Positions 1 to 64,000 of a stretch of 64,000 nucleotides of DNA are shown piece by piece. Made by a program: the position numbers and the translations under genes. Numbering within the stretch: the first letter of the stretch is position 1; each line of letters opens with the position of its first letter. Under the pieces are notes generated by a model. It saw only the letters and a program-made list of their open reading frames with translations, was not told where the DNA came from and searched no databases. The stretch is from Betaproteobacteria bacterium HGW-Betaproteobacteria-4 (GTDB lineage Bacteria; Pseudomonadota; Gammaproteobacteria; Burkholderiales; Rhodocyclaceae), in the NCBI GenBank assembly GCA_002840785.1, contig PHCH01000003.1, positions 62,001-126,000 on the forward strand, written 5' to 3'.

Positions 1-1
1 C

Positions 2-3000
2 TTGAGCTTCACCCCGGAAGCCGGCTACATCGGCGAAGCCACGCTCACGCTGCAGGCCGACGACGGCTTTGCGACGGGAGCGCCGATTGAGGTCAAGGTG
101 AACGTGAGCGGGGCGAAGCTGCTGCAGATCCACCTGGCCCAGTTGCCGAGCATGTTGGCCGGCAAGATTGCCAAACTGCAGGCCACCGCCGACTTCGAAG
201 ACGAAAAGGGTGTGGCGATTACCAACGCGGCTTACCTCAATGTCAGCGTCGTCGATCTGGCCGGCCTGGGCAGCGTTGGCGGCAGCGCCGTGGGCGTGAA
301 CGACCAGCACGATACGATCCGCGCTGAAGCCACCGGCGCGGCCCTGGTCATCGTTCGCCGCATCGATGCCGATGGCCGCTTGATCCAGGCGGTACAGTCG
401 GTTAATGTCAAAACCGCCACCGTACCCAGCGACGACGAGGAATACTATGCGGAAGACAGCTTCATCGTCGAACCCGACGTCTATCCTGGCACCTTGACCT
501 TGATCCCCGGCGGCACCCGGCAACTCAAGGTGCACCTGATCGACTCGGGCAACGGCCAGCAAACCGACATCCACGGCGCCAGCCAGATCGAATTCGCCGG
601 CTCGCCCGAGCAGGTGGACACCTGGCTCGACCCCAGCACCCAATTGCCCTTGATCGACCCGGATACCGGCGACTACCTTTACGACCCGGACACCGGTGAA
701 ATTCTGCTCGATCCGAACACCGGCGAAACGATCACCTATGTAACGCCGGCCCTGCCGGAAGTCCGCAGCGGCACCCGCTATGTGATCAGCGACGAATCGA
801 TCGCCACGATCAGCGAAGACGGCCTCATCACCGCCATCAAGACCGGGCGGGTCACCATTTCGGTGGTGCATCTGAAGAGCGTCACCGATGGCTACGGCGC
901 CATCAGCGAGCAGGTCATCGGCCAGACCGACATCTCGCTCAACGTCGAAGCGCCCAAGGTCGTCGACACCGGTGCCGGCATCACCATCGCCGCCGACCTG
1001 GGCGGGGCAGTGCAAGCGACCACCGGCGAGACCGTGCTGATCGGGGCCGGTGCGCTGAAGCAAGACGTCGCCGTCAGCATCAAGCGCATCGAGCTGGCCA
1101 ATGTCCAAGCCGAAACCGGCATGGAGATGCCGGTGCCGGAAGCCGTACAAGCCGTGGCGGCCTTCCGCATCGACATTGGCGACCAAGCCAGCAATACCCC
1201 GTTGCAACTGGCCATTCCCCTGCAAGACACCAGCAATCTGCAAGCCGGCGAAGAAGTGCTCTTCTTCAAGAAAGGGCAGGCCCTGCAAGCGGACGGCAGC
1301 TTCAAGGACATCTGGTGGATCATCGACAACGGCTACGTCGGTGCCGACGGCGTAGCCCGCACGGCCAGCCCACCGTACGTCGGTCTGGACGAATCCGGCG
1401 AATACCTGGTCGGCAAGAAACTCCCCGGCATCATTACCAGCGAATTCGAATTGTGGGGCAATGCCGGCGATTGGCTCACCCTGGACAACGTCGGCCTCGG
1501 CTTTGGTTTGGGTGGAGACCTCGCGGCCAAGATGGTCACCGGCAGCATCGTCAGCCTGATCTGCTCCATGGCGAAAAACATCGGTGCCGCCTCCTACCAT
1601 TTCGGCGTGCCGCAGTTTGCCAAGATCGAACTACCGGTGATTCAGCCCGGCGAGCGTTTCCAGCTCAATACCGGCAACTACCTGAAACCGGCGCCCACGC
1701 CCTGGGGCAATGTCGTGGTACCCAACATCACCGACGCCAAGATTACCGATGCCAACGAATTCCAGATCACCATCAACAACCCGGATCCCGGCCTGTTCAA
1801 GGGCAAGCTCATGCTGCGCATGGTCTTCGACAACGGCACTACACGAGATGTTTGGACGAAGGAAGAGGCAGGCAGCGGCGACCTGAGCGGGGTGGTTACC
1901 GTGACGCCGCCCAAGGGCATCGCCATCGGCAGCGTCGGTTGGCAACTGGTCCGCCAGATTTCGACAGAACAGCTCAAAGGAACAGGCACCTTTGCTGATG
2001 GCGAACAGTTGGTGTTTGCCGGCAACGTCGCGCGCATCACCCCGCGCCCGCACATGGCCGCCACGCTCACCCGCACCGGTGTCGAGTTCATTCGCAAGAC
2101 CGACCAAACCGTGGTCGCCTCGGTCAATCTCGTGGACTATCTCGGCGCCCAGCAACTCGACTACATCGTCGGCCGCAAGGTCCAGCCCATCGTCTTTACC
2201 GACGACCTGTCGCGCGTCTTCATTGCCGGCAATAAAGAACTGATCGTCATCGACATGCTCACCCTGAAGGTGATCCAGGTCGAGAAAATCGAAGCCGCCA
2301 AGAACATCACCAGCCTCGCCACGGTCGGCAATCTGCTGCTCATCGGCGAAGGCACCCCGGGCGGCGGCAACCGGCTCCTCGCACTCGACATCAGTTCGCG
2401 GAACGTCGATCCCGATACCGGCAAATTCAAGAACAAACCCGTTTCCCTCAAAGGCACCGGCATCGAAGCCAGTCCCAACGGCATCGGCGGCATGATAGTC
2501 GGACCGGATGGGCGGACCCTGGTCGTCTCCGTGCCCACGCAGTCCGATACCCTGAGTTGGGGTCCGAAAGACCTCTCGCGGCGCGGCAATGTCCTCATCC
2601 TCGACCTCAATACCCTGGATATGACCACCGGCAAGATCGCCCAGCCGGTCGTCGCCAAACTGCCGGACGACGGCAAGAGCGGCAAGGCCACGATGAGCAT
2701 CATGGCCACCCGTGACGCCAACCGCTACCTGGTGGCCAACCCCCTCGACTACGACCGCGGCCTGTCCACCCTCGTTCTGACGCGCAACGCCGAAGGAACC
2801 GTCACCGGTGCCGAAATGAAGGCCATCAGCATGTTCCAGCGCGACGAGCAAGTCAAAATCGACCGCCTGGACATCCAGCGCGCCCAGAGCGCCGTGCTGG
2901 TCAAGATCGACGGCGTCGAATACGCCCTCGTCGCCGACGACAACTTCTTCGGCAACGACCAATACTGGTGGCAAATGTACGAGGCCCCCACTTTCATCTA

Positions 3001-6000
3001 CACCCCCTCCGGTCCCCCCATCGCCGTGGGCGGCAGCGCCAATGCCAAGAAGGTCAACGTCGGGGGCAAGATCGGCGTCGTCAAGGACCCGTTCGGCACC
3101 CCGGAATACCTGGGCGCCACGCTGCCGCTCGATGGCTACGGGGTGCACAACCTGGGGCTCTCCGAAGACGGCAAGGTCCTGATCGGCCAATTGCGCGGAC
3201 TCTCCAGCGCCAACATCTACGACAACGACCCGCGCCCCAGCCAGGCCCATGCCTGGGATGTCGCGGAACTGATCAAGGCAGCCCTTGCTCAGCCGGAAAA
3301 GGATCGGCTGTCGAAACACATCAAGCTGCCGCCCAATGCCGAGCAGCTCATCTCCAAAACCAACCAGCAGGCCGGCTCGATTGCCAATGGCTGGCCGATC
3401 GGGACGTTCTTTGATCCGGAGTTCATCGACGTTGTTGCAACAGGACGGATGGGGGATGTGATCGGCGTTGATCTGCGTGAACTCGCCGCCAAGCAAATTC
3501 TGCTGAAGGAAAAAGCAATAACGGAAGCCGATGCCGAGAAAACCCTGGATGCCATGAGCGACGAGGCCAGGAAACTCGTGAGAGGCCGGATGGACAAGCT
3601 GGAGGATTTCAGCCTTCAGAATGCCGACCTTAACCGCTTGGTCGATTCCTCGAGTCCAATGCAACTGGTGACGAAAAATGCGCTTTCCAAGGAAATCTAT
3701 TCACGGGCGAGTGTCGATGGCGAATTCGAACTGGACTTCAAACAATCCGGCGTCCTTTACTTCGTGCCGAATATCACCGCCAGCGGTGACGACAACGATC
3801 TTCAGAGATTGCGTGAGGGTAAAACCCTGAATGACAAATGGGCCTCGTTCTTCTTCACCTGCACGGATTCCTCGAAACCCGAAAAAGACAATGTGGTGGG
3901 TAGTGGGACGGTGACGGCCAAGGACTACGCGACCGTCAGCAACCCGTTCTTTGGAGATCGGCCGCTCGATAATCCGGGGTATTCGAAATTTGAACTGAAG
4001 GGCGGCGTAGCTGTTGGACAGGCAAACGACAAACTTGACGTCTACCGCGTCGAGCAACGTTTAAAGTATCTCGGCTATGGCCTGTCGCAGGTCAATGGCA
4101 GCGGCGAAATCGTTGTAAATGGCGAGTTCTCTAAGGAGGAGAGCGTTGACTTGCAGCAATTCGAAACAATTGTCCGCGTTGGAATAGTGCCGACGAAGGC
4201 GGATCGCGGCGCAATCAAGAAAGAGACAACCAAAAATGCCGTTGCGACCCTGAAGGTGACGGTAACCTATTTCGCGGATACGGATGATTACGTAGTCCAA
4301 CCGGAGACTGTTACGTCCTCCCTGAAGGCTGCCGGAAACAAACTTTCGGACAAAGAGAAGAAAGTTGCAAAGACCGAGGCGGAGGCCGCAGCACGCGCGA
4401 ATCAGTTGGCAGCCGCCATTGATGAGGCAAAAGCGGCCGCAAAAGCAGCATACGAGGAGGCGTTAAAAGCACCGAAAATAGGGGCCGATGGCATCATCGA
4501 AAAGCAAACCGGCCAACAAAGTCAGGGCGACAAAAATGCCAAGTTGACTACAGACTGGCTGAACGCCTACAACGCGCCGCACTGGATGGATTTCAGCTCA
4601 ATGCTGGTGACCAACGGCACGCTCTCCGCTGGCTGGGTAAACAAGGTAGCCACGGGTGGCAGCACGCAAGGTAGCAGTTGGATTTACGACATGATGCTGG
4701 CCTCGCTGAGCCAGTCGCTGACCGATAGCGCCAAACTCTGGTTCAAAGGTACCGGCAAGTTGGGCAGCATGCTCAATATCGGCATCAATTCAGCCTACAT
4801 CTCGAACGGCGATACGGGGAGCCAGAGCACCACAAAATCCAACCAGGCACGGGTGAATGGCAAGGATGTGGTGCTGGGGCTGACCCCGGACAATCTCACC
4901 AGCGTGGGCGGTACGGCGCTGGATGTGGCCGCCTACAAAGCCAGTAAATGGAACTACGACAACGCCAAAACGCTGGCGGGCATGCTGACTAACCCGAACA
5001 TCGACAACAATTACAACGCCACCCAGAAGACCTTCGGCGGCGCGACAGACAATGCTGCCGGCGCCAACCGGCAGGACATGGCGCTCAAGGACTTCCTGCG
5101 AGTCTATTCGGTGACCCTGGATGACAACCAGAAAGACAACGGCATCGGCTGGGACGATATCCCGATCGCAACCACCAAAGATCAGGAGAAGATCAAGGAA
5201 GCGCTCTTCGGCACCGGTCGGCAAGATGCAGGCATGATCGACTCGAAGAACGTCCTGCTGGGGGGTACGGCGGCGGCGTTGGGGGAGATGATGACGGCTG
5301 AGTCGTTGGCGACTTTCATGGGAAGCAAATCAAGCGTGGACTACAGCCAATGGGTCAAGCCGCTGCAAGATGCCATGGCAGAGTTCGAGATCAACACTCC
5401 AGAGCGCATCGCGGCTTTCCTTGCTCAAATAAAGCAGGAGTCGGCGGGGTTAAAGAAGGCAAAAGAGAATATCGTGTTTGATGATGGTATCACTCTGCCG
5501 ATTAGAACCCTTATCGATAAGGGAACCAACAATTTGGTCGCTAATTTCTCGGCAGGGTTCAAGCTGATATTCAAAATGGGTTCGCTTACTATTACGCACA
5601 CGGCCGATGCATACAATCAAGGAAGTGACCTAAAAAAGAACGCAAACGATTTCTTAATGAGTGAGATTGTTAGTGGCATCTATGGGGTGGATATCGTTGC
5701 GCTTATTCAGTCGAAGAAAGATGCCGACGCGGCGCTATCGACTGCAAAAGGGACGGAAAATGAAGGAGTGGCGCAAGCTGCGGCCTTGTTGGCTAACAAG
5801 AATCTTGAGGAGGCCTACAATAAAAATGTGGTTTGGGGAGAGGCGGCAAAAGAGCGAGTAGCAAATCGCGTCTATTCCAGTGACAAGGGCAATCCTGTGG
5901 GTGATCCAGCGCATGGAGCTAATGGCAAAGAATCTACGGGTGACGGTTATCGCTATATTGGGCGCGGATTAAAACAGCTGACGGGCCGATATAACACAGA

Positions 6001-9000
6001 AGGCTTTGTTGACTATGTCAGCAAAAACCCAATTGCTGGACAGCCTACATCTGCCGATATAACTGCAAACCTGGATCTGATGGTGACAGATAAGCGGCTT
6101 GCGGCCCGGTCCGCCGCTTGGTTCTGGCAGAAACAAAATAGCAATCGCTTAAATGCCAAGGCTGACAACTTGACCTTAACCGGAAACGATAGCGAGAGAC
6201 CGCAGATCGATCAAATAACCAATAGAGTCAATCCAGGTGCGCGAGAGGATGACAAAGATACAAGATGGACTAACTACATAAAGAACGTCACCGCAGTACT
6301 GAATGGTGGCAACCCTTACGAGAGCATGCGTTCCGTCCTCTCCCGCGTCGGCATCACCACCGTTGCCGGCCAGCACTATACGCGACAGTTCGGCATCACT
6401 CTGGCTGCCCATACGGCGGTAGGCATTGACGATGGCAAATCGACCAGTAACCTGATGGCAGCCGCTGGGGAAGCCCTGAGCGAAACCACGGACCTGCTAG
6501 ATCTGTCAGCGGAACAAGAGGCGCAACTGTGGACCCAAGCCCAACCGTTGTTTGACCAACTGAAGAAATCAAATGAGGACAGCGCTATGTGGATACCTAA
6601 CCTACGGGATACCAGCCTTCTAGCCGGTGCGGCGGTCGCCGTCGTCGCGGCTTCGCCGGTGCAGGCAGCCAACGACTTTGCGTTGGGTGTTTGTCGTACC
6701 GCATCGCCGTCTGCCGGCGCGGAAATTGCGCCAACAATTGATGGCGACACCTATCTGTATGAATATCATTCTGACGATCCACGCTATAAGGGCTTTAGCT
6801 TTAAGAATACTGGTGCCAAAGTGACCGTGATTAAAGCACCGCAGCATGGTGAGGTTGTTTTGGAGGATACCGCCTTGGGAACAGCCCACAACTGGTACCA
6901 CTACATGCCGAAGGATGAGGGCTACAGCGGTCGGGATCGTTTCGAGATGCTGGTGGAAAAAGGCGGCTTCAAGATTCACATCTATTACCTCATGGAAGTG
7001 CTCGATGAATATGACACCCCGACCGGACGGTGTCATTCAGGCCATTGGAAGATCTCCTCCTTCACCACTCCCACCCTCGACAATGCCGCCCTCCAAGCGC
7101 TGCTCGACGCCACTCGTATCAACAACACCGTCACCACCGCCGACCTATTAGGCGGCGCCGTCGGCCAAACTACCGGCTCGTCGATTACCCTCGACACCGA
7201 CGCCGCCGGCCACGGCTGGTACATCGACTACACGCCGTTCCTGAACGACGAGTACCTCCCCACCAGCAACCCGCTGGAATGGATCGCCAAGCCGGGCAGC
7301 GTAGCCGACGGCAAGATGGATATGCTTACCGTATTGCTGCACGAATATGGCCACGCTCTGGGTCTCGATCACACGGCGGACAGCCACGACCTGATGGCCA
7401 GCACGCTGTTGCCGGGCGTCCGCCGCCTACCCAGCGCCGAAGAACTCAACCTCATGGCCCAACTACTCGGCGTCGCCAAGGAAACCGGCAGTGCCTCGCC
7501 AGTCCCCTACGACCCCTTCAGCCCACCCGGTACGCCGCTGCCGGCCACTATCAGCCTCGCCGCCTTCGTCGCCGCCCGCCAGCGCCGCAGTACGCTTTCC
7601 TCCACGCTGACGCAATTCGAAGTCGCCGCTAACCCGACACTGACCAACCCGCAATTCGCGGATAACCAAGGCTGGGCTACGGAAGGTGATGTCGCCATCG
7701 CGGCCGGCGCAGCCACCCTCAAGGAAACCGCCACCACCCAGACCCGCCTCAACCAGGCATTCGTGCTCGGTCCCAACGACCGCTTCCTGTCCTTCACGCT
7801 GTCCGGCATCGCGCTGGACGATGTCAGCAACGCACCGGACGATGCCTTCGAAGTTGCCCTGATCGATGCCAATACTGGCTTGTCGCTGCTGGGCGGCACG
7901 GGTCTCACCCACAACGACGCCTTCCTCAACCTTCAAGCTGACGGCACGGAATACAAAGCTTCGGGTGTAACGACGGTGAAGAACGCCGACGGCAGCCGCA
8001 CGGTGCTAGTCGATCTGGCCGGCATCGCGGCGGGCACGGTGGTCAATCTATCCTTCGACCTGATCGGCTTCGGCAAGGGCGCGGCAGCAGCCAGCAGCCA
8101 CGTCACAGTCACGGATCTGCGCCTCGGCGTGCCGCAAGAAGCACACGACGATACTGCCACCCTGGCCGAAGATGCAACGCAGGATATCGACGTCATCGCC
8201 AACGACATCGGCGCCGATCAGCCGGGCGTGTTGCCGGTTCTGGTCAGCGGTCCGGCACACGGCACGGCGGAAATCACAGCCGAAGGCCGTTTCCGCTACA
8301 AGCCGACGGCTAACTGGTCGGGCGAGGACAGCTTCAGCTACCGCCTATCCGACGGCAATCTCGATTCCAACATCGCCGAGGTCAAGCTGACGGTCACCTC
8401 GGTCAACGATGCCCCGGTGCTTGCCGCCAACACCGCCACGCTGGACGAGGACGGCGAAGCCGTTATCGACTTGCTGCAAGGCGCCACGGACGTCGACGGC
8501 GACGTGCTTACGGCCACCGTCAAGACCGGCCCGCAACACGGCAGCCTGACGCAGAACACGGACGGTAGCTGGACCTATGTGCCGAATGCCGACTGGAACG
8601 GTTCCGATGCCATCGTCTATGAAGTCACCGACGGCAATCTCGTCACCAGCGGCGTAATTGCGCTGATCGTCAAGGCGGTCAACGACGCACCGGTGATTGC
8701 ACCGCGCACGGTGACGCTGGATGAAGACGGCCAAGCCGTCATCGATCTGCTGCAAGGCGCGACGGACGTGGATGGCGATGTGCTCACGGCAACCGTTACG
8801 ACGGCCACGCAACATGGCAGCCTGACGCAGAACGCCGACGGGACTTGGACCTATGTGCCCAATGCCGACTGGAACGGCAGTGATGCCATCGTCTATCAAG
8901 TCAGCGACGGTGCGCTCAGCACCAGCGGCGTGATTGCGCTGGTGGTCAAGGCGGTCAACGACGCGCCGGCGATTGCACCGCGCACGGTCACGCTGGACGA

Positions 9001-11524
9001 AGATGGCCAGGCCATCATCGACCTGCTGCAAGGTGCGATGGATGTGGATGGTGACGTGCTGAACGCCACCGTCGTGACGTCGCCGCAACATGGTCAATTG
9101 ACGCTGGCAGCCGATGGCAGCTTCATCTACGTGCCGGACGCCAACTGGTTCGGTGATGACAGTTTCAGCTTCAAGGTCAGTGATGGGCAGCTCGATTCGA
9201 ACGTGGCCTCGGTCACATTGACGGTCCTGCCGGTCAATGATGCGCCGGTTGTCGCGCCGCGCACCATCACGCTGGATGAAGATGATCGGGTCGTGGTCGA
9301 TCTGTTGCAGGGTGCCACCGATATTGATGGCGATGTTCTGTCTGCCGTAGTTACCGAAGGCCCGCAACATGGTAGCTTCGAACAGAATGCCGACGGTACC
9401 TGGACCTATGTGCCGAACGCCAACTGGAACGGCAGCGATAGCGTGGTCTACGCGGTCAGCGATGGTTTGGCCGTCACGACGGGACGTCTCGCCTTCGTCG
9501 TCCGACCGGTCAACGACGCGCCGCATCTCAGCCCGATTGCCGAGATGCTGCAGGAAGACGGCTCGCTCGTCCTCAACCTGCAGGCCAGCGCCACCGATGT
9601 CGATGGTGATACGCTCAGCATCAGCGTTGGCCTGCCGGGCCATGGCCAACTGATGCAGAACCTCGACGGCACCTGGACCTATACACCGGACGCCGATTAC
9701 CACGGGCCGGACAGCTTTAGCTGGACGGTCAGCGATGGCCAGGCCGCAACGACGGGCGCGGTGCATCTGGTGATCCAGGCGGTCAACGACACGCCGGTCG
9801 CCCTGGGCGATACCGTCACGTTGAACGAAGACGGCATGGCTGCCTTCCCGTTCCAGGGTTCGGATGTGGACGGCGATGTCCTGACCGGGCGTATCGTTAG
9901 CCAGCCGACTCACGGTAGCGTGGTGCAGCTTTCGGCCAATTCTTTCTCCTATGTTCCGCAGGCCGACTGGAGCGGTGAAGACAGCTTCACCTACGTGGTC
10001 AATGACGGCCAGTTGGACTCCGGTGTCGCCACCATCCGCCTGATCGTGACGCCGGTAGCGGATGCCCCCATCCTGGTCCTGAACGATCAGCCGGGGCAGG
10101 GCAGGGAGATCTTCCGCACCGGTTGGGAAAGCGTCTGTGATCGCAACGGTACCTCCACGCTGGTCCAAAGCCGGCAATTGGAAGGCTGGACGCTCATTAC
10201 TCGCCCCGACAACAGCTGCGGCGGCAGCAACGGCTTCGAAATCTGGAGCACCGACGACAGGATGATGGACGCCGGCAACAAGCTCAGGATGGTGAATGCC
10301 ATGGCCGGCGACGGCACCAACTGGCTGGAGCTCAACAACTCAGGCGGCGACATGCATCAGACGCTGGGGATCGAGCGGTCCGTCGATACCGTGGCCGGTG
10401 CCACATACACCCTGAGCCTGGATCTGGCAGGACGCCTGGGCTATAGCGCCGATTTCACCAAGATCGGTATATATGTCGACGGCGTGCGCGTCGGTGGCGA
10501 TGCCAGCATCAGTGCCGCCACCGCACTCAATTGGCAGACTCGAACCTTCCAGTTCGCCGGCAAGGGGGGCAAGCAGACGATCAGTATCGTCTCTGAGGCT
10601 ACCAAGGTGCATAGAGACGGCCGGGGCATGATGATCGACGATATCGCACTCGTCGAGACACTGCCGGCCAATACCGGCCGGGAAGACTCTGCCATCCAGA
10701 TATCGGCCATCAGTGCAGCTCTGCGCGATACCGATGGTTCCGAAGCGCTGACGCTTGCCATTGAAGCACTGCCTGTCGGGGCTGTCCTGACCGACGGTAG
10801 CCACAGCTTCACCGCCAGTGAGGGAGCGACCACCGCCGATATCACGGGCTGGAACCTGGCGCAACTTGCCATTACCCCGCCCATGAATTTCAACGGCAAT
10901 TTCACCCTCAAGGTGGTGGCCACAGCGACAGAGCAGGCCAACCAAGCGAGCGCACGTACTGAAGCGGTTCTCACCGTTGTTGTCCTACCCGTTAATGATG
11001 CTCCGGTGGCGCAAGATGCCACCTACACGGTGACCGAGGGCGAAAGGATCATCATCGACTTCGGGCAACTGATCAACGATGTGGATGGCAATACCCTGAC
11101 CCTGTCTTTGAGTAGTCCTGAGCATGGCCGGCTGGTGAAGAATGCCGACGGCACCTATACCTATATCCCCAATAAGCACTTCTCGGGAACGGACAGCTTC
11201 ACCTATACCGTTTCCGATGGCACGCTGACCGACACCGGTGTAATTTCGCTCGTCGTTCAGGAAGATGAAGAGGGTGAGGGCTGTATCACGGTGCGTTCGG
11301 GATTGGCCTATCGTTTGGGTGATACCGACGACGAGGGACACCACTTCGTTCTTAACCAGAGTGGTTATTCGGGTAGCGCAGCGAACGTCGATTGGGAGGG
11401 GTGTGCCCCCGACTTGGGTGGCGAGTTTTCTACAGACTGGATTGCGGACTACTTTGCGTGCCGAGGAGTAGATACCCGGACGCTGGCGGAGATTACCGGT
11501 CTGGTTTTCAATGTTCCGAAGTAA
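2..11524 (+). CDS. Giant multidomain surface/secreted protein, 5' end outside the window
   Basis: The frame is open at the left edge, so the first 3840 residues seen are a C-terminal part. Approximate order: Big2-like fold (255-300); a beta-propeller-like region (715-1130); a peptidoglycan-binding-like stretch (1345-1390); an Ala-rich coil (1455-1490); a GH19 chitinase/lysozyme-like domain (1790-2110, with QESAG and GDGYRYIGRGLKQLTGR); a signal-peptide-like stretch (2196-2222); a matrixin-type zinc protease site HEYGHALGLDH near 2446; seven cadherin/VCBS-like repeats (2710-3355); a DUF642/jelly-roll-like domain (3366-3550); and a last cadherin-like repeat (3660-3755). I see no GGxGxD RTX repeats. 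The domains suggest an exported protein able to cut peptidoglycan or chitin and protein, displayed on a long stalk; this is inference. The next four genes encode its likely exporter. The GH19 part (about 5400-6300) is AT-richer than its surroundings, suggesting acquired domains. Confidence 0.88.
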   Translation: MSFTPEAGYIGEATLTLQADDGFATGAPIEVKVNVSGAKLLQIHLAQLPSMLAGKIAKLQATADFEDEKGVAITNAAYLNVSVVDLAGLGSVGGSAVGVNDQHDTIRAEATGAALVIVRRIDADGRLIQAVQSVNVKTATVPSDDEEYYAEDSFIVEPDVYPGTLTLIPGGTRQLKVHLIDSGNGQQTDIHGASQIEFAGSPEQVDTWLDPSTQLPLIDPDTGDYLYDPDTGEILLDPNTGETITYVTPALPEVRSGTRYVISDESIATISEDGLITAIKTGRVTISVVHLKSVTDGYGAISEQVIGQTDISLNVEAPKVVDTGAGITIAADLGGAVQATTGETVLIGAGALKQDVAVSIKRIELANVQAETGMEMPVPEAVQAVAAFRIDIGDQASNTPLQLAIPLQDTSNLQAGEEVLFFKKGQALQADGSFKDIWWIIDNGYVGADGVARTASPPYVGLDESGEYLVGKKLPGIITSEFELWGNAGDWLTLDNVGLGFGLGGDLAAKMVTGSIVSLICSMAKNIGAASYHFGVPQFAKIELPVIQPGERFQLNTGNYLKPAPTPWGNVVVPNITDAKITDANEFQITINNPDPGLFKGKLMLRMVFDNGTTRDVWTKEEAGSGDLSGVVTVTPPKGIAIGSVGWQLVRQISTEQLKGTGTFADGEQLVFAGNVARITPRPHMAATLTRTGVEFIRKTDQTVVASVNLVDYLGAQQLDYIVGRKVQPIVFTDDLSRVFIAGNKELIVIDMLTLKVIQVEKIEAAKNITSLATVGNLLLIGEGTPGGGNRLLALDISSRNVDPDTGKFKNKPVSLKGTGIEASPNGIGGMIVGPDGRTLVVSVPTQSDTLSWGPKDLSRRGNVLILDLNTLDMTTGKIAQPVVAKLPDDGKSGKATMSIMATRDANRYLVANPLDYDRGLSTLVLTRNAEGTVTGAEMKAISMFQRDEQVKIDRLDIQRAQSAVLVKIDGVEYALVADDNFFGNDQYWWQMYEAPTFIYTPSGPPIAVGGSANAKKVNVGGKIGVVKDPFGTPEYLGATLPLDGYGVHNLGLSEDGKVLIGQLRGLSSANIYDNDPRPSQAHAWDVAELIKAALAQPEKDRLSKHIKLPPNAEQLISKTNQQAGSIANGWPIGTFFDPEFIDVVATGRMGDVIGVDLRELAAKQILLKEKAITEADAEKTLDAMSDEARKLVRGRMDKLEDFSLQNADLNRLVDSSSPMQLVTKNALSKEIYSRASVDGEFELDFKQSGVLYFVPNITASGDDNDLQRLREGKTLNDKWASFFFTCTDSSKPEKDNVVGSGTVTAKDYATVSNPFFGDRPLDNPGYSKFELKGGVAVGQANDKLDVYRVEQRLKYLGYGLSQVNGSGEIVVNGEFSKEESVDLQQFETIVRVGIVPTKADRGAIKKETTKNAVATLKVTVTYFADTDDYVVQPETVTSSLKAAGNKLSDKEKKVAKTEAEAAARANQLAAAIDEAKAAAKAAYEEALKAPKIGADGIIEKQTGQQSQGDKNAKLTTDWLNAYNAPHWMDFSSMLVTNGTLSAGWVNKVATGGSTQGSSWIYDMMLASLSQSLTDSAKLWFKGTGKLGSMLNIGINSAYISNGDTGSQSTTKSNQARVNGKDVVLGLTPDNLTSVGGTALDVAAYKASKWNYDNAKTLAGMLTNPNIDNNYNATQKTFGGATDNAAGANRQDMALKDFLRVYSVTLDDNQKDNGIGWDDIPIATTKDQEKIKEALFGTGRQDAGMIDSKNVLLGGTAAALGEMMTAESLATFMGSKSSVDYSQWVKPLQDAMAEFEINTPERIAAFLAQIKQESAGLKKAKENIVFDDGITLPIRTLIDKGTNNLVANFSAGFKLIFKMGSLTITHTADAYNQGSDLKKNANDFLMSEIVSGIYGVDIVALIQSKKDADAALSTAKGTENEGVAQAAALLANKNLEEAYNKNVVWGEAAKERVANRVYSSDKGNPVGDPAHGANGKESTGDGYRYIGRGLKQLTGRYNTEGFVDYVSKNPIAGQPTSADITANLDLMVTDKRLAARSAAWFWQKQNSNRLNAKADNLTLTGNDSERPQIDQITNRVNPGAREDDKDTRWTNYIKNVTAVLNGGNPYESMRSVLSRVGITTVAGQHYTRQFGITLAAHTAVGIDDGKSTSNLMAAAGEALSETTDLLDLSAEQEAQLWTQAQPLFDQLKKSNEDSAMWIPNLRDTSLLAGAAVAVVAASPVQAANDFALGVCRTASPSAGAEIAPTIDGDTYLYEYHSDDPRYKGFSFKNTGAKVTVIKAPQHGEVVLEDTALGTAHNWYHYMPKDEGYSGRDRFEMLVEKGGFKIHIYYLMEVLDEYDTPTGRCHSGHWKISSFTTPTLDNAALQALLDATRINNTVTTADLLGGAVGQTTGSSITLDTDAAGHGWYIDYTPFLNDEYLPTSNPLEWIAKPGSVADGKMDMLTVLLHEYGHALGLDHTADSHDLMASTLLPGVRRLPSAEELNLMAQLLGVAKETGSASPVPYDPFSPPGTPLPATISLAAFVAARQRRSTLSSTLTQFEVAANPTLTNPQFADNQGWATEGDVAIAAGAATLKETATTQTRLNQAFVLGPNDRFLSFTLSGIALDDVSNAPDDAFEVALIDANTGLSLLGGTGLTHNDAFLNLQADGTEYKASGVTTVKNADGSRTVLVDLAGIAAGTVVNLSFDLIGFGKGAAAASSHVTVTDLRLGVPQEAHDDTATLAEDATQDIDVIANDIGADQPGVLPVLVSGPAHGTAEITAEGRFRYKPTANWSGEDSFSYRLSDGNLDSNIAEVKLTVTSVNDAPVLAANTATLDEDGEAVIDLLQGATDVDGDVLTATVKTGPQHGSLTQNTDGSWTYVPNADWNGSDAIVYEVTDGNLVTSGVIALIVKAVNDAPVIAPRTVTLDEDGQAVIDLLQGATDVDGDVLTATVTTATQHGSLTQNADGTWTYVPNADWNGSDAIVYQVSDGALSTSGVIALVVKAVNDAPAIAPRTVTLDEDGQAIIDLLQGAMDVDGDVLNATVVTSPQHGQLTLAADGSFIYVPDANWFGDDSFSFKVSDGQLDSNVASVTLTVLPVNDAPVVAPRTITLDEDDRVVVDLLQGATDIDGDVLSAVVTEGPQHGSFEQNADGTWTYVPNANWNGSDSVVYAVSDGLAVTTGRLAFVVRPVNDAPHLSPIAEMLQEDGSLVLNLQASATDVDGDTLSISVGLPGHGQLMQNLDGTWTYTPDADYHGPDSFSWTVSDGQAATTGAVHLVIQAVNDTPVALGDTVTLNEDGMAAFPFQGSDVDGDVLTGRIVSQPTHGSVVQLSANSFSYVPQADWSGEDSFTYVVNDGQLDSGVATIRLIVTPVADAPILVLNDQPGQGREIFRTGWESVCDRNGTSTLVQSRQLEGWTLITRPDNSCGGSNGFEIWSTDDRMMDAGNKLRMVNAMAGDGTNWLELNNSGGDMHQTLGIERSVDTVAGATYTLSLDLAGRLGYSADFTKIGIYVDGVRVGGDASISAATALNWQTRTFQFAGKGGKQTISIVSEATKVHRDGRGMMIDDIALVETLPANTGREDSAIQISAISAALRDTDGSEALTLAIEALPVGAVLTDGSHSFTASEGATTADITGWNLAQLAITPPMNFNGNFTLKVVATATEQANQASARTEAVLTVVVLPVNDAPVAQDATYTVTEGERIIIDFGQLINDVDGNTLTLSLSSPEHGRLVKNADGTYTYIPNKHFSGTDSFTYTVSDGTLTDTGVISLVVQEDEEGEGCITVRSGLAYRLGDTDDEGHHFVLNQSGYSGSAANVDWEGCAPDLGGEFSTDWIADYFACRGVDTRTLAEITGLVFNVPK
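8402..10054 (+). repeat. Tandem ~276-bp repeats encoding cadherin/VCBS-like domains
   Basis: The start of each unit is marked by a codon run for V-N-D-(A/T)-P at 8402, 8678, 8954, 9233, 9509 and 9782. The spacings are 276, 276, 279, 276 and 273 bp, about 92 residues each. Each unit carries a TLDEDG-like strand and a Y-V-P-(N/D)-A motif, typical of stalk repeats in large adhesins. The first three units are close at the DNA level, so copy number could change by slippage or recombination. Confidence 0.85.
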
Positions 11525-11539
11525 GTAGAGGTGATACTA

Positions 11540-11576
11540 GAAGCGTCATGGACTCGTATCGAGGAAATGACGCTTC
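11540..11576 (+). terminator. Hairpin downstream of the giant gene
   Basis: GAAGCGTCAT (11540-11549) pairs perfectly with ATGACGCTTC (11567-11576) around a 17-nt loop. It lies 15 bases after the stop of the giant gene and before the tolC-like gene. No T-run follows, so it may be an attenuator or an mRNA 3'-end stabiliser rather than a full terminator. Confidence 0.35.
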
Positions 11577-11727
11577 AGTATGGCGCTTGGATGAAAGCCC
11601 GTTTGGGTTTTCTTGACGATTATGATAGTGACCTATGTATGCCAATCCAGTATAGTCTCGGGCGCATTGCGCCTCTATGGTCTCGCTTGCCGTGGAGTTA
11701 TCGAAAAATACTCGTTTAACTGACTCC

Positions 11728-13197
11728 ATGCCTGGTTTGTTCCGGTCATATTCTTTGCGGAAGTTTCCCTTGGTTCGACGTTTCCTGCCACATCCGGGCA
11801 AGGTTGCTTGTGGCTGGCGTTTTTCCGTACTGGTGCTGGCGCTTGCCCTGGCCGGTGCGGCGCAGGCCCAGTCGTTTTCGGTGCTGCTCGAGCGTGCCCG
11901 CTCCGGCGAGCCGACCTATCTTGGGGCGAAGACCAATGTGCTGGCCGCCCAGGCGCGCAATAGCCAAGCCATAGGCGCGATGCTGCCGCAGGTCAGTGCG
12001 ACGGCCAGTTCCAACGACAACGACCGCAAGTACAAGACGCGAAATTCCAGCGTGCCGGAAGCGCGCGACCAGTACGACAGCTATTCGGCCCAGATCAGCC
12101 TGACCCAGCCGCTACTGCGCTACGCCAATATTGTCGGCTGGCGCCAGGCGCGTGCGGTGGTCGGGCAGGCCGAGCACCAGTTGGCCGGTGCCGAGCAGGA
12201 GCTGTTCGCCAAGCTGGTCGGCGCCTGGTTCGACCTGCTGGCGGCACGCGATGCCGTGGCCTTTACCGGTCGCCAGGCGGACGCCTTGCAGCGGCAGTGG
12301 GAAATCGTCAGCCGGGGCGGCGAACTGGGCGTTTACGGCCAGCCGCAGGTGGACGAGGCGCGGACCAAGCTGGATCAGGCGTTGTCGGATGCGGTGGTGG
12401 CGGAAACCGACGTGCATTTGAAGCGGGCGGCGCTTGAACAACTGGTGGGCACGCTACCGGAGCGCGAATTGCCGTACATGGTTGGCGAGGCGGTGCTGGC
12501 CTCGCCAACCAGCGACTCGCTGGAAAAATGGCTGGAAAACGTCGAGACCGGCAACCCCAACATCCTGGCGGCGACGCAGGCTTTTGAAGCGGCCTTGGCC
12601 GAGGTGAGCAAGCAGCGCGCCGGGCATTTTCCGACCCTCGACCTGGTCGCCAGTTATGGCAAAAACGGCCAGGCGGTCGGCGGCTTTCCGGGACAGGCCG
12701 GGTACGACATCGTGCAGGGCACGCTTGGCCTGCAGTTGAATGTACCTCTGTTTTCCGGTGGGGCGCAGTCGGCCAAGGTGGATGAGGCGCTGGCGCAGAA
12801 GGAAAAGGCCAGGCTGGATCTCGAAGTGGCTCGCCGGACGGCGATCCTGAACACCAAGCAGGCGTGGTTTGGCTGGCATGGGGCATTTGCCCGGACCCGT
12901 GCCGGCAATCAGGCGGTCAAGTCGGCGCGCTCGGCCCTGGCGCAGGCGAAGGCCGGTGCCGAAAACGGCTTGAAGACGGAACTCGATGTATTGCAGGCCG
13001 AGCAGCAGTTGCGGGCCGGGCAGCGCGATTTCCGCAAGGGGCGCTATGACCAAGTGGTGACCTTCATCCGCTTGCTGGCGGTCAGCGGCAGGCTTACGGA
13101 TGGCGATGTGGCGGCCCTCGACAGCCTGCTCGTCGAGTCGCCGGAAGCCGCTGAACCGCCGGTCGAAGCAAGAATGATCAAGGTGTCCGGACGATGA
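11728..13197 (+). CDS. tolC: TolC-family outer-membrane efflux/secretion channel
   Basis: A protein of 489 residues. A basic N-terminus leads to a hydrophobic signal segment ending in GAAQAQ near residue 47, so the mature protein is periplasmic/outer membrane. The rest is long amphipathic helices typical of the OEP family (two repeats, tunnel-forming trimer). An ATG at 11677 would add 17 residues; I prefer 11728 because it leaves a more normal signal peptide, but neither has a clear ribosome site. Its stop overlaps the next start (ATGA), so it is translated with the adaptor gene. In this locus it probably forms the outer-membrane exit for the giant protein (inference from context). Confidence 0.85.
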   Translation: MPGLFRSYSLRKFPLVRRFLPHPGKVACGWRFSVLVLALALAGAAQAQSFSVLLERARSGEPTYLGAKTNVLAAQARNSQAIGAMLPQVSATASSNDNDRKYKTRNSSVPEARDQYDSYSAQISLTQPLLRYANIVGWRQARAVVGQAEHQLAGAEQELFAKLVGAWFDLLAARDAVAFTGRQADALQRQWEIVSRGGELGVYGQPQVDEARTKLDQALSDAVVAETDVHLKRAALEQLVGTLPERELPYMVGEAVLASPTSDSLEKWLENVETGNPNILAATQAFEAALAEVSKQRAGHFPTLDLVASYGKNGQAVGGFPGQAGYDIVQGTLGLQLNVPLFSGGAQSAKVDEALAQKEKARLDLEVARRTAILNTKQAWFGWHGAFARTRAGNQAVKSARSALAQAKAGAENGLKTELDVLQAEQQLRAGQRDFRKGRYDQVVTFIRLLAVSGRLTDGDVAALDSLLVESPEAAEPPVEARMIKVSGR

Positions 13198-15059
13198 GCG
13201 CGAAAGAGAACTTGCCGCCACCGGCGGAGAATAACGAAGGCGTGCCACTGGAATTGCTGGCCTGGGATGCCTTTGTTTCGGCGAAGACTGCGGAGGGGCG
13301 CTGCCATGCCTGGCTTGCCCTCGTTTGCGGGAAAATCCGGGGGGCCAGGGCGGCGGCCGTGCTGATCGAAAATACGCTCGACCATACCTTCGTGCCGATG
13401 GCGGTCTGGCCCAAGGCCAGTCCGGATCTCGGCCGGCTGGGTCCGGTCGTCGAGGCGACGCTGCGCGACCGGCGCGGCATCGTCAAGCCCGTAGCCGAGT
13501 CGCCGGGCACGACGCAGATTGCCTATCCGCTGATGGTCGATGACTATGTGGCGGGCGTGGTGGCACTAGAAGCGGTTTGCCCGGAAAACGAAGTCGGCGA
13601 AGTGCTGCGCGAAATCCATTGGGGCAGCGCCTGGCTGGCCAATCTGCTGGCCGGCCGCGAGTTGTCCGATGCCATCCAGGCCCGCGAGCGCGTTGGTTCT
13701 GTGCTGGAGACGACGGCAGTGGCCCTGCGCCATGGCAAATTGCGCCAAGCGCTGTTCGAGGTTGCCAATACTCTGCGTCAGCGTTTCGCCTGCACACGCG
13801 TCGCCATCGGGCTGGTTTCGGCGGCTACGGTCAAGCTGCTGACGTTGTCCGAGGCGGCGGTTTTTGAGAAGCATGCCCTCCTGGTCAAGGCCTATGAACA
13901 GGCCATGGAAGAGGCCTACGACGAGGGTGGCGCGGTGCGCTCCACGGCCGAGGCGAGTGTGGAGACGACTGCGGAGACGCGATCCTGGCCGAAACACGAA
14001 GCCTTGCGCTCGGCGTCCGGGGCCGGTGCGGCACTGTCCTTCCCCCTGATGATGGGCGCGCAGGCGATTGGTGTGCTGACGCTGGAGCGGGAAGCGAAGC
14101 CGTTTTCCGACGACGATCTGGTCTGGCTGGACGCCTTTGGTGCCCTCGTTGCCCCCATCATCGAGCAGCGCCAGGCGGCCGAACGCGGTGCCTTTCGCCG
14201 CCTTGGACGCGATGCCCGGCAGGTGCTGGAGAAGATTTTCGGGCCGCGCCACCTGACGTGGAAGGCGGGGGCTGCTACCGTACTGCTGCTATGCGCGATC
14301 CTGATCCTGGTGCCGATCAGCTATCGGGTATCGGCCAGGACAGTGATTGAGGGCGAAATCCAGCGTGTCGTGGCGGCGCCTTTCGAGGGCTTTGTCGGTG
14401 CCGCCTACGTGCGGGCCGGCGATACGGTCAAGGCTGGGCAGCCGCTGGCGCAACTCGATGATCGCGAATTGCGCATCGAGGAGGCCAAATGGTCGAGCGA
14501 GCGCGACCAGTACGACAACCGCCTGCGCGAGGCGATGGCCAATCACGATCTGACTGCGATGCAGGTGGTCGGCGCGCAACTGCGCCAATCGGCGGCGCAA
14601 CTCGCCCTGGTTACCGAGAAAATCGCCCGCGCCCACCTGTGCGCGCCCTTCGAGGGGATCGTGGTGTCCGGCGACCTCAGCCAGCAGATCGGCGCACCGG
14701 TGGAAACCGGCAAGAAATTGTTCGAAGTTGCGCCCCTGCAAAGCTATCGCATCATCCTGCAGGTCGATGAGCGCGAAATTCGCCATGTCCAGATGGGGCA
14801 GGCGGGGCGCCTAGTAATGACAGGCATTGCCGGTGAACCGATGGATTTCAAGGTGGCTAAAGTCACGCCCGTGGCGACGGCCCAGGAAGGCAGGAATTTC
14901 TTCCGGGTCGAGGCCGCGCTGGCCGAGGCTTCGCCGCGCCTGCGGCCGGGCATGGAAGGCATCGGCAAGATTGAGGTCGGCGGCCGTTCGCTGTGGTGGG
15001 TGCTGACCCACAGTTTCACCGACTGGCTGATCCTCTCGCTGTGGACCTGGCTGCCTTGA
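13194..15059 (+). CDS. GAF-domain HlyD-like membrane-fusion protein
   Basis: A protein of 621 residues with an unusual fusion. The N-terminal half is soluble and resembles one or two GAF domains (roughly 20-150 and 175-325), including ALSFPLMMGAQAIGVLTLER. A single membrane helix follows near 358-378 (VLLLCAILILVPISY). The C-terminal half is an HlyD/biotinyl-lipoyl adaptor: EGFVGAAYVRAGDTVKAGQ, a short helical hairpin, then a second lipoyl strand AHLCAPFEGIVVSGDLSQ and a beta-barrel. The GAF part should lie in the cytoplasm and the adaptor in the periplasm, which would let a small ligand or protein contact gate the channel (inference). The start overlaps the TolC stop by 4 bases; the M50 gene follows after 6. 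Confidence 0.85.
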   Translation: MSAKENLPPPAENNEGVPLELLAWDAFVSAKTAEGRCHAWLALVCGKIRGARAAAVLIENTLDHTFVPMAVWPKASPDLGRLGPVVEATLRDRRGIVKPVAESPGTTQIAYPLMVDDYVAGVVALEAVCPENEVGEVLREIHWGSAWLANLLAGRELSDAIQARERVGSVLETTAVALRHGKLRQALFEVANTLRQRFACTRVAIGLVSAATVKLLTLSEAAVFEKHALLVKAYEQAMEEAYDEGGAVRSTAEASVETTAETRSWPKHEALRSASGAGAALSFPLMMGAQAIGVLTLEREAKPFSDDDLVWLDAFGALVAPIIEQRQAAERGAFRRLGRDARQVLEKIFGPRHLTWKAGAATVLLLCAILILVPISYRVSARTVIEGEIQRVVAAPFEGFVGAAYVRAGDTVKAGQPLAQLDDRELRIEEAKWSSERDQYDNRLREAMANHDLTAMQVVGAQLRQSAAQLALVTEKIARAHLCAPFEGIVVSGDLSQQIGAPVETGKKLFEVAPLQSYRIILQVDEREIRHVQMGQAGRLVMTGIAGEPMDFKVAKVTPVATAQEGRNFFRVEAALAEASPRLRPGMEGIGKIEVGGRSLWWVLTHSFTDWLILSLWTWLP

Positions 15060-15065
15060 GCGCCC

Positions 15066-17213
15066 ATGACGCGTAGCCTGTTCAGTTCGTCCTGGCACAG
15101 CGTGGCCGATCTTCGGCCGCGTCTGGTGCCACAGTCGCGCATTCACCGTCACGTCTATCGCGGCCAGGTCTGGTATGTCGTGCAGGATCAGACCGGCGGG
15201 CGCTATCACCGGCTTTCGCCGGCCGCCTACAACTTGTTGCTGGGCATGGACGGCACGCAGACGGTGCAGCAGCTGTGGGAGAAGGCCAACCAGTCGGGGG
15301 CCGGCGATGCCTGTACGCAGAACGAGATTGTCGATCTGCTCGTGCAGTTGCACGCTGCCGACCTGCTGCAGGCGGATACCAATCCGGATTCGGCGGCGCT
15401 CTTCGACCGCTACCGCAAGAAGCGCAGCGCCAGCCTCAAGCAGTTCCTGCTCAATCCGATGAGTCTCAAGGTGCCGCTGCTCGATCCGGATCCCTTCTTG
15501 GTGCGCTGGGCGCCATCGTTTGCCTGGTGCTTCTCGCGGGCAGGCGGCTTCGTCTGGCTGGTCTTTGTCCTGCCGGCCCTCGTCCTGGCGGGCCAGCACT
15601 GGTCCGAACTGACCCGGAACATGTCGGACCAGGTGCTGTCGTCGAGCAACCTGCTGGTCATGGCCTTTGTCTTTCCGCTGGTCAAGTTGCTCCACGAACT
15701 CGGCCATGCCTTCGCTAGCCGGGTCTGGGGCGGGCCGGTACACGAAATGGGTGTGATGTTCCTGGTCTTTGCGCCCGTGCCCTACGTCAACGCCTCGGCT
15801 TCGTCGGTATTTCCCTCGAAATGGCGGCGCGCGGTAGTGGCGGCGGCCGGCATGCTGGTCGAGCTTTTCCTCGCCGCTCTTGCGATCTATGTCTGGCTAC
15901 TGGTCGAGCCCGGCGTGGTGCGGGCCGTCGCCTACAACGTGATGGTGGTGGCCGGCGTATCGACCCTGATCGTCAATGGCAATCCGCTGCTGCGCTACGA
16001 CGGCTACTACATCCTTGCCGATCTCATCGAGATGCCCAATCTCGCCCAGCGCGGCCAGAAGTACCTGACCTACCTGTGGGATCGTTACGTGTTCGATGCC
16101 CATGACGTGGACGAGCCGCAGGAGGGGCGTGGCGAAAAACGCTGGCTGGTTTCGTACACGCCGCTCGCCTGGTGTTACCGGGTGTTCGTCACGGTCTCGA
16201 TCATATTGTTCGTGGCAGGGCAGTTTTTTATTTTCGGCGTGTTGATCGCCCTCTGGGGGTTGGTCTCGCTGATCGGCATGCCGCTCTGGAAGGCCTATAA
16301 GCATGTTGCCCGCAGTCCCGGACTGCAACGCCATCGGGTTCGCGCCTTGCGGATTTCGCTGGGCCTGGCGGCTGCCTTGCTGTTCCTGCTCTTTGTCGTT
16401 CCGGTGCCTTTGCATAGCCGTGCCGAAGGCGTCGTTTGGCTGCCCGATCAGGCCATCGTGCGCGCTGGCGGTAACGGCTTTTTCCAGCACTGGCTGATCG
16501 AGCCGGGAACGCCGGTCAGCAAGGGCGAGGCGTTGTTCGAACTGGAAGATCAGTTGCTAGGTACCGAACTGGAAGTGGCGCGAGCCAAGGTCGCAGAAGC
16601 CGAGGCGAAATACCGCTCGGAACAGTTTGTGGACCAGTCCAAGGCGGCACTGTCTGGGCGTCAGCTTGAACAGGAAGAAGCCGTGCTGGCCAAACTTAAG
16701 GAGCGGGCAGGAAGACTGGTCGCCTATGCCGAAACCGATGGCGTGCTGGCCGCCGCCGCCTCGCAGGACATGCCGGGGCGCTATCTGAAAAAGGGCGAAT
16801 TGGCCGGTTACGTCCTCGAAAAGAGTTCGCTGATCGTGCGTGTCGTGGTGCCGCAGAGCGATATCGATCTGGTTCGTGCCTACTTCCGCTCGGCCGAACT
16901 GCGGCTGGCCGACTGGGTCGGGTCGAGCCATGCGGCAACGCTGGTCCGCACGCCGGCCGGCGGGGTCGAGGAGTTGCCGACGGCTGCGCTCGGCGTTTCC
17001 GGTGGCGGTCAGATTCCGACGCTGCCCAGCGACGCCAATGGCGTCAAGACCACGGAGCGGGTTTTCCTGGTCGATCTGGCCTTGCCGGCCGACGTGCCTT
17101 CGACGGCCTTCGGCGAACGGGTTCATGTGCGCTTCGGCCATGGCTGGGAACCGCTTGCCTGGCAAGGTCTTCGCCGTCTGCGCCAACTCCTGTTGAGCCA
17201 ATTCAATGTCTGA
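15066..17213 (+). CDS. PqqD-like / M50 metalloprotease / HlyD-like inner-membrane protein
   Basis: A protein of 715 residues. It begins with a PqqD-like winged-helix segment (about 20-105: VQDQTGGRYHRLSPAAYNLL). Next come membrane helices with a site-2-protease core: zinc motif HELGH near 209 and a second motif NPLLRYDGYY near 305. The C-terminus has a biotinyl-lipoyl/HlyD-like domain with a coiled hairpin (about 445-715). M50 enzymes cut substrates inside the membrane, and PqqD domains hold leader peptides in RiPP systems. The combination suggests recognition and membrane-level handling of an exported protein (inference). It is co-transcribed with its neighbours and overlaps the SecA-like gene by 8 bases. 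Confidence 0.85.
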   Translation: MTRSLFSSSWHSVADLRPRLVPQSRIHRHVYRGQVWYVVQDQTGGRYHRLSPAAYNLLLGMDGTQTVQQLWEKANQSGAGDACTQNEIVDLLVQLHAADLLQADTNPDSAALFDRYRKKRSASLKQFLLNPMSLKVPLLDPDPFLVRWAPSFAWCFSRAGGFVWLVFVLPALVLAGQHWSELTRNMSDQVLSSSNLLVMAFVFPLVKLLHELGHAFASRVWGGPVHEMGVMFLVFAPVPYVNASASSVFPSKWRRAVVAAAGMLVELFLAALAIYVWLLVEPGVVRAVAYNVMVVAGVSTLIVNGNPLLRYDGYYILADLIEMPNLAQRGQKYLTYLWDRYVFDAHDVDEPQEGRGEKRWLVSYTPLAWCYRVFVTVSIILFVAGQFFIFGVLIALWGLVSLIGMPLWKAYKHVARSPGLQRHRVRALRISLGLAAALLFLLFVVPVPLHSRAEGVVWLPDQAIVRAGGNGFFQHWLIEPGTPVSKGEALFELEDQLLGTELEVARAKVAEAEAKYRSEQFVDQSKAALSGRQLEQEEAVLAKLKERAGRLVAYAETDGVLAAAASQDMPGRYLKKGELAGYVLEKSSLIVRVVVPQSDIDLVRAYFRSAELRLADWVGSSHAATLVRTPAGGVEELPTAALGVSGGGQIPTLPSDANGVKTTERVFLVDLALPADVPSTAFGERVHVRFGHGWEPLAWQGLRRLRQLLLSQFNV

Positions 17214-19194
17214 CGCCCGGGCCCTGCTGATCGGTCGCGGCATTGAGCTTGGCGACGGTGCCTATCTCGAACACGCCAACCAGCCTACGCATGCCGTCGA
17301 AGAGTGGCTGCGCGCCCTGGTCGCCCGCTTTACCGGCGGCACCGCCAGGCGCAATGGTAGTTTCGTACGCCAGGTCAATGCTCTGGAAGAAGAGATCAAA
17401 GCGTTGGAGGACGATGCCTTGCGCGCGGCGATGCGCGCTGTATGCAGGCAGATGCAGACGGTGGGGTTTCGCGATGACTTTCTGGCTCGCGCTTTTGCCA
17501 TCGTGCGTGAAGCGTCGCGGCGAGCCTTGGGTATGCGCCACCATGATGTCCAGCTACTCGCTGGCCAGGCCCTGATGCGTGGCCGCATTGCCGAGATGGC
17601 CACCGGCGAGGGTAAGACGCTGGCCGCGACATTGGGCGTATGCACCGCTGCGATGGCGGGCGCGGCCGTCCACGTGGTGACCGTTAATGATTACTTGGCC
17701 GAGCGCGATGCCGAGGACAATACGCCGCTGTTCGCTTTCTTCGGCCTGACCATCGGGGTCGTCAAGCAGGACATGTCGATCGACGACCGGCGGGCGCTAT
17801 ATAGCCGGGATATTGTCTATGTTTCCAACAAAGAACTGACCTTTGATTACCTCAAGGACAGAATCGCCCTTGGTGCGACGATTGCCTCGCAACTCAAGCT
17901 GCGCCGCCTTGGCCGGGAGCGCGGTGCGGCCGACGGCATCCTGCGCGGCCTGCATGTCGCGATCGTTGACGAGGCCGACAGCGTTCTCATCGACGAGGCT
18001 AGAACGCCGCTGATCATCTCGGAAACCCTGCCGGACGACCTGGGCGAGGATATCTACCAGCAGGCCATCGCCGTCGCCGGGCAGCTTCAGCCGAAGCTCG
18101 ATTATGTTCGGGGGCTGCAGCGCGACATCTGGCTTTCGGCTGCCGGCGAGAACACTGTGGCGGGACTGGTCAAGGATTTTGGCGGTGTCTGGAAATCGCC
18201 GTTATGGCAGAAGGAACTGATCGGCAAGGCGCTGTCGGCACTGCACATGTTCCAGCGCGACCAGCATTACATCATCGTCGAAAACAAGGTGCAGATCGTC
18301 GACGAGTTCACTGGCCGGGTGATGCCTGACCGCACCTGGGAGCGCGGCCTGCACCAGATGATCGAGGCCAAGGAAAATTGCGAGATCACGGGGCAGCGTA
18401 GGACCCTGTCGCAAATCACCTACCAGCGGTTTTTCGGGCGTTATCTTCTGCTCGCGGGGATGACGGGGACGGCCAAGGAGGTCGGGCCGGAACTGAAGCG
18501 GGTCTATGACTTAGACGTAACACGCATTCCCACACACAAGCCGACGCGGCGCCTGCGTCTGCCCGACCGGCTTTTCCGGACATCGGACGAGCGCTGGCAG
18601 GTGGTTGCGGCACGCGCCCAGGCGGTGGCCGAAGAGGGCCGGGCCGTTCTGGTCGGCACCCGCTCGGTCGAAGCCTCCGAAATCCTGAGCCAATTGCTGA
18701 CCGCTCGCGGCGTCGCCCATACCGTTTTGAACGCCCGCCAAGACAAAGAAGAGGCCGACGCGGTCGGGCAGGCCGGCATGGCCGGCCGTATCACCGTGGC
18801 GACCAACATGGCGGGACGCGGCACTGATATCAAGCTGACCCCGGAAGTCGAGGCGCGCGGCGGCCTGCATGTCATCCTGACCGAGTTCCACGAAAGCGCC
18901 CGGGTTGACCGGCAGTTGTTCGGACGCTCGGCCCGCCAGGGCAATCCAGGTTCCGTCGAGGCCATCGTCAGCCTAAGCGATGAACTTTTCCAGCGTTATA
19001 CGCCGACCCTGGTCAGTTTTGGCATACCTTTCCTGCCCGGTGCCGAAACGCCCAATGCTCTGCTGCTCAAGGGCCTGGTGCGCTACGCCCAGAGCAAGGC
19101 CGAAAGGCAAAACCGCCGCATTCGTCTCGATACCATTCGCCGCGACCGCCAGTGGCTGAAAGCCTTGGGTTTTGTCGGTGGTGAGCGCAAGTAG
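17206..19194 (+). CDS. Short SecA-like preprotein translocase ATPase
   Basis: A protein of 662 residues against about 900 for housekeeping SecA. It keeps the DEAD-motor motifs: Walker A MATGEGKT (about 131-138), DEAD-type VDEADS near 254 followed by IDEARTPLIIS, NMAGRGTDIKL near 534, and GRSARQGNPGS near 572. The preprotein-crosslinking region between the motor halves is present. The C-terminal scaffold/wing region is short and the C-terminal zinc-binding tail of SecA is missing. It is the last gene of the secretion operon. It probably powers export of the giant protein or a partner, as accessory SecA2 proteins do; a link to this particular channel is inference. No clear terminator follows. 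Confidence 0.85.
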   Translation: MSDARALLIGRGIELGDGAYLEHANQPTHAVEEWLRALVARFTGGTARRNGSFVRQVNALEEEIKALEDDALRAAMRAVCRQMQTVGFRDDFLARAFAIVREASRRALGMRHHDVQLLAGQALMRGRIAEMATGEGKTLAATLGVCTAAMAGAAVHVVTVNDYLAERDAEDNTPLFAFFGLTIGVVKQDMSIDDRRALYSRDIVYVSNKELTFDYLKDRIALGATIASQLKLRRLGRERGAADGILRGLHVAIVDEADSVLIDEARTPLIISETLPDDLGEDIYQQAIAVAGQLQPKLDYVRGLQRDIWLSAAGENTVAGLVKDFGGVWKSPLWQKELIGKALSALHMFQRDQHYIIVENKVQIVDEFTGRVMPDRTWERGLHQMIEAKENCEITGQRRTLSQITYQRFFGRYLLLAGMTGTAKEVGPELKRVYDLDVTRIPTHKPTRRLRLPDRLFRTSDERWQVVAARAQAVAEEGRAVLVGTRSVEASEILSQLLTARGVAHTVLNARQDKEEADAVGQAGMAGRITVATNMAGRGTDIKLTPEVEARGGLHVILTEFHESARVDRQLFGRSARQGNPGSVEAIVSLSDELFQRYTPTLVSFGIPFLPGAETPNALLLKGLVRYAQSKAERQNRRIRLDTIRRDRQWLKALGFVGGERK

Positions 19195-19544
19195 ACTTGC
19201 CTTTCGCGGCTACCTATTTGTTTCCGTACGAACAGCAGGATGGTTCTACGGCTCCTGATCAAACGCCCATCAAGCATACATTGGGGGGGTAATGTCAAAC
19301 GAAATACAGTAGGGAAGGGACCTAAATGGTGCAGATGGAGCGGAAGCTCCCTACCGCCTTTAAACAACGGCGTAACGGAATTCTGTGCTGTCGTCGACGA
19401 ACTTATGTTGGCAATGTATGCTTATGCCATGGGTTATTTCGTCGTCGATAAAGGCATACTTCGAGACCTCGCTAGAGCCAATGCTTGGTCTTTAGCGCTG
19501 GAGCGTGCCGTCTTTCTAAGTTTTGAGCCCAGGAGAGTGCTGCA
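19195..19544 (+). other. Gap between secretion operon and defence island
   Basis: No confident gene lies here. A reading frame runs from 19240 to 19548. Its last 47 codons (ATG at 19404) give a plausible small helical peptide and end in an ATGA overlap with the next short ORF. The 12-mer TAATGTCAAACG at 19290-19301 recurs at 32054-32065, just after the Shango genes. I found no obvious terminator or strong promoter. Confidence 0.4.
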
Positions 19545-19548
19545 ATGA
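19404..19548 (+). CDS. Possible small ORF upstream of the helicase gene
   Basis: A 47-residue frame from an internal ATG, or longer if it begins upstream. It has a hydrophobic central stretch (MLAMYAYAMGYFVV) and an acidic/basic C-terminus. The only support is that its stop overlaps the next short ORF's start in an ATGA arrangement. It has no recognisable family and may be spurious. Confidence 0.18.
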
Positions 19549-19628
19549 GCACGTCGTTGCCCAATTTGCTGGAGCTGCAGGACTCCTCTTGGGATTCGTT
19601 CGACGTATTCGGGCAAGCGGGCGAATGA
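19545..19628 (+). CDS. 27-residue ORF coupled to the helicase gene
   Basis: An ATG at 19545 has a good ribosome site (AGGAG, about 9 bases upstream). It encodes 27 residues and ends in a TGA that overlaps the helicase ATG (ATGA at 19625-19628). The helicase ATG has no ribosome site of its own. This short frame is therefore either a leader peptide providing translational coupling or the true N-terminus of the helicase split by a frameshift. Confidence 0.35.
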   Translation: MSTSLPNLLELQDSSWDSFDVFGQAGE

Positions 19629-22600
19629 CCCTAAAACCATCCCGGACCGCGACAGCGATTTTTCTCAAGGGTTTCAAGGAACCCTATTTACGCTCGCATG
19701 ACCGCCCGTTCATCAAACTCTTGAACTGGTACACGGGCATTGGCAAAACATACAACGCCGCTGCCTTCAGCATTGAGCTATTCCTCAATTGCGAGGTCAT
19801 TCCCGTCTTCATTGCGCCACTGCAATCGCTAGTTTCACAGTTCAATAGCGAAGTACGTAATCATGAACAGGCCCGGAACTACGCCGACGATATTGAACGA
19901 GCGGTGATCGAGCACGGTGCGGAGATCCCAGTCTATCGGTTGTACTCGATTGATTACCACGTCAATGACCGTACCTTCTTCAGCGCCTGTTTAGCTCTGG
20001 TGCGCTGGTTGGAGCACCACCCCAAAGTTGTCGCGAAGATGGAGCGCTCGCCCAAACACGCGGACACCGATAAAAGCATCCGCAGCCGCATTCAGGAACT
20101 GCGCGCCAAAGCGGCTTCGTGTGAGCAGTCCAACTTTCTCGGAATGTCCACTACAGACGATACTTACGAGGATACGAGAACAGCGTATTTGAAGTCGGCA
20201 AGACAAGCCCGCAGCCTCGCCGACCGGTTCGTCTGGAAGCTGATTCAGTTGGACGTAGAAAGCCGGTCCGCCAATGGCGAGGAAGATCGGTATATGCAGG
20301 TTCGAGAAGTTGCTGAGCTAGTAAGGCGCCTTCACCCACTTCAGGCTTTTCTTGATGCTCCAGGCATTATCGTGTGCACGGCTTCCAAGGCGCAGGTAGC
20401 ACACAAGGTTTTTGCGGCTGATGGGAAGGGTGGCTTCAAACAACACGACTGGGAAAATCTACCACTGTTCCTGGAGGAGCTGAATCGAGAGGGGAGCGCA
20501 CTTGGCCTGCTGGTGTCCAGATGCCCAGATTCCGCTCGCGTTGTAACGTTCGTCGATGAGGAGGAAGACTCCTATTGGTATTTGTTCGAACAGCGCAAGT
20601 CGGTGGTGAACTCCGGCGGCCGGAATGACCTGAACTTGGTCATCACGGAGTTTTTCCAATACTTCGACCTGAAGTGGCCGATGGCGTTCGAGCGCCTTGA
20701 GCTGTCTGGCCCACGGCGGGAGCTGGCGTACAAGGTATACAACCACCTGGAGGACTTCGCTCGTATCAGCAAAAGCCTGGAGGATGAGTTCAAGCTGGAA
20801 GTCGAACGCACGAAGGCATCGTTCATCCTGCCGCAGCGCAGGGTTGAGCTTTTGCGTACCAAGCTATTCGAACTGTCCCCCAAAGCGGCGAATCATTTTA
20901 CCAACGAAGAATTGTTGCAGATTCTCACACAGCTTCATGAGCGTAATGACGCCCATGCAGACTTCAAGCGGTTTCGTCAAAAGGCGCGGGTCCTCCAGCG
21001 GATTCGCTCGTACGTGCAGGATATTAGGCAGCCCGACCAGGGCACCGATTACGACGTTTTCGTGAATTTGCACGACCTCGTAGTGAACAAGAAATTCTTC
21101 ACCATGAGCCGTTCGACGTACGGCGAGGTGTTAGACCAGCCCGGGCAAACTTTCTTCACTGAGTCCGCTAGCGTGATGGATACCGAGTTCCTGCGCCAGG
21201 TTCAGCTTATGAAAGACACGGCGCATCAGACCATCCGCTTACAGTACCACGATGGCAATGTCCCCGAAGGAGCGTACAGCCTGTACGATTACCTTCGCTT
21301 GGTGATCTTTATGGCGCGCGTTTTGGCGGTGACCAGTGGGGAGGATGCCATCGAGATGTCCAAGGTGGACCAAGAGAGGTACCCCAGTCTGGACAGGTTC
21401 CGTTCCGATGTACGCCGGCTATTCGACGGCAAGACGGCGTCCGAAGGGCTGGAGACCGAGGTGAGCGATAAGGAATTGCTCACGGACTCCTTTTTGTTCG
21501 AACACACCAAGTCCGTGGTCACGCTTGAGGAGAGCCGTAATCAGGCCGAGGAGTACAACAAAGAGGCGGACATCTGCCTTACCCTGACCATTACTTCTCT
21601 GCGTGCCACCCCCGAGGAAGACATTGTTCGAGCCCTCGGGCGCACGAACGGCGTGTTCCTGATGAGCGCCACTGGCGGCCTGGATTCCGCTTCTTCGGGT
21701 GCCTTCAACACAAAACACCTGCGCCGCTACTTGGAAGAACGCGGTGGCCATTTCTCGGAGATGGGAGACGACGAACTTGAGGTGGTTGGTGCCCAGGCAC
21801 TGGAGTTCCTGAGGAAGCGGGAGCGGAAGGTGGTCATCCTCGACGACGAGGACCCAGCGCCCACGTTCGAGACTTCGACGGCATTCAAAGGGCTGTACCA
21901 GCTGTTTGATGAGGCTCGCCCAAAGAAGGGCGAATCCGGCTACGGGCCGTTGAACAGACACAAACGGCACGAACTGCAGGGCTTGGTCGCCAGCCTGGAC
22001 AAGCTTATGGCAACTAGCATTCGCTCGGGCCTAGTCCTGTGCCAGACCACCCAACATGTAAAGAAATGCCTGATTCGCTTGGCCAACTCTTCGCTGGGGC
22101 TGGTCACGCAGAAAGACACGACGGGCGACTACTTCGTAGTGAAGCCGCGGGCAGTCCCGACCTTTCACGAATTTGAGCAGACCGAAGAAATTCATATCGT
22201 CCTGTACTCGGCGGAACGCTTCCGCAAAAAAGACCGCACCAAAACTGGCGCAGCTGAGGAGGAGGACGACAAAGGCCAGTTCAATAAGGAACTGGAGGAT
22301 GCGCTGGATATCAGCCGTAAAAAGGTGCTGCTTTGGACGGCATACGCGTCGGCCTCTCGCGGCATCAACTTCTTGACCAAGCAGCACGGCACTGAACGCG
22401 ATTTTGAACTGTTCTGCCTGCTCAATGACCCTTACTACACGCGGCATACTCGGCCTGGCTCAAGCGGCTTCTCGATGGAGATGTTCCAGAGCTTCGCGCA
22501 GGTACTGCGGGATGATGTCCCAGAATGGGCGGCCATGTCCAAGGGCGACCTGCTGTTCGAGTATTCGCGTAATCGCTGGAAACGTCTGCGTAAAGAACAC

Positions 22601-23746
22601 GTCATCGACATCACTCGGACGGTGTTCCAAGCCCTCGGCCGAGGCGAGCGCCGACCCAATGAGAAGATGCGGCGCCAATACCTGTATGTCAGCTCGGAGG
22701 CTGCTCGAATGGTTCACCTAGGCCTGCGGCACGCACCCGAACTGCGCAAACGGGCTTCTCCGGCCCAACGCGCCGTCCTGGAAAGGCTGGCGTTGCATCA
22801 TAGCAAGACAGGTATTTTTGCGTCAGCGACCGAACGGGAGCGCCATCACATTGAGAGCCTCCAGAAGGCACTGGCTTTAAGGGAGTTCACCAGTTCGATG
22901 CCGGCGCGCTTCCGGTCTGACACGGCAGCCCGTACAACGTGGGAGCTGCTGTTTCGCTCCACCATGTTTACCGATCCGGTCAAGTACCTGGAGGATCTGC
23001 GGGCCAGCGGAGTCTCTGAGGCTTACTTAGATGGCTGCTTCGTGGAAGTCCCGGCTGGTGCCGACGTCTACACCAGACTGTTCTCCATGGCTGGCATGTC
23101 TGATCTGGTGATTACAGATGCCGACGACGGAACGGAAGTGTTTGATTGGACGGGCATGGTGGCACCCGACAGTCTGGTGTCGCGCCTCTCGGAAAGCACA
23201 CACCGCCTGCTGAAGGAGTGGCGCGGCATCCGTCTTGCGGACAAGACCAAGCGTTTGCTGCCGCAACCCTGGTTCGTGACTGAAATCATGAAAGGCTACA
23301 TCGCAGAGCTTGAGTTCGAGCAGTACGTTGGCGAGCAGTTCAACGTTTGGGCGAAGGATCTGCAGTTGGGTAGTGGTCCGGTTGAATATGTCCAGCCGGA
23401 ACAGCATCCGCTTTATGCTGAGCTCTACCAACTCTTTGACTACTACCTGCGGCCGGCTCCGGATGTGTGGGTGGCAGTGGACTTGAAGAATTGGACCAGA
23501 AACACCGACAGCCTCAAGAAACTGCAGTTGCAGGAGGCTGCGGAGAAGAAGCACGCCAAGCTTCGTAAACTGCTACCAGAAGCTACCGTTCACACGTTAT
23601 ACGTAAACTTGCAGGGTGCCCACAAGTTTGCAGTGACCCGCCCGCCGCAGGGGACCATTCGCTTCATGGCCATGTACGTTCAAAATACCGGCGATGCGGG
23701 GTGGATGCCCAATGCGAACCTACGTGACGCCATTCTGGGAAAGTAA
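19625..23746 (+). CDS. Large helicase-like ATPase with probable C-terminal PD-(D/E)xK nuclease
   Basis: A protein of 1373 residues from the ATG at 19625. Superfamily-2 style motifs can be read: Walker A GIGKT (38-42), motif Ia-like FIAPLQSLVSQF (about 62-73), DEEE near 309-312, FLMSATGG near 676, a motif IV-like LVLCQTT near 803, and a motif VI-like ASASRGIN near 907. Near residue 1278 the stretch PDVWVAVDLKNW fits the PD...DxK signature of restriction-type nucleases. I do not recognise the family as a named defence protein. It is translationally coupled to the next gene (TAATG) and lies beside Shango and Pycsar genes, so a role in antiphage or anti-plasmid DNA processing is likely, by inference. 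A start at 19523 would add 34 residues with no ribosome-site support. Confidence 0.75.
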   Translation: MTLKPSRTATAIFLKGFKEPYLRSHDRPFIKLLNWYTGIGKTYNAAAFSIELFLNCEVIPVFIAPLQSLVSQFNSEVRNHEQARNYADDIERAVIEHGAEIPVYRLYSIDYHVNDRTFFSACLALVRWLEHHPKVVAKMERSPKHADTDKSIRSRIQELRAKAASCEQSNFLGMSTTDDTYEDTRTAYLKSARQARSLADRFVWKLIQLDVESRSANGEEDRYMQVREVAELVRRLHPLQAFLDAPGIIVCTASKAQVAHKVFAADGKGGFKQHDWENLPLFLEELNREGSALGLLVSRCPDSARVVTFVDEEEDSYWYLFEQRKSVVNSGGRNDLNLVITEFFQYFDLKWPMAFERLELSGPRRELAYKVYNHLEDFARISKSLEDEFKLEVERTKASFILPQRRVELLRTKLFELSPKAANHFTNEELLQILTQLHERNDAHADFKRFRQKARVLQRIRSYVQDIRQPDQGTDYDVFVNLHDLVVNKKFFTMSRSTYGEVLDQPGQTFFTESASVMDTEFLRQVQLMKDTAHQTIRLQYHDGNVPEGAYSLYDYLRLVIFMARVLAVTSGEDAIEMSKVDQERYPSLDRFRSDVRRLFDGKTASEGLETEVSDKELLTDSFLFEHTKSVVTLEESRNQAEEYNKEADICLTLTITSLRATPEEDIVRALGRTNGVFLMSATGGLDSASSGAFNTKHLRRYLEERGGHFSEMGDDELEVVGAQALEFLRKRERKVVILDDEDPAPTFETSTAFKGLYQLFDEARPKKGESGYGPLNRHKRHELQGLVASLDKLMATSIRSGLVLCQTTQHVKKCLIRLANSSLGLVTQKDTTGDYFVVKPRAVPTFHEFEQTEEIHIVLYSAERFRKKDRTKTGAAEEEDDKGQFNKELEDALDISRKKVLLWTAYASASRGINFLTKQHGTERDFELFCLLNDPYYTRHTRPGSSGFSMEMFQSFAQVLRDDVPEWAAMSKGDLLFEYSRNRWKRLRKEHVIDITRTVFQALGRGERRPNEKMRRQYLYVSSEAARMVHLGLRHAPELRKRASPAQRAVLERLALHHSKTGIFASATERERHHIESLQKALALREFTSSMPARFRSDTAARTTWELLFRSTMFTDPVKYLEDLRASGVSEAYLDGCFVEVPAGADVYTRLFSMAGMSDLVITDADDGTEVFDWTGMVAPDSLVSRLSESTHRLLKEWRGIRLADKTKRLLPQPWFVTEIMKGYIAELEFEQYVGEQFNVWAKDLQLGSGPVEYVQPEQHPLYAELYQLFDYYLRPAPDVWVAVDLKNWTRNTDSLKKLQLQEAAEKKHAKLRKLLPEATVHTLYVNLQGAHKFAVTRPPQGTIRFMAMYVQNTGDAGWMPNANLRDAILGK

Positions 23747-25929
23747 TGTCTATCCAAACACTCGACCCACAGGTCACAGCGCATGCGCGGCTGAACGCGC
23801 TCCGATTCAATTGTTCGGTGGTAGAGGCAGCCCAGCATCTAGCCAAGTGGCAGGCTAGTCAAGGTAGTCTGCTTGTGCCCATCCCTGTGGCGATGCCCAA
23901 GGGGGAAGAAGGAGCTTCTCGCGGCGCGGGGTTTTTCCGGGAAAGGGCAAAGCTTGTGCGAGCCGAAATCGCCAAGGCACTTGACCTAAACGGAGAGGCT
24001 GCTTCCAAACTGTCGTTCACGATGGCCGGCAAAGACGCTTGGTACCTCGGCCCACGCCCGAAGCTTGACGTTCCGTCGATGCTGGCCGCGGTAGCCGCGC
24101 AGCCGGCCAAGTTCATTGAGCTCATGCTGATGAAGGCGCTGATTGAATCAGCGGCCTTCGAGGAAGACACTTTCGTTCGAGGCGGCTTTGGGCCAAGTGT
24201 GTACCTTGGTAGCGCCAGCCAAGCATCGAAGAAGTATCTCCAGTTAGCTGAAGCCGAGTTTGAGGTCAACATGAAGCACGGCCTCGTGCTATGTGACGTC
24301 AAGTCAAAACGGTTTGCTCGAAAGGCTTCCGCGGACTCAGATACAGCTGCTGCAACGCGTCTCGCCTCGGCGGGCGAAGGCTACCTTGTAGGGGTAACCC
24401 GCATTGTCCCGGACGACTTTTTTGAGGTTGACGCGCGCAAGAGCCCGATGGAGGGCCTGAGCCTCGACCGCGAGAAAATCCGGCGCACCCGGCTGTACTA
24501 CCTTAACCTGCTCACAGAATTTGCGGCTCGCTTGTTCGTCAGGACCGGTATTCCTTTTGCACGAGAAACCTTCGTTGCGACTCACTACGTAGACAACGCA
24601 TACATTCCGCTTGAACCGTTGGCGAACCTGCAGCGTCCCTTGGTTGTGGTGAACACCACCGCGGAAGCAATGGACCACGATGCCATGGCCCCTCTGACGA
24701 GGTTCTCCGAGTACTTGCCTGACTATCACGTTGCGGGCAACAAGAAGACGCATTTTCTAGCCCCGGATGTGCGGGTAGCGGATGACGTACCCGTTCAGCT
24801 CGATGGCGGCCTGAATTACCTTTTCTTGAACGGCGAGGGCGACGAGGAATCGGGGAGTATTCGCCTCGCTAAGGGTGGCCCGGGCAGCGACAAGCAGTCG
24901 GTACGGCCCGAGGTTGCATACACGGCACTGGCGAAGGGTGAAGGTAGGGCGGACCCGTACACGGAAGCAAAGTTTTATAACCTTCTTGCCAAAGCGGTAT
25001 TCCAAGTGACCACGCAGGGCCTCAACTACGGCCCCAGTGCGCTTGCGGCACTCCGACCAGGCAAGTCGAAGGATTCCGACACCCGGCAACTACAGGAAGC
25101 TCTCAAGCGATGCTTCGTGGAACTCTCGCTCAAAGAGGTGTTGCTGGGCCAAAAGCCAGTTTTTGTCCCGTCGATGCCTGAGCTTGTCCCGCGGCAACTG
25201 ACACTTCTTGCAACTAGGCGTATCAAGCAACCAGGCCGCCAGGCACCTGAGCAGATGGTGGCAGCTGTCGATGTGATGCTCGAGGGCGGTGCGGTATGCG
25301 TGACACGGACTCGCCGAACCCCGTGGGGGAAGCCCGGCGCTTTGTTGGAGTTCGTAGCAGAGTTTCCCTTCCTGCAAGAGAGCGGCAAGAGCTGGATTCG
25401 GGACGGGCAGTTCTGGGTCATTGATGCCATGACGGGCGAGAGGTTGACCGTCTGGGCGGGCACTTTCGTGCCCAAAATCATCCTCAATGATGCATATCCA
25501 GGCATCGAAGCAGCCATCGCTGCACAGGACGATCACCAATCTGCACAGAAGGAGGAGGGCGGCGAGGGCCGGCTTCTTTCCAAAAGCCGCGACTTCAACC
25601 TATTACCGTATTACATCTCGATGTTCAAACCGGAGCACGCGAAGCACGGTGAGCGAATTGGGCTGAAGATGCCTGTGCAGGACTGTGGTTCGTGGGTACG
25701 GCTATTTGTACCGCCGGAAGGTGGTATTAACGGCTCCGGGGACGCGCTTTCCGGCATGCGAGACGTGATGCACTACGCCGCCGACGGTACTGCCTGCAAG
25801 GACGGTCTGCTGAATCTGCCTCTCGTGCAGTTGTACTTGCACACCATGACCAATGGTGTGCTTGTTGGGGGGGACAATTCGAAGATGAGTGTTCTTGAAA
25901 AGCTTGCGCGTTTAGCCTTAGAGAACTGA
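23746..25929 (+). CDS. Unrecognised 727-residue partner of the helicase-nuclease
   Basis: The start overlaps the helicase stop by one base (TAATG), a strong sign that the two proteins work together. There is no signal peptide and no membrane segment. The N-terminal ~100 residues are Ala-rich and helical. The middle has strand-rich segments such as GYLVGVTRIVP and RPLVVVNTT. The C-terminal third has further strands (VAAVDVMLEGGAVCVTRTRR and FWVIDAMTGERLTVW). I see no Walker motif, zinc cluster or known nuclease signature. I cannot assign a family. It could be the sensor, nucleic-acid-binding or specificity subunit for the adjacent helicase-nuclease. Confidence 0.7.
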   Translation: MSIQTLDPQVTAHARLNALRFNCSVVEAAQHLAKWQASQGSLLVPIPVAMPKGEEGASRGAGFFRERAKLVRAEIAKALDLNGEAASKLSFTMAGKDAWYLGPRPKLDVPSMLAAVAAQPAKFIELMLMKALIESAAFEEDTFVRGGFGPSVYLGSASQASKKYLQLAEAEFEVNMKHGLVLCDVKSKRFARKASADSDTAAATRLASAGEGYLVGVTRIVPDDFFEVDARKSPMEGLSLDREKIRRTRLYYLNLLTEFAARLFVRTGIPFARETFVATHYVDNAYIPLEPLANLQRPLVVVNTTAEAMDHDAMAPLTRFSEYLPDYHVAGNKKTHFLAPDVRVADDVPVQLDGGLNYLFLNGEGDEESGSIRLAKGGPGSDKQSVRPEVAYTALAKGEGRADPYTEAKFYNLLAKAVFQVTTQGLNYGPSALAALRPGKSKDSDTRQLQEALKRCFVELSLKEVLLGQKPVFVPSMPELVPRQLTLLATRRIKQPGRQAPEQMVAAVDVMLEGGAVCVTRTRRTPWGKPGALLEFVAEFPFLQESGKSWIRDGQFWVIDAMTGERLTVWAGTFVPKIILNDAYPGIEAAIAAQDDHQSAQKEEGGEGRLLSKSRDFNLLPYYISMFKPEHAKHGERIGLKMPVQDCGSWVRLFVPPEGGINGSGDALSGMRDVMHYAADGTACKDGLLNLPLVQLYLHTMTNGVLVGGDNSKMSVLEKLARLALEN

Positions 25930-26141
25930 TCCTCTTTGGCGGTTCGGGCTGGTTGCACGAATAGTTCAAGGCGATTCAATTTTAGCCATCGGCTTTACAG
26001 GAGGACGCCAACTAAAGCGCCTCGCCCTTGCTATGGTCAAAATCCACAGCCATGGAAAATATGTCGTTGCCTCGCCATGCCAAGCGACTTACGATCATGC
26101 CTATGTGGTAATGACAAACCAGAGGGGAGCACAGGCGTATC
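25930..26141 (+). other. Gap upstream of the Shango operon
   Basis: The gap is 212 bases and moderately AT-rich near its start, so it probably holds the promoter of the next operon. A 44-codon frame (26033-26167) overlaps the next gene start but has no ribosome site at a usable distance; I do not call it. A purine-rich GAGGGGAG at 26122-26129 precedes the GTG start of the TerB gene. Confidence 0.3.
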
Positions 26142-28541
26142 GTGGCGAAGAAGAATTCCGCAGGTAGTGGATTGATTGTCGGGGCGGCCCTCATCATCGG
26201 GCTCCTGGCCTCGATACCTAAAGAGATTTGGATTGGCCTCATCGTCCTGGCGATTGTTGTCTGGATTGTCCTGAAATTCACGAAAACGAAGGACGCCAGA
26301 CAGGACGCCGCCTCCCTACCTAAACCGGCGCCGGTTCAAGTCCGGACAACCACGCCTGCACGATCTGTCACACCTCAAGCCCCTGCTTCCAGCAACAGCG
26401 CCAAGCAACCCGAGACATTTGCCACCGTCACCGTTACCGGAGCGCATGGCAGCGATGGATACCGAATCCCAATGCCGCCGGCCGGCGCTCAGCCAAAAAT
26501 GCGCTGGATCCTGGCTGGGGAAACCGTCACCGTCGCCGGAGTCTCTGTTCCGGGGGGAATGATCTATGTCGGTACCGGCCTGAAGTCGGGTTGCTACGAT
26601 GTCGATCCAGCCCTAATCAACCCGAGCCTCAAGGTCTCCACCGCTGATGTCGACATCAACCTAGCGTTGACCGATTACTGGCCCAGCTACTCGAGCATTT
26701 CGCCGGATGCTCGAAAGGGCTACCTGCAGTGGCATTCCAGCGAACGCAAGGCGCCGCAGGCCAACATCGGCTACGTCTTTCTCTTCTTCTATGGATTGGA
26801 ACGCCGAGTCCTCTTGGATGTGCAGACAGATCCTGTTGCCAAGGCGGATATCCCGGCCATTGCGGCCGAGGTTCAGCGGTTGTTGGATATCTACGGCGGC
26901 AATAACTCGTTCCGGAATTACGCGAGCCAATTCCTGAGCTATATCGTTTCCGCCGGAGTCAGCGAGAAGTCCTATCTCCGACCGCCGCCAGTCATCACGG
27001 AATACTCTTTTGTTCTTCCCTTACCGCTACGCGTTGGCCTAGGACAGCTAGCGGTCGACCAGAAGCCGGTACCCGCCGACTGGGCTTTGGCATGGTCACT
27101 GGCCGACCCGAACATCTCACGTCGGACGGCTGCGACCCGCTGCGCCGATCTGTTCGCCAGTTTGTTCATGCAGAGGTACGCCGAGGTCTATGGCGAAGGT
27201 TTCGTCCTCAAGGTTAATCGCACCAAGCTCAAGGTAAGCTACACGCCAGCCTCGGCAGGTCTCCGCTCCTTCGATTTCACCCGCACAATTGGGGATCTAC
27301 CTGACGTATCAGCAGTAAAGACGCCGGTCGCCAAATTGCAGGAGTTGGTCAACGAATGCACGGCGGCGCTCGATCCCTATAGCCGGTATATCGGGCGCCA
27401 TCCCGACAAGGCGCAAGCACTAGAGGGACTCCTGCAACTGCCTGCCGAACTCTGGCCGGCGCCCGTAAGGGCGGAGCTTGATGACCTCAAGAAGCGAGTC
27501 GGTGACGGCTTGATTCTCATGAGCTTCGGCGAACTGTCTGGGCGCTTGAAGAGCGCGGGCGGCTTGACGCGCGATAAGGTGCTAGGCCTCGCCCGGGCCC
27601 TGGAGAACCTCCACCTCGGGTTGGAGCCCGACATTTTGGCGGGCGCCAAAACTCCGAAGGTGGAGGATAAAATCGCCCTGTTTGCCACTCATCCGGAGGA
27701 CGGGGCGGTACGTGCGGGGCCTGCCTACTCGGCGGCCGCGGTGACGCTAGATCTCGCCTGCGTGGCGGCGCTGGCCGATGGCGAGACGTCAGCCCACGAA
27801 CTGCTGCACATTACGAAGCAGGTGGATTCCTGGACGCATCTGAGCGAAGCGCATCGAAAGCGCCTCAAGGCTCATCTTCGGCTTGGGGTCGACCAGCCAG
27901 CCACGTTGGCGTCCCTCAAGAAAAAACTGGAGCCTTTGCCGGCAGACGCCAAACGCTCCATCGTCCGCTTCTTGGCGCATCTCACACAGACCGACGGCAA
28001 GGTCACCCCCGAGGAGGTGAAATTCCTCGAGCGGGTCTACAAGATGCTGGGGATCGAGTCCCAACAGGTTTATTCCGACCTGCATGTCCAAGCTGCGACC
28101 GGTGCGCCCGCAGCAGCCCCAGCCTTTGGCGTCTCTGTAGCACCGGCCGAGTCCTCCGGTTTTACCCTCGATGCCGAGCGTATTGCCCAGCTACAGAAGG
28201 AAACCGAGGCCGTGTCCGCGCTGCTGGCGAATGTCTTCGCGGAGGAAGCGCCTGTCGAAGCGGCCGCAGATGAAGTGGCGCCTGCGGAAGCATTGCTCGC
28301 GGCTGAATCCGGAGTATTGGGCCTGGATCACGACCATTCCGCCTTCCTGCGCCGATTGATTGGCCGACACGTGTGGCCGCGAGACGAGTTGGCCGACATA
28401 GCGGCGGATATGGAACTGATGCTGGACGGTGCGCTAGAACATATCAACGAGATCATTCTGGATTCGTTCGAGGCGCCGCTCGCCGAAGGCGATGACCCCA
28501 TCGAAATCAACCAAGAGCTTCTGGAGAAACTTCCCCTATGA
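26142..28541 (+). CDS. sngA: TerB-domain protein, Shango component SngA
   Basis: A protein of 799 residues from a GTG start. Residues 8-46 form two membrane helices (LIVGAALIIGLLASI, then IWIGLIVLAIVVWIVL), so it is probably anchored in the inner membrane. A Pro/Ala linker leads to a TerB-N type domain (about 100-280, with YWPSYSSISPDARKGYLQW). After a helical middle there are two TerB-like helical stretches (about 530-640, including FLAHLTQTDGKVTPEEVKF). A TerB-C-like tail follows (about 720-799, with WPRDELADIAADMELMLDG). TerB plus a DUF2791 ATPase plus a DEAD helicase is the composition of the Shango antiphage system. It overlaps the next gene by 4 bases. Confidence 0.85.
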   Translation: MAKKNSAGSGLIVGAALIIGLLASIPKEIWIGLIVLAIVVWIVLKFTKTKDARQDAASLPKPAPVQVRTTTPARSVTPQAPASSNSAKQPETFATVTVTGAHGSDGYRIPMPPAGAQPKMRWILAGETVTVAGVSVPGGMIYVGTGLKSGCYDVDPALINPSLKVSTADVDINLALTDYWPSYSSISPDARKGYLQWHSSERKAPQANIGYVFLFFYGLERRVLLDVQTDPVAKADIPAIAAEVQRLLDIYGGNNSFRNYASQFLSYIVSAGVSEKSYLRPPPVITEYSFVLPLPLRVGLGQLAVDQKPVPADWALAWSLADPNISRRTAATRCADLFASLFMQRYAEVYGEGFVLKVNRTKLKVSYTPASAGLRSFDFTRTIGDLPDVSAVKTPVAKLQELVNECTAALDPYSRYIGRHPDKAQALEGLLQLPAELWPAPVRAELDDLKKRVGDGLILMSFGELSGRLKSAGGLTRDKVLGLARALENLHLGLEPDILAGAKTPKVEDKIALFATHPEDGAVRAGPAYSAAAVTLDLACVAALADGETSAHELLHITKQVDSWTHLSEAHRKRLKAHLRLGVDQPATLASLKKKLEPLPADAKRSIVRFLAHLTQTDGKVTPEEVKFLERVYKMLGIESQQVYSDLHVQAATGAPAAAPAFGVSVAPAESSGFTLDAERIAQLQKETEAVSALLANVFAEEAPVEAAADEVAPAEALLAAESGVLGLDHDHSAFLRRLIGRHVWPRDELADIAADMELMLDGALEHINEIILDSFEAPLAEGDDPIEINQELLEKLPL

Positions 28542-29833
28542 GCACCATCCGCGCCAAAGACCGCGATGCCGTTATCCAATCGTTGCGAGCCGGCGTCGTG
28601 CCGCGCACGGGCCAACATTTGATTCAGGTCGGCCGAGTCAGAGAATTGGAAGCTTTGATGAAGGATGTGGAGCGCATCGCCGACAGCGGCTCCGGATTCC
28701 GGGTTGTCATAGGTGAGTATGGCTCCGGTAAGACCTTCTTCCTGAACCTCGTTCGCGCCATTGCGCTAGAGAAGAAGCTGGTTACCGTGCACGCTGACCT
28801 CAATCCCGACCGACGACTGCAAGCTACCGGCGGTCAGGCACGCTCGCTCTATGCCGAACTCGCTAAGAACCTCTCTACCCGTACTAAGCCCGAGGGCGGC
28901 GCCTTGGCCGGCGTGGTTGAGAAGTTCGTCGCGCAGGCAAAATCGGAAGCCAAGGCGAGCGGCATCTCCACTGAGGAAGCGATCCGAAAGCGGCTCGATC
29001 ACCTGACCGAAATGGTCAATGGCTACGACTTTGCCGAAGTCATCGCCGCCTATTGCCGGGGTTTCGAAGAGGGTAATGAGCAGCTCAAAGGCGACGCCAT
29101 CCGCTGGCTGCGCGGGGAGTTCACAACCAAGACCGATGCCCGGGCGGCGCTCGGTGTCCGAACCATCATTGACGATGCGTCCTTCTACGATCAGTTAAAG
29201 CTGCTGGCCCGTTTCGTCCGTCTGGCAGGCTACAGCGGCCTGATGGTCTGCCTCGACGAGTTGGTCAATCTCTACAAGCTCTCCAACACCCAGGCCCGAA
29301 ACTCCAATTACGAGCAGATCCTGCGCATCCTGAACGATTCCCTGCAAGGTTCGGCCGATGGCCTGGGATTTGTACTGGGGGGAACGCCTGAGTTTCTCAT
29401 GGACACACGGCGGGGGCTATATAGCTATGCCGCTCTGCAGTCCCGATTGGCGGAAAATTCCTTCGCCAAGGCCGGCATGGTTGATTACTCGGGCCCAGTG
29501 ATGCGCTTGGCCAGTCTTGCACCAGAGGATTTCTTCGTCCTGCTGCAGAAGCTGCGGCATCTCTATGCGTCAGGCGAGGTCACCCAATATCTCCTTCCGG
29601 ACTCCGCCATTCCCGCTTTCATGGAGCATTGCGCCAAGCGGCTGGGGGACGCCTATTTCAGGACACCACGGACCACGATCACGGCCTTCATTAACCTGTT
29701 GGCAGTGCTCGAGCAGAACCCTGGGGCCGATTGGAAGGAGCTCATAGGGGTCACCGAGGTGGTCGCGGACATTGGCGGCGCAGCCGACTTGGCGCTCGAG
29801 AATGACGACGAGTTCGCCAGCTTCCAGCTCTGA
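28538..29833 (+). CDS. sngB: DUF2791/BrxD-like P-loop ATPase, Shango component SngB
   Basis: A protein of 431 residues. Walker A is GEYGSGKTFF (about 59-68) and the Walker B-like segment is GLMVCLDELVNLYK near 236. The N-terminus (AVIQSLRAGVVPRTGQHLIQVGR) and overall length match the DUF2791/BrxD family, which supplies an ATPase in BREX type 2 and in Shango. No BREX methylase, PglZ or BrxL lies nearby, so the TerB-ATPase-helicase trio fits Shango better. It is coupled to the TerB gene by ATGA and overlaps the helicase gene by 32 bases. Confidence 0.87.
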   Translation: MSTIRAKDRDAVIQSLRAGVVPRTGQHLIQVGRVRELEALMKDVERIADSGSGFRVVIGEYGSGKTFFLNLVRAIALEKKLVTVHADLNPDRRLQATGGQARSLYAELAKNLSTRTKPEGGALAGVVEKFVAQAKSEAKASGISTEEAIRKRLDHLTEMVNGYDFAEVIAAYCRGFEEGNEQLKGDAIRWLRGEFTTKTDARAALGVRTIIDDASFYDQLKLLARFVRLAGYSGLMVCLDELVNLYKLSNTQARNSNYEQILRILNDSLQGSADGLGFVLGGTPEFLMDTRRGLYSYAALQSRLAENSFAKAGMVDYSGPVMRLASLAPEDFFVLLQKLRHLYASGEVTQYLLPDSAIPAFMEHCAKRLGDAYFRTPRTTITAFINLLAVLEQNPGADWKELIGVTEVVADIGGAADLALENDDEFASFQL

Positions 29834-32048
29834 CTCACAAGGGTTCTCCCAACTCGACGAGCGTATCCAACGCTGGATATGGAGCGAAGGCTGGACCACG
29901 TTGCGGGACGCCCAGGAACAGGCGATTCCCGCCCTCATCGAGGCCGACCGGGATGTGATTGTGGCAGCCGCTACGGCTGCAGGTAAAACCGAGGCGGCTT
30001 TCTTTCCCATCCTGACGCATTTGCTGCGCGACGCCCCGGAGATCGGCTTGGTGCTCTACATCTGCCCGCTGAAGGCGCTGATCAACGATCAGTGGGGTCG
30101 GTTGAACAACCTGTGCGAGTCCTTGGAGGTGCCGGTCGTCGGTTGGCACGGCGATGTAGCAGCCAACCGCAAGCACCAGTTTCTCAAGCATTCCCGGGGT
30201 GTCCTGCTGATTACCCCAGAATCGCTCGAGGCCCTGTTCGTCATGCGCGGTTCGGCCATGCCAGGGCTGATGGGGGGACTTCGATACATCGTGGTCGATG
30301 AGTTGCATGCCTTCATAGGATCGGAGCGGGGCAAGCAATTGCAGTCGTTGCTACACCGGGTTGACAGGATAGCAGGCCATCCGGTGCCTCGCGTGGGCCT
30401 GTCGGCCACGCTGGGCGACATGGGGCTGGCAGCGCGCTTTCTTCGCCCGTCCGCCGAGGACAAGGTGCACCTGATCGTAGCCCAAAGTGGTGGCCAAGAA
30501 TTGAAGATCCTTTTGAAAGGCTACACAGAAACACCGCCGCGGATCGAAAGCGAGCCCAACTTGAAAAATCCAGAATTGGAGGATGTGGTGCCTGGCAGTG
30601 TGGTGGAAGTGGCGGCGCACCTCTATCAGGCGCTGCGCGGCTCGAACAACTTAGTGTTCCCCAACAGCCGGCGTTCGGTCGAAATATACGCAGACTTGCT
30701 GCGCCGCCACTGCGAACGTGATAGCGTGCCCAATGAGTTTTGGGCGCACCATGGCAGCTTGGCCAAGGATTATCGGGAAGAGGCGGAGCGGGCACTGAAG
30801 GAAGGGACACGCCCGGCGACGGCTATCTGCACGACGACCTTGGAGTTGGGGATCGATATCGGTTCGGTAAAGAGTATCTGCCAGGTCGGTCCATCGCCGT
30901 CGGTCGCGAGCCTGCGGCAACGGCTTGGCCGATCGGGGCGCCGCAAGGGAGAGTCGGCAATTCTTCGAGGCTACTGCATCGAACCTATCCTAGGGCCGAA
31001 ATCCGGCGTTTCGGACAATTTGCGGGAAGGATTGGTGCAGTCCGTGGCCATGATCCGCTTGTTGGTTGGCGGGTGGTTTGAACCACCTCGTGTTGGCGGC
31101 ATACACGGCTCGACTTTGGTCCAGCAAATACTCTCGATCATCGCCGAGCGGGGCGGTGCGCATGCCAAAGAATTGTGGGAGGCGTTGACTGCGCAGGGAT
31201 GTCCCTTTGAGGGGCTGTCGCGGGAAGATTTTTTCCTATTGCTTAAGTGCATGGGGGAACGGCACCTCGTGATCCAGGACAGTTCAGGCCTTCTCTTGCA
31301 TGGCGAGATTGGAGAGAAGCTTGTCAATCATTACGAGTTCTTCGCGGCCTTCTCCAGCGATGAGGAATTTCGCCTAGTTTGCGACGGCAAAGCGTTGGGC
31401 TCTCTTCCTGTGACCAGGCCTCTCGTGCCTGAACAACGGATCATCTTTGCAGGCCGGCGTTGGCGGGTTCTGGAGGTGGACGGCGACAAAAAGCTCATTG
31501 TGGTCTCTCCGGATAAAGGTGGTGCTCCACCAACTTTCGATGGCAGCGGAGCGATGGTGCATGACCGAGTCCGACAGGAAATGCGGGCAGTCCTAGCGAG
31601 TAGCGATAAGGTGCCATTCCTTGATGAGGGCGCTCGAACGCTATTGGCCGAGGGGCGGAGCTATTACCAGCACGCGGGCCTGGACGCCAACCATATCTTG
31701 GAACGCGGCAACGAAATCGGTCTGCTCACATGGCATGGTGACTGGGTCAATGATGCCTTAGCGTTGCTGCTTGCTCGACACGGTTTGCAGGCCAGTAACG
31801 AGGGGCTGGTGGTGAATATCACAGGAAGCACAAAGAAGCGCGTTCTTGAGGCTTTAAGAGATATAGCCGAGCTGGAAAATATCGATCCTGTTTTTCTGTT
31901 GAACGGAGCCAATAACACCTTGCGTGAAAAATGGGATTGGGCTTTGCCAGAGGCGATAGCGCGGCGCTCTTTCGCCTCTCTTTGCTTGGATTTGGCTGGC
32001 GCCCTGAAAACGGCCCGAGGCATTTCACACTCGGAAATTGAGCGCTAG
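29802..32048 (+). CDS. sngC: Lhr-like DEAD/DEAH helicase, Shango component SngC
   Basis: A protein of 748 residues from the ATG at 29802, which lies inside the end of the ATPase gene. Clear SF2 motifs are present: Q-like region, AAATAAGKTEAA (about 51-62), VVDELHAF near 164, VGLSATLGD near 199, TLELGIDIG near 346 and QRLGRSGRRKG near 371. This resembles Lhr/BrxHI helicases. A C-terminal region of about 300 residues follows the motor. With the TerB and DUF2791 proteins it completes a Shango-type operon. The gene ends 102 bases before the Pycsar effector. Confidence 0.88.
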   Translation: MTTSSPASSSDSQGFSQLDERIQRWIWSEGWTTLRDAQEQAIPALIEADRDVIVAAATAAGKTEAAFFPILTHLLRDAPEIGLVLYICPLKALINDQWGRLNNLCESLEVPVVGWHGDVAANRKHQFLKHSRGVLLITPESLEALFVMRGSAMPGLMGGLRYIVVDELHAFIGSERGKQLQSLLHRVDRIAGHPVPRVGLSATLGDMGLAARFLRPSAEDKVHLIVAQSGGQELKILLKGYTETPPRIESEPNLKNPELEDVVPGSVVEVAAHLYQALRGSNNLVFPNSRRSVEIYADLLRRHCERDSVPNEFWAHHGSLAKDYREEAERALKEGTRPATAICTTTLELGIDIGSVKSICQVGPSPSVASLRQRLGRSGRRKGESAILRGYCIEPILGPKSGVSDNLREGLVQSVAMIRLLVGGWFEPPRVGGIHGSTLVQQILSIIAERGGAHAKELWEALTAQGCPFEGLSREDFFLLLKCMGERHLVIQDSSGLLLHGEIGEKLVNHYEFFAAFSSDEEFRLVCDGKALGSLPVTRPLVPEQRIIFAGRRWRVLEVDGDKKLIVVSPDKGGAPPTFDGSGAMVHDRVRQEMRAVLASSDKVPFLDEGARTLLAEGRSYYQHAGLDANHILERGNEIGLLTWHGDWVNDALALLLARHGLQASNEGLVVNITGSTKKRVLEALRDIAELENIDPVFLLNGANNTLREKWDWALPEAIARRSFASLCLDLAGALKTARGISHSEIER

Positions 32049-32100
32049 GCGGATAATGTCAAACGTAAGGTAAGGGATGACAACGGTTCAGCCAACTAGT

Positions 32101-32151
32101 TTTATTCCCCCTTCCGAAAAGCCGGATAAACTGTCGGCAAGGGGGAATAAA
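32101..32151 (+). promoter_or_regulatory. Hairpin that encloses the ribosome site of the PycTM gene
   Basis: TTTATTCCCCCTT (32101-32113) pairs perfectly over 13 bases with AAGGGGGAATAAA (32139-32151). An inner GCCG/CGGC stem (32121-32124 with 32135-32138) extends it. The right arm contains the AAGGGGG ribosome-binding purines, and its last A is the first base of the PycTM ATG. The structure should hide the ribosome site, or it may act as an attenuator after the Shango operon. Confidence 0.65.
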
Positions 32152-32651
32152 TGATTTGTGACCAAGAGCGCTTCAAATTCGCACAGTGGCTATTGGAGCG
32201 CCAAATTGGCTGGATTGCCATTGCCGATGTAAAAATCGGAGTGATCATTGCTATACAGACGGCCATGGCCGGTGGGCTCGCAGCGGCTCTGGGCTTTGTA
32301 CCACAGAAGACGGAATGGGCCATCCTCTTCACTGTTGCAGCATTCGTATGCGCGATTGGGGCTTTCGTGTGCGCCAGCCAGGCGCTATTTCCTCGCACCG
32401 ATGGGCCAGAGAAATCGATGATCTTTTTCGGACGCATTTGCAGTGAGCCGCGACCTGATTTCATCGGAAAATTCCGTGCCGCTACAGAGTTGGAACTGCT
32501 GGAGGATTGCGCAGCCCAGGTACACCGCAACGCAGAGATTGCCGCCGAGAAGCATCATTGGGTTAAGAACGCACTTATCTGGTCCTTCCTATCGGCACCG
32601 CCGTGGGTTATTGCCATCGTGTTATTGGCTCAGATGCAGGTGCCGAAGTGA
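32151..32651 (+). CDS. pycTM: Pycsar membrane effector, PycTM-like (DUF5706)
   Basis: A protein of 166 residues. Predicted membrane helices lie at about 29-49, 57-78 and 141-161. The conserved family signature is visible: IFFGRI (91-96) and ELLEDCAAQVHRNAEIAAEKH (split about 115-134). In Pycsar, cyclic CMP or UMP made by the cyclase activates such proteins, which then damage the inner membrane and stop phage growth. The cyclase lies 247 bases downstream on the same strand with a small ORF between. The ribosome site is locked in a hairpin, which could limit toxic leakage. Family assignment is by motif pattern; an unrelated SLATT-like protein is less likely. Confidence 0.82.
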   Translation: MICDQERFKFAQWLLERQIGWIAIADVKIGVIIAIQTAMAGGLAAALGFVPQKTEWAILFTVAAFVCAIGAFVCASQALFPRTDGPEKSMIFFGRICSEPRPDFIGKFRAATELELLEDCAAQVHRNAEIAAEKHHWVKNALIWSFLSAPPWVIAIVLLAQMQVPK

Positions 32652-32726
32652 CTTGAGAGATGAACTGGCGGCAAAGCACCCCGATCCGTGCCGCGGTAAT
32701 GTGATCGAAATTGACGGGGTGGCAAC

Positions 32727-32888
32727 ATGTTCGAATTCGGGACGCTGTTCGGTTCAATACCGAAAAGGTGGGCTTTACTAGTTCTTAACCGCCGTGCCGC
32801 CGACTTGCAAGCTGTTACGAGAATCTTGGCCGATGACGGATATATTATTGGCCAATCAATTGCTCAGAAGATCTTGAACAGGCTCTAA
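32727..32888 (+). CDS. 53-residue ORF between Pycsar effector and cyclase
   Basis: An ATG at 32727 follows a GGGGTGG purine stretch about 6 bases upstream. The frame ends in TAA at 32888, 10 bases before the cyclase ATG. The peptide starts MFEFGTLFGSIPKRWALLVL, then forms a helical segment LQAVTRILADDGYIIGQSIA. I recognise no family. Its tight placement in the operon suggests a real small gene or a translational leader for the cyclase. Confidence 0.45.
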   Translation: MFEFGTLFGSIPKRWALLVLNRRAADLQAVTRILADDGYIIGQSIAQKILNRL

Positions 32889-32898
32889 CGGTAAAAAT

Positions 32899-33594
32899 AT
32901 GGCACTCAAAGAAGACCTCGAGTCACAGGTCAAACAGATTCTCATGGAGCAGTGGACGGTTGAATCGACCAAGGGGGTACCCGACCCCGAACAACTGCGA
33001 CTTTCAAATCACGCGAAAGACCTGGAAACCGCTACAGTTCTGTACGCGGATCTCGATGGTTCAACGAACATGGTGGACAGTTACCAATGGTCGTTCAGTG
33101 CGGAGATTTACAAAGGGTATCTTCGATGTGCTGCGCGAATCATTGCAGAAGAGGGTGGGGTCGTGACTGCCTACGACGGTGACCGCGTGATGGCTGTTTT
33201 CACCGGTACTACAAAGAATACAAGTGCTGTGCGGGCCGCCATGAAGATCAACTATGCCGTTGAAGAGATTATTCGACCTGCCATCGCCAAACAGTATCCC
33301 AACACGAACTTCGAGCTAAAGCATGTCATAGGTATAGACAGCAGCCAACTTAGAGCCGCTCGAATTGGAGTACGCGGCTACAACGATCTCGTTTGGATTG
33401 GGAGAGCAGCCAACTACGCAGCGAAGCTTACAAACCTATCCGACAAGCCACTGTGGATCACGAAGACGGTTTATGACTCAATGAATAAAGACGTCAAACT
33501 ATCTGGCGATGGCCGCGAGATGTGGGAAAAGCGCTATTGGACTGCAATGAGCAATATGGAAATTTACTGTTCGACTTGGCTATACGGTGTCTAA
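32899..33594 (+). CDS. pycC: Pycsar pyrimidine-type nucleotide cyclase (PycC-like)
   Basis: A protein of 231 residues built from one class III cyclase homology domain. The metal-binding aspartates are visible in YADLDGST (D51) and AYDGDRVMAVF (D95). A later HVIGIDSSQLRAARIGVRG and VWIGRAANYAAKL complete the fold. Compact class III cyclases beside a PycTM effector define Pycsar, where the product is cCMP or cUMP. Which base is used cannot be read here. There is no signal peptide or membrane part. It converges with the E2-like gene, whose end is 122 bases away with no clear terminator between. Confidence 0.85.
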   Translation: MALKEDLESQVKQILMEQWTVESTKGVPDPEQLRLSNHAKDLETATVLYADLDGSTNMVDSYQWSFSAEIYKGYLRCAARIIAEEGGVVTAYDGDRVMAVFTGTTKNTSAVRAAMKINYAVEEIIRPAIAKQYPNTNFELKHVIGIDSSQLRAARIGVRGYNDLVWIGRAANYAAKLTNLSDKPLWITKTVYDSMNKDVKLSGDGREMWEKRYWTAMSNMEIYCSTWLYGV

Positions 33595-33716
33595 GCCAGG
33601 AAGGGCTCCCCGCACCTCACCGACATTCCTTAGCCCGTAGCCCGCCAGCAAGTAGCGATTCATCATCTGATTTCCCGTACATCGCCGACCTCGGTGCCGA
33701 CGTGCCTGCTTCTGCA

Positions 33717-34535
33717 TCAACGTTGAACTGCTTCCTGCTCTTGGTACTGCGCTACCGGTTCTGGGCGTTTCAGAGGGCAGGAATCGCATGTCCCGCAACA
33801 ACTCTTCTCCTGCATGCTCTTCCAATACAGTTCTTCTGCCTGCTCCCAGTCACGAAGGGCAAGGACTAGCTCGCTAGCTTGCTTGGCATGGTCTGCGCAG
33901 CTACGCAGCCTCTTGGGTATCCGCATGCCGGATTTTCCGCAGAAGCAGCGCTGCTTCTGGTTGATAACCTTCTTGCTCAACTCCCAAACGCTGTAGAAGT
34001 GAGTACCGTCAATCCATAGATCAAGAATGGGCCTGCCCTTTGAGTGTCTGTGCTTGAGCTGTAAGCGCCTATCAGCCAGTGCGGTAGCCATATTGTCATT
34101 GAAGGCGACAACCGCAGCCTGCGCCCGTAATTGGTAGTAGGCTGCATCGCCATGGGCCCACACATCGTTGTTCGGCCACCTGCGTTGTACACGGGCGCGC
34201 TCTTGCAGCTTTAGGTACTTATATACAGTTTCAAGCCATGCACTTGCGGACACTTCATTGACGACATCCAAGCAAGTAATGTCAGCATAGTACAGACAGA
34301 AGGTGCCGTCCGGATTAATGTGCCGCTCTGGACAGAACGACGGCAAATGCTGTGGTACTTCTTCTTGTGCCGTTACCCGCTCCCCCTTTTTCTTGAGTCG
34401 TAGCTTGTAGGGGATGATCCTGCCGTCCACCAATTTGACCGGCAATTCAAGAATGGTTGATGTATCAGAAACCTCAGTGCACGCGCCGCCGAACTCGGGA
34501 GCAGCCAGCGAAATGAGGGCTATAGCCGAGGTCAA
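33717..34535 (-). CDS. E2-like ubiquitin-transfer protein with cysteine-rich tail
   Basis: A protein of 272 residues from a TTG start. Residues 63-90 carry a motif seen in bacterial E2-like proteins of defence operons: HLPSFCPERHI then DGTFCLYY, with C80 the best candidate for the transfer cysteine. W120-P and AHGDAAYYQ near 127 fit the same family. A zinc-binding, SEC-C-like segment follows (CFC 197-199, C213, H216), then CCGTCDSC at 246-253. It lies directly behind the double cyclase gene in the same reading frame, separated by one TGA and four codons. In type II CBASS an E1/E2 fusion conjugates the nucleotide synthase; a similar action on the cyclase here is inference. No E1 or JAB protease is nearby. 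Confidence 0.7.
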   Translation of the reverse strand: MTSAIALISLAAPEFGGACTEVSDTSTILELPVKLVDGRIIPYKLRLKKKGERVTAQEEVPQHLPSFCPERHINPDGTFCLYYADITCLDVVNEVSASAWLETVYKYLKLQERARVQRRWPNNDVWAHGDAAYYQLRAQAAVVAFNDNMATALADRRLQLKHRHSKGRPILDLWIDGTHFYSVWELSKKVINQKQRCFCGKSGMRIPKRLRSCADHAKQASELVLALRDWEQAEELYWKSMQEKSCCGTCDSCPLKRPEPVAQYQEQEAVQR

Positions 34536-34547
34536 GAGAGCCTTGAC

Positions 34548-36089
34548 TCAGTGGTCAGCTGTCTTTGCATTTGCATGGGGACGAACTTCGCGGTGATCGG
34601 CGCGGATAATGGCGGGAGATCCGGCGTAGGCATCTGCACGGGCTTGCTTGGCGGACTCATCTCCCTTGTCAGCCAGCGCTTCAGTAGCCTCCACATAGTC
34701 CATGTTTGCGACTTTACGCATTTTGCCGAACAGGTTTTTAACGGCATCGGATCCGGCGTCATAGGCAGCCTGACCGATCGCCGTCTCCGTACCCGAGCAA
34801 CCGCATTGGCGATTCTCTGATTCAAGCACCTTACGGCCTATGGCGCAGCGAATGCGGTCGCCTTTTTTACCCAAACGGGTGACCGAGATGGGACCCAAAT
34901 CGAAGCCAATAGCCAACCCTAAGTCACCCGTCTCGTGGCCCTCGGCGTGCAAGCGCTCAATCGCCAAGTTGAAACTGCTGCGTAGAGCCCCAGCCAAGCG
35001 GGTAGATTCTGAAACGGACGTCTCCTCATCCGTAGTGTGAGCTGTGCCATCGCAAGACAGACCGTGCACACAGTCACCGATGAAGCGGACCCGGCGCCCC
35101 TTGAAGTCAGAAGTCACTACGCGCTCCAGTTCGGCGCGCAGAACGTGCAGGGTGCGCACGACATCCTCGGCATTATCATCAATATGGTTAGCCACGTATG
35201 CCGTAAAGCCATCGATATCAGCGTATAGGCTGATCATTTCCTGGCGTTTTGAGTTCGCGGGCGTCAGCGCGGAGATATCCATTTCACACAAGGGCGGGGT
35301 CTGGCGAGTAAGCTGATAGCTGCCAATAGGGTTTTTCTCTAAGTCATCGCGCCATTCCTTGACTATTTCGTCAACGGTCACATCCAACTTGGCCACTTCC
35401 TGACAGCCGTTGATCTCGTCGGCGCTGAGGACAGATTTTTCGGGAGATTCCTTTTCCGGCAGGCCAATCACCTTACGAGCGGCATTCGTGAGATAGATAC
35501 CCTTGGCGTTATTGTTGCTGGCGAGCTTGGCTGCATGGTTGGCAGGATCGCCCAGAAATAGAGGTTCACGGTAGCCATTGCGTCCATTGTTGACGGCAAG
35601 GGCGCGGCCGGTGTCGATGCCAATGCGCACCTTAGCTGCTGGGATATGTTCATCATCATCGCCAGTTTCTGCGAGCACATCGATAATAAGCTGGGCCGAG
35701 GCGACAGCACGCTGGACACGCTTGGTTTCGGCGTTGGTCTCGCTGTTGTAGGGCTTGGTGAACAAGGAATGCAACCTCTGACTATGGAAATCGACGCGCC
35801 GGGCGTCGACCCTGTCAAGAATGCGCTTGACGGCTCGGTAGTGTTGGTCCAGGAAGCGCAGTGTACGCTTGTGGCATTCAACACCTTCGATATCCGTAAT
35901 GTTGAGCATGTCGTCGAGGTTGAGGATGTCTGCATACAGGTGAACCCCGTCAACGCGGTAGGCCACATTTGTCGGGATCAATTCCAAAGACATGTCACGG
36001 GAGTAGTCTTTGATAATGACATCCTTCACATCAGCCAGCTTCTTGTCGATGTGTTCGGCAGCACGGTCATGATTCCAGTTCTTACTCAC
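34548..36089 (-). CDS. Double-domain class III nucleotide cyclase, Pycsar-like
   Basis: A protein of 513 residues from a GTG start with a good ribosome site (AAGGAG). It contains two cyclase homology domains. The C-terminal one has both metal aspartates: YADIDGFT (D291) and RFIGDCVHGL (D339). The N-terminal one keeps the first (LYADIL, D54) but has H-S-Q at 102-104 where the second aspartate is expected. It therefore looks like a fused pseudo-dimer with one degraded partner, as in mammalian adenylyl cyclase. It probably makes the signal read by the divergent CNMP-TIR protein. A TTGTGC-N17-TATATT promoter lies upstream. Confidence 0.82.
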   Translation of the reverse strand: MSKNWNHDRAAEHIDKKLADVKDVIIKDYSRDMSLELIPTNVAYRVDGVHLYADILNLDDMLNITDIEGVECHKRTLRFLDQHYRAVKRILDRVDARRVDFHSQRLHSLFTKPYNSETNAETKRVQRAVASAQLIIDVLAETGDDDEHIPAAKVRIGIDTGRALAVNNGRNGYREPLFLGDPANHAAKLASNNNAKGIYLTNAARKVIGLPEKESPEKSVLSADEINGCQEVAKLDVTVDEIVKEWRDDLEKNPIGSYQLTRQTPPLCEMDISALTPANSKRQEMISLYADIDGFTAYVANHIDDNAEDVVRTLHVLRAELERVVTSDFKGRRVRFIGDCVHGLSCDGTAHTTDEETSVSESTRLAGALRSSFNLAIERLHAEGHETGDLGLAIGFDLGPISVTRLGKKGDRIRCAIGRKVLESENRQCGCSGTETAIGQAAYDAGSDAVKNLFGKMRKVANMDYVEATEALADKGDESAKQARADAYAGSPAIIRADHREVRPHANAKTADH

Positions 36090-36149
36090 TAACTTCTCCT
36101 TCTAGAGGTGGCAAGCGGCCTTCTAAGGATCACGCGCGAACCGTGGGCG

Positions 36150-36178
36150 AATATAGGCAGCCTCCCAACTACGCACAA
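36150..36178 (-). promoter_or_regulatory. Sigma70-type promoter for the double cyclase
   Basis: Read on the - strand, TTGTGC (36178-36173) is followed after exactly 17 bases by TATATT (36155-36150). Transcription would begin near 36143, giving a leader of about 54 bases before the GTG at 36089. Confidence 0.5.
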
Positions 36179-36244
36179 ATTGCTACATATATTGCCCGGG
36201 GAAAAAGGCCTATGAATTTTAGTTTTTCGGAACAAGGAACCCTA

Positions 36245-36271
36245 TTAGCACTCTTTTGTACCGAGTGCTAA
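36245..36271. promoter_or_regulatory. CIRCE element (HrcA operator)
   Basis: TTAGCACTC at 36245-36253 and GAGTGCTAA at 36263-36271 are separated by exactly nine bases. This matches the CIRCE consensus TTAGCACTC-N9-GAGTGCTAA at all 18 positions. HrcA binds this operator and releases it on heat shock or when GroEL is overloaded. It lies midway between the divergent cyclase and TIR-effector genes. Confidence 0.85.
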
Positions 36272-36304
36272 ATACTATATGCAGTAGCACCACTCAAGTC
36301 AAGA

Positions 36305-36318
36305 CACTACCTGTAGTG
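36305..36318. promoter_or_regulatory. Short inverted repeat, possible second operator
   Basis: CACTAC (36305-36310) pairs with GTAGTG (36313-36318) across two bases in the promoter region of the TIR effector. It could be a regulator site; nothing else supports a function. Confidence 0.25.
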
Positions 36319-36369
36319 ACAACGCCTTTGGCCCGGAGCCGCTTGCACACGAATAAAAAAGTTTAATGG

Positions 36370-36377
36370 TATAAAAT
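36370..36377 (+). promoter_or_regulatory. Probable -10 box of the TIR effector gene
   Basis: TATAAAAT lies 42 bases before the ATG at 36419. Upstream is AT-rich, but the nearest -35-like TTGCAC (36343-36348) is 21 bases away, longer than normal. The box sits only 5 bases before the GTG at 36383, which argues that translation begins at 36419. Confidence 0.35.
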
Positions 36378-36418
36378 TCAGCGTGAGCTATCGCAAAAAA
36401 AGCGTGGAGATTACAGGT

Positions 36419-37330
36419 ATGTTTGAGAGATATTCCGGGCCCACAGGAAAGCGGCTGCGCTTTGACGCCTTCCTCAACCAAAAGTTGGTGGGCGGCGATA
36501 AGGATCTTGCCGCTGAGCTCGTTGAGATGGCGGAGCTAATCCCGGTCAAGGCCGGCGAGATCATTATCCAACAGGACGGGACCGACAACGACCTGTACTT
36601 CATTATCACGGGAGCTTTCGACATTACAGTGAACTCGACCCGTATTCGCCAGCGTTGTCCTGGTGATTCCGTTGGCGAGATGGCTGCGGTTGAACCAATT
36701 CAGAAGCGTTCCGCAACGGTCAGTGCTGCGGAGGATTCGATCGTAGGCAAGATCACTGAAGCACAACTGACAGAACTGGCGAGCCGCTATCCCGACATCT
36801 GGCGCCGCATGGCCAAAGAGCTCTCGAAGAGGCTGATGGAGCGTAATCACTTTGTGAACAGGCGGCGCGACAAAATCCGTGTTTTTGTGATTTCTAGCAC
36901 AGAAGCGATCCCAGTTGCGCGCCTGCTGCAGGCTGAGTTCGCGCACGATCCTTTCTTGACCGTGCCTTGGAACCAGGGCGTCTTCAGGGTGGCGTCGTAC
37001 ACCCTCGAGGACATCGAGCGTGAGCTAGATCAATGCGATTTCGCGGTGGCAATTGCAGGCGGTGACGATACTACAAATAGCCGTGGCACCGAATGGCCCG
37101 CCCCTCGCGATAACGTAATTTTCGAGCTTGGCCTATTCATGGGGCGCCTCGGCCGCAAGCGCGCGATCCTGATGGAACCGCGCGGCGAAGGAGTCAAGCT
37201 CCCGAGCGACCTGGCCGGCGTGACAACAATTCCATACGTTTACGATCCGAAAAGCGACACTGAGGCGAAGTTCGGTCCGGCTGCAACCACTCTGCGGAAA
37301 CATATCATGAGCCTCGGAACGATCTCATAA
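36419..37330 (+). CDS. pycTIR: Cyclic-nucleotide-binding TIR effector, PycTIR-like
   Basis: A protein of 303 residues from the ATG at 36419, which has GGAG about 9 bases upstream; a GTG at 36383 would add 12 residues. The N-terminal domain is a CAP-type cyclic nucleotide sensor with phosphate-binding-cassette pattern GDSVGEMAAVEPIQKRSATV. The C-terminal domain is a TIR fold of the CAP12/Pycsar type: KIRVFVISSTEAIPVARLL, a CDFAVAIAGGDD strand, then DNVIFELGLFMGRLGR, whose Glu is the expected NADase residue. On binding cCMP or cUMP such proteins deplete NAD+ and stop the infected cell. It is transcribed divergently from the double cyclase, its likely signal source. Confidence 0.85.
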   Translation: MFERYSGPTGKRLRFDAFLNQKLVGGDKDLAAELVEMAELIPVKAGEIIIQQDGTDNDLYFIITGAFDITVNSTRIRQRCPGDSVGEMAAVEPIQKRSATVSAAEDSIVGKITEAQLTELASRYPDIWRRMAKELSKRLMERNHFVNRRRDKIRVFVISSTEAIPVARLLQAEFAHDPFLTVPWNQGVFRVASYTLEDIERELDQCDFAVAIAGGDDTTNSRGTEWPAPRDNVIFELGLFMGRLGRKRAILMEPRGEGVKLPSDLAGVTTIPYVYDPKSDTEAKFGPAATTLRKHIMSLGTIS

Positions 37331-37582
37331 TGAGCATCGCACAATACCGATCCTGAAACAGCGCAATCGACAAAATTGTCCGAACGGTATCGCTCAATCT
37401 GGTCTGACTCGTACAACTAGCAAACGAGAAGAACGTCCTAACCGAAATACGGTAAGTTGTCGTTTATCGTCATACCAATCCAGATCGAGAATTCGCGCTC
37501 ATCAATTTGGAAGATCGCTTTACGAAATACGGTGTAAGCCCCCGGCGAAGTCATCTGTAAATTCAGGGTTTAGACCGTGAAG

Positions 37583-37615
37583 ATAGTGTCCACTAAAGAC
37601 GATGGTGGACACTAT
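37583..37615 (+). promoter_or_regulatory. Hairpin around the IS66 tnpA start
   Basis: ATAGTGTCCAC (37583-37593) pairs perfectly with GTGGACACTAT (37605-37615). The ATG at 37602 lies in the loop. It could reduce translation from outside transcripts, a known way for insertion sequences to avoid activation by read-through. Confidence 0.4.
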
Positions 37616-37988
37616 GGAAATCGAGAAGCCAATCCGCCGCAGGCGGAGCCATACAGAAGAGTTCAAGCAGGCGGTAATCGCAGCCTGTTGCGAAGCCGGT
37701 GCATCAGTCGCCGGCATTGCACTAGCCAATGAGCTCAATGCAAATCAGGTCCGTCGCTGGATGCGAGAACGAGGCATGGAGCCGCCGAGCCGTAGCCTTC
37801 CGGTGCGGTCGATGTCATCGGAGTGCGGTACCGAACCTGCATTTGTTCCGGTACCGATTCCCCCCGTCGTCTCGGCCATCCCTGACATTCGGATCGAAGT
37901 CCGGCGTGGCAACACGGCGGTGAAGATTGAATGGCCCGGACCGGCGGCGAGTGATTGTGCCGCCTGGTTGCGAGACTGGCTGCGGTGA
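37602..37988 (+). CDS. tnpA: IS66 accessory protein TnpA
   Basis: A protein of 128 residues. It has a helix-turn-helix N-terminus (RRRSHTEEFKQAVIAACCEA, then NQVRRWMRE) typical of the IS3/IS66 orfA group. The C-terminal half is a Pro-rich linker and a strand region (IRIEVRRGNTAVKIEWP). It is required with TnpB for IS66 transposition. The stop overlaps the TnpB GTG start. Confidence 0.88.
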   Translation: MVDTMEIEKPIRRRRSHTEEFKQAVIAACCEAGASVAGIALANELNANQVRRWMRERGMEPPSRSLPVRSMSSECGTEPAFVPVPIPPVVSAIPDIRIEVRRGNTAVKIEWPGPAASDCAAWLRDWLR

Positions 37989-38314
37989 TTCGGGTCGATG
38001 CCCTGTGGCTATCGACCACGCCTCTGGATATGCGGGCCGGTACCGAAACGATCCTGGCGCGGGTCGTCTCGATGTTTGGCGAAGCCCGGCCGCACCATGC
38101 CTATCTGTTCACCAATCGCCGAGCTAATCGACTGAAGGTGCTGGTCCATGATGGCTACGGCATCTGGCTGGCGAACCGTCGGCTCAATCAGGGACGTTTC
38201 TGCTGGCGACATGGCAACACCAGCGTCGAGCTGACCCGGCCACAATTCGATGCACTCATCCTCGGCCTGCCTTGGGAGCGCCTGGCCGATGGCGGCGTGA
38301 TCCGGATTGTTTGA
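37985..38314 (+). CDS. tnpB: IS66 Orf2-type protein TnpB
   Basis: A protein of 109 residues from the GTG at 37985, which overlaps the tnpA stop as GTGA. The sequence has the family pattern: WLSTTPLDMRAGTETILARV, LFTNRRANRLKVLVHDGYG and FCWRHGNTSVELTRPQFDAL. Full length, no damage seen. It acts with TnpA and TnpC in transposition. Confidence 0.9.
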   Translation: MIRVDALWLSTTPLDMRAGTETILARVVSMFGEARPHHAYLFTNRRANRLKVLVHDGYGIWLANRRLNQGRFCWRHGNTSVELTRPQFDALILGLPWERLADGGVIRIV

Positions 38315-38352
38315 CGGTCCACCAGTAGGGAAGTCCACGATAGTCAAAGGCT

Positions 38353-39648
38353 GTGGTGACCGGCATCATGCCGGTCATGACGCTGCCTGCCAACCTTGAC
38401 CAACTGACTGCCGAAGAACTTCGCCAATTGGCGCAAGGTCTGGCATTACAGGTTGCCGAGCGCGATGCATTGATCGACCGGCAAGACCGTGAGTTGGGCT
38501 GGCGCCAAGGCAAGATCGACAAACTTACCCATGAACTGGCCATGCACAAGCGCTGGCGCTTCGGGGTCAAGACCGAGCACTGGCCGGTCGAGCAGCGGCA
38601 ATTGTTCGAGGAAACCATTGATGCCGACCTGGCGGCGATGGAAGAGGAACTAGCGCAACTATCTGCAACGCCACCAAAGGCGAAAGGCCAAGCCAAGCGC
38701 CAGCCACTGCCGGCAAACCTGCCGCGTACCGACATTCATCACGAACCGGAATCCACGGTCTGCCCTTGCGGCTGCACGATGAAGCGCATCGGCGAGGATG
38801 TGGCCGAGAAACTTGATTACACGCCCGGCGTCTTCAGCGTTGAGCGCCATATTCGTGGCAAATGGGTCTGTGGGCAGTGCGAAACGCTGATCCAGGCGCC
38901 GGTCCCGGCGCACGTCATCGACAAGGGCATCCCGACCAGCGGACTGCTGGCCCAGGTGCTGGTTGCCAAGTATCTCGACCATCTGCCGCTCTACCGCCAG
39001 GAAGCGATGTTCGGCCGAGCCGGACTGGCCATTCCGCAATCGACGCTGGCCCAATGGGTTGGGAAATGCGGGGTGGCACTCCAGCCACTGGTCGATGCCC
39101 TGAAGGATGAGATGCTCGGGCATCGGGTACTCCATGCCGATGAAACGCCGGTCGCCATGCTCGATCCGGGGGCCGGCAAGACGCATCGGGCCTATCTCTG
39201 GTCCTACAGCATCGGCGCCTTTGAGCCAACCAAAGCGGTGATCTATGACTTTGCCGAAAGCCGTGCCGGCAGGCATGCCCAGGAATTCCTGGGCGACTGG
39301 CGCGGCACGCTGGTCTGTGACGACTACTCGGGTTACAAGGCGTTGCTGGCCAATGGATTGACCGAGGCTGGCTGCATGGCGCATGCACGGCGCAAGTTCT
39401 TCGACCTGCACAGCCAGAAGCAGAGCCTGATCGCCGGCGAGGCACTGGATTATTTCGGCAAACTCTATGGGGTCGAGCGGGAAGTCGTTGAACTCAATGC
39501 CGATGAACGACGACGAATTCGGGAGGCGAAAGCCCGACCGATTGCTGATGAATTGCATGCCTGGCTGACCCGACAACGGCAGGTGGTGCCCAATGGAGGG
39601 TCGGCCGGGAATCATGAAAAATTCCCCGAAAACCGCCTACTCTTCTGA
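38353..39648 (+). pseudogene. tnpC: IS66 transposase TnpC, C-terminally truncated
   Basis: About 431 residues against roughly 510-530 for intact TnpC. The first ATG likely to be used is 38377 (MTLPANLDQLTAEEL); a GTG at 38353 is possible, and an 8-bp hairpin (38357-38375) sits between them. The coiled N-terminus, the zinc-finger CPCGC...CGQC region and the DDE core up to LHAWLTRQRQVVPNG are present. The final block with the conserved WVENQIRP motif is missing. The reading frame runs into foreign sequence after about 39606 and ends inside the tail of the convergent gene. Because the glutamate-bearing C-terminal part is gone it should be inactive. Confidence 0.85.
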
Positions 39649-40653
39649 ATTAAAAAGCGAATTCTGACTGTCAACACTATTTTTCATTGTGTTAACGACA
39701 ACAGCTTTTGCCGCCATCAGTTCGGATTCCAGCCGCCGCCCTGTTTCCAGGGTCTCCTGCAGTTTGCAGACGTTCGCTTGGTTTTCCTTGAGCAGATCGG
39801 CTGCCCGCGCATCAGCTTGCTCAATTTGCTCCGACAACTGCTGATTTTTTAATTCAGCGACGATCAATTGCTCCTTGGCTGAACGCAGCAGCCGCATTTC
39901 GGTATCCAGACGATGAATTTCACCTCGGGCATTTCCCAGTTCACTCGATAGCCTGGCATTGTCCTCATGACTGCGGATGAGTTCCTGCTGCTTGGTATTC
40001 GCGGTGTCTTTGGCTGCACGCAACTCGCCCTGCAAAAACTGAATCTGCTGCTCGAACTGCCGCTGATCCTGCTCACGTTGCTCTTTCGCCGCGGTGCGGA
40101 AATGATCCAGCGCCTCTCTGGCATGCTGGTGCTTTTCTTCCAGTGATATCCGGTGCGCTTCTTCCTTCGCCAGTTGCTCCTCCATATCCCCGACACGTTG
40201 AACCATTTGTGCCCGACCGATCCTTTCTTCCTGAAGCTTGGTCTGGGTTTCGGTATGAGCCGCTTTCTCTGCCGCCAACTCGATGGCCTGGCGCTCTGCC
40301 TGGCTACGGAAAGACTCGACTTCATTACGTAACGTGCTCATGGCGTCGTTCAGCGCAGCGATTTCCGCCTTGTGCTTGTCAGTCAGTGCGGCGATGCGCT
40401 GATCGGCTTCCAGATGCAGGCGTTCGGCCAGCCTGGCTGACAGATCCTGGATGGCTTCGCTGACAGCAACCTGGGTGCCGGTGCTACCACCTTCCTCTTC
40501 CTCGATTTCCTTCAGGTAGCGGTGGATCGTGCCTTTCGAGCCGGTATCGCCCAATTCACTGCGGATGGCATCGATCGATGGATAGCGTCCCATTGCCAAC
40601 AGGTTGTTACGTGCTCTGACGACTTCTGATTTGTAGATTCCGGCTCTGGCCAT
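39637..40653 (-). CDS. KfrA/TnpT-like coiled-coil DNA-binding protein
   Basis: A protein of 338 residues. The first ~55 residues form a helix-turn-helix region of the KfrA N-terminal type (GRYPSIDAIRSELGDTGSK then TIHRYLKEIEEE). The rest, about 70-330, is a nearly unbroken Gln/Glu-rich coiled coil. KfrA is a plasmid partition and autoregulatory protein; TnpT of Tn4651 has the same plan and helps cointegrate resolution. No tnpS recombinase, parA or repA is in the window, so the choice is open. The N-terminal TGSKGTIHRYL pattern makes me lean to TnpT. Its stop overlaps the end of the truncated IS66 transposase frame. Confidence 0.7.
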   Translation of the reverse strand: MARAGIYKSEVVRARNNLLAMGRYPSIDAIRSELGDTGSKGTIHRYLKEIEEEEGGSTGTQVAVSEAIQDLSARLAERLHLEADQRIAALTDKHKAEIAALNDAMSTLRNEVESFRSQAERQAIELAAEKAAHTETQTKLQEERIGRAQMVQRVGDMEEQLAKEEAHRISLEEKHQHAREALDHFRTAAKEQREQDQRQFEQQIQFLQGELRAAKDTANTKQQELIRSHEDNARLSSELGNARGEIHRLDTEMRLLRSAKEQLIVAELKNQQLSEQIEQADARAADLLKENQANVCKLQETLETGRRLESELMAAKAVVVNTMKNSVDSQNSLFNSEE

Positions 40654-40673
40654 GGCATCCTCGAATTTCGTAC

Positions 40674-40689
40674 CATATTACGTAATATG
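40674..40689. promoter_or_regulatory. Perfect 16-bp palindrome upstream of the KfrA/TnpT-like gene
   Basis: CATATTACGTAATATG reads the same on both strands. It is followed at once by a further half-site ATATTAC (40690-40696). It lies 21 bases upstream of the start codon at 40653, so it is a likely autoregulatory operator. Downstream on the + strand up to 40845 I see no gene. Confidence 0.6.
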
Positions 40690-40845
40690 ATATTACATAC
40701 TAAATCAACGAAATTCAAGGCTAACGAAGTCACAATGCTAAGACGTGATAATGGTTGATTATTTATTGTCGTGCTTGGACGGAAAAAGCATGTAGAAGTG
40801 GTACGAAATCACCGGTTTCATTCCTGACAATTTCCGGCGAAAAGC

Positions 40846-40859
40846 TTTCAAAAACGTAA
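40846..40859 (+). promoter_or_regulatory. Probable CopR box upstream of czcE
   Basis: TTTCA-AAAA-CGTAA matches the TTACA-N4-(T/C)GTAA motif found upstream of other operons here in 9 of 10 fixed positions. It lies about 100 bases before the czcE start, close to the distance seen for the YHS gene. Confidence 0.5.
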
Positions 40860-40960
40860 CGCCCGGGTCAGCGTTCTGTTGGTATCGGCTTCCTAAGATG
40901 GCATCACGGTTGGACGAAATGAGTCCGATACGATTAACCCGATGTCACAAGGAGAGAACC

Positions 40961-41353
40961 ATGAAAGCGAAATTTTCCCAACTGGCCCTGATTGCTGCGA
41001 TCAGTGTTGCCGCTGCCGGAACGGCGTACGCCCACGAGGACTACTCGGAAGGAGGATCCCTCCACTGGTTGAGCCACGTTTCGGAAAGCAAGAGCACTCC
41101 GACGGCCAATCAACAGGCTCCGTTCGGCTACGCTGCCACGAAAAACGCCGACCGCGAGGTCAGCCTGCCCAGCGGCGGCAAGTATCTGAACGTCACGCGC
41201 CTGGAAACCATCAAGATCAATGTCGGTGGCAAGAGTGTTGTCTGGACCTTCGATACGCTCGGCACGGCGGCCTTTCCGCTGTCCAGGATCGTCCCGGGAG
41301 CCGACGGCATCACGGTCTATGTGACTGAAAACCCTGCCTATCAAGGGGGCTGA
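40961..41353 (+). CDS. czcE: CzcE-family periplasmic copper-binding protein
   Basis: A protein of 130 residues from the ATG at 40961, which has AGGAG about 8 bases upstream. A signal peptide ends at GTAYA near residue 23. The mature part has the CzcE pattern: PFGYAATKNADREVSL, a G-G-K-YLNVTRLETIKI strand, VVWTFDTLGTAAFPLS and a final VTVYVTENP-like strand. CzcE of Cupriavidus is a periplasmic copper sensor/binder. It heads the + strand copper genes and is followed by a stem-loop and copK. Confidence 0.8.
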   Translation: MKAKFSQLALIAAISVAAAGTAYAHEDYSEGGSLHWLSHVSESKSTPTANQQAPFGYAATKNADREVSLPSGGKYLNVTRLETIKINVGGKSVVWTFDTLGTAAFPLSRIVPGADGITVYVTENPAYQGG

Positions 41354-41364
41354 ACAACCTGACT

Positions 41365-41390
41365 GCCGGATGACGGAATTGTCACCCGGC
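41365..41390 (+). terminator. Stem-loop between czcE and copK
   Basis: GCCGGATGAC and GTCACCCGGC (41365-41374 with 41381-41390) form an imperfect GC-rich stem just after the czcE stop. No T-run follows, so it may protect or partly end the transcript. Confidence 0.4.
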
Positions 41391-41420
41391 AACTGGGAAA
41401 TCGTCAGACATCCGTAGTTA

Positions 41421-41434
41421 GCATCTGAAATGTA
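41421..41434 (+). promoter_or_regulatory. Possible CopR half-box upstream of copK
   Basis: CATCT-GAAA-TGTAA has a perfect right half of the TTACA-N4-TGTAA motif but a poor left half. It ends 27 bases before the copK ATG. Confidence 0.3.
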
Positions 41435-41460
41435 AGTTAAATACTCTCAAGGAGAAAGAA

Positions 41461-41742
41461 ATGCTGAAGAAATTGTTGATGGTTGCCGCTCTGAGTACCG
41501 CCGCCGTTTCCGCCTTCGCGGCTTACCCCGCCGAAGAGGTTCAGAAAGCGATCCAGCTCAAGGATGGCTCGACGGTCTATATCCTCAAGGACGGCAAGAT
41601 GGGCATGGAGGACAAGCTTGGGCGTGCCGTGCGAATGAAACAGGGCCAAGTCATGGAAACCAAAGACGGTCAAAAGATCATGATGCACGGTGACGAAGTT
41701 ATGCGTTTGGACAATATCCTTCATCAGGACCATCGCGGCTGA
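41461..41742 (+). CDS. copK: CopK periplasmic copper-resistance protein
   Basis: A protein of 93 residues. The signal peptide ends near residue 20 (AAVSAFA), leaving a 73-residue mature protein, the usual CopK size. The Met-rich beta-protein pattern is clear: QLKDGSTVYILKDGKMGMED, RMKQGQVMETKDGQKIMMHG and EVMRLD. CopK binds Cu(I) through its methionines and Cu(II) at a second site. An AAGGAG ribosome site lies just upstream. CopK is known mainly from Betaproteobacteria, which supports the taxonomic guess. Confidence 0.9.
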   Translation: MLKKLLMVAALSTAAVSAFAAYPAEEVQKAIQLKDGSTVYILKDGKMGMEDKLGRAVRMKQGQVMETKDGQKIMMHGDEVMRLDNILHQDHRG

Positions 41743-42088
41743 TCACAAGCGTTACGCGAACTCGGCGGCTCCTTCGGGAGTCGCTCCCATTTTGATGCAC
41801 CGAAACTGCTCATCACTTGCATTCTTTACCATTCTTTGTCGCAGTTTGGCACCGCTGCCCTGAGCCACCTTCAAGCGACCGCAACAAAGATCATTGAGTA
41901 GTGCCGCAAGCGCGGGCGCTAAGTCCCGGTTTCCGCTTCGGCGGGTACAAACTGACGAATCGGTAATGTTCTGCTCATGTTCCCGTAAGGTTTGAAAGAC
42001 CATCATGGGATCAATGAGAAGGCTCACTCGACTCCATTCGACAGTCTATTGGCGGATGGGCAACTAATCTCAATGAAGGAGATGAATC
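41743..42088. other. 346-base gap without a convincing gene
   Basis: A 91-codon frame on the - strand (41752-42027) has no ribosome site and an unprotein-like composition; I do not call it. I see no clear terminator, CopR box or promoter. The last bases before 42089 hold a good ribosome site (AAGGAGATG) for the next gene. Confidence 0.4.
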
Positions 42089-42577
42089 ATGAAACTGAAT
42101 ACCTTAATGCTGGCCACCCTGATCGCCTCGACGTCGATCGCCACGGCCATGCCGGCCGTGGCCGACGATGCTCATCATCCGGAACGTGCGCCCGCAGCAC
42201 AATCGGCGCCGACACAGGCAACGGCAAAGGCATCGGAGCAGACGGTCAAGGCGATGCAGAAAAACGTCGAAAAAATGCAGCTTCAGCTTGATCGTGTTGC
42301 CAAGGCCAAGACCGACGATGAGCGCCAGAAGGCCATGGCCGAGCATATGCTGACGATGCGGGAGAACATGCAGATGGCCAGCGGCATGCAAGCCGGCATG
42401 ATGGGTTGCCCGATGATGGGAAAAATGGGCCAGGGCGGCATGGGCATGATGATGGGTTCAGGCGGCCCGATGGGCAGCACTGACGAGCGCATGCAGCAGA
42501 TGGAAAAACGCATGGACATGATGGAAATGATGATGAAGTCCGGTGGCCAAGGAATGCCTGGCATGGGTAAGCCCTAA
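42089..42577 (+). CDS. Methionine-rich periplasmic protein
   Basis: A protein of 162 residues. The signal peptide ends at AMPAVA near residue 25. A helical segment (about 50-100, VKAMQKNVEKMQLQLDRVAK) is followed by a Met/Gly-rich tail with MMGCPMMGKM and MGMMMGSGGPMG, and a final helix with repeated M-E-x-M. Such tails bind Cu(I) in copper-resistance proteins. I do not recognise a named family. Its place between copK and the copper ATPase supports a copper-buffering role. Confidence 0.7.
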   Translation: MKLNTLMLATLIASTSIATAMPAVADDAHHPERAPAAQSAPTQATAKASEQTVKAMQKNVEKMQLQLDRVAKAKTDDERQKAMAEHMLTMRENMQMASGMQAGMMGCPMMGKMGQGGMGMMMGSGGPMGSTDERMQQMEKRMDMMEMMMKSGGQGMPGMGKP

Positions 42578-42639
42578 GCATCGCTTCCTTCCGGTACCGT
42601 AGCGGGCAAATCATGGAAACTCCCCCGGAGGAATTGGCG

Positions 42640-43392
42640 ATGGAGGCAGGTGGTCACGTTGCCGAAAAATGCGCTAATTGCGGATCGACTGCAACGAACC
42701 GCCTGTATCTGCATAATTGCGATGCCCTGCAATGTGAAGCTTGTCTGCTGGACCGGTGCCTGCAGCCGCACGGTGCTACGCTCACCATCGAGGGACTCTA
42801 TGGGCGCTTCGTCGAGGCGCTCACCGAGACCCTGGATATCCGCGAAAAGGAAACTGGCCTTCACTCGCGCCGGACAGCCTGCCACACCTTGGTCCTGGCC
42901 CGCCATCTGGTGACCGACCCGGCGTACCTGCGCCAGATTTACTGGGGTGCTTTACTCCACGACATCGGAAAAATCGGCATTCCCGACCATATCCTGCTCA
43001 AACAGCAAGGGCTCAACGACGCGGAATGGGTGCAGATGCGAACCCATGTCGAGTTGGGCTATCACATCGTGAGCCAGTTGCCGGACCTCGCCATTGCCTC
43101 GGCATTGGTCCGCTGCCACGAGGAGCGTCATGACGGTACCGGCTATCCGCGGGGCCTGCACGGAGAGGAGATTCCGCTGGGCGCTCGCCTGTTCGCCGTC
43201 ATCGACACCCTGGATGCGATGACCTCTGATCGTTCATACCGCAAGGCGCTGCCTTTCGACAGTGCACGCCAGGAAATCGTACGCCTGTCAGGCACCCAAT
43301 TCTCGCCGGAAGCGGTCGAGATTTTTATCGCCGAGGAAGCCGTCCTGCGCCAGATGGTGGAAATGAAATGCAATGCCGTGAGGCTCGCCTGA
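42640..43392 (+). CDS. HD-GYP domain phosphohydrolase with Cys-rich N-terminus
   Basis: A protein of 250 residues from the ATG at 42640, which has GGAGGA about 8 bases upstream; an ATG at 42613 adds 9 residues without a ribosome site. The N-terminus carries CANC and CEAC-type cysteine pairs (about 10-45), probably a metal site. The HD-GYP core follows: [10 protein letters not shown] near 107 and [11 protein letters not shown] near 161. Proteins with this core usually break down cyclic di-GMP. There is no receiver or membrane part. It sits 31 bases before the copper ATPase, so copper may influence c-di-GMP level through the cysteine region (inference). Confidence 0.85.
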
Positions 43393-43423
43393 AAATTTGA
43401 ATCGTCCTTCGAAAGGAAGCTGT

Positions 43424-45697
43424 ATGAACCAGGATCCCGTCTGCGGCATGACCGTAAAGCCTGAATCGCCCCACCAAAGCATGCTGGCGGGGATTCCCTA
43501 CCGCTTCTGCAGCGCCAAGTGCAAAACGAAATTCGATGCCGATCCGGCCAGCTATCTGGCACCTGCCGAGACCTCGGCGGCAGTGCCGGTCACCGATCCG
43601 GGCGCCGAATATACCTGCCCGATGCACCCGGAAGTCCGCCAGATCGGGCCGGGAAGCTGCCCGAAATGCGGTATGGCGCTCGAACCGCTATTGCCTGAAC
43701 TCGAACAGGAAGAAGACGACAGCGAGTACCAGGATTTTCGTCGTCGTTTCTGGGGCAGTTTGCCGTTGACCGTCATCGTCGTCGTCCTGGCCATGGCTGG
43801 GCATGTCATTCCCGGATTGACGCCGGCGGTCCGGACCTGGAGCGAGATGCTGCTCAGCCTGCCCATCGTACTCTGGGCCGGCGCCCCGTTCTTCGTGCGC
43901 GGCTGGCGGTCGATCATCCAGCGCAGTCCGAACATGTGGACCCTGATCGGTATCGGCACCGGTGCGGCCTTCGTCTATAGCGTCGTCGCCGCGCTGGCAC
44001 CGGGGCTTTTCCCGGCTTCCTTCGTGTCCCACGGTCGTATCGGCGTCTATTTCGAGGCGGCCGCCGTCATCATCTCCTTGACCCTGCTCGGCCAGATGCT
44101 GGAATTGCGGGCCCGTTCGCAGACCTCGGCCGCCATCAAGTCGCTGCTCGGCCTGGCGCCCAAGACCGCCCGCCGCATTGCGCCCGATGGCACGGAGGAA
44201 GACGTGCCGCTCAACCAGGTCCACGTCGGTGACCAGCTGCGCGTTCGTCCCGGCGAGAAAGTCCCGGTCGACGGGGTCGTCATCGAAGGTGTCAGTGCCA
44301 TCGACGAATCGATGCTCACCGGGGAGCCTTTGCCGGTGACCAAGCGGGTGGGTGACAAAACGATCGGCGCCACCATGAATACTTCCGGCAGTCTGGTCAT
44401 CCGCTCGGAGAAGGTCGGCTCGCAGACGGTCCTCGCCCAGATCGTCCAGATGGTCGCCCAGGCCCAGCGCTCGAAGGCGCCGATGCAGCGCATGGCGGAC
44501 GTCGTGGCGGCGTATTTTGTGGTGGTCGTGATCGGCATTGCGCTAACCAGTTTCTTTGCCTGGGGCTTCTTTGGTGGCGAGCGCGGCTGGTTGCTCGGGC
44601 TGATCAACGGCGTCTCGGTACTCATCATCGCCTGCCCCTGCGCGCTGGGTCTGGCCACGCCGATGTCGATCATGGTCGCGACTGGCCGCGGGGCCACCCA
44701 GGGCATCCTTTTCCGGGATGCGGCGGCCATCGAGCGGATGTGCAAGGTCGACACGCTGATTGTCGACAAGACAGGCACCCTGACCGAAGGACGGCCGACT
44801 TTCGAGCAGGCAATCGCCGTTTCCGGCACCACCAGGGACGAGGTACTTCGTTTGGCCGCCAGCCTCGACCAAGGGAGCGAACATCCGCTGGCCGAGGCGA
44901 TTGTCCGCGCCGCCCGTGACCAGGGGCTAACTCTCGACAAAGTTGAGGATTTTGAATCGGCCAGCGGCATCGGCGTCCATGGAAACCTTGGCGGCCGCCG
45001 ACTGGCGCTTGGCAACGGGGCACTGATGGTTCAGGAAGGCGTCGATACGGCAGCGTTAGCCGACGATGCCGAAAAACTCCGGAAAAATGGTGCCAGCGTC
45101 ATGCATCTCGCCGCCGACGGAAAATTGCTCGGCCTGCTTGCCGTTTCCGACCCGGTCAAGGCCAGTACCCCGGAAGCACTGGCCAGCCTGCGGGCGGTGG
45201 GCTTGCGGGTCATCATGGCCACCGGTGATGGGCTGACCACGGCCAAGGCCGTCGGTGCCCGGCTGGGCATCGACGAAGTGCATGGCGAGGTCAAGCCGGC
45301 GGACAAACTAGCCCTGGTCGAGCGCCTGCAGGGCGAAGGCCGGGTCGTTGCGATGGCCGGCGACGGCATCAACGATGCGCCGGCGCTGGCCCGTGCCGAT
45401 GTCGGGGTGGCCATGGGGACCGGTACCGACGTCGCCATGAACAGCGCCCAGGTGACGCTGGTCAAGGGCGACCTGCGCGGCATTGCCCGGGCACGCCTGT
45501 TGTCCGCCGCGACGGTCGGCAATATGCGGCAGAACCTCGTCTTTGCCTTCCTCTACAACGCGCTGGGCATCCCCATCGCCGCCGGCGTCCTCTACCCGGC
45601 GTTCGGACTGGTCCTCTCGCCGGTCATCGCTGCCGCCGCCATGAGTCTTTCTTCGGTCAGCGTGGTTGGCAACGCGCTCCGGCTGAGGGGCGCCTGA
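43424..45697 (+). CDS. copA: Copper-exporting P1B-type ATPase with YHS and heavy-metal-binding domains
   Basis: A protein of 757 residues from the ATG at 43424 (GAAAGGA upstream). The N-terminus has a YHS-type metal domain (DPVCGMTV...[10 protein letters not shown]) and a second Cys site (YTCPMHPEV...CPKCGMAL) in place of the usual HMA domain. Then come membrane helices, the TGE loop (MLTGEPLPV), the transport motif CPC near 404, phosphorylation site DKTGTLTEG near 449, HP near 486 and [10 protein letters not shown] near 646. It pumps Cu(I) from the cytoplasm. In Cupriavidus this type is called CopF/CupA. The name copA is also used for the multicopper oxidase, so the two should not be confused. 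Confidence 0.92.
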
Positions 45698-45707
45698 AGC
45701 GAACGGC

Positions 45708-45721
45708 TGACAAAAATGTAA
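45708..45721 (+). promoter_or_regulatory. Probable CopR box upstream of the YHS gene
   Basis: TGACA-AAAA-TGTAA fits the inverted TTACA-N4-TGTAA motif with one mismatch. It lies just after the copper ATPase stop and 112 bases before the next start. Confidence 0.5.
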
Positions 45722-45833
45722 TCAGCTGGTCACCATGTCGACCGCTTCAGCGGCGCAGACTGAAAGGCATCCGGTGGGGTGATTGTCATTCCAATGGCAC
45801 GCTCATCTCACCCGACGCACAAGGAGATACATC

Positions 45834-46337
45834 ATGGCAGGCAAGAGTTTGACAAGCCGCGATCCGGTCTGCGGCATGGACATCCCGGTTGCTGAATCAC
45901 ATTATTCGACAACCCACCGCAGTCTCGTTTTTCATTTCTGTTCCGAGCAATGCCGGGAGCGCTTTACTCAGAACCCGGCGCTCTATACCGGGCCGCAACG
46001 TACGGTCGACATCCGTCCGATAGCGAAAAAGCGCAAGTTGCAGTTCGTTTCCCCGGCGTCTGAAACACTGCGTAAGGCCAGCGACAAGTTGCTGCAGATG
46101 ATGGGCGTTACCGTAGCCCGGCCTGTCGATGACGATTTGCTCGTCGAATATGACCTGCGGCAGGCGACACTGGCGCAGATCGAGGCCGTGGCGACCAGCT
46201 CCGGATTGATCCTCAAAGGCGGACTGCATGGTTTTCGCCGCGACTGGTGGCGGTTCACCGAACGCAATGAAATCGAGAACGCCGCCGATGCTGGCAGCGG
46301 CGCCTGCTGCAACCGCCCTCCAGCCAAGCTGCACTGA
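45834..46337 (+). CDS. YHS-domain protein
   Basis: A protein of 167 residues from the ATG at 45834 (AAGGAGA upstream). The N-terminal YHS domain has DPVCGMDI and FHFCSEQCRERF, giving two Cys-based metal ligands as in the copper ATPase N-terminus. The C-terminal half (about 65-150) looks like a small alpha/beta domain of HMA-like size but lacks CxxC. The tail ends with ACCNRP. There is no signal peptide, so it is likely cytoplasmic. Probable copper or silver carrier by context. Confidence 0.72.
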   Translation: MAGKSLTSRDPVCGMDIPVAESHYSTTHRSLVFHFCSEQCRERFTQNPALYTGPQRTVDIRPIAKKRKLQFVSPASETLRKASDKLLQMMGVTVARPVDDDLLVEYDLRQATLAQIEAVATSSGLILKGGLHGFRRDWWRFTERNEIENAADAGSGACCNRPPAKLH

Positions 46338-46360
46338 GTAACGCTGCGCGGAGAAAAAAC

Positions 46361-46615
46361 ATGACTGAAAACACGACCGGCAAGCCCGCTGCACCAATGC
46401 AGCACACGCATCATCAGCGGCGATTAAACTGGGGATGGTGGATTTTCGCGGCAGCAGCGCTGTTCTACCTGCTGTCCGAGCATCAGGCACACTTTTTTGG
46501 CGTCCTGCCCTGGCTGATCCTGTTGGCTTGTCCGCTGATGCACCTGTTCATGCACCATGGACATGGCGAACATGGCCAGCAGGCAAAAGACAGCAGCGCG
46601 AAGGACGAAAAATGA
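46361..46615 (+). CDS. DUF2933 small membrane protein
   Basis: A protein of 84 residues. A hydrophilic His-containing N-terminus precedes two membrane helices ([18 protein letters not shown] and [18 protein letters not shown]). A His-rich tail ([10 protein letters not shown]) follows. This is the DUF2933 pattern, common in copper islands. Its stop overlaps the next start (ATGA), so it is expressed with the methyltransferase-like protein. Confidence 0.78.
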
Positions 46616-47268
46616 ACCACGGCAACAGCGATTACGGACTGTGGTCCCTGGTGGTCATCAACTCGATCTTTTTCATCGTCTTCGCCGCCAGTTTCTTCAA
46701 GCCGAAAAGCCGCCAGGACTGGCGGACGCTCGGCATGTTTTCGGCATTCATCGTGGCATTGTTCACCGAGATGTACGGCTTCCCGCTGACGATTTACCTG
46801 CTGTCGGGTTGGTTGACCGAACGTTTTCCCGGCATCGACTGGCTGTCGCACGACGCCGGCCACCTGCCGGAAATGCTCTTCGGCTGGCGCGGCAATCCGC
46901 ATTTTGGTCCCTTCCATCTGCTATCCACGGTCTTCATCCTCGCTGGCTTCTGGCTCCTGGCCAAGGCGTGGCCGGTTCTCTATCAGGCACAGCGCGAAGG
47001 AAGTCTGGCCCGCACCGGGCCGTATGCACGGATCCGCCATCCGCAGTACACCGCATTCATTCTGGTCATGATCGGCTTCCTCTTTCAGTGGCCGACCTTG
47101 ATCACCCTCGTCCTCTTCCCGATCCTGGTGACTATCTATATCCGCCTCGCCCGCAAGGAGGAAGGGCTGGCCATAGCGGAGTTCGGCGAGGAATATCGAT
47201 CCTATATGTCCAGCGTCCCGGGATGGTGGCCGAGGCTGGGAAAAGGCACGATAACCTCGTCGGAATAA
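46612..47268 (+). CDS. Isoprenylcysteine carboxyl methyltransferase-like membrane protein
   Basis: A protein of 218 residues from the ATG that overlaps the DUF2933 stop. Four or five membrane helices are visible. The C-terminal signature [16 protein letters not shown] followed by [19 protein letters not shown] marks the ICMT/PEMT family, which binds S-adenosylmethionine. The substrate is unknown. It is repeatedly found with DUF2933 in metal clusters. A bidirectional terminator hairpin lies downstream. Confidence 0.82.
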
Positions 47269-47422
47269 GCGAGGTCCAAGACGTAACTCATCGATCCGTG
47301 GCTGCACAGCCTCGGATCGCCCTCGGGCGCCGGCTGCGTCAAGTCAAATTCGGAGGAGCGGGATTGTTCCAATGGTTGCATTTTTGGCTGGCTTGCAAAT
47401 ATCCACGCTCGAATAAGTGACA

Positions 47423-47442
47423 AGGCCCCTGGTCCGGGGCCT
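47423..47442. terminator. Bidirectional terminator hairpin
   Basis: AGGCCCC (47423-47429) pairs with GGGGCCT (47436-47442) around six bases. A-rich sequence follows on the + strand. It sits between the convergent methyltransferase-like gene and the small periplasmic protein gene. Confidence 0.6.
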
Positions 47443-47454
47443 CTCAAAAACCAA

Positions 47455-47706
47455 TTACTTCATGTCTCGCGGGTGATTGTGCATGCTCTTATCCTTGGCT
47501 GCATTCGGCCTATCGGCTTTTGAGCCTGGCATCGTTTGCGGCACGCCAGTTTTCTCTTGAACATGGGAATGCGGCTTGACCACGGAATGGTCCGCCTGTG
47601 TTTCAGCAGCTTTCTGGGCTGGAGAATCGTCGTTGCCGGCAAAGGCAACGCCAGTTGTGGCGGCACCAGCAAAAAGAACACTAGCAATGAGAATGGACAG
47701 TTTCAT
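47455..47706 (-). CDS. Small secreted protein of the copper cluster
   Basis: A protein of 83 residues. The signal peptide ends near residue 23 (TTGVAFA). The mature part is short, hydrophilic and His/Met-containing (DHSVVKPHSHVQEK, then SMHNHPRDMK). I recognise no family. A CopR-like box lies 99 bases upstream, suggesting copper induction. Confidence 0.6.
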   Translation of the reverse strand: MKLSILIASVLFAGAATTGVAFAGNDDSPAQKAAETQADHSVVKPHSHVQEKTGVPQTMPGSKADRPNAAKDKSMHNHPRDMK

Positions 47707-47804
47707 GATCGTGGCTCCTGTGTTAGACGAAAAGCGTCAAAGTCGAAATCGCTTGGACTATTGCAGTTTGGGCTTCGCCGGCCGTCCACACGGTGACGTG
47801 TTAA

Positions 47805-47818
47805 TTACATTTTCGTCA
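47805..47818 (-). promoter_or_regulatory. Probable CopR box upstream of the small secreted protein
   Basis: TTACA-TTTT-CGTCA matches the shared motif with a perfect left half and a right half with one mismatch. The rest of the interval 47707-48004 holds no gene that I can support. Confidence 0.45.
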
Positions 47819-48004
47819 GGAATTGCTTCAGCGCAGGGATTCTTCAAACGGTCGGGGACAGATGGAGCGCTGACTTCAAGAATGCAATGAGCCCCTTGTC
47901 AAAACTCCGCCCTGTGTGTTTCGCTCTGCTCAAGCAAGAAATTCAACTTTTCCTATCTGGCACCATTGGTCACAAGCCCCTGAAAGATTCAGGCGATCCC
48001 GCTG

Positions 48005-48394
48005 CTATTGGATGCCAATCTTCCGCTGTTCCATCCGAACATATGCGGTGATGTGGGCGACGTCGTCCGGGGTTACCCCCTTGACAGGCGCCATATCACC
48101 AAACTTCCAGTGATGAGCGCGCACGCCATTGGCCGCTGCCAGTTGGAAAGCGGCATCGGCGTGGTGCGCAGGTTCGTATATCTTGTGCAGCAAAGGCGGC
48201 CCCTTGTCCGACCCCTTCAGGTCGGCGCCGTGACAGGCCGCACAGTGCTTGGCGAATAGCTGCTTGCCAGCAGCAGCATTTGGCATCAAACCGAAGCTGG
48301 GTTTGGGAACCACCCAGCCTTGTCCATGCGAGAGGCCAACCATTCCGATCGACAGTGCAAACAACATGCCCCACCGACGCATATGCAAACTCAT
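48005..48394 (-). CDS. Class I c-type cytochrome at the end of the cus operon
   Basis: A protein of 129 residues. The signal peptide ends near GLSHG (about residue 24). The heme site is CAACH in KHCAACHGADLKGSDKGPPL, and a Met ligand may be in FGDMAPVKG. The start overlaps the CusA stop region by 4 bases (ATGA), so it belongs to the cus transcript. A periplasmic monoheme cytochrome may pass electrons from copper oxidation; this is inference. Confidence 0.8.
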   Translation of the reverse strand: MSLHMRRWGMLFALSIGMVGLSHGQGWVVPKPSFGLMPNAAAGKQLFAKHCAACHGADLKGSDKGPPLLHKIYEPAHHADAAFQLAAANGVRAHHWKFGDMAPVKGVTPDDVAHITAYVRMEQRKIGIQ

Positions 48395-51300
48395 TGCTCC
48401 AAACCTCGCTTCAATCGCCACTCCTTGACCAGTGCGTAGAGCGCCGGAATCACGCCCAGCGTCAGGATCGTCGAAGAAATCATGCCGCCGACCATGGGGG
48501 CCGCGATGCGGCTCATCACTTCGGAACCGGTACCACTGCTCCACATAATGGGCAGCAGGCCGGCCATGATGGCGACGACGGTCATCATCTTCGGACGCAC
48601 CCGTTCGACAGCACCTTCCATGATTGCGTGGTAGAGGTCAGCGGCGCTCGGCACCGCACCCTCGGCTCGTCGCCTTTGCCTGAGCTCTTGCCAGGCCTGG
48701 TCGAGATAGATCAGCATGACGACCCCGGTTTCGGCGGCCACCCCGGCCAGCGCGATGAAGCCGACCGCGACGGCGACGCTCATGTTGTAGCCCAGCCACC
48801 ACATCAGCCAGATGCCACCGACCAGGGCGAAGGGAACGGACAGCATGACAATGACCGTTTCGGTCAGACGCCGGAAATTCAGATAGAGCAACACGAAGAT
48901 GATCGCCAGGGTCAGCGGCACGACTACCGCCAGCTTGGCTTTGGCGCGCTCCATATATTCGAACTGGCCGGACCAGGTGGCGTAGTAACCCGGCGGAAAG
49001 CTGACCTTCTCGCTCACGGCTTTCTGCGCGTCCTTGACGTAGGAACCGACATCGCGGTCACGAATGTCGACAAAGACATAAGCGGCAAGCAAGGCATTTT
49101 CGGTCTTGATGCCGGGGGGACCGTTGCGCAATTCCACCTTGGCCAGCTGGCCAAGCGGAATCATGCCCATGCTGCTCGGAATGAAGACTTCACTGGCAAT
49201 GCTTTGCGGATCCTCGCGCAGGGCGCGCGGATAGCGCACCGCAATGTTGTAGCGCTCCAACCCTTCGACGGCGGTGGTTACCGGGGCACCGCCCAGCGCG
49301 GTGCTGACCACTTGCTGGAAATCGCCGACGGTGATGCCGTAGCGCGCCAGTTGGTCGCGGCGCGGGGTGATGTCGAGGTAATAGCCGCCGGTCACCCGCT
49401 CGGCGTAGGCGCTCGACGTGCCCGGCACCGTCTTGACGGCTTGTTCGATCTGGCGGGCCAGCTTCTCGATCTCGCCCAGATCCTTGCCGAACACCTTGAC
49501 GCCGACCGGCGTGCGGATGCCGGTCGACAGCATGTCGATACGCGCCTTGATCGGCATGGTCCACGAGTTGGCCACACCGGGGAACTTGAGCGCCGCATCC
49601 ATTTCGGCAATCAGCTTGTCCACCGTCATGCCGGCCCGCCATTCCTTTTCCGGCTTGAGGTTGATCACGGTTTCGAACATTTCCATCGGTGCCGGGTCGG
49701 TCGCCGTGGCCGCACGGCCGGCCTTGCCATAGACCGACTCAACTTCGGGGAAGGTCTTGATGACCCGGTCGGTGGTCTGCAGCAGGCGCGCGGCTTCAGT
49801 CACCGACATGCCGGGCAGCGAGGCGGGCATATAGAACAGCGAGCCCTCGTTCAGGGTCGGCATGAATTCGGAACCGATCTGGCGGGCCGGAATGATCGTC
49901 ACCGCCATCGACACCAATGCCAGGACCAGCGTCAGGATCTTGTGGCGCATTACCCACTGGATGATTGGCCGGTAGGCCCAGATCAGGAAGCGATTCACCG
50001 GATTTTTCTGCTCCGGCATGATGCGCCCGCGAATGAAGAACATCATCAGGACCGGCACCAGCGTCACCGACAACAAGGCGGCGCCGGCCATCGAAAAGGT
50101 CTTGGTGAAGGCGAGCGGACTGAACAGACGGCCTTCCTGGCCTTCGAGCGTGAACACCGGCAGGAAAGAAACGGTGATGATCAGCAGCGAGAAGAACAGC
50201 GCCGGGCCGACTTCCTTGCAGGCCTTGATCATGGTTGCCCCGCGCTCCGCCTGGGTGGCGTCGGGTGGGAGGTGCTCTAGCCGCTTGTGGGCGTTCTCGA
50301 TCATCACGATGGCCGCGTCGACCATCGCCCCGATGGCGATGGCGATGCCACCCAGGCTCATGATGTTGCTGCCCATGCCCAGCGAGCGCATGGCGATGAA
50401 AGCGATCAGGATGCCGATCGGCAAGGTCAGGATGGCGACCAGTGCGCTCCGGACGTGCATCAGGAAAACCACGCAGACGACCGCGACGATCAGACTTTCT
50501 TCGAGCAGGGTGTGCTTGAGATTGTCAATCGCGCGCTCGATCAGGCCGGATCGGTCATAGACCGGAACGATATCCACGCCACTTGGTAGCCCGGATTTCA
50601 ATTCCTCGATCTTGGCCTTGACGTTGGCGATGACATCCAGCGCATTCTGACCAAAGCGCGCCATGACGATGCCCGAGACGACTTCGCCTTCGCCGTTCAG
50701 TTCGGTGATGCCACGGCGGCCGGCCGGCACCAGTTCGACTTTCGCCACATCACGCACCAGCACCGGCGTGCCACCGTCGCTTTTCAGAACCAGCGTTTCG
50801 ATGTCCTCGATGCCTTTCAGATAACCGAGGCCGCGGACCATGAATTCCTTTTCAGCCATCTCAATCACCCGGCCGCCGACATCGCGGTTCGATTCGCGAA
50901 TGACCTGGCTCAGGCGGGCGAGCGGGATACCGTAGGTGGCCAGGCGGTGCGGGTCGACCGTGACCTGGTATTCCTTGACGAAACCGCCGACGCTGGCGAC
51001 TTCGGCGACGCCTCCCGCCTTGGTCAGCTGGTAACGGACATACCAGTCCTGGATGCTCCTGAGGTCGGCCAGCGACTGGTTCTTGCCGGTCAGCGCGTAC
51101 TGGAAGACCCAGCCGACGCCGGTCGCATCCGGCCCGAGTTGCGGCGACACCCCGGCCGGCAGGTTGCCCTGGGCGGCGCTGAGGTATTCGAGCACCCGCG
51201 AACGTGCCCAGTAGATATCGGTCCCGTCCTCGAAAATGACGTAGACGTAGGAGGCGCCGAACATCGAAAAACCGCGCACGACCTTGGCCTTGGGTACCGC

Positions 51301-51522
51301 CAGCATGGCCGTGGTCAGCGGGTAGGTGATCTGGTCCTCGACGACCTTGGGCGCCTGCCCGGCATAGGGCGTGTAGACGATGACCTGGACGTCGGAGAGG
51401 TCGGGCAGCGCATCAAGCGGCGTCTTTTTGACGGCATAAATGCCGCCGCCGATCAAGGCCAGGGTGGCCAGCAGGACAATGAACACATTGCGGGCCGACC
51501 ATTCAATCAACTTGCCGAGCAT
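48391..51522 (-). CDS. cusA: CusA-type Cu(I)/Ag(I) RND efflux permease
   Basis: A protein of 1043 residues, full length. It has the RND plan: an N-terminal helix, a large periplasmic loop, six helices, and a repeat. The signature AIGAMVDAAIVMIENAHK is of the HME4 (copper/silver) type, unlike the [10 protein letters not shown] type of the pump at the right edge. Methionines line the periplasmic cleft region (for example NSWTMPIKARIDML). With CusB and CusC it forms a tripartite pump exporting Cu+ and Ag+ from the periplasm. It starts almost directly behind cusB. Confidence 0.93.
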   Translation of the reverse strand: MLGKLIEWSARNVFIVLLATLALIGGGIYAVKKTPLDALPDLSDVQVIVYTPYAGQAPKVVEDQITYPLTTAMLAVPKAKVVRGFSMFGASYVYVIFEDGTDIYWARSRVLEYLSAAQGNLPAGVSPQLGPDATGVGWVFQYALTGKNQSLADLRSIQDWYVRYQLTKAGGVAEVASVGGFVKEYQVTVDPHRLATYGIPLARLSQVIRESNRDVGGRVIEMAEKEFMVRGLGYLKGIEDIETLVLKSDGGTPVLVRDVAKVELVPAGRRGITELNGEGEVVSGIVMARFGQNALDVIANVKAKIEELKSGLPSGVDIVPVYDRSGLIERAIDNLKHTLLEESLIVAVVCVVFLMHVRSALVAILTLPIGILIAFIAMRSLGMGSNIMSLGGIAIAIGAMVDAAIVMIENAHKRLEHLPPDATQAERGATMIKACKEVGPALFFSLLIITVSFLPVFTLEGQEGRLFSPLAFTKTFSMAGAALLSVTLVPVLMMFFIRGRIMPEQKNPVNRFLIWAYRPIIQWVMRHKILTLVLALVSMAVTIIPARQIGSEFMPTLNEGSLFYMPASLPGMSVTEAARLLQTTDRVIKTFPEVESVYGKAGRAATATDPAPMEMFETVINLKPEKEWRAGMTVDKLIAEMDAALKFPGVANSWTMPIKARIDMLSTGIRTPVGVKVFGKDLGEIEKLARQIEQAVKTVPGTSSAYAERVTGGYYLDITPRRDQLARYGITVGDFQQVVSTALGGAPVTTAVEGLERYNIAVRYPRALREDPQSIASEVFIPSSMGMIPLGQLAKVELRNGPPGIKTENALLAAYVFVDIRDRDVGSYVKDAQKAVSEKVSFPPGYYATWSGQFEYMERAKAKLAVVVPLTLAIIFVLLYLNFRRLTETVIVMLSVPFALVGGIWLMWWLGYNMSVAVAVGFIALAGVAAETGVVMLIYLDQAWQELRQRRRAEGAVPSAADLYHAIMEGAVERVRPKMMTVVAIMAGLLPIMWSSGTGSEVMSRIAAPMVGGMISSTILTLGVIPALYALVKEWRLKRGLEQ

Positions 51523-51523
51523 C

Positions 51524-53053
51524 TCAGTGCGCTCCCTGATGGCTGGTCGTCGTCTTGCCGTCCATCTTTTCGAGGCGGACGATCACGAATTCGCCGTTGC
51601 CGCGGTCTTCGAAACTGAAATGCACGGTCTGCCCCGGCAGCAGACCCTTGGCGACATTGGCGTCAGCCAGGCCGAATTCCATGGTCATCGCCGGCCACTT
51701 CAAGGCCGGAATGGCTTCATGATTCATCGAAATCGTGTTGTTTGCCGCGTCGACCGTATCAATGGTGCCCATCGCCGAATAACTCTTCGCGGCCGCCGCC
51801 GCTTTCGGTTCGGAGAAGGTAGACAGCGCCGCCTTGAGATTGCTTTCGGCGTCGATCAGGAAATTCGCGGCCACCACGACTTCCACACCGGCTTCCAGCC
51901 CTTCGAGAATCTCGACGGCATCCTTGCCGCGCATGCCGATCTTGACTGGCTGCGGCTGGAACTTGCCTTCACCGGCAACGCGCAGGACGATCTGGCGTTC
52001 GCCGGTGTCGATAACCGCCGACTTGGGTACGGTGAGCCGGGTCGTATTGCCGGCGGTCGCCAGTTCGACGTGGGCGAACATGCCGGGACGCAGCAAGCCG
52101 TCCTTGTTCGGCAGTTCGAGGCGCACCGGTGTGGTCCGGGTTGCCGTATTCAGGGTCGGATAGAGGTAACTGACTTTGGCTGCGAAGTGACGCCCCGGAA
52201 AGGCATCGATATCGACCATCGCCGACTCACCAACCTTGACCCGTTTGAGATCCTGCTCATAGACATCGGCGATGACCCAGACTGTGGACAGATCGGCAAT
52301 ACGGTAAATTGTCGTCCCCGGTGCGAAGCGCATGCCTTCGACCGCCTTCTTTTCCAGAACGATGCCGGCGACCGGCGAAGCAAAGGTGATCCGGCTCCCA
52401 ACCTGGTTGTCCTTGACCCCCACCTGCCAGTTGGCCAGTCGTTCGCGGGCCGCATCGGCCAGGCGTTGCGCGGCCTCGCGCGCCGACGGGTCGGCGCCCG
52501 GCGTATCGAGCTTCAAGGCCTGCGCAATAGCCAGTTCCTTCTGCGCCGAAACCAGTTCCGGGCTATACACCGAGAACAGGGGCTGGCCGCGCTTGACTGG
52601 ATCGCCACTGGCATTGACCAGCAGTCGCTCGATCCATCCTTCGAAGCGGGGCGCGATGTCGTAAGTTTGCCGTTCGTCGACTTCGATACGGCCGACGGCG
52701 CGGACACCGCCATCGAGCACTTGCATTTCGGCCTTGGCAGTCTTGACGCCCAGGGTCTGCAGGCGAGCCGGGCTGACCTTGACGGCCCCCTCGCCATCCG
52801 GTTCATCGCCTTCGTAGACCGCGATATAGTCCATCCCCATCGAGTCTTTCTTTGGTGTCGGCGAGGTGTCGGGCAAGCCCATCGGATTGCGGTAGTAGAG
52901 CACCTTGCGTTCGGCCTTGCCTTCGCCGGCGACCGATGCTTGGTTTGGGGTGGCGGCATTGCTCGTATCGCCGTGCTGACCGGTTCGGTAACCACCATAG
53001 GCGGCAATAACCGCAACGGCGACCAGGGATAAAACGAGGGACGACTTCTTCAC
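51524..53053 (-). CDS. cusB: CusB-type periplasmic adaptor with CusF-like C-terminal domain
   Basis: A protein of 509 residues. After one N-terminal membrane/signal helix there is a heavy-metal-binding motif (YYRNPMGLPDTS...KDSMGMDY). Then come the lipoyl and barrel domains of membrane-fusion proteins (VDERQTYDIAPRFEGWIERL; FASPVAGIVLEKKAVEGM). The last ~80 residues are a fused CusF-like domain (YSAMGTIDTVDAANNTISM and HEAIPALKWPAMTMEF), with the W-x-x-M-x-M copper site intact. It links CusA to CusC and delivers metal. It overlaps the cusC stop by 4 bases. Confidence 0.92.
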   Translation of the reverse strand: MKKSSLVLSLVAVAVIAAYGGYRTGQHGDTSNAATPNQASVAGEGKAERKVLYYRNPMGLPDTSPTPKKDSMGMDYIAVYEGDEPDGEGAVKVSPARLQTLGVKTAKAEMQVLDGGVRAVGRIEVDERQTYDIAPRFEGWIERLLVNASGDPVKRGQPLFSVYSPELVSAQKELAIAQALKLDTPGADPSAREAAQRLADAARERLANWQVGVKDNQVGSRITFASPVAGIVLEKKAVEGMRFAPGTTIYRIADLSTVWVIADVYEQDLKRVKVGESAMVDIDAFPGRHFAAKVSYLYPTLNTATRTTPVRLELPNKDGLLRPGMFAHVELATAGNTTRLTVPKSAVIDTGERQIVLRVAGEGKFQPQPVKIGMRGKDAVEILEGLEAGVEVVVAANFLIDAESNLKAALSTFSEPKAAAAAKSYSAMGTIDTVDAANNTISMNHEAIPALKWPAMTMEFGLADANVAKGLLPGQTVHFSFEDRGNGEFVIVRLEKMDGKTTTSHQGAH

Positions 53054-54351
53054 AGCGGTGCTCCTACCAATTGTTCGAGTTCAGCTTGACGGATATTGGC
53101 GTCGACCTCGGCGTCGAGCAGAGCCAGCCGGGCGCGCAGAATCTGCCGTTCCGCCTCGATCAGGGTATTGAAATTGACCCGTCCACTTTCATAGCCGGCC
53201 TGTGCCGCATCCAGCGTAGCTCGGGCTTGCGGCAACAGCGTGTCGCGCAACAGGCGGGCCTTGTCGACACTGGCATTGAGGCCGGCCAACGTTTCACCAA
53301 GACGCCCGTTGAGCCGGGCCTCAGCGGCGGCCACGCGTTCGCGGGCGGCGTCCAGCCGGTACCCGGCTTCCCGTTCCTGGGCGCGACGGGAAGATTGTTG
53401 CAGCGGGATATTGACTTCCAGCATCAGGTCCCAGGTTTGCGGACCGATCATCTCGGATCGCGGACGATTGTTGGTCAGGGCGACGCCGAAGTCGGGATAG
53501 CGATTCAGGTAGGTCAGATCCTTGCCCTTCTCGGCGGCATCGACCCCCAGTCGCTCCCGGCTCAAGTCGGGGGAAATCTCCTTGGCGCGGGCAAAAACCT
53601 GCACCAGCGTCGGACTTGGCGGGATTGTCGCGAGACGTACTGGTTCGGCCAAAGGGGCATCGGCATCCCGGGGCAGCAAAGCATTCAGCTTGGCGGCAGC
53701 ATCGCGGCGCCGCCGTTCGCTTTCGACCAGATCGACCTTGAGACTGGTGCTCTCGCTCTGGGCGCGGACCGCGTCCTGTTGCGGCACCAGGCCCACGCTA
53801 TAGCGTTGAACTACCAGATGCTCGAGCGCGCCAACGAGTTGCAGGGTTTCGTTGAGAATTCGCGACTGGCCCACCGCCTGGAAATAACGCGCATAGGCCG
53901 TCTTGATTTTCCCTTCCAGATCGAGGCGGGCCGTATCGTGGCTGGTATCCGCCTGGCCGGCCAGCGCTTCCGCGACCTCGCCCCGCAAGCCGCGTTTGCC
54001 GGGGAAGGGAAACCCCTGAATGACCCGGTAGCGGGTGGTGCCCACCTCGCCCGGCAGCAGCGACGCGGACTTACCGGGGGTCATCGCATTGGTGAAATCC
54101 ATCAGTTCGACCTGGAATTTCGGATCGGGCAAGGCCGATGCGGATTCCACCCGTTCATGCTGCGCCTGGGCATCGAGGCGACGAACCCGCAGGTCGGGAT
54201 TGTGCTCGCGGGCGTAGGCCAACAATTCGTCGACCGTTTTTCCCGGTACATCTTCTGCCGCCATGCCGAACTGCGTCCAGAGCGCCAGCGACACGGCAAC
54301 GGCGGCAAGGCGCCACGGGCTTTTTCCTGAGCGAACCAGGCGAGCATCCAT
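53050..54351 (-). CDS. cusC: CusC-type outer-membrane factor
   Basis: A protein of 433 residues from the ATG at 54351, which has GGAG about 9 bases upstream; a GTG at 54369 would add 6. The signal peptide is near residues 1-32. The remaining sequence is OEP-family coiled coil with two repeats (VDELLAYAREHNPDLRVRRL; AGYESGRVNFNTLIEAERQ). It supplies the outer-membrane channel for CusAB. It is shorter and unrelated in detail to the TolC protein at 11728. Confidence 0.9.
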   Translation of the reverse strand: MDARLVRSGKSPWRLAAVAVSLALWTQFGMAAEDVPGKTVDELLAYAREHNPDLRVRRLDAQAQHERVESASALPDPKFQVELMDFTNAMTPGKSASLLPGEVGTTRYRVIQGFPFPGKRGLRGEVAEALAGQADTSHDTARLDLEGKIKTAYARYFQAVGQSRILNETLQLVGALEHLVVQRYSVGLVPQQDAVRAQSESTSLKVDLVESERRRRDAAAKLNALLPRDADAPLAEPVRLATIPPSPTLVQVFARAKEISPDLSRERLGVDAAEKGKDLTYLNRYPDFGVALTNNRPRSEMIGPQTWDLMLEVNIPLQQSSRRAQEREAGYRLDAARERVAAAEARLNGRLGETLAGLNASVDKARLLRDTLLPQARATLDAAQAGYESGRVNFNTLIEAERQILRARLALLDAEVDANIRQAELEQLVGAPL

Positions 54352-54372
54352 CACTGCGGTCTCCAGCACTGT

Positions 54373-54726
54373 TTACTTGGTATTTTCCAACGAAGACACG
54401 GTCAGCGTGCCGCCCATGTCCATGGCGACAAAGCGAATCTTGTCGCCGGGTTTAACCTGGTCGAGCATCGCCTTGTCCTTGACGGCAAAAGCCATCGTCA
54501 TGCCCGGCATATTGAGGTTTCCCAACGGACCGTGCGCGATGGTGATCTTGCCGGCCGCCTTGTCCACTTTCTTGACCGTGCCTTCCGACATTTTGGCCAT
54601 GGGCTGGCCGGCGTCATGCGACATGCCTGCACCGTGCTTCATGTCCATGTGTCCGGACTCGGCGATGGCCGGGGTGTTGGCGATGGCAAGGAAAGCCAGG
54701 GTGGCGACGGTGATTGCAGTTTTCAT
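54373..54726 (-). CDS. cusF: CusF-like periplasmic copper chaperone
   Basis: A protein of 117 residues from the ATG at 54726 (an AGGAG lies upstream in the 5'-CACAGGAGTTCTC context). The signal peptide ends near residue 22. The mature part has a Met/His segment (GHMDMKHGAGMSH) and the OB-fold copper site. The usual W-x-x-M-T-M appears here as NMPGMTMAF, so the tryptophan that caps copper in E. coli CusF is replaced by Met. It heads the cus operon. Confidence 0.85.
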   Translation of the reverse strand: MKTAITVATLAFLAIANTPAIAESGHMDMKHGAGMSHDAGQPMAKMSEGTVKKVDKAAGKITIAHGPLGNLNMPGMTMAFAVKDKAMLDQVKPGDKIRFVAMDMGGTLTVSSLENTK

Positions 54727-54758
54727 GAGAACTCCTGTGGTGTGGTTCAATTTAGATG

Positions 54759-54772
54759 TTACAAAATGAAAG
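54759..54772 (-). promoter_or_regulatory. Possible CopR half-box upstream of cusF
   Basis: TTACA-AAAT-GAAAG has one perfect half of the shared motif. It lies 33 bases upstream of the cusF start, so it could activate the cus operon; weak on its own. Confidence 0.3.
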
Positions 54773-54810
54773 GAATATTCAGGCGACTGATGCGTTATCG
54801 GCGGACTGAC

Positions 54811-55698
54811 CTAGAACCAGAAACGCAATCCGGCCACCCAACGCGTTTCTCCGACACGCTCATCAGCATCACGAGCTATGTCGGCTGTTTGACCGAATTT
54901 CTCTACCCGCTCGACCCCGATGTAGGGGGCAATCTGGCGCGAGAATTCGTAGCGCAGGCGCAAACCCAACGCGCCGTCGGACAAGCCACTGCCGATATTC
55001 CGTGCCAGGTCGCGCTTGCCATAGAGATTGAACTCGGCACGTGGCTGCAGAATGAGGCGTTGGGTAAGCAGGAGGTCATAGTCTGCAGCGAGGCGCAAGG
55101 CACTACGGCCGTCCTCACCCAGATAGGCGGCCGCTTCCACTTCAAACCAGTAGGGGGCCAGCCCCTGGATGCCCAAAGCCAGCCAGGAACGATTGGGGCC
55201 GACACCGCTATCGTGGCGTACGCCAAGTTGCGCATCCCAGTAATTGGCGACGGCATGCCCCCACAACAGTTCGGTACGGGCTTCTTGAAGCTGGCCCTTG
55301 GCGTAATCTCCTTCAGCCTTGATCACCAGACGATCGTAGTCACGACCAAACCATGCCTGCAGGTCGTAGGCGGTCGAATTGGCGCCGTCATTGGTTCTAA
55401 TGTGCTCCAGACGGTCAACCAGCAGGCTGCCGAAATTGTGCTCGTCGGCCAGTCGCAGTTGGCGCGGTCCGGACTGCGCATATTCGCCACTGTCCAGCGT
55501 ATTGCCATCCGCATAGGCATGCGGATCGCGCGCGTTGGTCGGGGCTGATCCGCCTTGCATGCTCCTGTTGCCATGATCCATAGCAGCCATTTCCTGTCCC
55601 GATTGAGCCCAGACGGGCTGAAAACCGGCAATCGCAACGAGGGCGATCAGCGCTTTGCGCATCTTCATCTTCATTCCCTTTTGGCCGAATTTACTCAT
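54811..55698 (-). CDS. copB: CopB/PcoB outer-membrane copper-resistance protein
   Basis: A protein of 295 residues from an ATG that overlaps the CopA stop (ATGA); an internal ATG at 55674 may be used instead and gives a cleaner signal peptide (KALIALVAIAGFQPVWA). The mature part has a short Met/His region (MAAMDHGNRSMQGG), then beta-strands of an outer-membrane barrel (LLWGHAVANYWDAQLGVRHD; APYWFEVEAAAYLG) and ends with GLRFWF, a terminal aromatic as expected for barrels. It works with CopA in periplasmic copper tolerance. Confidence 0.9.
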   Translation of the reverse strand: MSKFGQKGMKMKMRKALIALVAIAGFQPVWAQSGQEMAAMDHGNRSMQGGSAPTNARDPHAYADGNTLDSGEYAQSGPRQLRLADEHNFGSLLVDRLEHIRTNDGANSTAYDLQAWFGRDYDRLVIKAEGDYAKGQLQEARTELLWGHAVANYWDAQLGVRHDSGVGPNRSWLALGIQGLAPYWFEVEAAAYLGEDGRSALRLAADYDLLLTQRLILQPRAEFNLYGKRDLARNIGSGLSDGALGLRLRYEFSRQIAPYIGVERVEKFGQTADIARDADERVGETRWVAGLRFWF

Positions 55699-57551
55699 GA
55701 CACCACCACCTCTCGGAACATGCCGGCGTGCATGTGGAACATCAGGTGGCAGTGCCAGGCCCAGCGTCCAACCGCATCCGCATTCACGAGAAAACTGATG
55801 CGTTGAGCCGGTTGCACCGGGATGGTATGGCGACGTGCCTGAAATTTCCCCTCTGCTGTTTCCAGCTCGCTCCACAGACCGTGCATATGCATCGGGTGCG
55901 TCATCATCGTGTCGTTCTGCAGAATGACCCGCACCCGTTCGCCATGTTTGAAATGCACCGGCGTGCTGCTGCCGAACTCAAGGCCGTCGAACGACCAGGT
56001 GTAGCGTTCCATATTGCCGGTCAGGTGCAGTTCGACTTCGCGCGTCGGCCCGCGCGGGTCGAGCGGGCCGCCAATCGTGGACAGATCGGCCAGCGTCAAT
56101 ACCTTGCGACCATTGTTGCGCAGACCAATGCCAGGATCATCAAGGCCGGTGCGTGGCATATCGACGCGCATATCGGTGCTCGGGCCATACTCCGTCCTGG
56201 CGTGGTGGACTTTAGCGGATGGTTTGGCCAGCGGATTGTCGTGCATCATGTGCTGGCTATGATCCATTGCCATCGCACCATGCCCCATATTGTCCATGTC
56301 ATGCGCCATCGGCATGGCGCCGTGATCCATGCCCGGCATCTCATGACTCATGGATGCGCGGTCCATTCCCGGCATTGCCCCATGGCTCATGCCCCCCATG
56401 CTGCCCATCATGTCGGCCATGGTCAGCCATTCGACCTTGTCAAGCATCGGCACCGGCGCCTCCAATCCGGCACGCACGGCCAGCGTACCGCGGGCGTAGC
56501 CACTGCGATCCATGGACTGGGCAAAGATCGTATGTGCTTCTTCTGTCGGCTCGATCAGTACATCGTAGGTTTCACCCGGGCCGAAGCGGAATTCGTCGAC
56601 GGTGACCGGTTCGACATTGACGCCATCCGACTGGACGACCGTCAGCTTCAGGCCCGGAATACGCACGTCGTAAAAGCTATTGGCGGCACCATTGATGAAG
56701 CGCAGGCGAATCCGCTCGCCGGGACGGAAAAGCCCCGTCCAGTTGCCAGCCGGGGTCGTGCCATTCATCAAGTAGGTATAGGTGGCTGCGGACAAATCGG
56801 CGAGATCAGTCGGATTCATGCGCATTTCGTTCCACATCTTGCGCTTCTCGATTGCTGCAGCGACACCGCCATCCGAGACATCACGGAAGAAATCGCCGAC
56901 CGTTGGCTTGCTGTAGTTGTAATAGTCGCTTTGGACTTTGAGTTTGGCGAACACATGTTCCGGATTCTCGTCGGTCCAGTCCGACAACTGAACAACATAG
57001 TCACGATCCGCGCGGATTGTTTCGCCGCCCCGCGGTTCGACGATGATCGCCCCGTACATTCCCGTCTGCTCCTGATGGCCGGAATGCGAGTGATACCAGT
57101 AAGTACCGCTTTGCTGGAGGCGAAAACGATAGGTGAATGTTTCCCCGGGGGCAATGCCGGCGAAACTGATGCCGGGAACCCCATCCATCTGGAAGGGCAG
57201 GAGGATGCCGTGCCAATGAATCGAGGTGGCGACCGGCAGACGGTTGTTCACCCGGATGGTGACCATGTCGCCTTCGCGCAAGCGCAGGGTAGGCGCCGGC
57301 AGCGAGCCGTTGATGGTCGTCGCCAGTCGCATCTCCCCGGTAAAGTTTACGGGGGTTTCCGCGACTGTCAGTTGAATTTCGGGTCCGGATAGTACGGGTG
57401 CGCTACCCGTCGGCGTCAGGCCAAGCGGGGCGACTGCTGCTTGCACCCAAGGCGAGATGCCTGCCAGCACACCACCGCCGATCAGACCCTGCACGAACCG
57501 GCGACGTGGCGTTAATATACTTGCCGGATTGTTCCTCTGAAAAAGTTTCAT
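55695..57551 (-). CDS. copA/pcoA: CopA/PcoA multicopper oxidase
   Basis: A protein of 618 residues. The N-terminus has a Tat-type signal (PRRRFVQGLIGGGVLAGI), as copper is loaded before export. Copper ligand motifs are all present: HWHGILLPFQMDGVPG, YWYHSHSGHQEQTG, HPMHMHGLWSE and WAWHCHLMFHMHAGM. A Met-rich insert of about 60 residues (MGSMGGMSHGAMPGMDRASM and onward, near 380-445) binds extra Cu(I). It oxidises Cu(I) in the periplasm. It is co-translated with copB. Confidence 0.94.
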   Translation of the reverse strand: MKLFQRNNPASILTPRRRFVQGLIGGGVLAGISPWVQAAVAPLGLTPTGSAPVLSGPEIQLTVAETPVNFTGEMRLATTINGSLPAPTLRLREGDMVTIRVNNRLPVATSIHWHGILLPFQMDGVPGISFAGIAPGETFTYRFRLQQSGTYWYHSHSGHQEQTGMYGAIIVEPRGGETIRADRDYVVQLSDWTDENPEHVFAKLKVQSDYYNYSKPTVGDFFRDVSDGGVAAAIEKRKMWNEMRMNPTDLADLSAATYTYLMNGTTPAGNWTGLFRPGERIRLRFINGAANSFYDVRIPGLKLTVVQSDGVNVEPVTVDEFRFGPGETYDVLIEPTEEAHTIFAQSMDRSGYARGTLAVRAGLEAPVPMLDKVEWLTMADMMGSMGGMSHGAMPGMDRASMSHEMPGMDHGAMPMAHDMDNMGHGAMAMDHSQHMMHDNPLAKPSAKVHHARTEYGPSTDMRVDMPRTGLDDPGIGLRNNGRKVLTLADLSTIGGPLDPRGPTREVELHLTGNMERYTWSFDGLEFGSSTPVHFKHGERVRVILQNDTMMTHPMHMHGLWSELETAEGKFQARRHTIPVQPAQRISFLVNADAVGRWAWHCHLMFHMHAGMFREVVVS

Positions 57552-57562
57552 TTTGCTTCCCG

Positions 57563-58003
57563 TCAGTGCTTGGCGTAGACACTAGTGCTGCCGTCCTGAG
57601 TGACCAGCAGGGTTTCATACGGCACAGGGCGAGGACTTTCCATCCCGGGAGAACCTGGCGGCATGGATGGCACGGCCAGTCCGAGGGCCTTTGGCTTCTC
57701 CTTGATCAAGCGTTCAATGTCGGCTGCCGGCACATGGCCTTCGACGACATAGCCGGCGACCTTTGCAGTATGGCAAGAGCCGAGGCGATCGGGCATACCC
57801 AGACGCTTGCGCGTCCCTGGCACATCGTTGACCTCATGAGTGCGCACCTCGAACCCGGCGGCCTTGAGATGATCGACCCACTTGCCGCAGCAACCGCAGT
57901 AGGGACTCTTATAGACATCGACCATTTCGGCCGCCGATGCAGGCAAGGTGATGCCTGTGCCCAGGGCAAATACAGTCAGGAAAACAGCGATGGGCTTCGT
58001 CAT
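57563..58003 (-). CDS. DUF411 periplasmic metal-binding protein
   Basis: A protein of 146 residues. The signal peptide ends near residue 24. The DUF411 motif SPYCGCCGKWVDHLKAAGF is followed by LGSCHTAKVAGYVVEGHVP, giving three or four cysteines for metal. This family is found in copper and silver clusters. It starts the copAB transcript on the - strand, 11 bases before copA, and has a strong CopR box 72 bases upstream. Confidence 0.85.
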   Translation of the reverse strand: MTKPIAVFLTVFALGTGITLPASAAEMVDVYKSPYCGCCGKWVDHLKAAGFEVRTHEVNDVPGTRKRLGMPDRLGSCHTAKVAGYVVEGHVPAADIERLIKEKPKALGLAVPSMPPGSPGMESPRPVPYETLLVTQDGSTSVYAKH

Positions 58004-58074
58004 GAAAATATTCCTCAGGAGATCAAGTGCGGTCAGTATGGTGTTACGTGACCAACAAAAAGCTGACCGCGAAA

Positions 58075-58088
58075 TTACATTTCTGTAA
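58075..58088 (-). promoter_or_regulatory. CopR box upstream of the DUF411-copA-copB operon
   Basis: TTACA-TTTC-TGTAA is a perfect inverted repeat of the shared motif. It lies between the stop of the cytochrome gene and the DUF411 start. Confidence 0.65.
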
Positions 58089-58099
58089 GCTTCGATCGC

Positions 58100-58774
58100 C
58101 TAATGCTTGTGCGTGCCGTGTCCATGGTCATCATGACTGTGCACCGCCGCCGGTGAACCGACGGGTTTGAGCGCTGTATTTACCGCCGATGACGATTCGT
58201 GTTCGTCATGACCATCGACATGGTCGTTTACGCCGCCGTGCGCGTGACCATCACTGGCAGCAACCAGTTGGTCGTAGTCGGCCTTTGCTAGCCCCGGCAG
58301 TTTCTGCACGAACGCGGCCAAATCCCAGATCGCCTCGTCATCCATGCCGCCTTTCGACCAAGCCGGCATTCCCGACGCTTTGATGCCATGCTTGATGATC
58401 CAGAAGTCACGTGCGGAATCCCTGGAGAGTTCCGGCATTTGAGCCTGAGTGACTAGATTAGGCGGCCTTGGATACAAGCCCTTGCGGATTTCCGAGTCTG
58501 ACATTTCGGGTGCCAGGTGACAATCGATACACATGGCATCGTAATTCCCGGCCCCGCGCCGGACCCGCTCCGGGTTACCGAAATCATCGGGCACCTTGAG
58601 GTCGGCCGCACGGCGGGCAATCGATCGCTCCCGGCCAAATTCCAGGGCTTTATAGACCAGCGGGTTATGCGGCGTATCCGCGCCCATGTCGATAAGACCG
58701 GAGGCGGCCACGATGGTGGCCGTACCTGCCCCAAAAACGATTGTCGTCAAAGCGCCGATAAGTATTTTGTTCAT
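58100..58774 (-). CDS. c-type cytochrome with His-rich tail
   Basis: A protein of 224 residues from the ATG at 58774 (GGAG upstream). The N-terminal helix (LIGALTTIVFGAGTATIVAAS) is a signal or anchor. One heme site is visible, MCIDCHLAPE, with WSKGGMDDEAIWDLAAFVQ after it, as in cytochrome c family proteins of copper islands. The last ~50 residues are His/Asp-rich (HAHGGVNDHVDGHDEHES; HSHDDHGHGTHKH) and should bind metal. It is divergent from copR and shares a CopR box with it. Confidence 0.82.
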   Translation of the reverse strand: MNKILIGALTTIVFGAGTATIVAASGLIDMGADTPHNPLVYKALEFGRERSIARRAADLKVPDDFGNPERVRRGAGNYDAMCIDCHLAPEMSDSEIRKGLYPRPPNLVTQAQMPELSRDSARDFWIIKHGIKASGMPAWSKGGMDDEAIWDLAAFVQKLPGLAKADYDQLVAASDGHAHGGVNDHVDGHDEHESSSAVNTALKPVGSPAAVHSHDDHGHGTHKH

Positions 58775-58860
58775 GTGTTTTCTCCGTGGGGATGTTGGAG
58801 TCTGATTGCTCCCATGCTCGCCATGGTGCTTTTGCCAAACCGACAGTGGGATGACTTGCG

Positions 58861-58878
58861 GATTACATTTACGTAATC
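58861..58878. promoter_or_regulatory. Best CopR box, between cytochrome gene and copR
   Basis: GATTACA-TTTA-CGTAATC is a near-perfect 18-base inverted repeat. It is close to the GATTACA-N4-TGTAATC type known for CopR/CusR-like regulators. It lies 67 bases before copR and 86 before the divergent cytochrome gene, so it can serve both, including autoregulation. Confidence 0.7.
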
Positions 58879-58945
58879 TAAGCAAATGCACCGGCAAACC
58901 GAAGGAGAATTCTCTATAGACCAACAACAAGAGGTAGTGAGCGCC

Positions 58946-59623
58946 ATGAAAATACTGGTAGTCGAAGACGAGCCAAAAACCGGAACCTATTTGAAGCAGG
59001 GCCTTGTCGAGGCGGGTTTTGTGGTGGATCTGGTCGCCAACGGGCTGGATGGATTGCATTTGGCACTGACGGAAGCCCACGATCTGGCCATCCTCGACGT
59101 CATGTTGCCGGGCATTGACGGTTGGCAGGTGCTGCAAGGCATCCGCCGGGCCGGCAAGGAAATGCCGGTCTTGTTCCTGACGGCCCGCGACCAGGTGGAA
59201 GATCGGGTCAAGGGGCTGGAACTCGGTGCCGACGATTATCTGGTCAAGCCTTTCGCCTTTTCGGAATTGCTGGCCAGGGTGAGAGGCTTGTTACGTCGTG
59301 GCGGCAAGGTAAAGGAGTCGGAGTATCTACGTGCTGCCGACCTTGAACTCGATCTGATGCGGCGCCGGGTGAGTCGATCGGGCAAGCGGATCGACCTGAC
59401 CGCCAAGGAATTCGCCTTGCTCGAACTGCTGCTTCGGCGGCAAGGCGAGGTTTTGCCGCGGTCGTTAATTGCGTCCCAGGTTTGGGACATGAATTTCGAT
59501 AGCGACACCAATGTGATCGAAGTTGCCATCAAGCGCCTGCGGATAAAGATCGACGAGGCATTCGAACCCAAGCTGATCCGTACGGTACGGGGCATGGGCT
59601 ATGTGCTGGAGGTTACGGATTGA
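58946..59623 (+). CDS. copR: CopR/CusR-type response regulator
   Basis: A protein of 225 residues from the ATG at 58946. The receiver domain has the acidic pair VVEDE, the phosphorylated D51 ([10 protein letters not shown]), T in FLTARD and K in DYLVKPFAF. The C-terminal OmpR-type winged helix includes [20 protein letters not shown] and [16 protein letters not shown]. It probably activates the copper operons through the TTACA-N4-TGTAA boxes. The kinase gene start overlaps its stop (TTGA). Confidence 0.92.
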
Positions 59624-61023
59624 ACGTTACCTGGAGTCGATCGCTGACACTGCGCCTGACGCTGTTGTTTGCCTTGGCGGCGGCACTCGTCCTTTTTCTG
59701 CTGGGACTGCTCATTGGCAATTTGGTGGAGCAGCATTTCGTGCAGCAGGATATGGAAGCGCTCTCCGGAAAAATGGAGCTGACCCAACACATTCTTAAAA
59801 GAGATTCGAAAACACAAGACAACGACGCGCTCAGAAGGCAACTCGATGATGCCCTGACCGGCCACCACGGCCTGGTGGTTGCAGTTTTTGGACCATCCCG
59901 ACAAGCTCTATACGGCAACGAAAATCTGGCCTTTCCCCCAGCGCTGTTCGATCGGCCAGCCGTCAGCAATCCCGAGCACCCCATCAAGTGGACTGCTCCC
60001 GATGGGCTCCCATGGCGAGGCATTTCTGCCGCCGTGACCGCCGGGATCGACGGAAAGACCCCTTACACCATAGTCATCGCGACCGAAATATCCCATCACG
60101 AACACTTTATGTCGGGATTTCGGGGCACCTTGTGGGTGTTCATCACGCTGGCCACGCTGGCCATCGGGCTGCTGGGCTGGGTTGTCGTCCGCCGCGGTCT
60201 CGCTCCGCTGCACTCGATCAAACGCCAAGCTGCCGAAATTACCGCCAATCGCCTGCATACCCGCTTGCCGGCGGAGGCAATTCCGCTTGAACTGGCCGCC
60301 TTGACCGACACCCTGAATGACATGCTGTCGCGGCTTGAGGAGTCGTTTCAGCGCCTGTCGGATTTTTCGTCGGATCTGGCGCATGAATTGAGAACACCGG
60401 TCAGCAATTTGCTGACCCAAACCCAGGTCACGCTGTCGAAAGCGCGGTCAGCTGACGACTATAGGGACATCCTGGCTTCGAATGCCGAAGAGTTCGAGCG
60501 CCTGTCGCGAACCATTTCCGACATGCTCTTCCTGGCCAAAGCCGACAACAACCAGATCATTCCCAACCAAGAACTGATCGATCTCGCTGAGGAAATCGGC
60601 GATTTGCTGGAGTATTACGACGTGCTGGCCGACGAGAAGGCGATTGTCTTGTCGCTTACTGGCAATGGCCAAATAGTCGGTGATCGGCTCATGTTGCGTC
60701 GGGCGGTAAGCAATCTGCTGTCCAATGCGCTGCGGCATACGCCGACGGGAGGCACGGTCACGGTCAAAATCAACCAGAATGGCGACGGCAAGACCCTCGT
60801 TGTCGTCGAGAATACTGGGAGCGACATTCCTGTGGAACATTTGCCTCGTCTGTTCAATCGCTTCTATCGTGTCGATAGTTCACGACAGCGAACGACAGAA
60901 AGCTCGGGGTTAGGGCTTGCGATCACAAAATCGATCGTGTTTGCTCACGGCGGGAATGTTGCGGTCGATTCAGAAGGCGGAAAAACGTGCTTTACGCTCT
61001 CGTTGCCCAGTACCCACCGGTAG
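59620..61023 (+). CDS. copS: CopS/CusS-type sensor histidine kinase
   Basis: A protein of 467 residues from a TTG start overlapping the copR stop. It has two membrane helices (about 13-33 and 170-190) with a periplasmic sensor loop between. A HAMP linker follows ([17 protein letters not shown]), then the dimerisation domain with phosphorylated His in [13 protein letters not shown] near 253. The ATPase domain has [12 protein letters not shown], the G-boxes and [12 protein letters not shown]. It senses periplasmic Cu(I)/Ag(I) and phosphorylates CopR. A strong hairpin ends the unit. Confidence 0.9.
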
Positions 61024-61096
61024 TGTTTTCCCTTTCACTCGGCGTGGACTGATATCAACCGCGCCGCAGTTGGTTCTCCGGGATGCTGGGTTGGCG

Positions 61097-61140
61097 ACCC
61101 TGAAAAAGCCCCAGCCTATCGGCCAAGGCTTTTTCAGGGT
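61097..61140. terminator. Strong bidirectional terminator
   Basis: ACCCTGAAAAAGCC (61097-61110) pairs over 14 bases without mismatch with GGCTTTTTCAGGGT (61127-61140). The A-run and T-run lie within the arms. It sits between the convergent copS and czcA genes. Confidence 0.75.
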
Positions 61141-61167
61141 ATACCTGATGCGCAAGTGGCCTACTGC

Positions 61168-64000
<2,833 letters not shown>

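Follow-up and report, generated by a model that had tools for sequence, protein, structure and literature searches.

A candidate ABC-less, TolC-dependent exporter for giant proteins with an N-terminal LEPR-XLL leader

We found that a giant protein of 12,677 aa carries an N-terminal LEPR-XLL leader, that genes for such leaders are tied to a neighboring exporter gene set, and that this set has a sister branch lacking SecA. These three observations are new here. From the sequence record, we consider it probable, at about 0.7, that the gene set encodes a dedicated, TolC-dependent exporter that lacks an ABC transporter and serves giant surface proteins with this leader, an estimate that includes the mechanism proposed below. 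The first-pass annotation had suggested a hybrid route combining a SecA-like motor with TolC and HlyD. That idea held up insofar as the set is conserved, goes with very large proteins and has no ABC gene in the locus. As a refinement, the determinant of the route is probably the LEPR leader, as read by the PqqD-M50-HlyD protein, since a sister exporter with LEPR-type substrates has no mini-SecA.

The stretch of DNA that we analyzed (the window, 64,000 nucleotides) begins with five consecutive + strand frames in the open reading frame listing, and we found all five frames of the row first annotated there, with matching domains. The C-terminal 3,840 aa of the giant protein lie at 2..11524, as judged from a frame read through contiguous stretches and from domain matches. 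A TolC-family outer membrane channel of 506 aa follows at 11677..13197 (OEP, 1.4e-51; TIGR01844, 231.7 bits against a cut-off of 225.15), then GAF-HlyD at 13194..15059 (GAF, 7.5e-10; HlyD_D23, 1.5e-17), PqqD-M50-HlyD at 15066..17213 (Peptidase_M50, 5.8e-6; HlyD_3, 4.9e-4; both about one bit below the Pfam cut-offs) and a SecA-like protein of 662 aa, which we call mini-SecA, at 17206..19194 (SecA_DEAD, 2.1e-99; SecA_PP_bind, 3.1e-22). The locus encodes HlyD adaptors and a TolC channel, as in a type I secretion system. The spacing agrees with what had been noted before: TolC and GAF-HlyD overlap by 4 bases, a gap of 6 separates the two HlyD genes, and PqqD-M50-HlyD overlaps mini-SecA by 8. The gap of 152 bases between the giant gene and TolC holds a perfect 10-bp inverted repeat (11540..11576, no strand assigned, spotted by eye) that is not followed by a T run and is possibly a regulatory hairpin. 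Scanning the locus for promoters and terminators gave no more than scanning shuffled sequence. GAF-HlyD has one hydrophobic segment (358-376), with the GAF region before it and the HlyD region after it. Whether the four-gene set travels with giant proteins had been put forward as a check, and across genomes it does form a conserved unit accompanying very large proteins. GAF-HlyD is encoded in 76 of 80 related loci; in each of the other 4, the contig begins no more than about 400 bases from the M50 gene. An adjacent mini-SecA is absent despite room for it in 2 of the 80 (L094 and L152).

The giant gene does not start at base 2, as had been assumed; the TTG there is only the edge of the window, and the frame runs on upstream. 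Its ATG is at C85:35491, 26.5 kb upstream of the window, and the full gene spans C85:35491-73524. Directly upstream of it lies a third HlyD gene (279 aa, L006:12519-13358), whose product has a signal-peptide-like N-terminus as judged by eye. The giant protein contains cadherin/Big_9 repeats, a matrixin-like M10 domain and a weak GH19 match. It begins with a leader that is basic and not hydrophobic, ends in LEPRVLLSGD and belongs to the NCBIfam LEPR-XLL family (residues 56-76, C85:35656-35718, upstream of the window), and the family model NF012209 matched this N-terminal region with 35 bits (row LEPR-8K) against a cut-off of 17. The NCBI model, as listed, names the motif and gives no function. 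Across loci, the leader consensus is [FL]E[APT]LEPR[LVI]LLS[AG]D, preceded by a tail that is mostly basic. A strict pattern caught 55 of 68 loci; the other 13 comprised 1 duplicate and 12 that were read separately, for a total of 67 leaders. None of these 67 reached a hydropathy of 1.8 over 15 residues, so a signal-peptide-like hydrophobic core was not seen in them. The control N-termini of the third HlyD (1.81, a thin margin) and TolC (2.05) did reach it. Open frames with LEPR-XLL extend to 14,191 aa.

How closely are the leader and the exporter associated? Among 143 genomes of the class, PqqD-M50-HlyD and LEPR-XLL were found together in 10, the exporter only in 2, LEPR only in 1 and neither in 130 (Fisher p 1e-12). 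The corresponding counts for mini-SecA are 9, 1, 2 and 131 (p 1e-11), and those for the exporter among 260 genomes of the order are 25, 4, 4 and 227 (p 1.1e-26); these p values carry no correction for shared ancestry, a concern for the order set. A 23-aa frame in G472, probably spurious, was counted as LEPR only. Strong exporter matches scored at least 375 bits in the class set (268 for a second fragment in G094) against at most 176 for weaker ones, and at least 474 against at most 352 in the order set. Mini-SecA was called in the class set when the match passed query residue 600 in a frame of less than 800 aa, which gave 10 genomes; the mini-SecA frame of G009 contains one TGA. Of 48 exporter-bearing genomes drawn from the first 50 by rank of the 80 loci, LEPR was found in 39 and not seen in 9, and it was found in 0 of 14 control genomes. 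The four order-set genomes with an exporter and without LEPR (G430, G492, G531 and G559) are all assemblies in 310-580 contigs, and G076, which has LEPR without a detectable exporter, is in 780.

The association extends to gene position. When an exporter gene in the order set shares a contig with a LEPR gene, the two lie within 10 kb of each other in 16 of 17 cases, and all 16 are on the same strand, with gene ends estimated from open-frame length. For the other 27 of the 44 exporter matches, the contig holds no LEPR gene, and many of these are on short contigs. In one genome (G526), two exporters occur and each is paired with a separate LEPR gene. Four LEPR rows from G471, G616 and G627, which belong to the sister exporter, are left out of these adjacency and length counts. 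In the Alphaproteobacteria, the SecA-type exporter was found by score in 1 of 190 genomes, the set's centre genome G187, and therefore this set served as a specificity check and not as a second co-occurrence set. Nine other genomes had weaker, sister-type scores, and LEPR occurred in 2 of the 190, namely G187 and G240, the latter with a sister-type match.

The PqqD-M50-HlyD protein is the candidate leader-reading component. A PqqD-like region (about residues 12-105) is followed by a site-2-protease-like domain and an HlyD domain (445-701). The PqqD match in the window protein is sub-threshold (19.4 bits against a cut-off of 23.4); among 10 family members, 8 give a PqqD match with E no higher than 1 (best 6.8e-7), and we assign a PqqD fold to this N-terminus. 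The protease-like domain has both the HExxH motif (HELGH, 210-214) and the second-site aspartate motif (NPLLRYD, 306-312) of family M50. H210, E211, H214 and D312 are invariant in 54 of 54 sequences, and the protease motifs are kept in both exporter branches. The AF2 model has a pLDDT of 85.6; Foldseek returned HlyD-type chains and no M50 structure among the matches listed, and is uninformative on the fold.

Mini-SecA retains both ATPase lobes and the preprotein cross-linking domain, and its C-terminal end is one long helix (618-658). The ATPase motif residues G134, E135, G136, K137, D255, E256, D258, R574, R577 and G579 are invariant in 36 of 36 rows. The AF2 model (pLDDT 83.3) matches SecA at 9.8e-54 in Foldseek. 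However, the family profile aligns to residues 14-605 only of B. subtilis SecA. A Pfam scan found no SecA_SW match at E 0.001, and neither the wing nor the C-terminal scaffold/finger region of SecA or SecA2 was found. What mini-SecA lacks, the part of SecA beyond about residue 605, we take to comprise the wing and the two-helix finger, both of which SecA uses with SecY.

A sister exporter adjoins proteins with leaders of the type LEPRx[ML]FD[AG]A in 11 of 12 testable loci that were not chosen for LEPR; in the sister locus of G476, a long adjacent frame has no such motif. Mini-SecA was absent from all 11 sister-exporter genomes searched, which encode full-length SecA only. Since this exporter has LEPR-type substrates and no mini-SecA, the PqqD-M50-HlyD protein is probably the part that recognizes the leader. 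Nor can a motor role account for the whole family, and these sequence comparisons suggest that mini-SecA is probably the dedicated motor of one exporter branch. Some proteins with LEPRx[ML]FD[AG]A leaders carry DUF4347.

We propose that the PqqD-like domain of the PqqD-M50-HlyD protein would bind the leader in the cytoplasm and that the site-2-protease-like domain would clip it near LLS[AG]/D, much as leader removal is predicted for daptide RiPPs. The mini-SecA clamp would drive the unfolded chain, either an M50 assembly or SecYEG would provide the inner-membrane pore, and the HlyD proteins and TolC would form the path across the envelope, with the GAF protein sensing or gating. A broader view, which we hold tentatively and at somewhat below even odds, is that leaders of the LEPR type serve as a general signal for protein secretion, with no relation to Sec or Tat signal peptides, and are read and cleaved by PqqD-M50-HlyD as in RiPPs. 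In two branches, this shared core would carry surface proteins of very large size out through TolC: the LEPRxLLS[AG]D branch would use a finger-less SecA motor and the LEPRx[ML]FD[AG]A branch none. Together they would make up a secretion class of their own.

Could the giant protein instead cross the inner membrane by canonical SecA/SecYEG, with the cluster taking it from the periplasm through HlyD and TolC and mini-SecA aiding or regulating Sec? Each of the 11 genomes searched for SecY, the source genome included, has one copy and no second SecY of the SecA2-SecY2 type, and therefore no dedicated channel is seen. The 11 sister-exporter genomes with full-length SecA only, and the cross-linking domain kept in mini-SecA, point the same way. 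However, the 67 leaders all stay below the hydropathy that the third HlyD (narrowly) and TolC reach, and by the domain limits assumed above mini-SecA lacks the regions used with SecY, so we consider this route unlikely. A role for the cluster in processing or anchoring the giant protein at the cell surface, with the motor helping maturation and no export, would fit the protease motifs kept in both branches and the loss of mini-SecA in one. Yet with one TolC-like gene and two or three genes for HlyD proteins, a conduit is the simplest reading; the leaders also lack a hydrophobic export signal, and we regard this alternative as very improbable.

It had been recognized at the outset that a type I system encoded elsewhere could export the giant protein and that the locus has no ABC gene. 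The domains of the locus genes bear out the latter, and among the matches listed on contig C85 the nearest ABC gene lies about 76 kb from the locus, at 156960. A type I set does exist in the genome: an LssB-type ABC transporter on another contig (G000:C60:60310-62397, 1011 bits against a cut-off of 693) is followed by a type I HlyD (398.8 bits against 208.65). If this system exported the giant protein, the window cluster would do something else. However, its neighbor is an RTX protein of its own (PF00353, 7.5e-16), which has the type I C-terminal target domain (TIGR03661, 67.2 bits against 17.6). The giant protein has 0 matches to the RTX nonapeptide pattern in its 12,677 aa, as first reported for the visible part, no TIGR03661 at E 0.001 in its C-terminal 3,840 aa, and a gene co-located with the window cluster. 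Moreover, no ABC above the LssB cut-off was found in 5 of 8 exporter-bearing genomes (G107, G538, G526, G053 and G106), in a survey that used, of the LssB-, HlyB- and PrtD-type ABC families, the LssB model alone. Export by the C60 transporter was therefore judged unlikely, and as a full account of the locus we give it hardly any weight.

Why would a dedicated, leader-reading exporter matter? The pairing of exporter and leader suggests how giant proteins leave the cell. No signal peptide is visible in giant LEPR-XLL proteins, and the tie to the exporter makes an unexplained N-terminal tag a candidate secretion signal. How a SecA could act without its wing and finger becomes a directly testable question. 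If true, two-branch export by LEPR leaders would constitute a secretion class of its own.

The exporter had been called possibly undescribed, but Kamneva, Poudel and Ward 2015 (PMC4452313) already reported the module and suggested SecA_DEAD as its ATPase. The consulted portion of that paper describes secondary SecA_DEAD loci, planctomycete loci among them, with SecA proposed as the ATPase and M50 as the membrane part. These loci share with the window locus a SecA_DEAD protein without the wing-scaffold domain (SecA_SW), GAF-HlyD, an M50-like HlyD, a further HlyD and no ABC gene; unlike the window locus, they have OEP only sometimes. In its main text, "giant," "adhesin" and "cadherin" are absent and "substrate" appears once, in general terms; the legend of its Fig. 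3 mentions some proteins over 1,000 aa and nothing more on size. The same portion names no substrate, signal or leader and contains no SecA-less sister branch, so a module left without a substrate in 2015 now gets a candidate one. Beyond this paper and one citing paper, a literature search based on partial texts returned none that connects the exporter with LEPR, DUF4347 or giant proteins. The term "LEPR-XLL" does occur in PMC10868602 and PMC9611531.

Among better-known systems, LapB/LssB-type type I secretion likewise uses an HlyD adaptor and TolC for very large, repeat-rich surface proteins. However, the window locus has a SecA-like ATPase instead of an ABC transporter, and its candidate substrate has an N-terminal leader and neither RTX repeats nor, in the part searched, a C-terminal target domain. 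Known type I systems typically use a C-terminal secretion signal. Gram-positive accessory SecA2 systems also employ a second, divergent SecA for special substrates, but mini-SecA ends at about SecA residue 605, has no second SecY and is paired with HlyD and TolC. The metalloproteases that remove leaders from daptides and other RiPPs offer a further parallel, as PqqD-M50-HlyD has a PqqD-like domain of the leader-binding type and resembles the HExxH membrane protease model NF041824 (137.5 bits, below its cut-off of 300). Unlike the daptide proteases, it is fused to an HlyD adaptor, and its candidate substrate is a protein of 12,677 aa rather than a short peptide. Altogether, the exporter probably combines RiPP-like leader reading with a type I-like conduit.

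The five plus-strand frames reported by the first-pass annotation are present in the window sequence with the spacing it gave. Domain scans of the four genes that follow the giant protein matched OEP in the TolC gene, GAF and HlyD in the GAF-HlyD gene, M50 and HlyD in the PqqD-M50-HlyD gene (hereafter M50-HlyD), and SecA_DEAD and SecA_PP_bind in the 662-aa SecA-like protein (mini-SecA). The host genome is a 4.07-Mb draft of 174 contigs, with the window at C85:62001-126000 (contig C85, PHCH01000003.1), and the closest named relative of its M50-HlyD among the matches listed is from Azonexus hydrophilus (93% identity). Because a canonical SecA (922-aa frame) is encoded on contig C141 of this genome, the 662-aa protein is an extra SecA.

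The giant protein is larger than was first annotated. Followed through contiguous stretches, it is a single ORF of 12,677 aa with its ATG at C85:35491, immediately preceded by a gene for a 279-aa HlyD-like protein. It contains 11 CARDB stretches, He_PIG, Big_9, and cadherin-like repeats, as well as a matrixin-like M10 domain above its cut-off; GH19 and dockerin matches were both below theirs. The proposed absence of RTX repeats was borne out, with 0 pattern matches across the 12,677 aa.

Residues 56-76 of the giant match LEPR-XLL (NCBIfam NF012209), a short N-terminal leader motif, at 35 bits vs a cut-off of 17. A strict pattern applied to the 68 LEPR loci fetched yielded 55 distinct leaders of the form [FL]E[APT]LEPR[LVI]LLS[AG]D, including three from the sister exporter discussed below (loci L210, L212, and L213) and one, L211, that is probably a spurious frame of genome G472. 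LEPR is preceded by a median of 43 residues in these 55 leaders, taking the first ATG as the start. The pattern itself demanded L, E, R, and the two residues after the next; the unconstrained positions held P in 47/55, S in 47/55, A or G in 55/55, and D in 48/55. The 13 loci outside the pattern comprise 1 duplicate and 12 variants such as MEPR, VEPR, IEPR, and LLMSAD. None of the 67 distinct leaders (0/55 strict-pattern; 12 variants, maximum 1.06) has a 15-residue stretch with mean hydropathy of at least 1.8, and therefore, by hydropathy, the leader does not resemble a Sec signal peptide. By the same measure, the third HlyD scores 1.81, TolC 2.05, and the first 80 residues of the giant 1.13.

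The exporter and the leader occur together. In 143 genomes of the class, one per differently numbered family, high-scoring (strong) M50-HlyD and LEPR-XLL were both present in 10, the exporter only in 2, LEPR only in 1, and neither in 130 (Fisher p 1e-12). The exporter-only genomes are 75% complete (G008) or have the protein split at contig ends (G094), and the LEPR-only genome, G076, is an assembly of 780 contigs. Counted by mini-SecA, the numbers are 9 both, 1 mini-SecA only, 2 LEPR only, and 131 neither; in one of the two LEPR-only genomes (G052) the M50 gene runs into a contig end. Across 260 genomes of the order, 25 had both, 4 the exporter only, 4 LEPR only, and 227 neither (p 1.1e-26); these p values take no account of relatedness, an effect that is larger in the order set. 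All four with the exporter only are draft assemblies in 310-580 contigs; three of the four LEPR-only genomes carry a sister exporter adjoining the LEPR gene and the fourth has a 23-aa frame. LEPR was also found in 39/48 named genomes picked for carrying the exporter, in 0/14 well-known control genomes, and in 2/190 alphaproteobacterial genomes, one with a SecA-type exporter (G187) and one with a sister-type match (G240).

On shared contigs, the two are mostly neighbors. The order set has 44 strong M50 matches, two of them pieces of a single protein; 17 are on the same contig as a LEPR gene, and the contigs of the other 27 carry none. The LEPR gene lies at most 10 kb from M50 in 16 of the 17, on the same strand in 16/16, and G526 encodes two exporters with one LEPR gene for each. 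LEPR frames in this set (n=73), whose lengths may be shortened by contig ends, reach at least 1,000 aa in 64 cases and at least 5,000 aa in 43, with a maximum of 14,191. Among the longest in the exporter-chosen and order-set genomes, many fall at about 12,000-14,200 aa, as if of one common size.

The gene set is conserved. A collection scan confirmed at least 570 of 589 pattern matches to the M50-HlyD family, of which the best 80 were used, so the family including weaker relatives is much larger than these 80 named loci. GAF-HlyD is present at 76/80; at the other four, no more than about 400 bases separate the contig start from the beginning of the M50 gene. Mini-SecA is present at 73/80, and five of the remaining seven end at a contig end, while two have room for it and lack it (L094, Omnitrophota; L152, Chromatiaceae). 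Mini-SecA (window 17206-19194; loci L078-L157) often has a YPER motif in its N-terminal tail: 15 of 36 aligned rows have YPER and 21 have Y.ER, and in the window copy the motif is YLEH.

A related branch dispenses with mini-SecA. Its M50-HlyD proteins are the weaker relatives (20-25% identical in the five aligned), and its loci run in the order TolC-like gene, small HlyD, second HlyD, M50-HlyD relative, with no SecA gene in those read. Only full-length SecA (frames of 908-967 aa) was detected in 11/11 sister-exporter genomes, and mini-SecA was detected in 4/4 control genomes with the strong exporter. The second HlyD has a GAF-like N-terminus by eye; the one scanned had no Pfam GAF match at E 0.01. 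A same-strand gene starting with a LEPR-type leader is present at 14/27 sister loci (LEPRx[ML]FD[AG]A in 13, LEQRVVLDAA in L220), with frames 843 to 4,385 aa long apart from L244, where the fetch cut it at 293 aa. Of the other 13, 12 run into the end of a contig or of the fetched stretch, and one, G476, shows a long frame that lacks the motif. LEPR in the genome was the reason for choosing four of the 27 (G616, G471, G627, and G240); the remaining 23 gave 11 that fit, 11 cut, and 1 against, or 11/12 testable. DUF4347 was found in 2/3 scanned proteins with sister-type leaders. Since the leader persists where mini-SecA is missing, its recognition most likely resides in the shared PqqD-M50-HlyD protein. 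The LEQRVVLDAA protein (L220:5894-8422) has a frame of just 843 aa, and giant size is therefore not fixed in the substrate class. Strong and sister-type M50-HlyD are found together in six order-set genomes (G466, G597, G620, G559, G632, and G408), so both branches can coexist in one cell.

Could the giant instead leave through a conventional type I system? Contig C60 of the same genome does encode an LssB-type ABC (1011 bits) with a type I HlyD (398.8 bits). However, that system comes with its own 1,272-aa frame, which carries both RTX repeats and the C-terminal target domain of type I secretion, and therefore a substrate of its own kind, whereas the giant has neither mark. Moreover, because 5/8 exporter-bearing genomes have no ABC above the LssB cut-off (LssB-type model only), LEPR giants do not seem, from gene content, to need an LssB-type ABC. 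SecY is single copy in 11/11 genomes searched, and SecYEG thus may or may not be the pore.

The surroundings of the locus include defense genes. A Shango anti-phage set (window 26142-32048; SngA 6.5e-110, SngB 1.2e-183, SngC 4.4e-275) is immediately followed by a Pycsar pair (32151-33594; 2TM effector 7.3e-63, PycC cyclase 2.5e-105). Between the exporter and Shango lie genes for 1,407-aa and 727-aa proteins (19523-25929), neither with a PADLOC match at E 0.001; their position suggests a possible unlisted defense component. Upstream of the giant's operon, on the minus strand of contig C85 (L006:1966-7226), are genes that by eye resemble a transposition set of the Tni/Tn7 type, with integrase, ATPase, and TniQ-like members.

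The exporter had been proposed as undescribed, a claim that falls, as the module appears in Kamneva et al. 2015 (PMC4452313), where secondary loci with SecA_DEAD, GAF-HlyD, M50, and HlyD genes but no ABC gene are described and SecA is proposed to be the ATPase. The main text of that paper does not contain 'giant', 'adhesin', or 'cadherin' and uses 'substrate' once, in general terms; proteins longer than 1,000 aa are noted in the legend of its Fig. 3. In the open-access literature searched, we found no report of the leader pairing, the substrate class, or the SecA-less sister. That LEPR giants are the cargo is well supported by association. During export the leader would be bound and cleaved, and mini-SecA may serve as the motor. 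Altogether, the cluster is most likely a leader-directed exporter of giant surface proteins that resembles type I secretion but is ABC-less, with a finger-less SecA motor in one branch.
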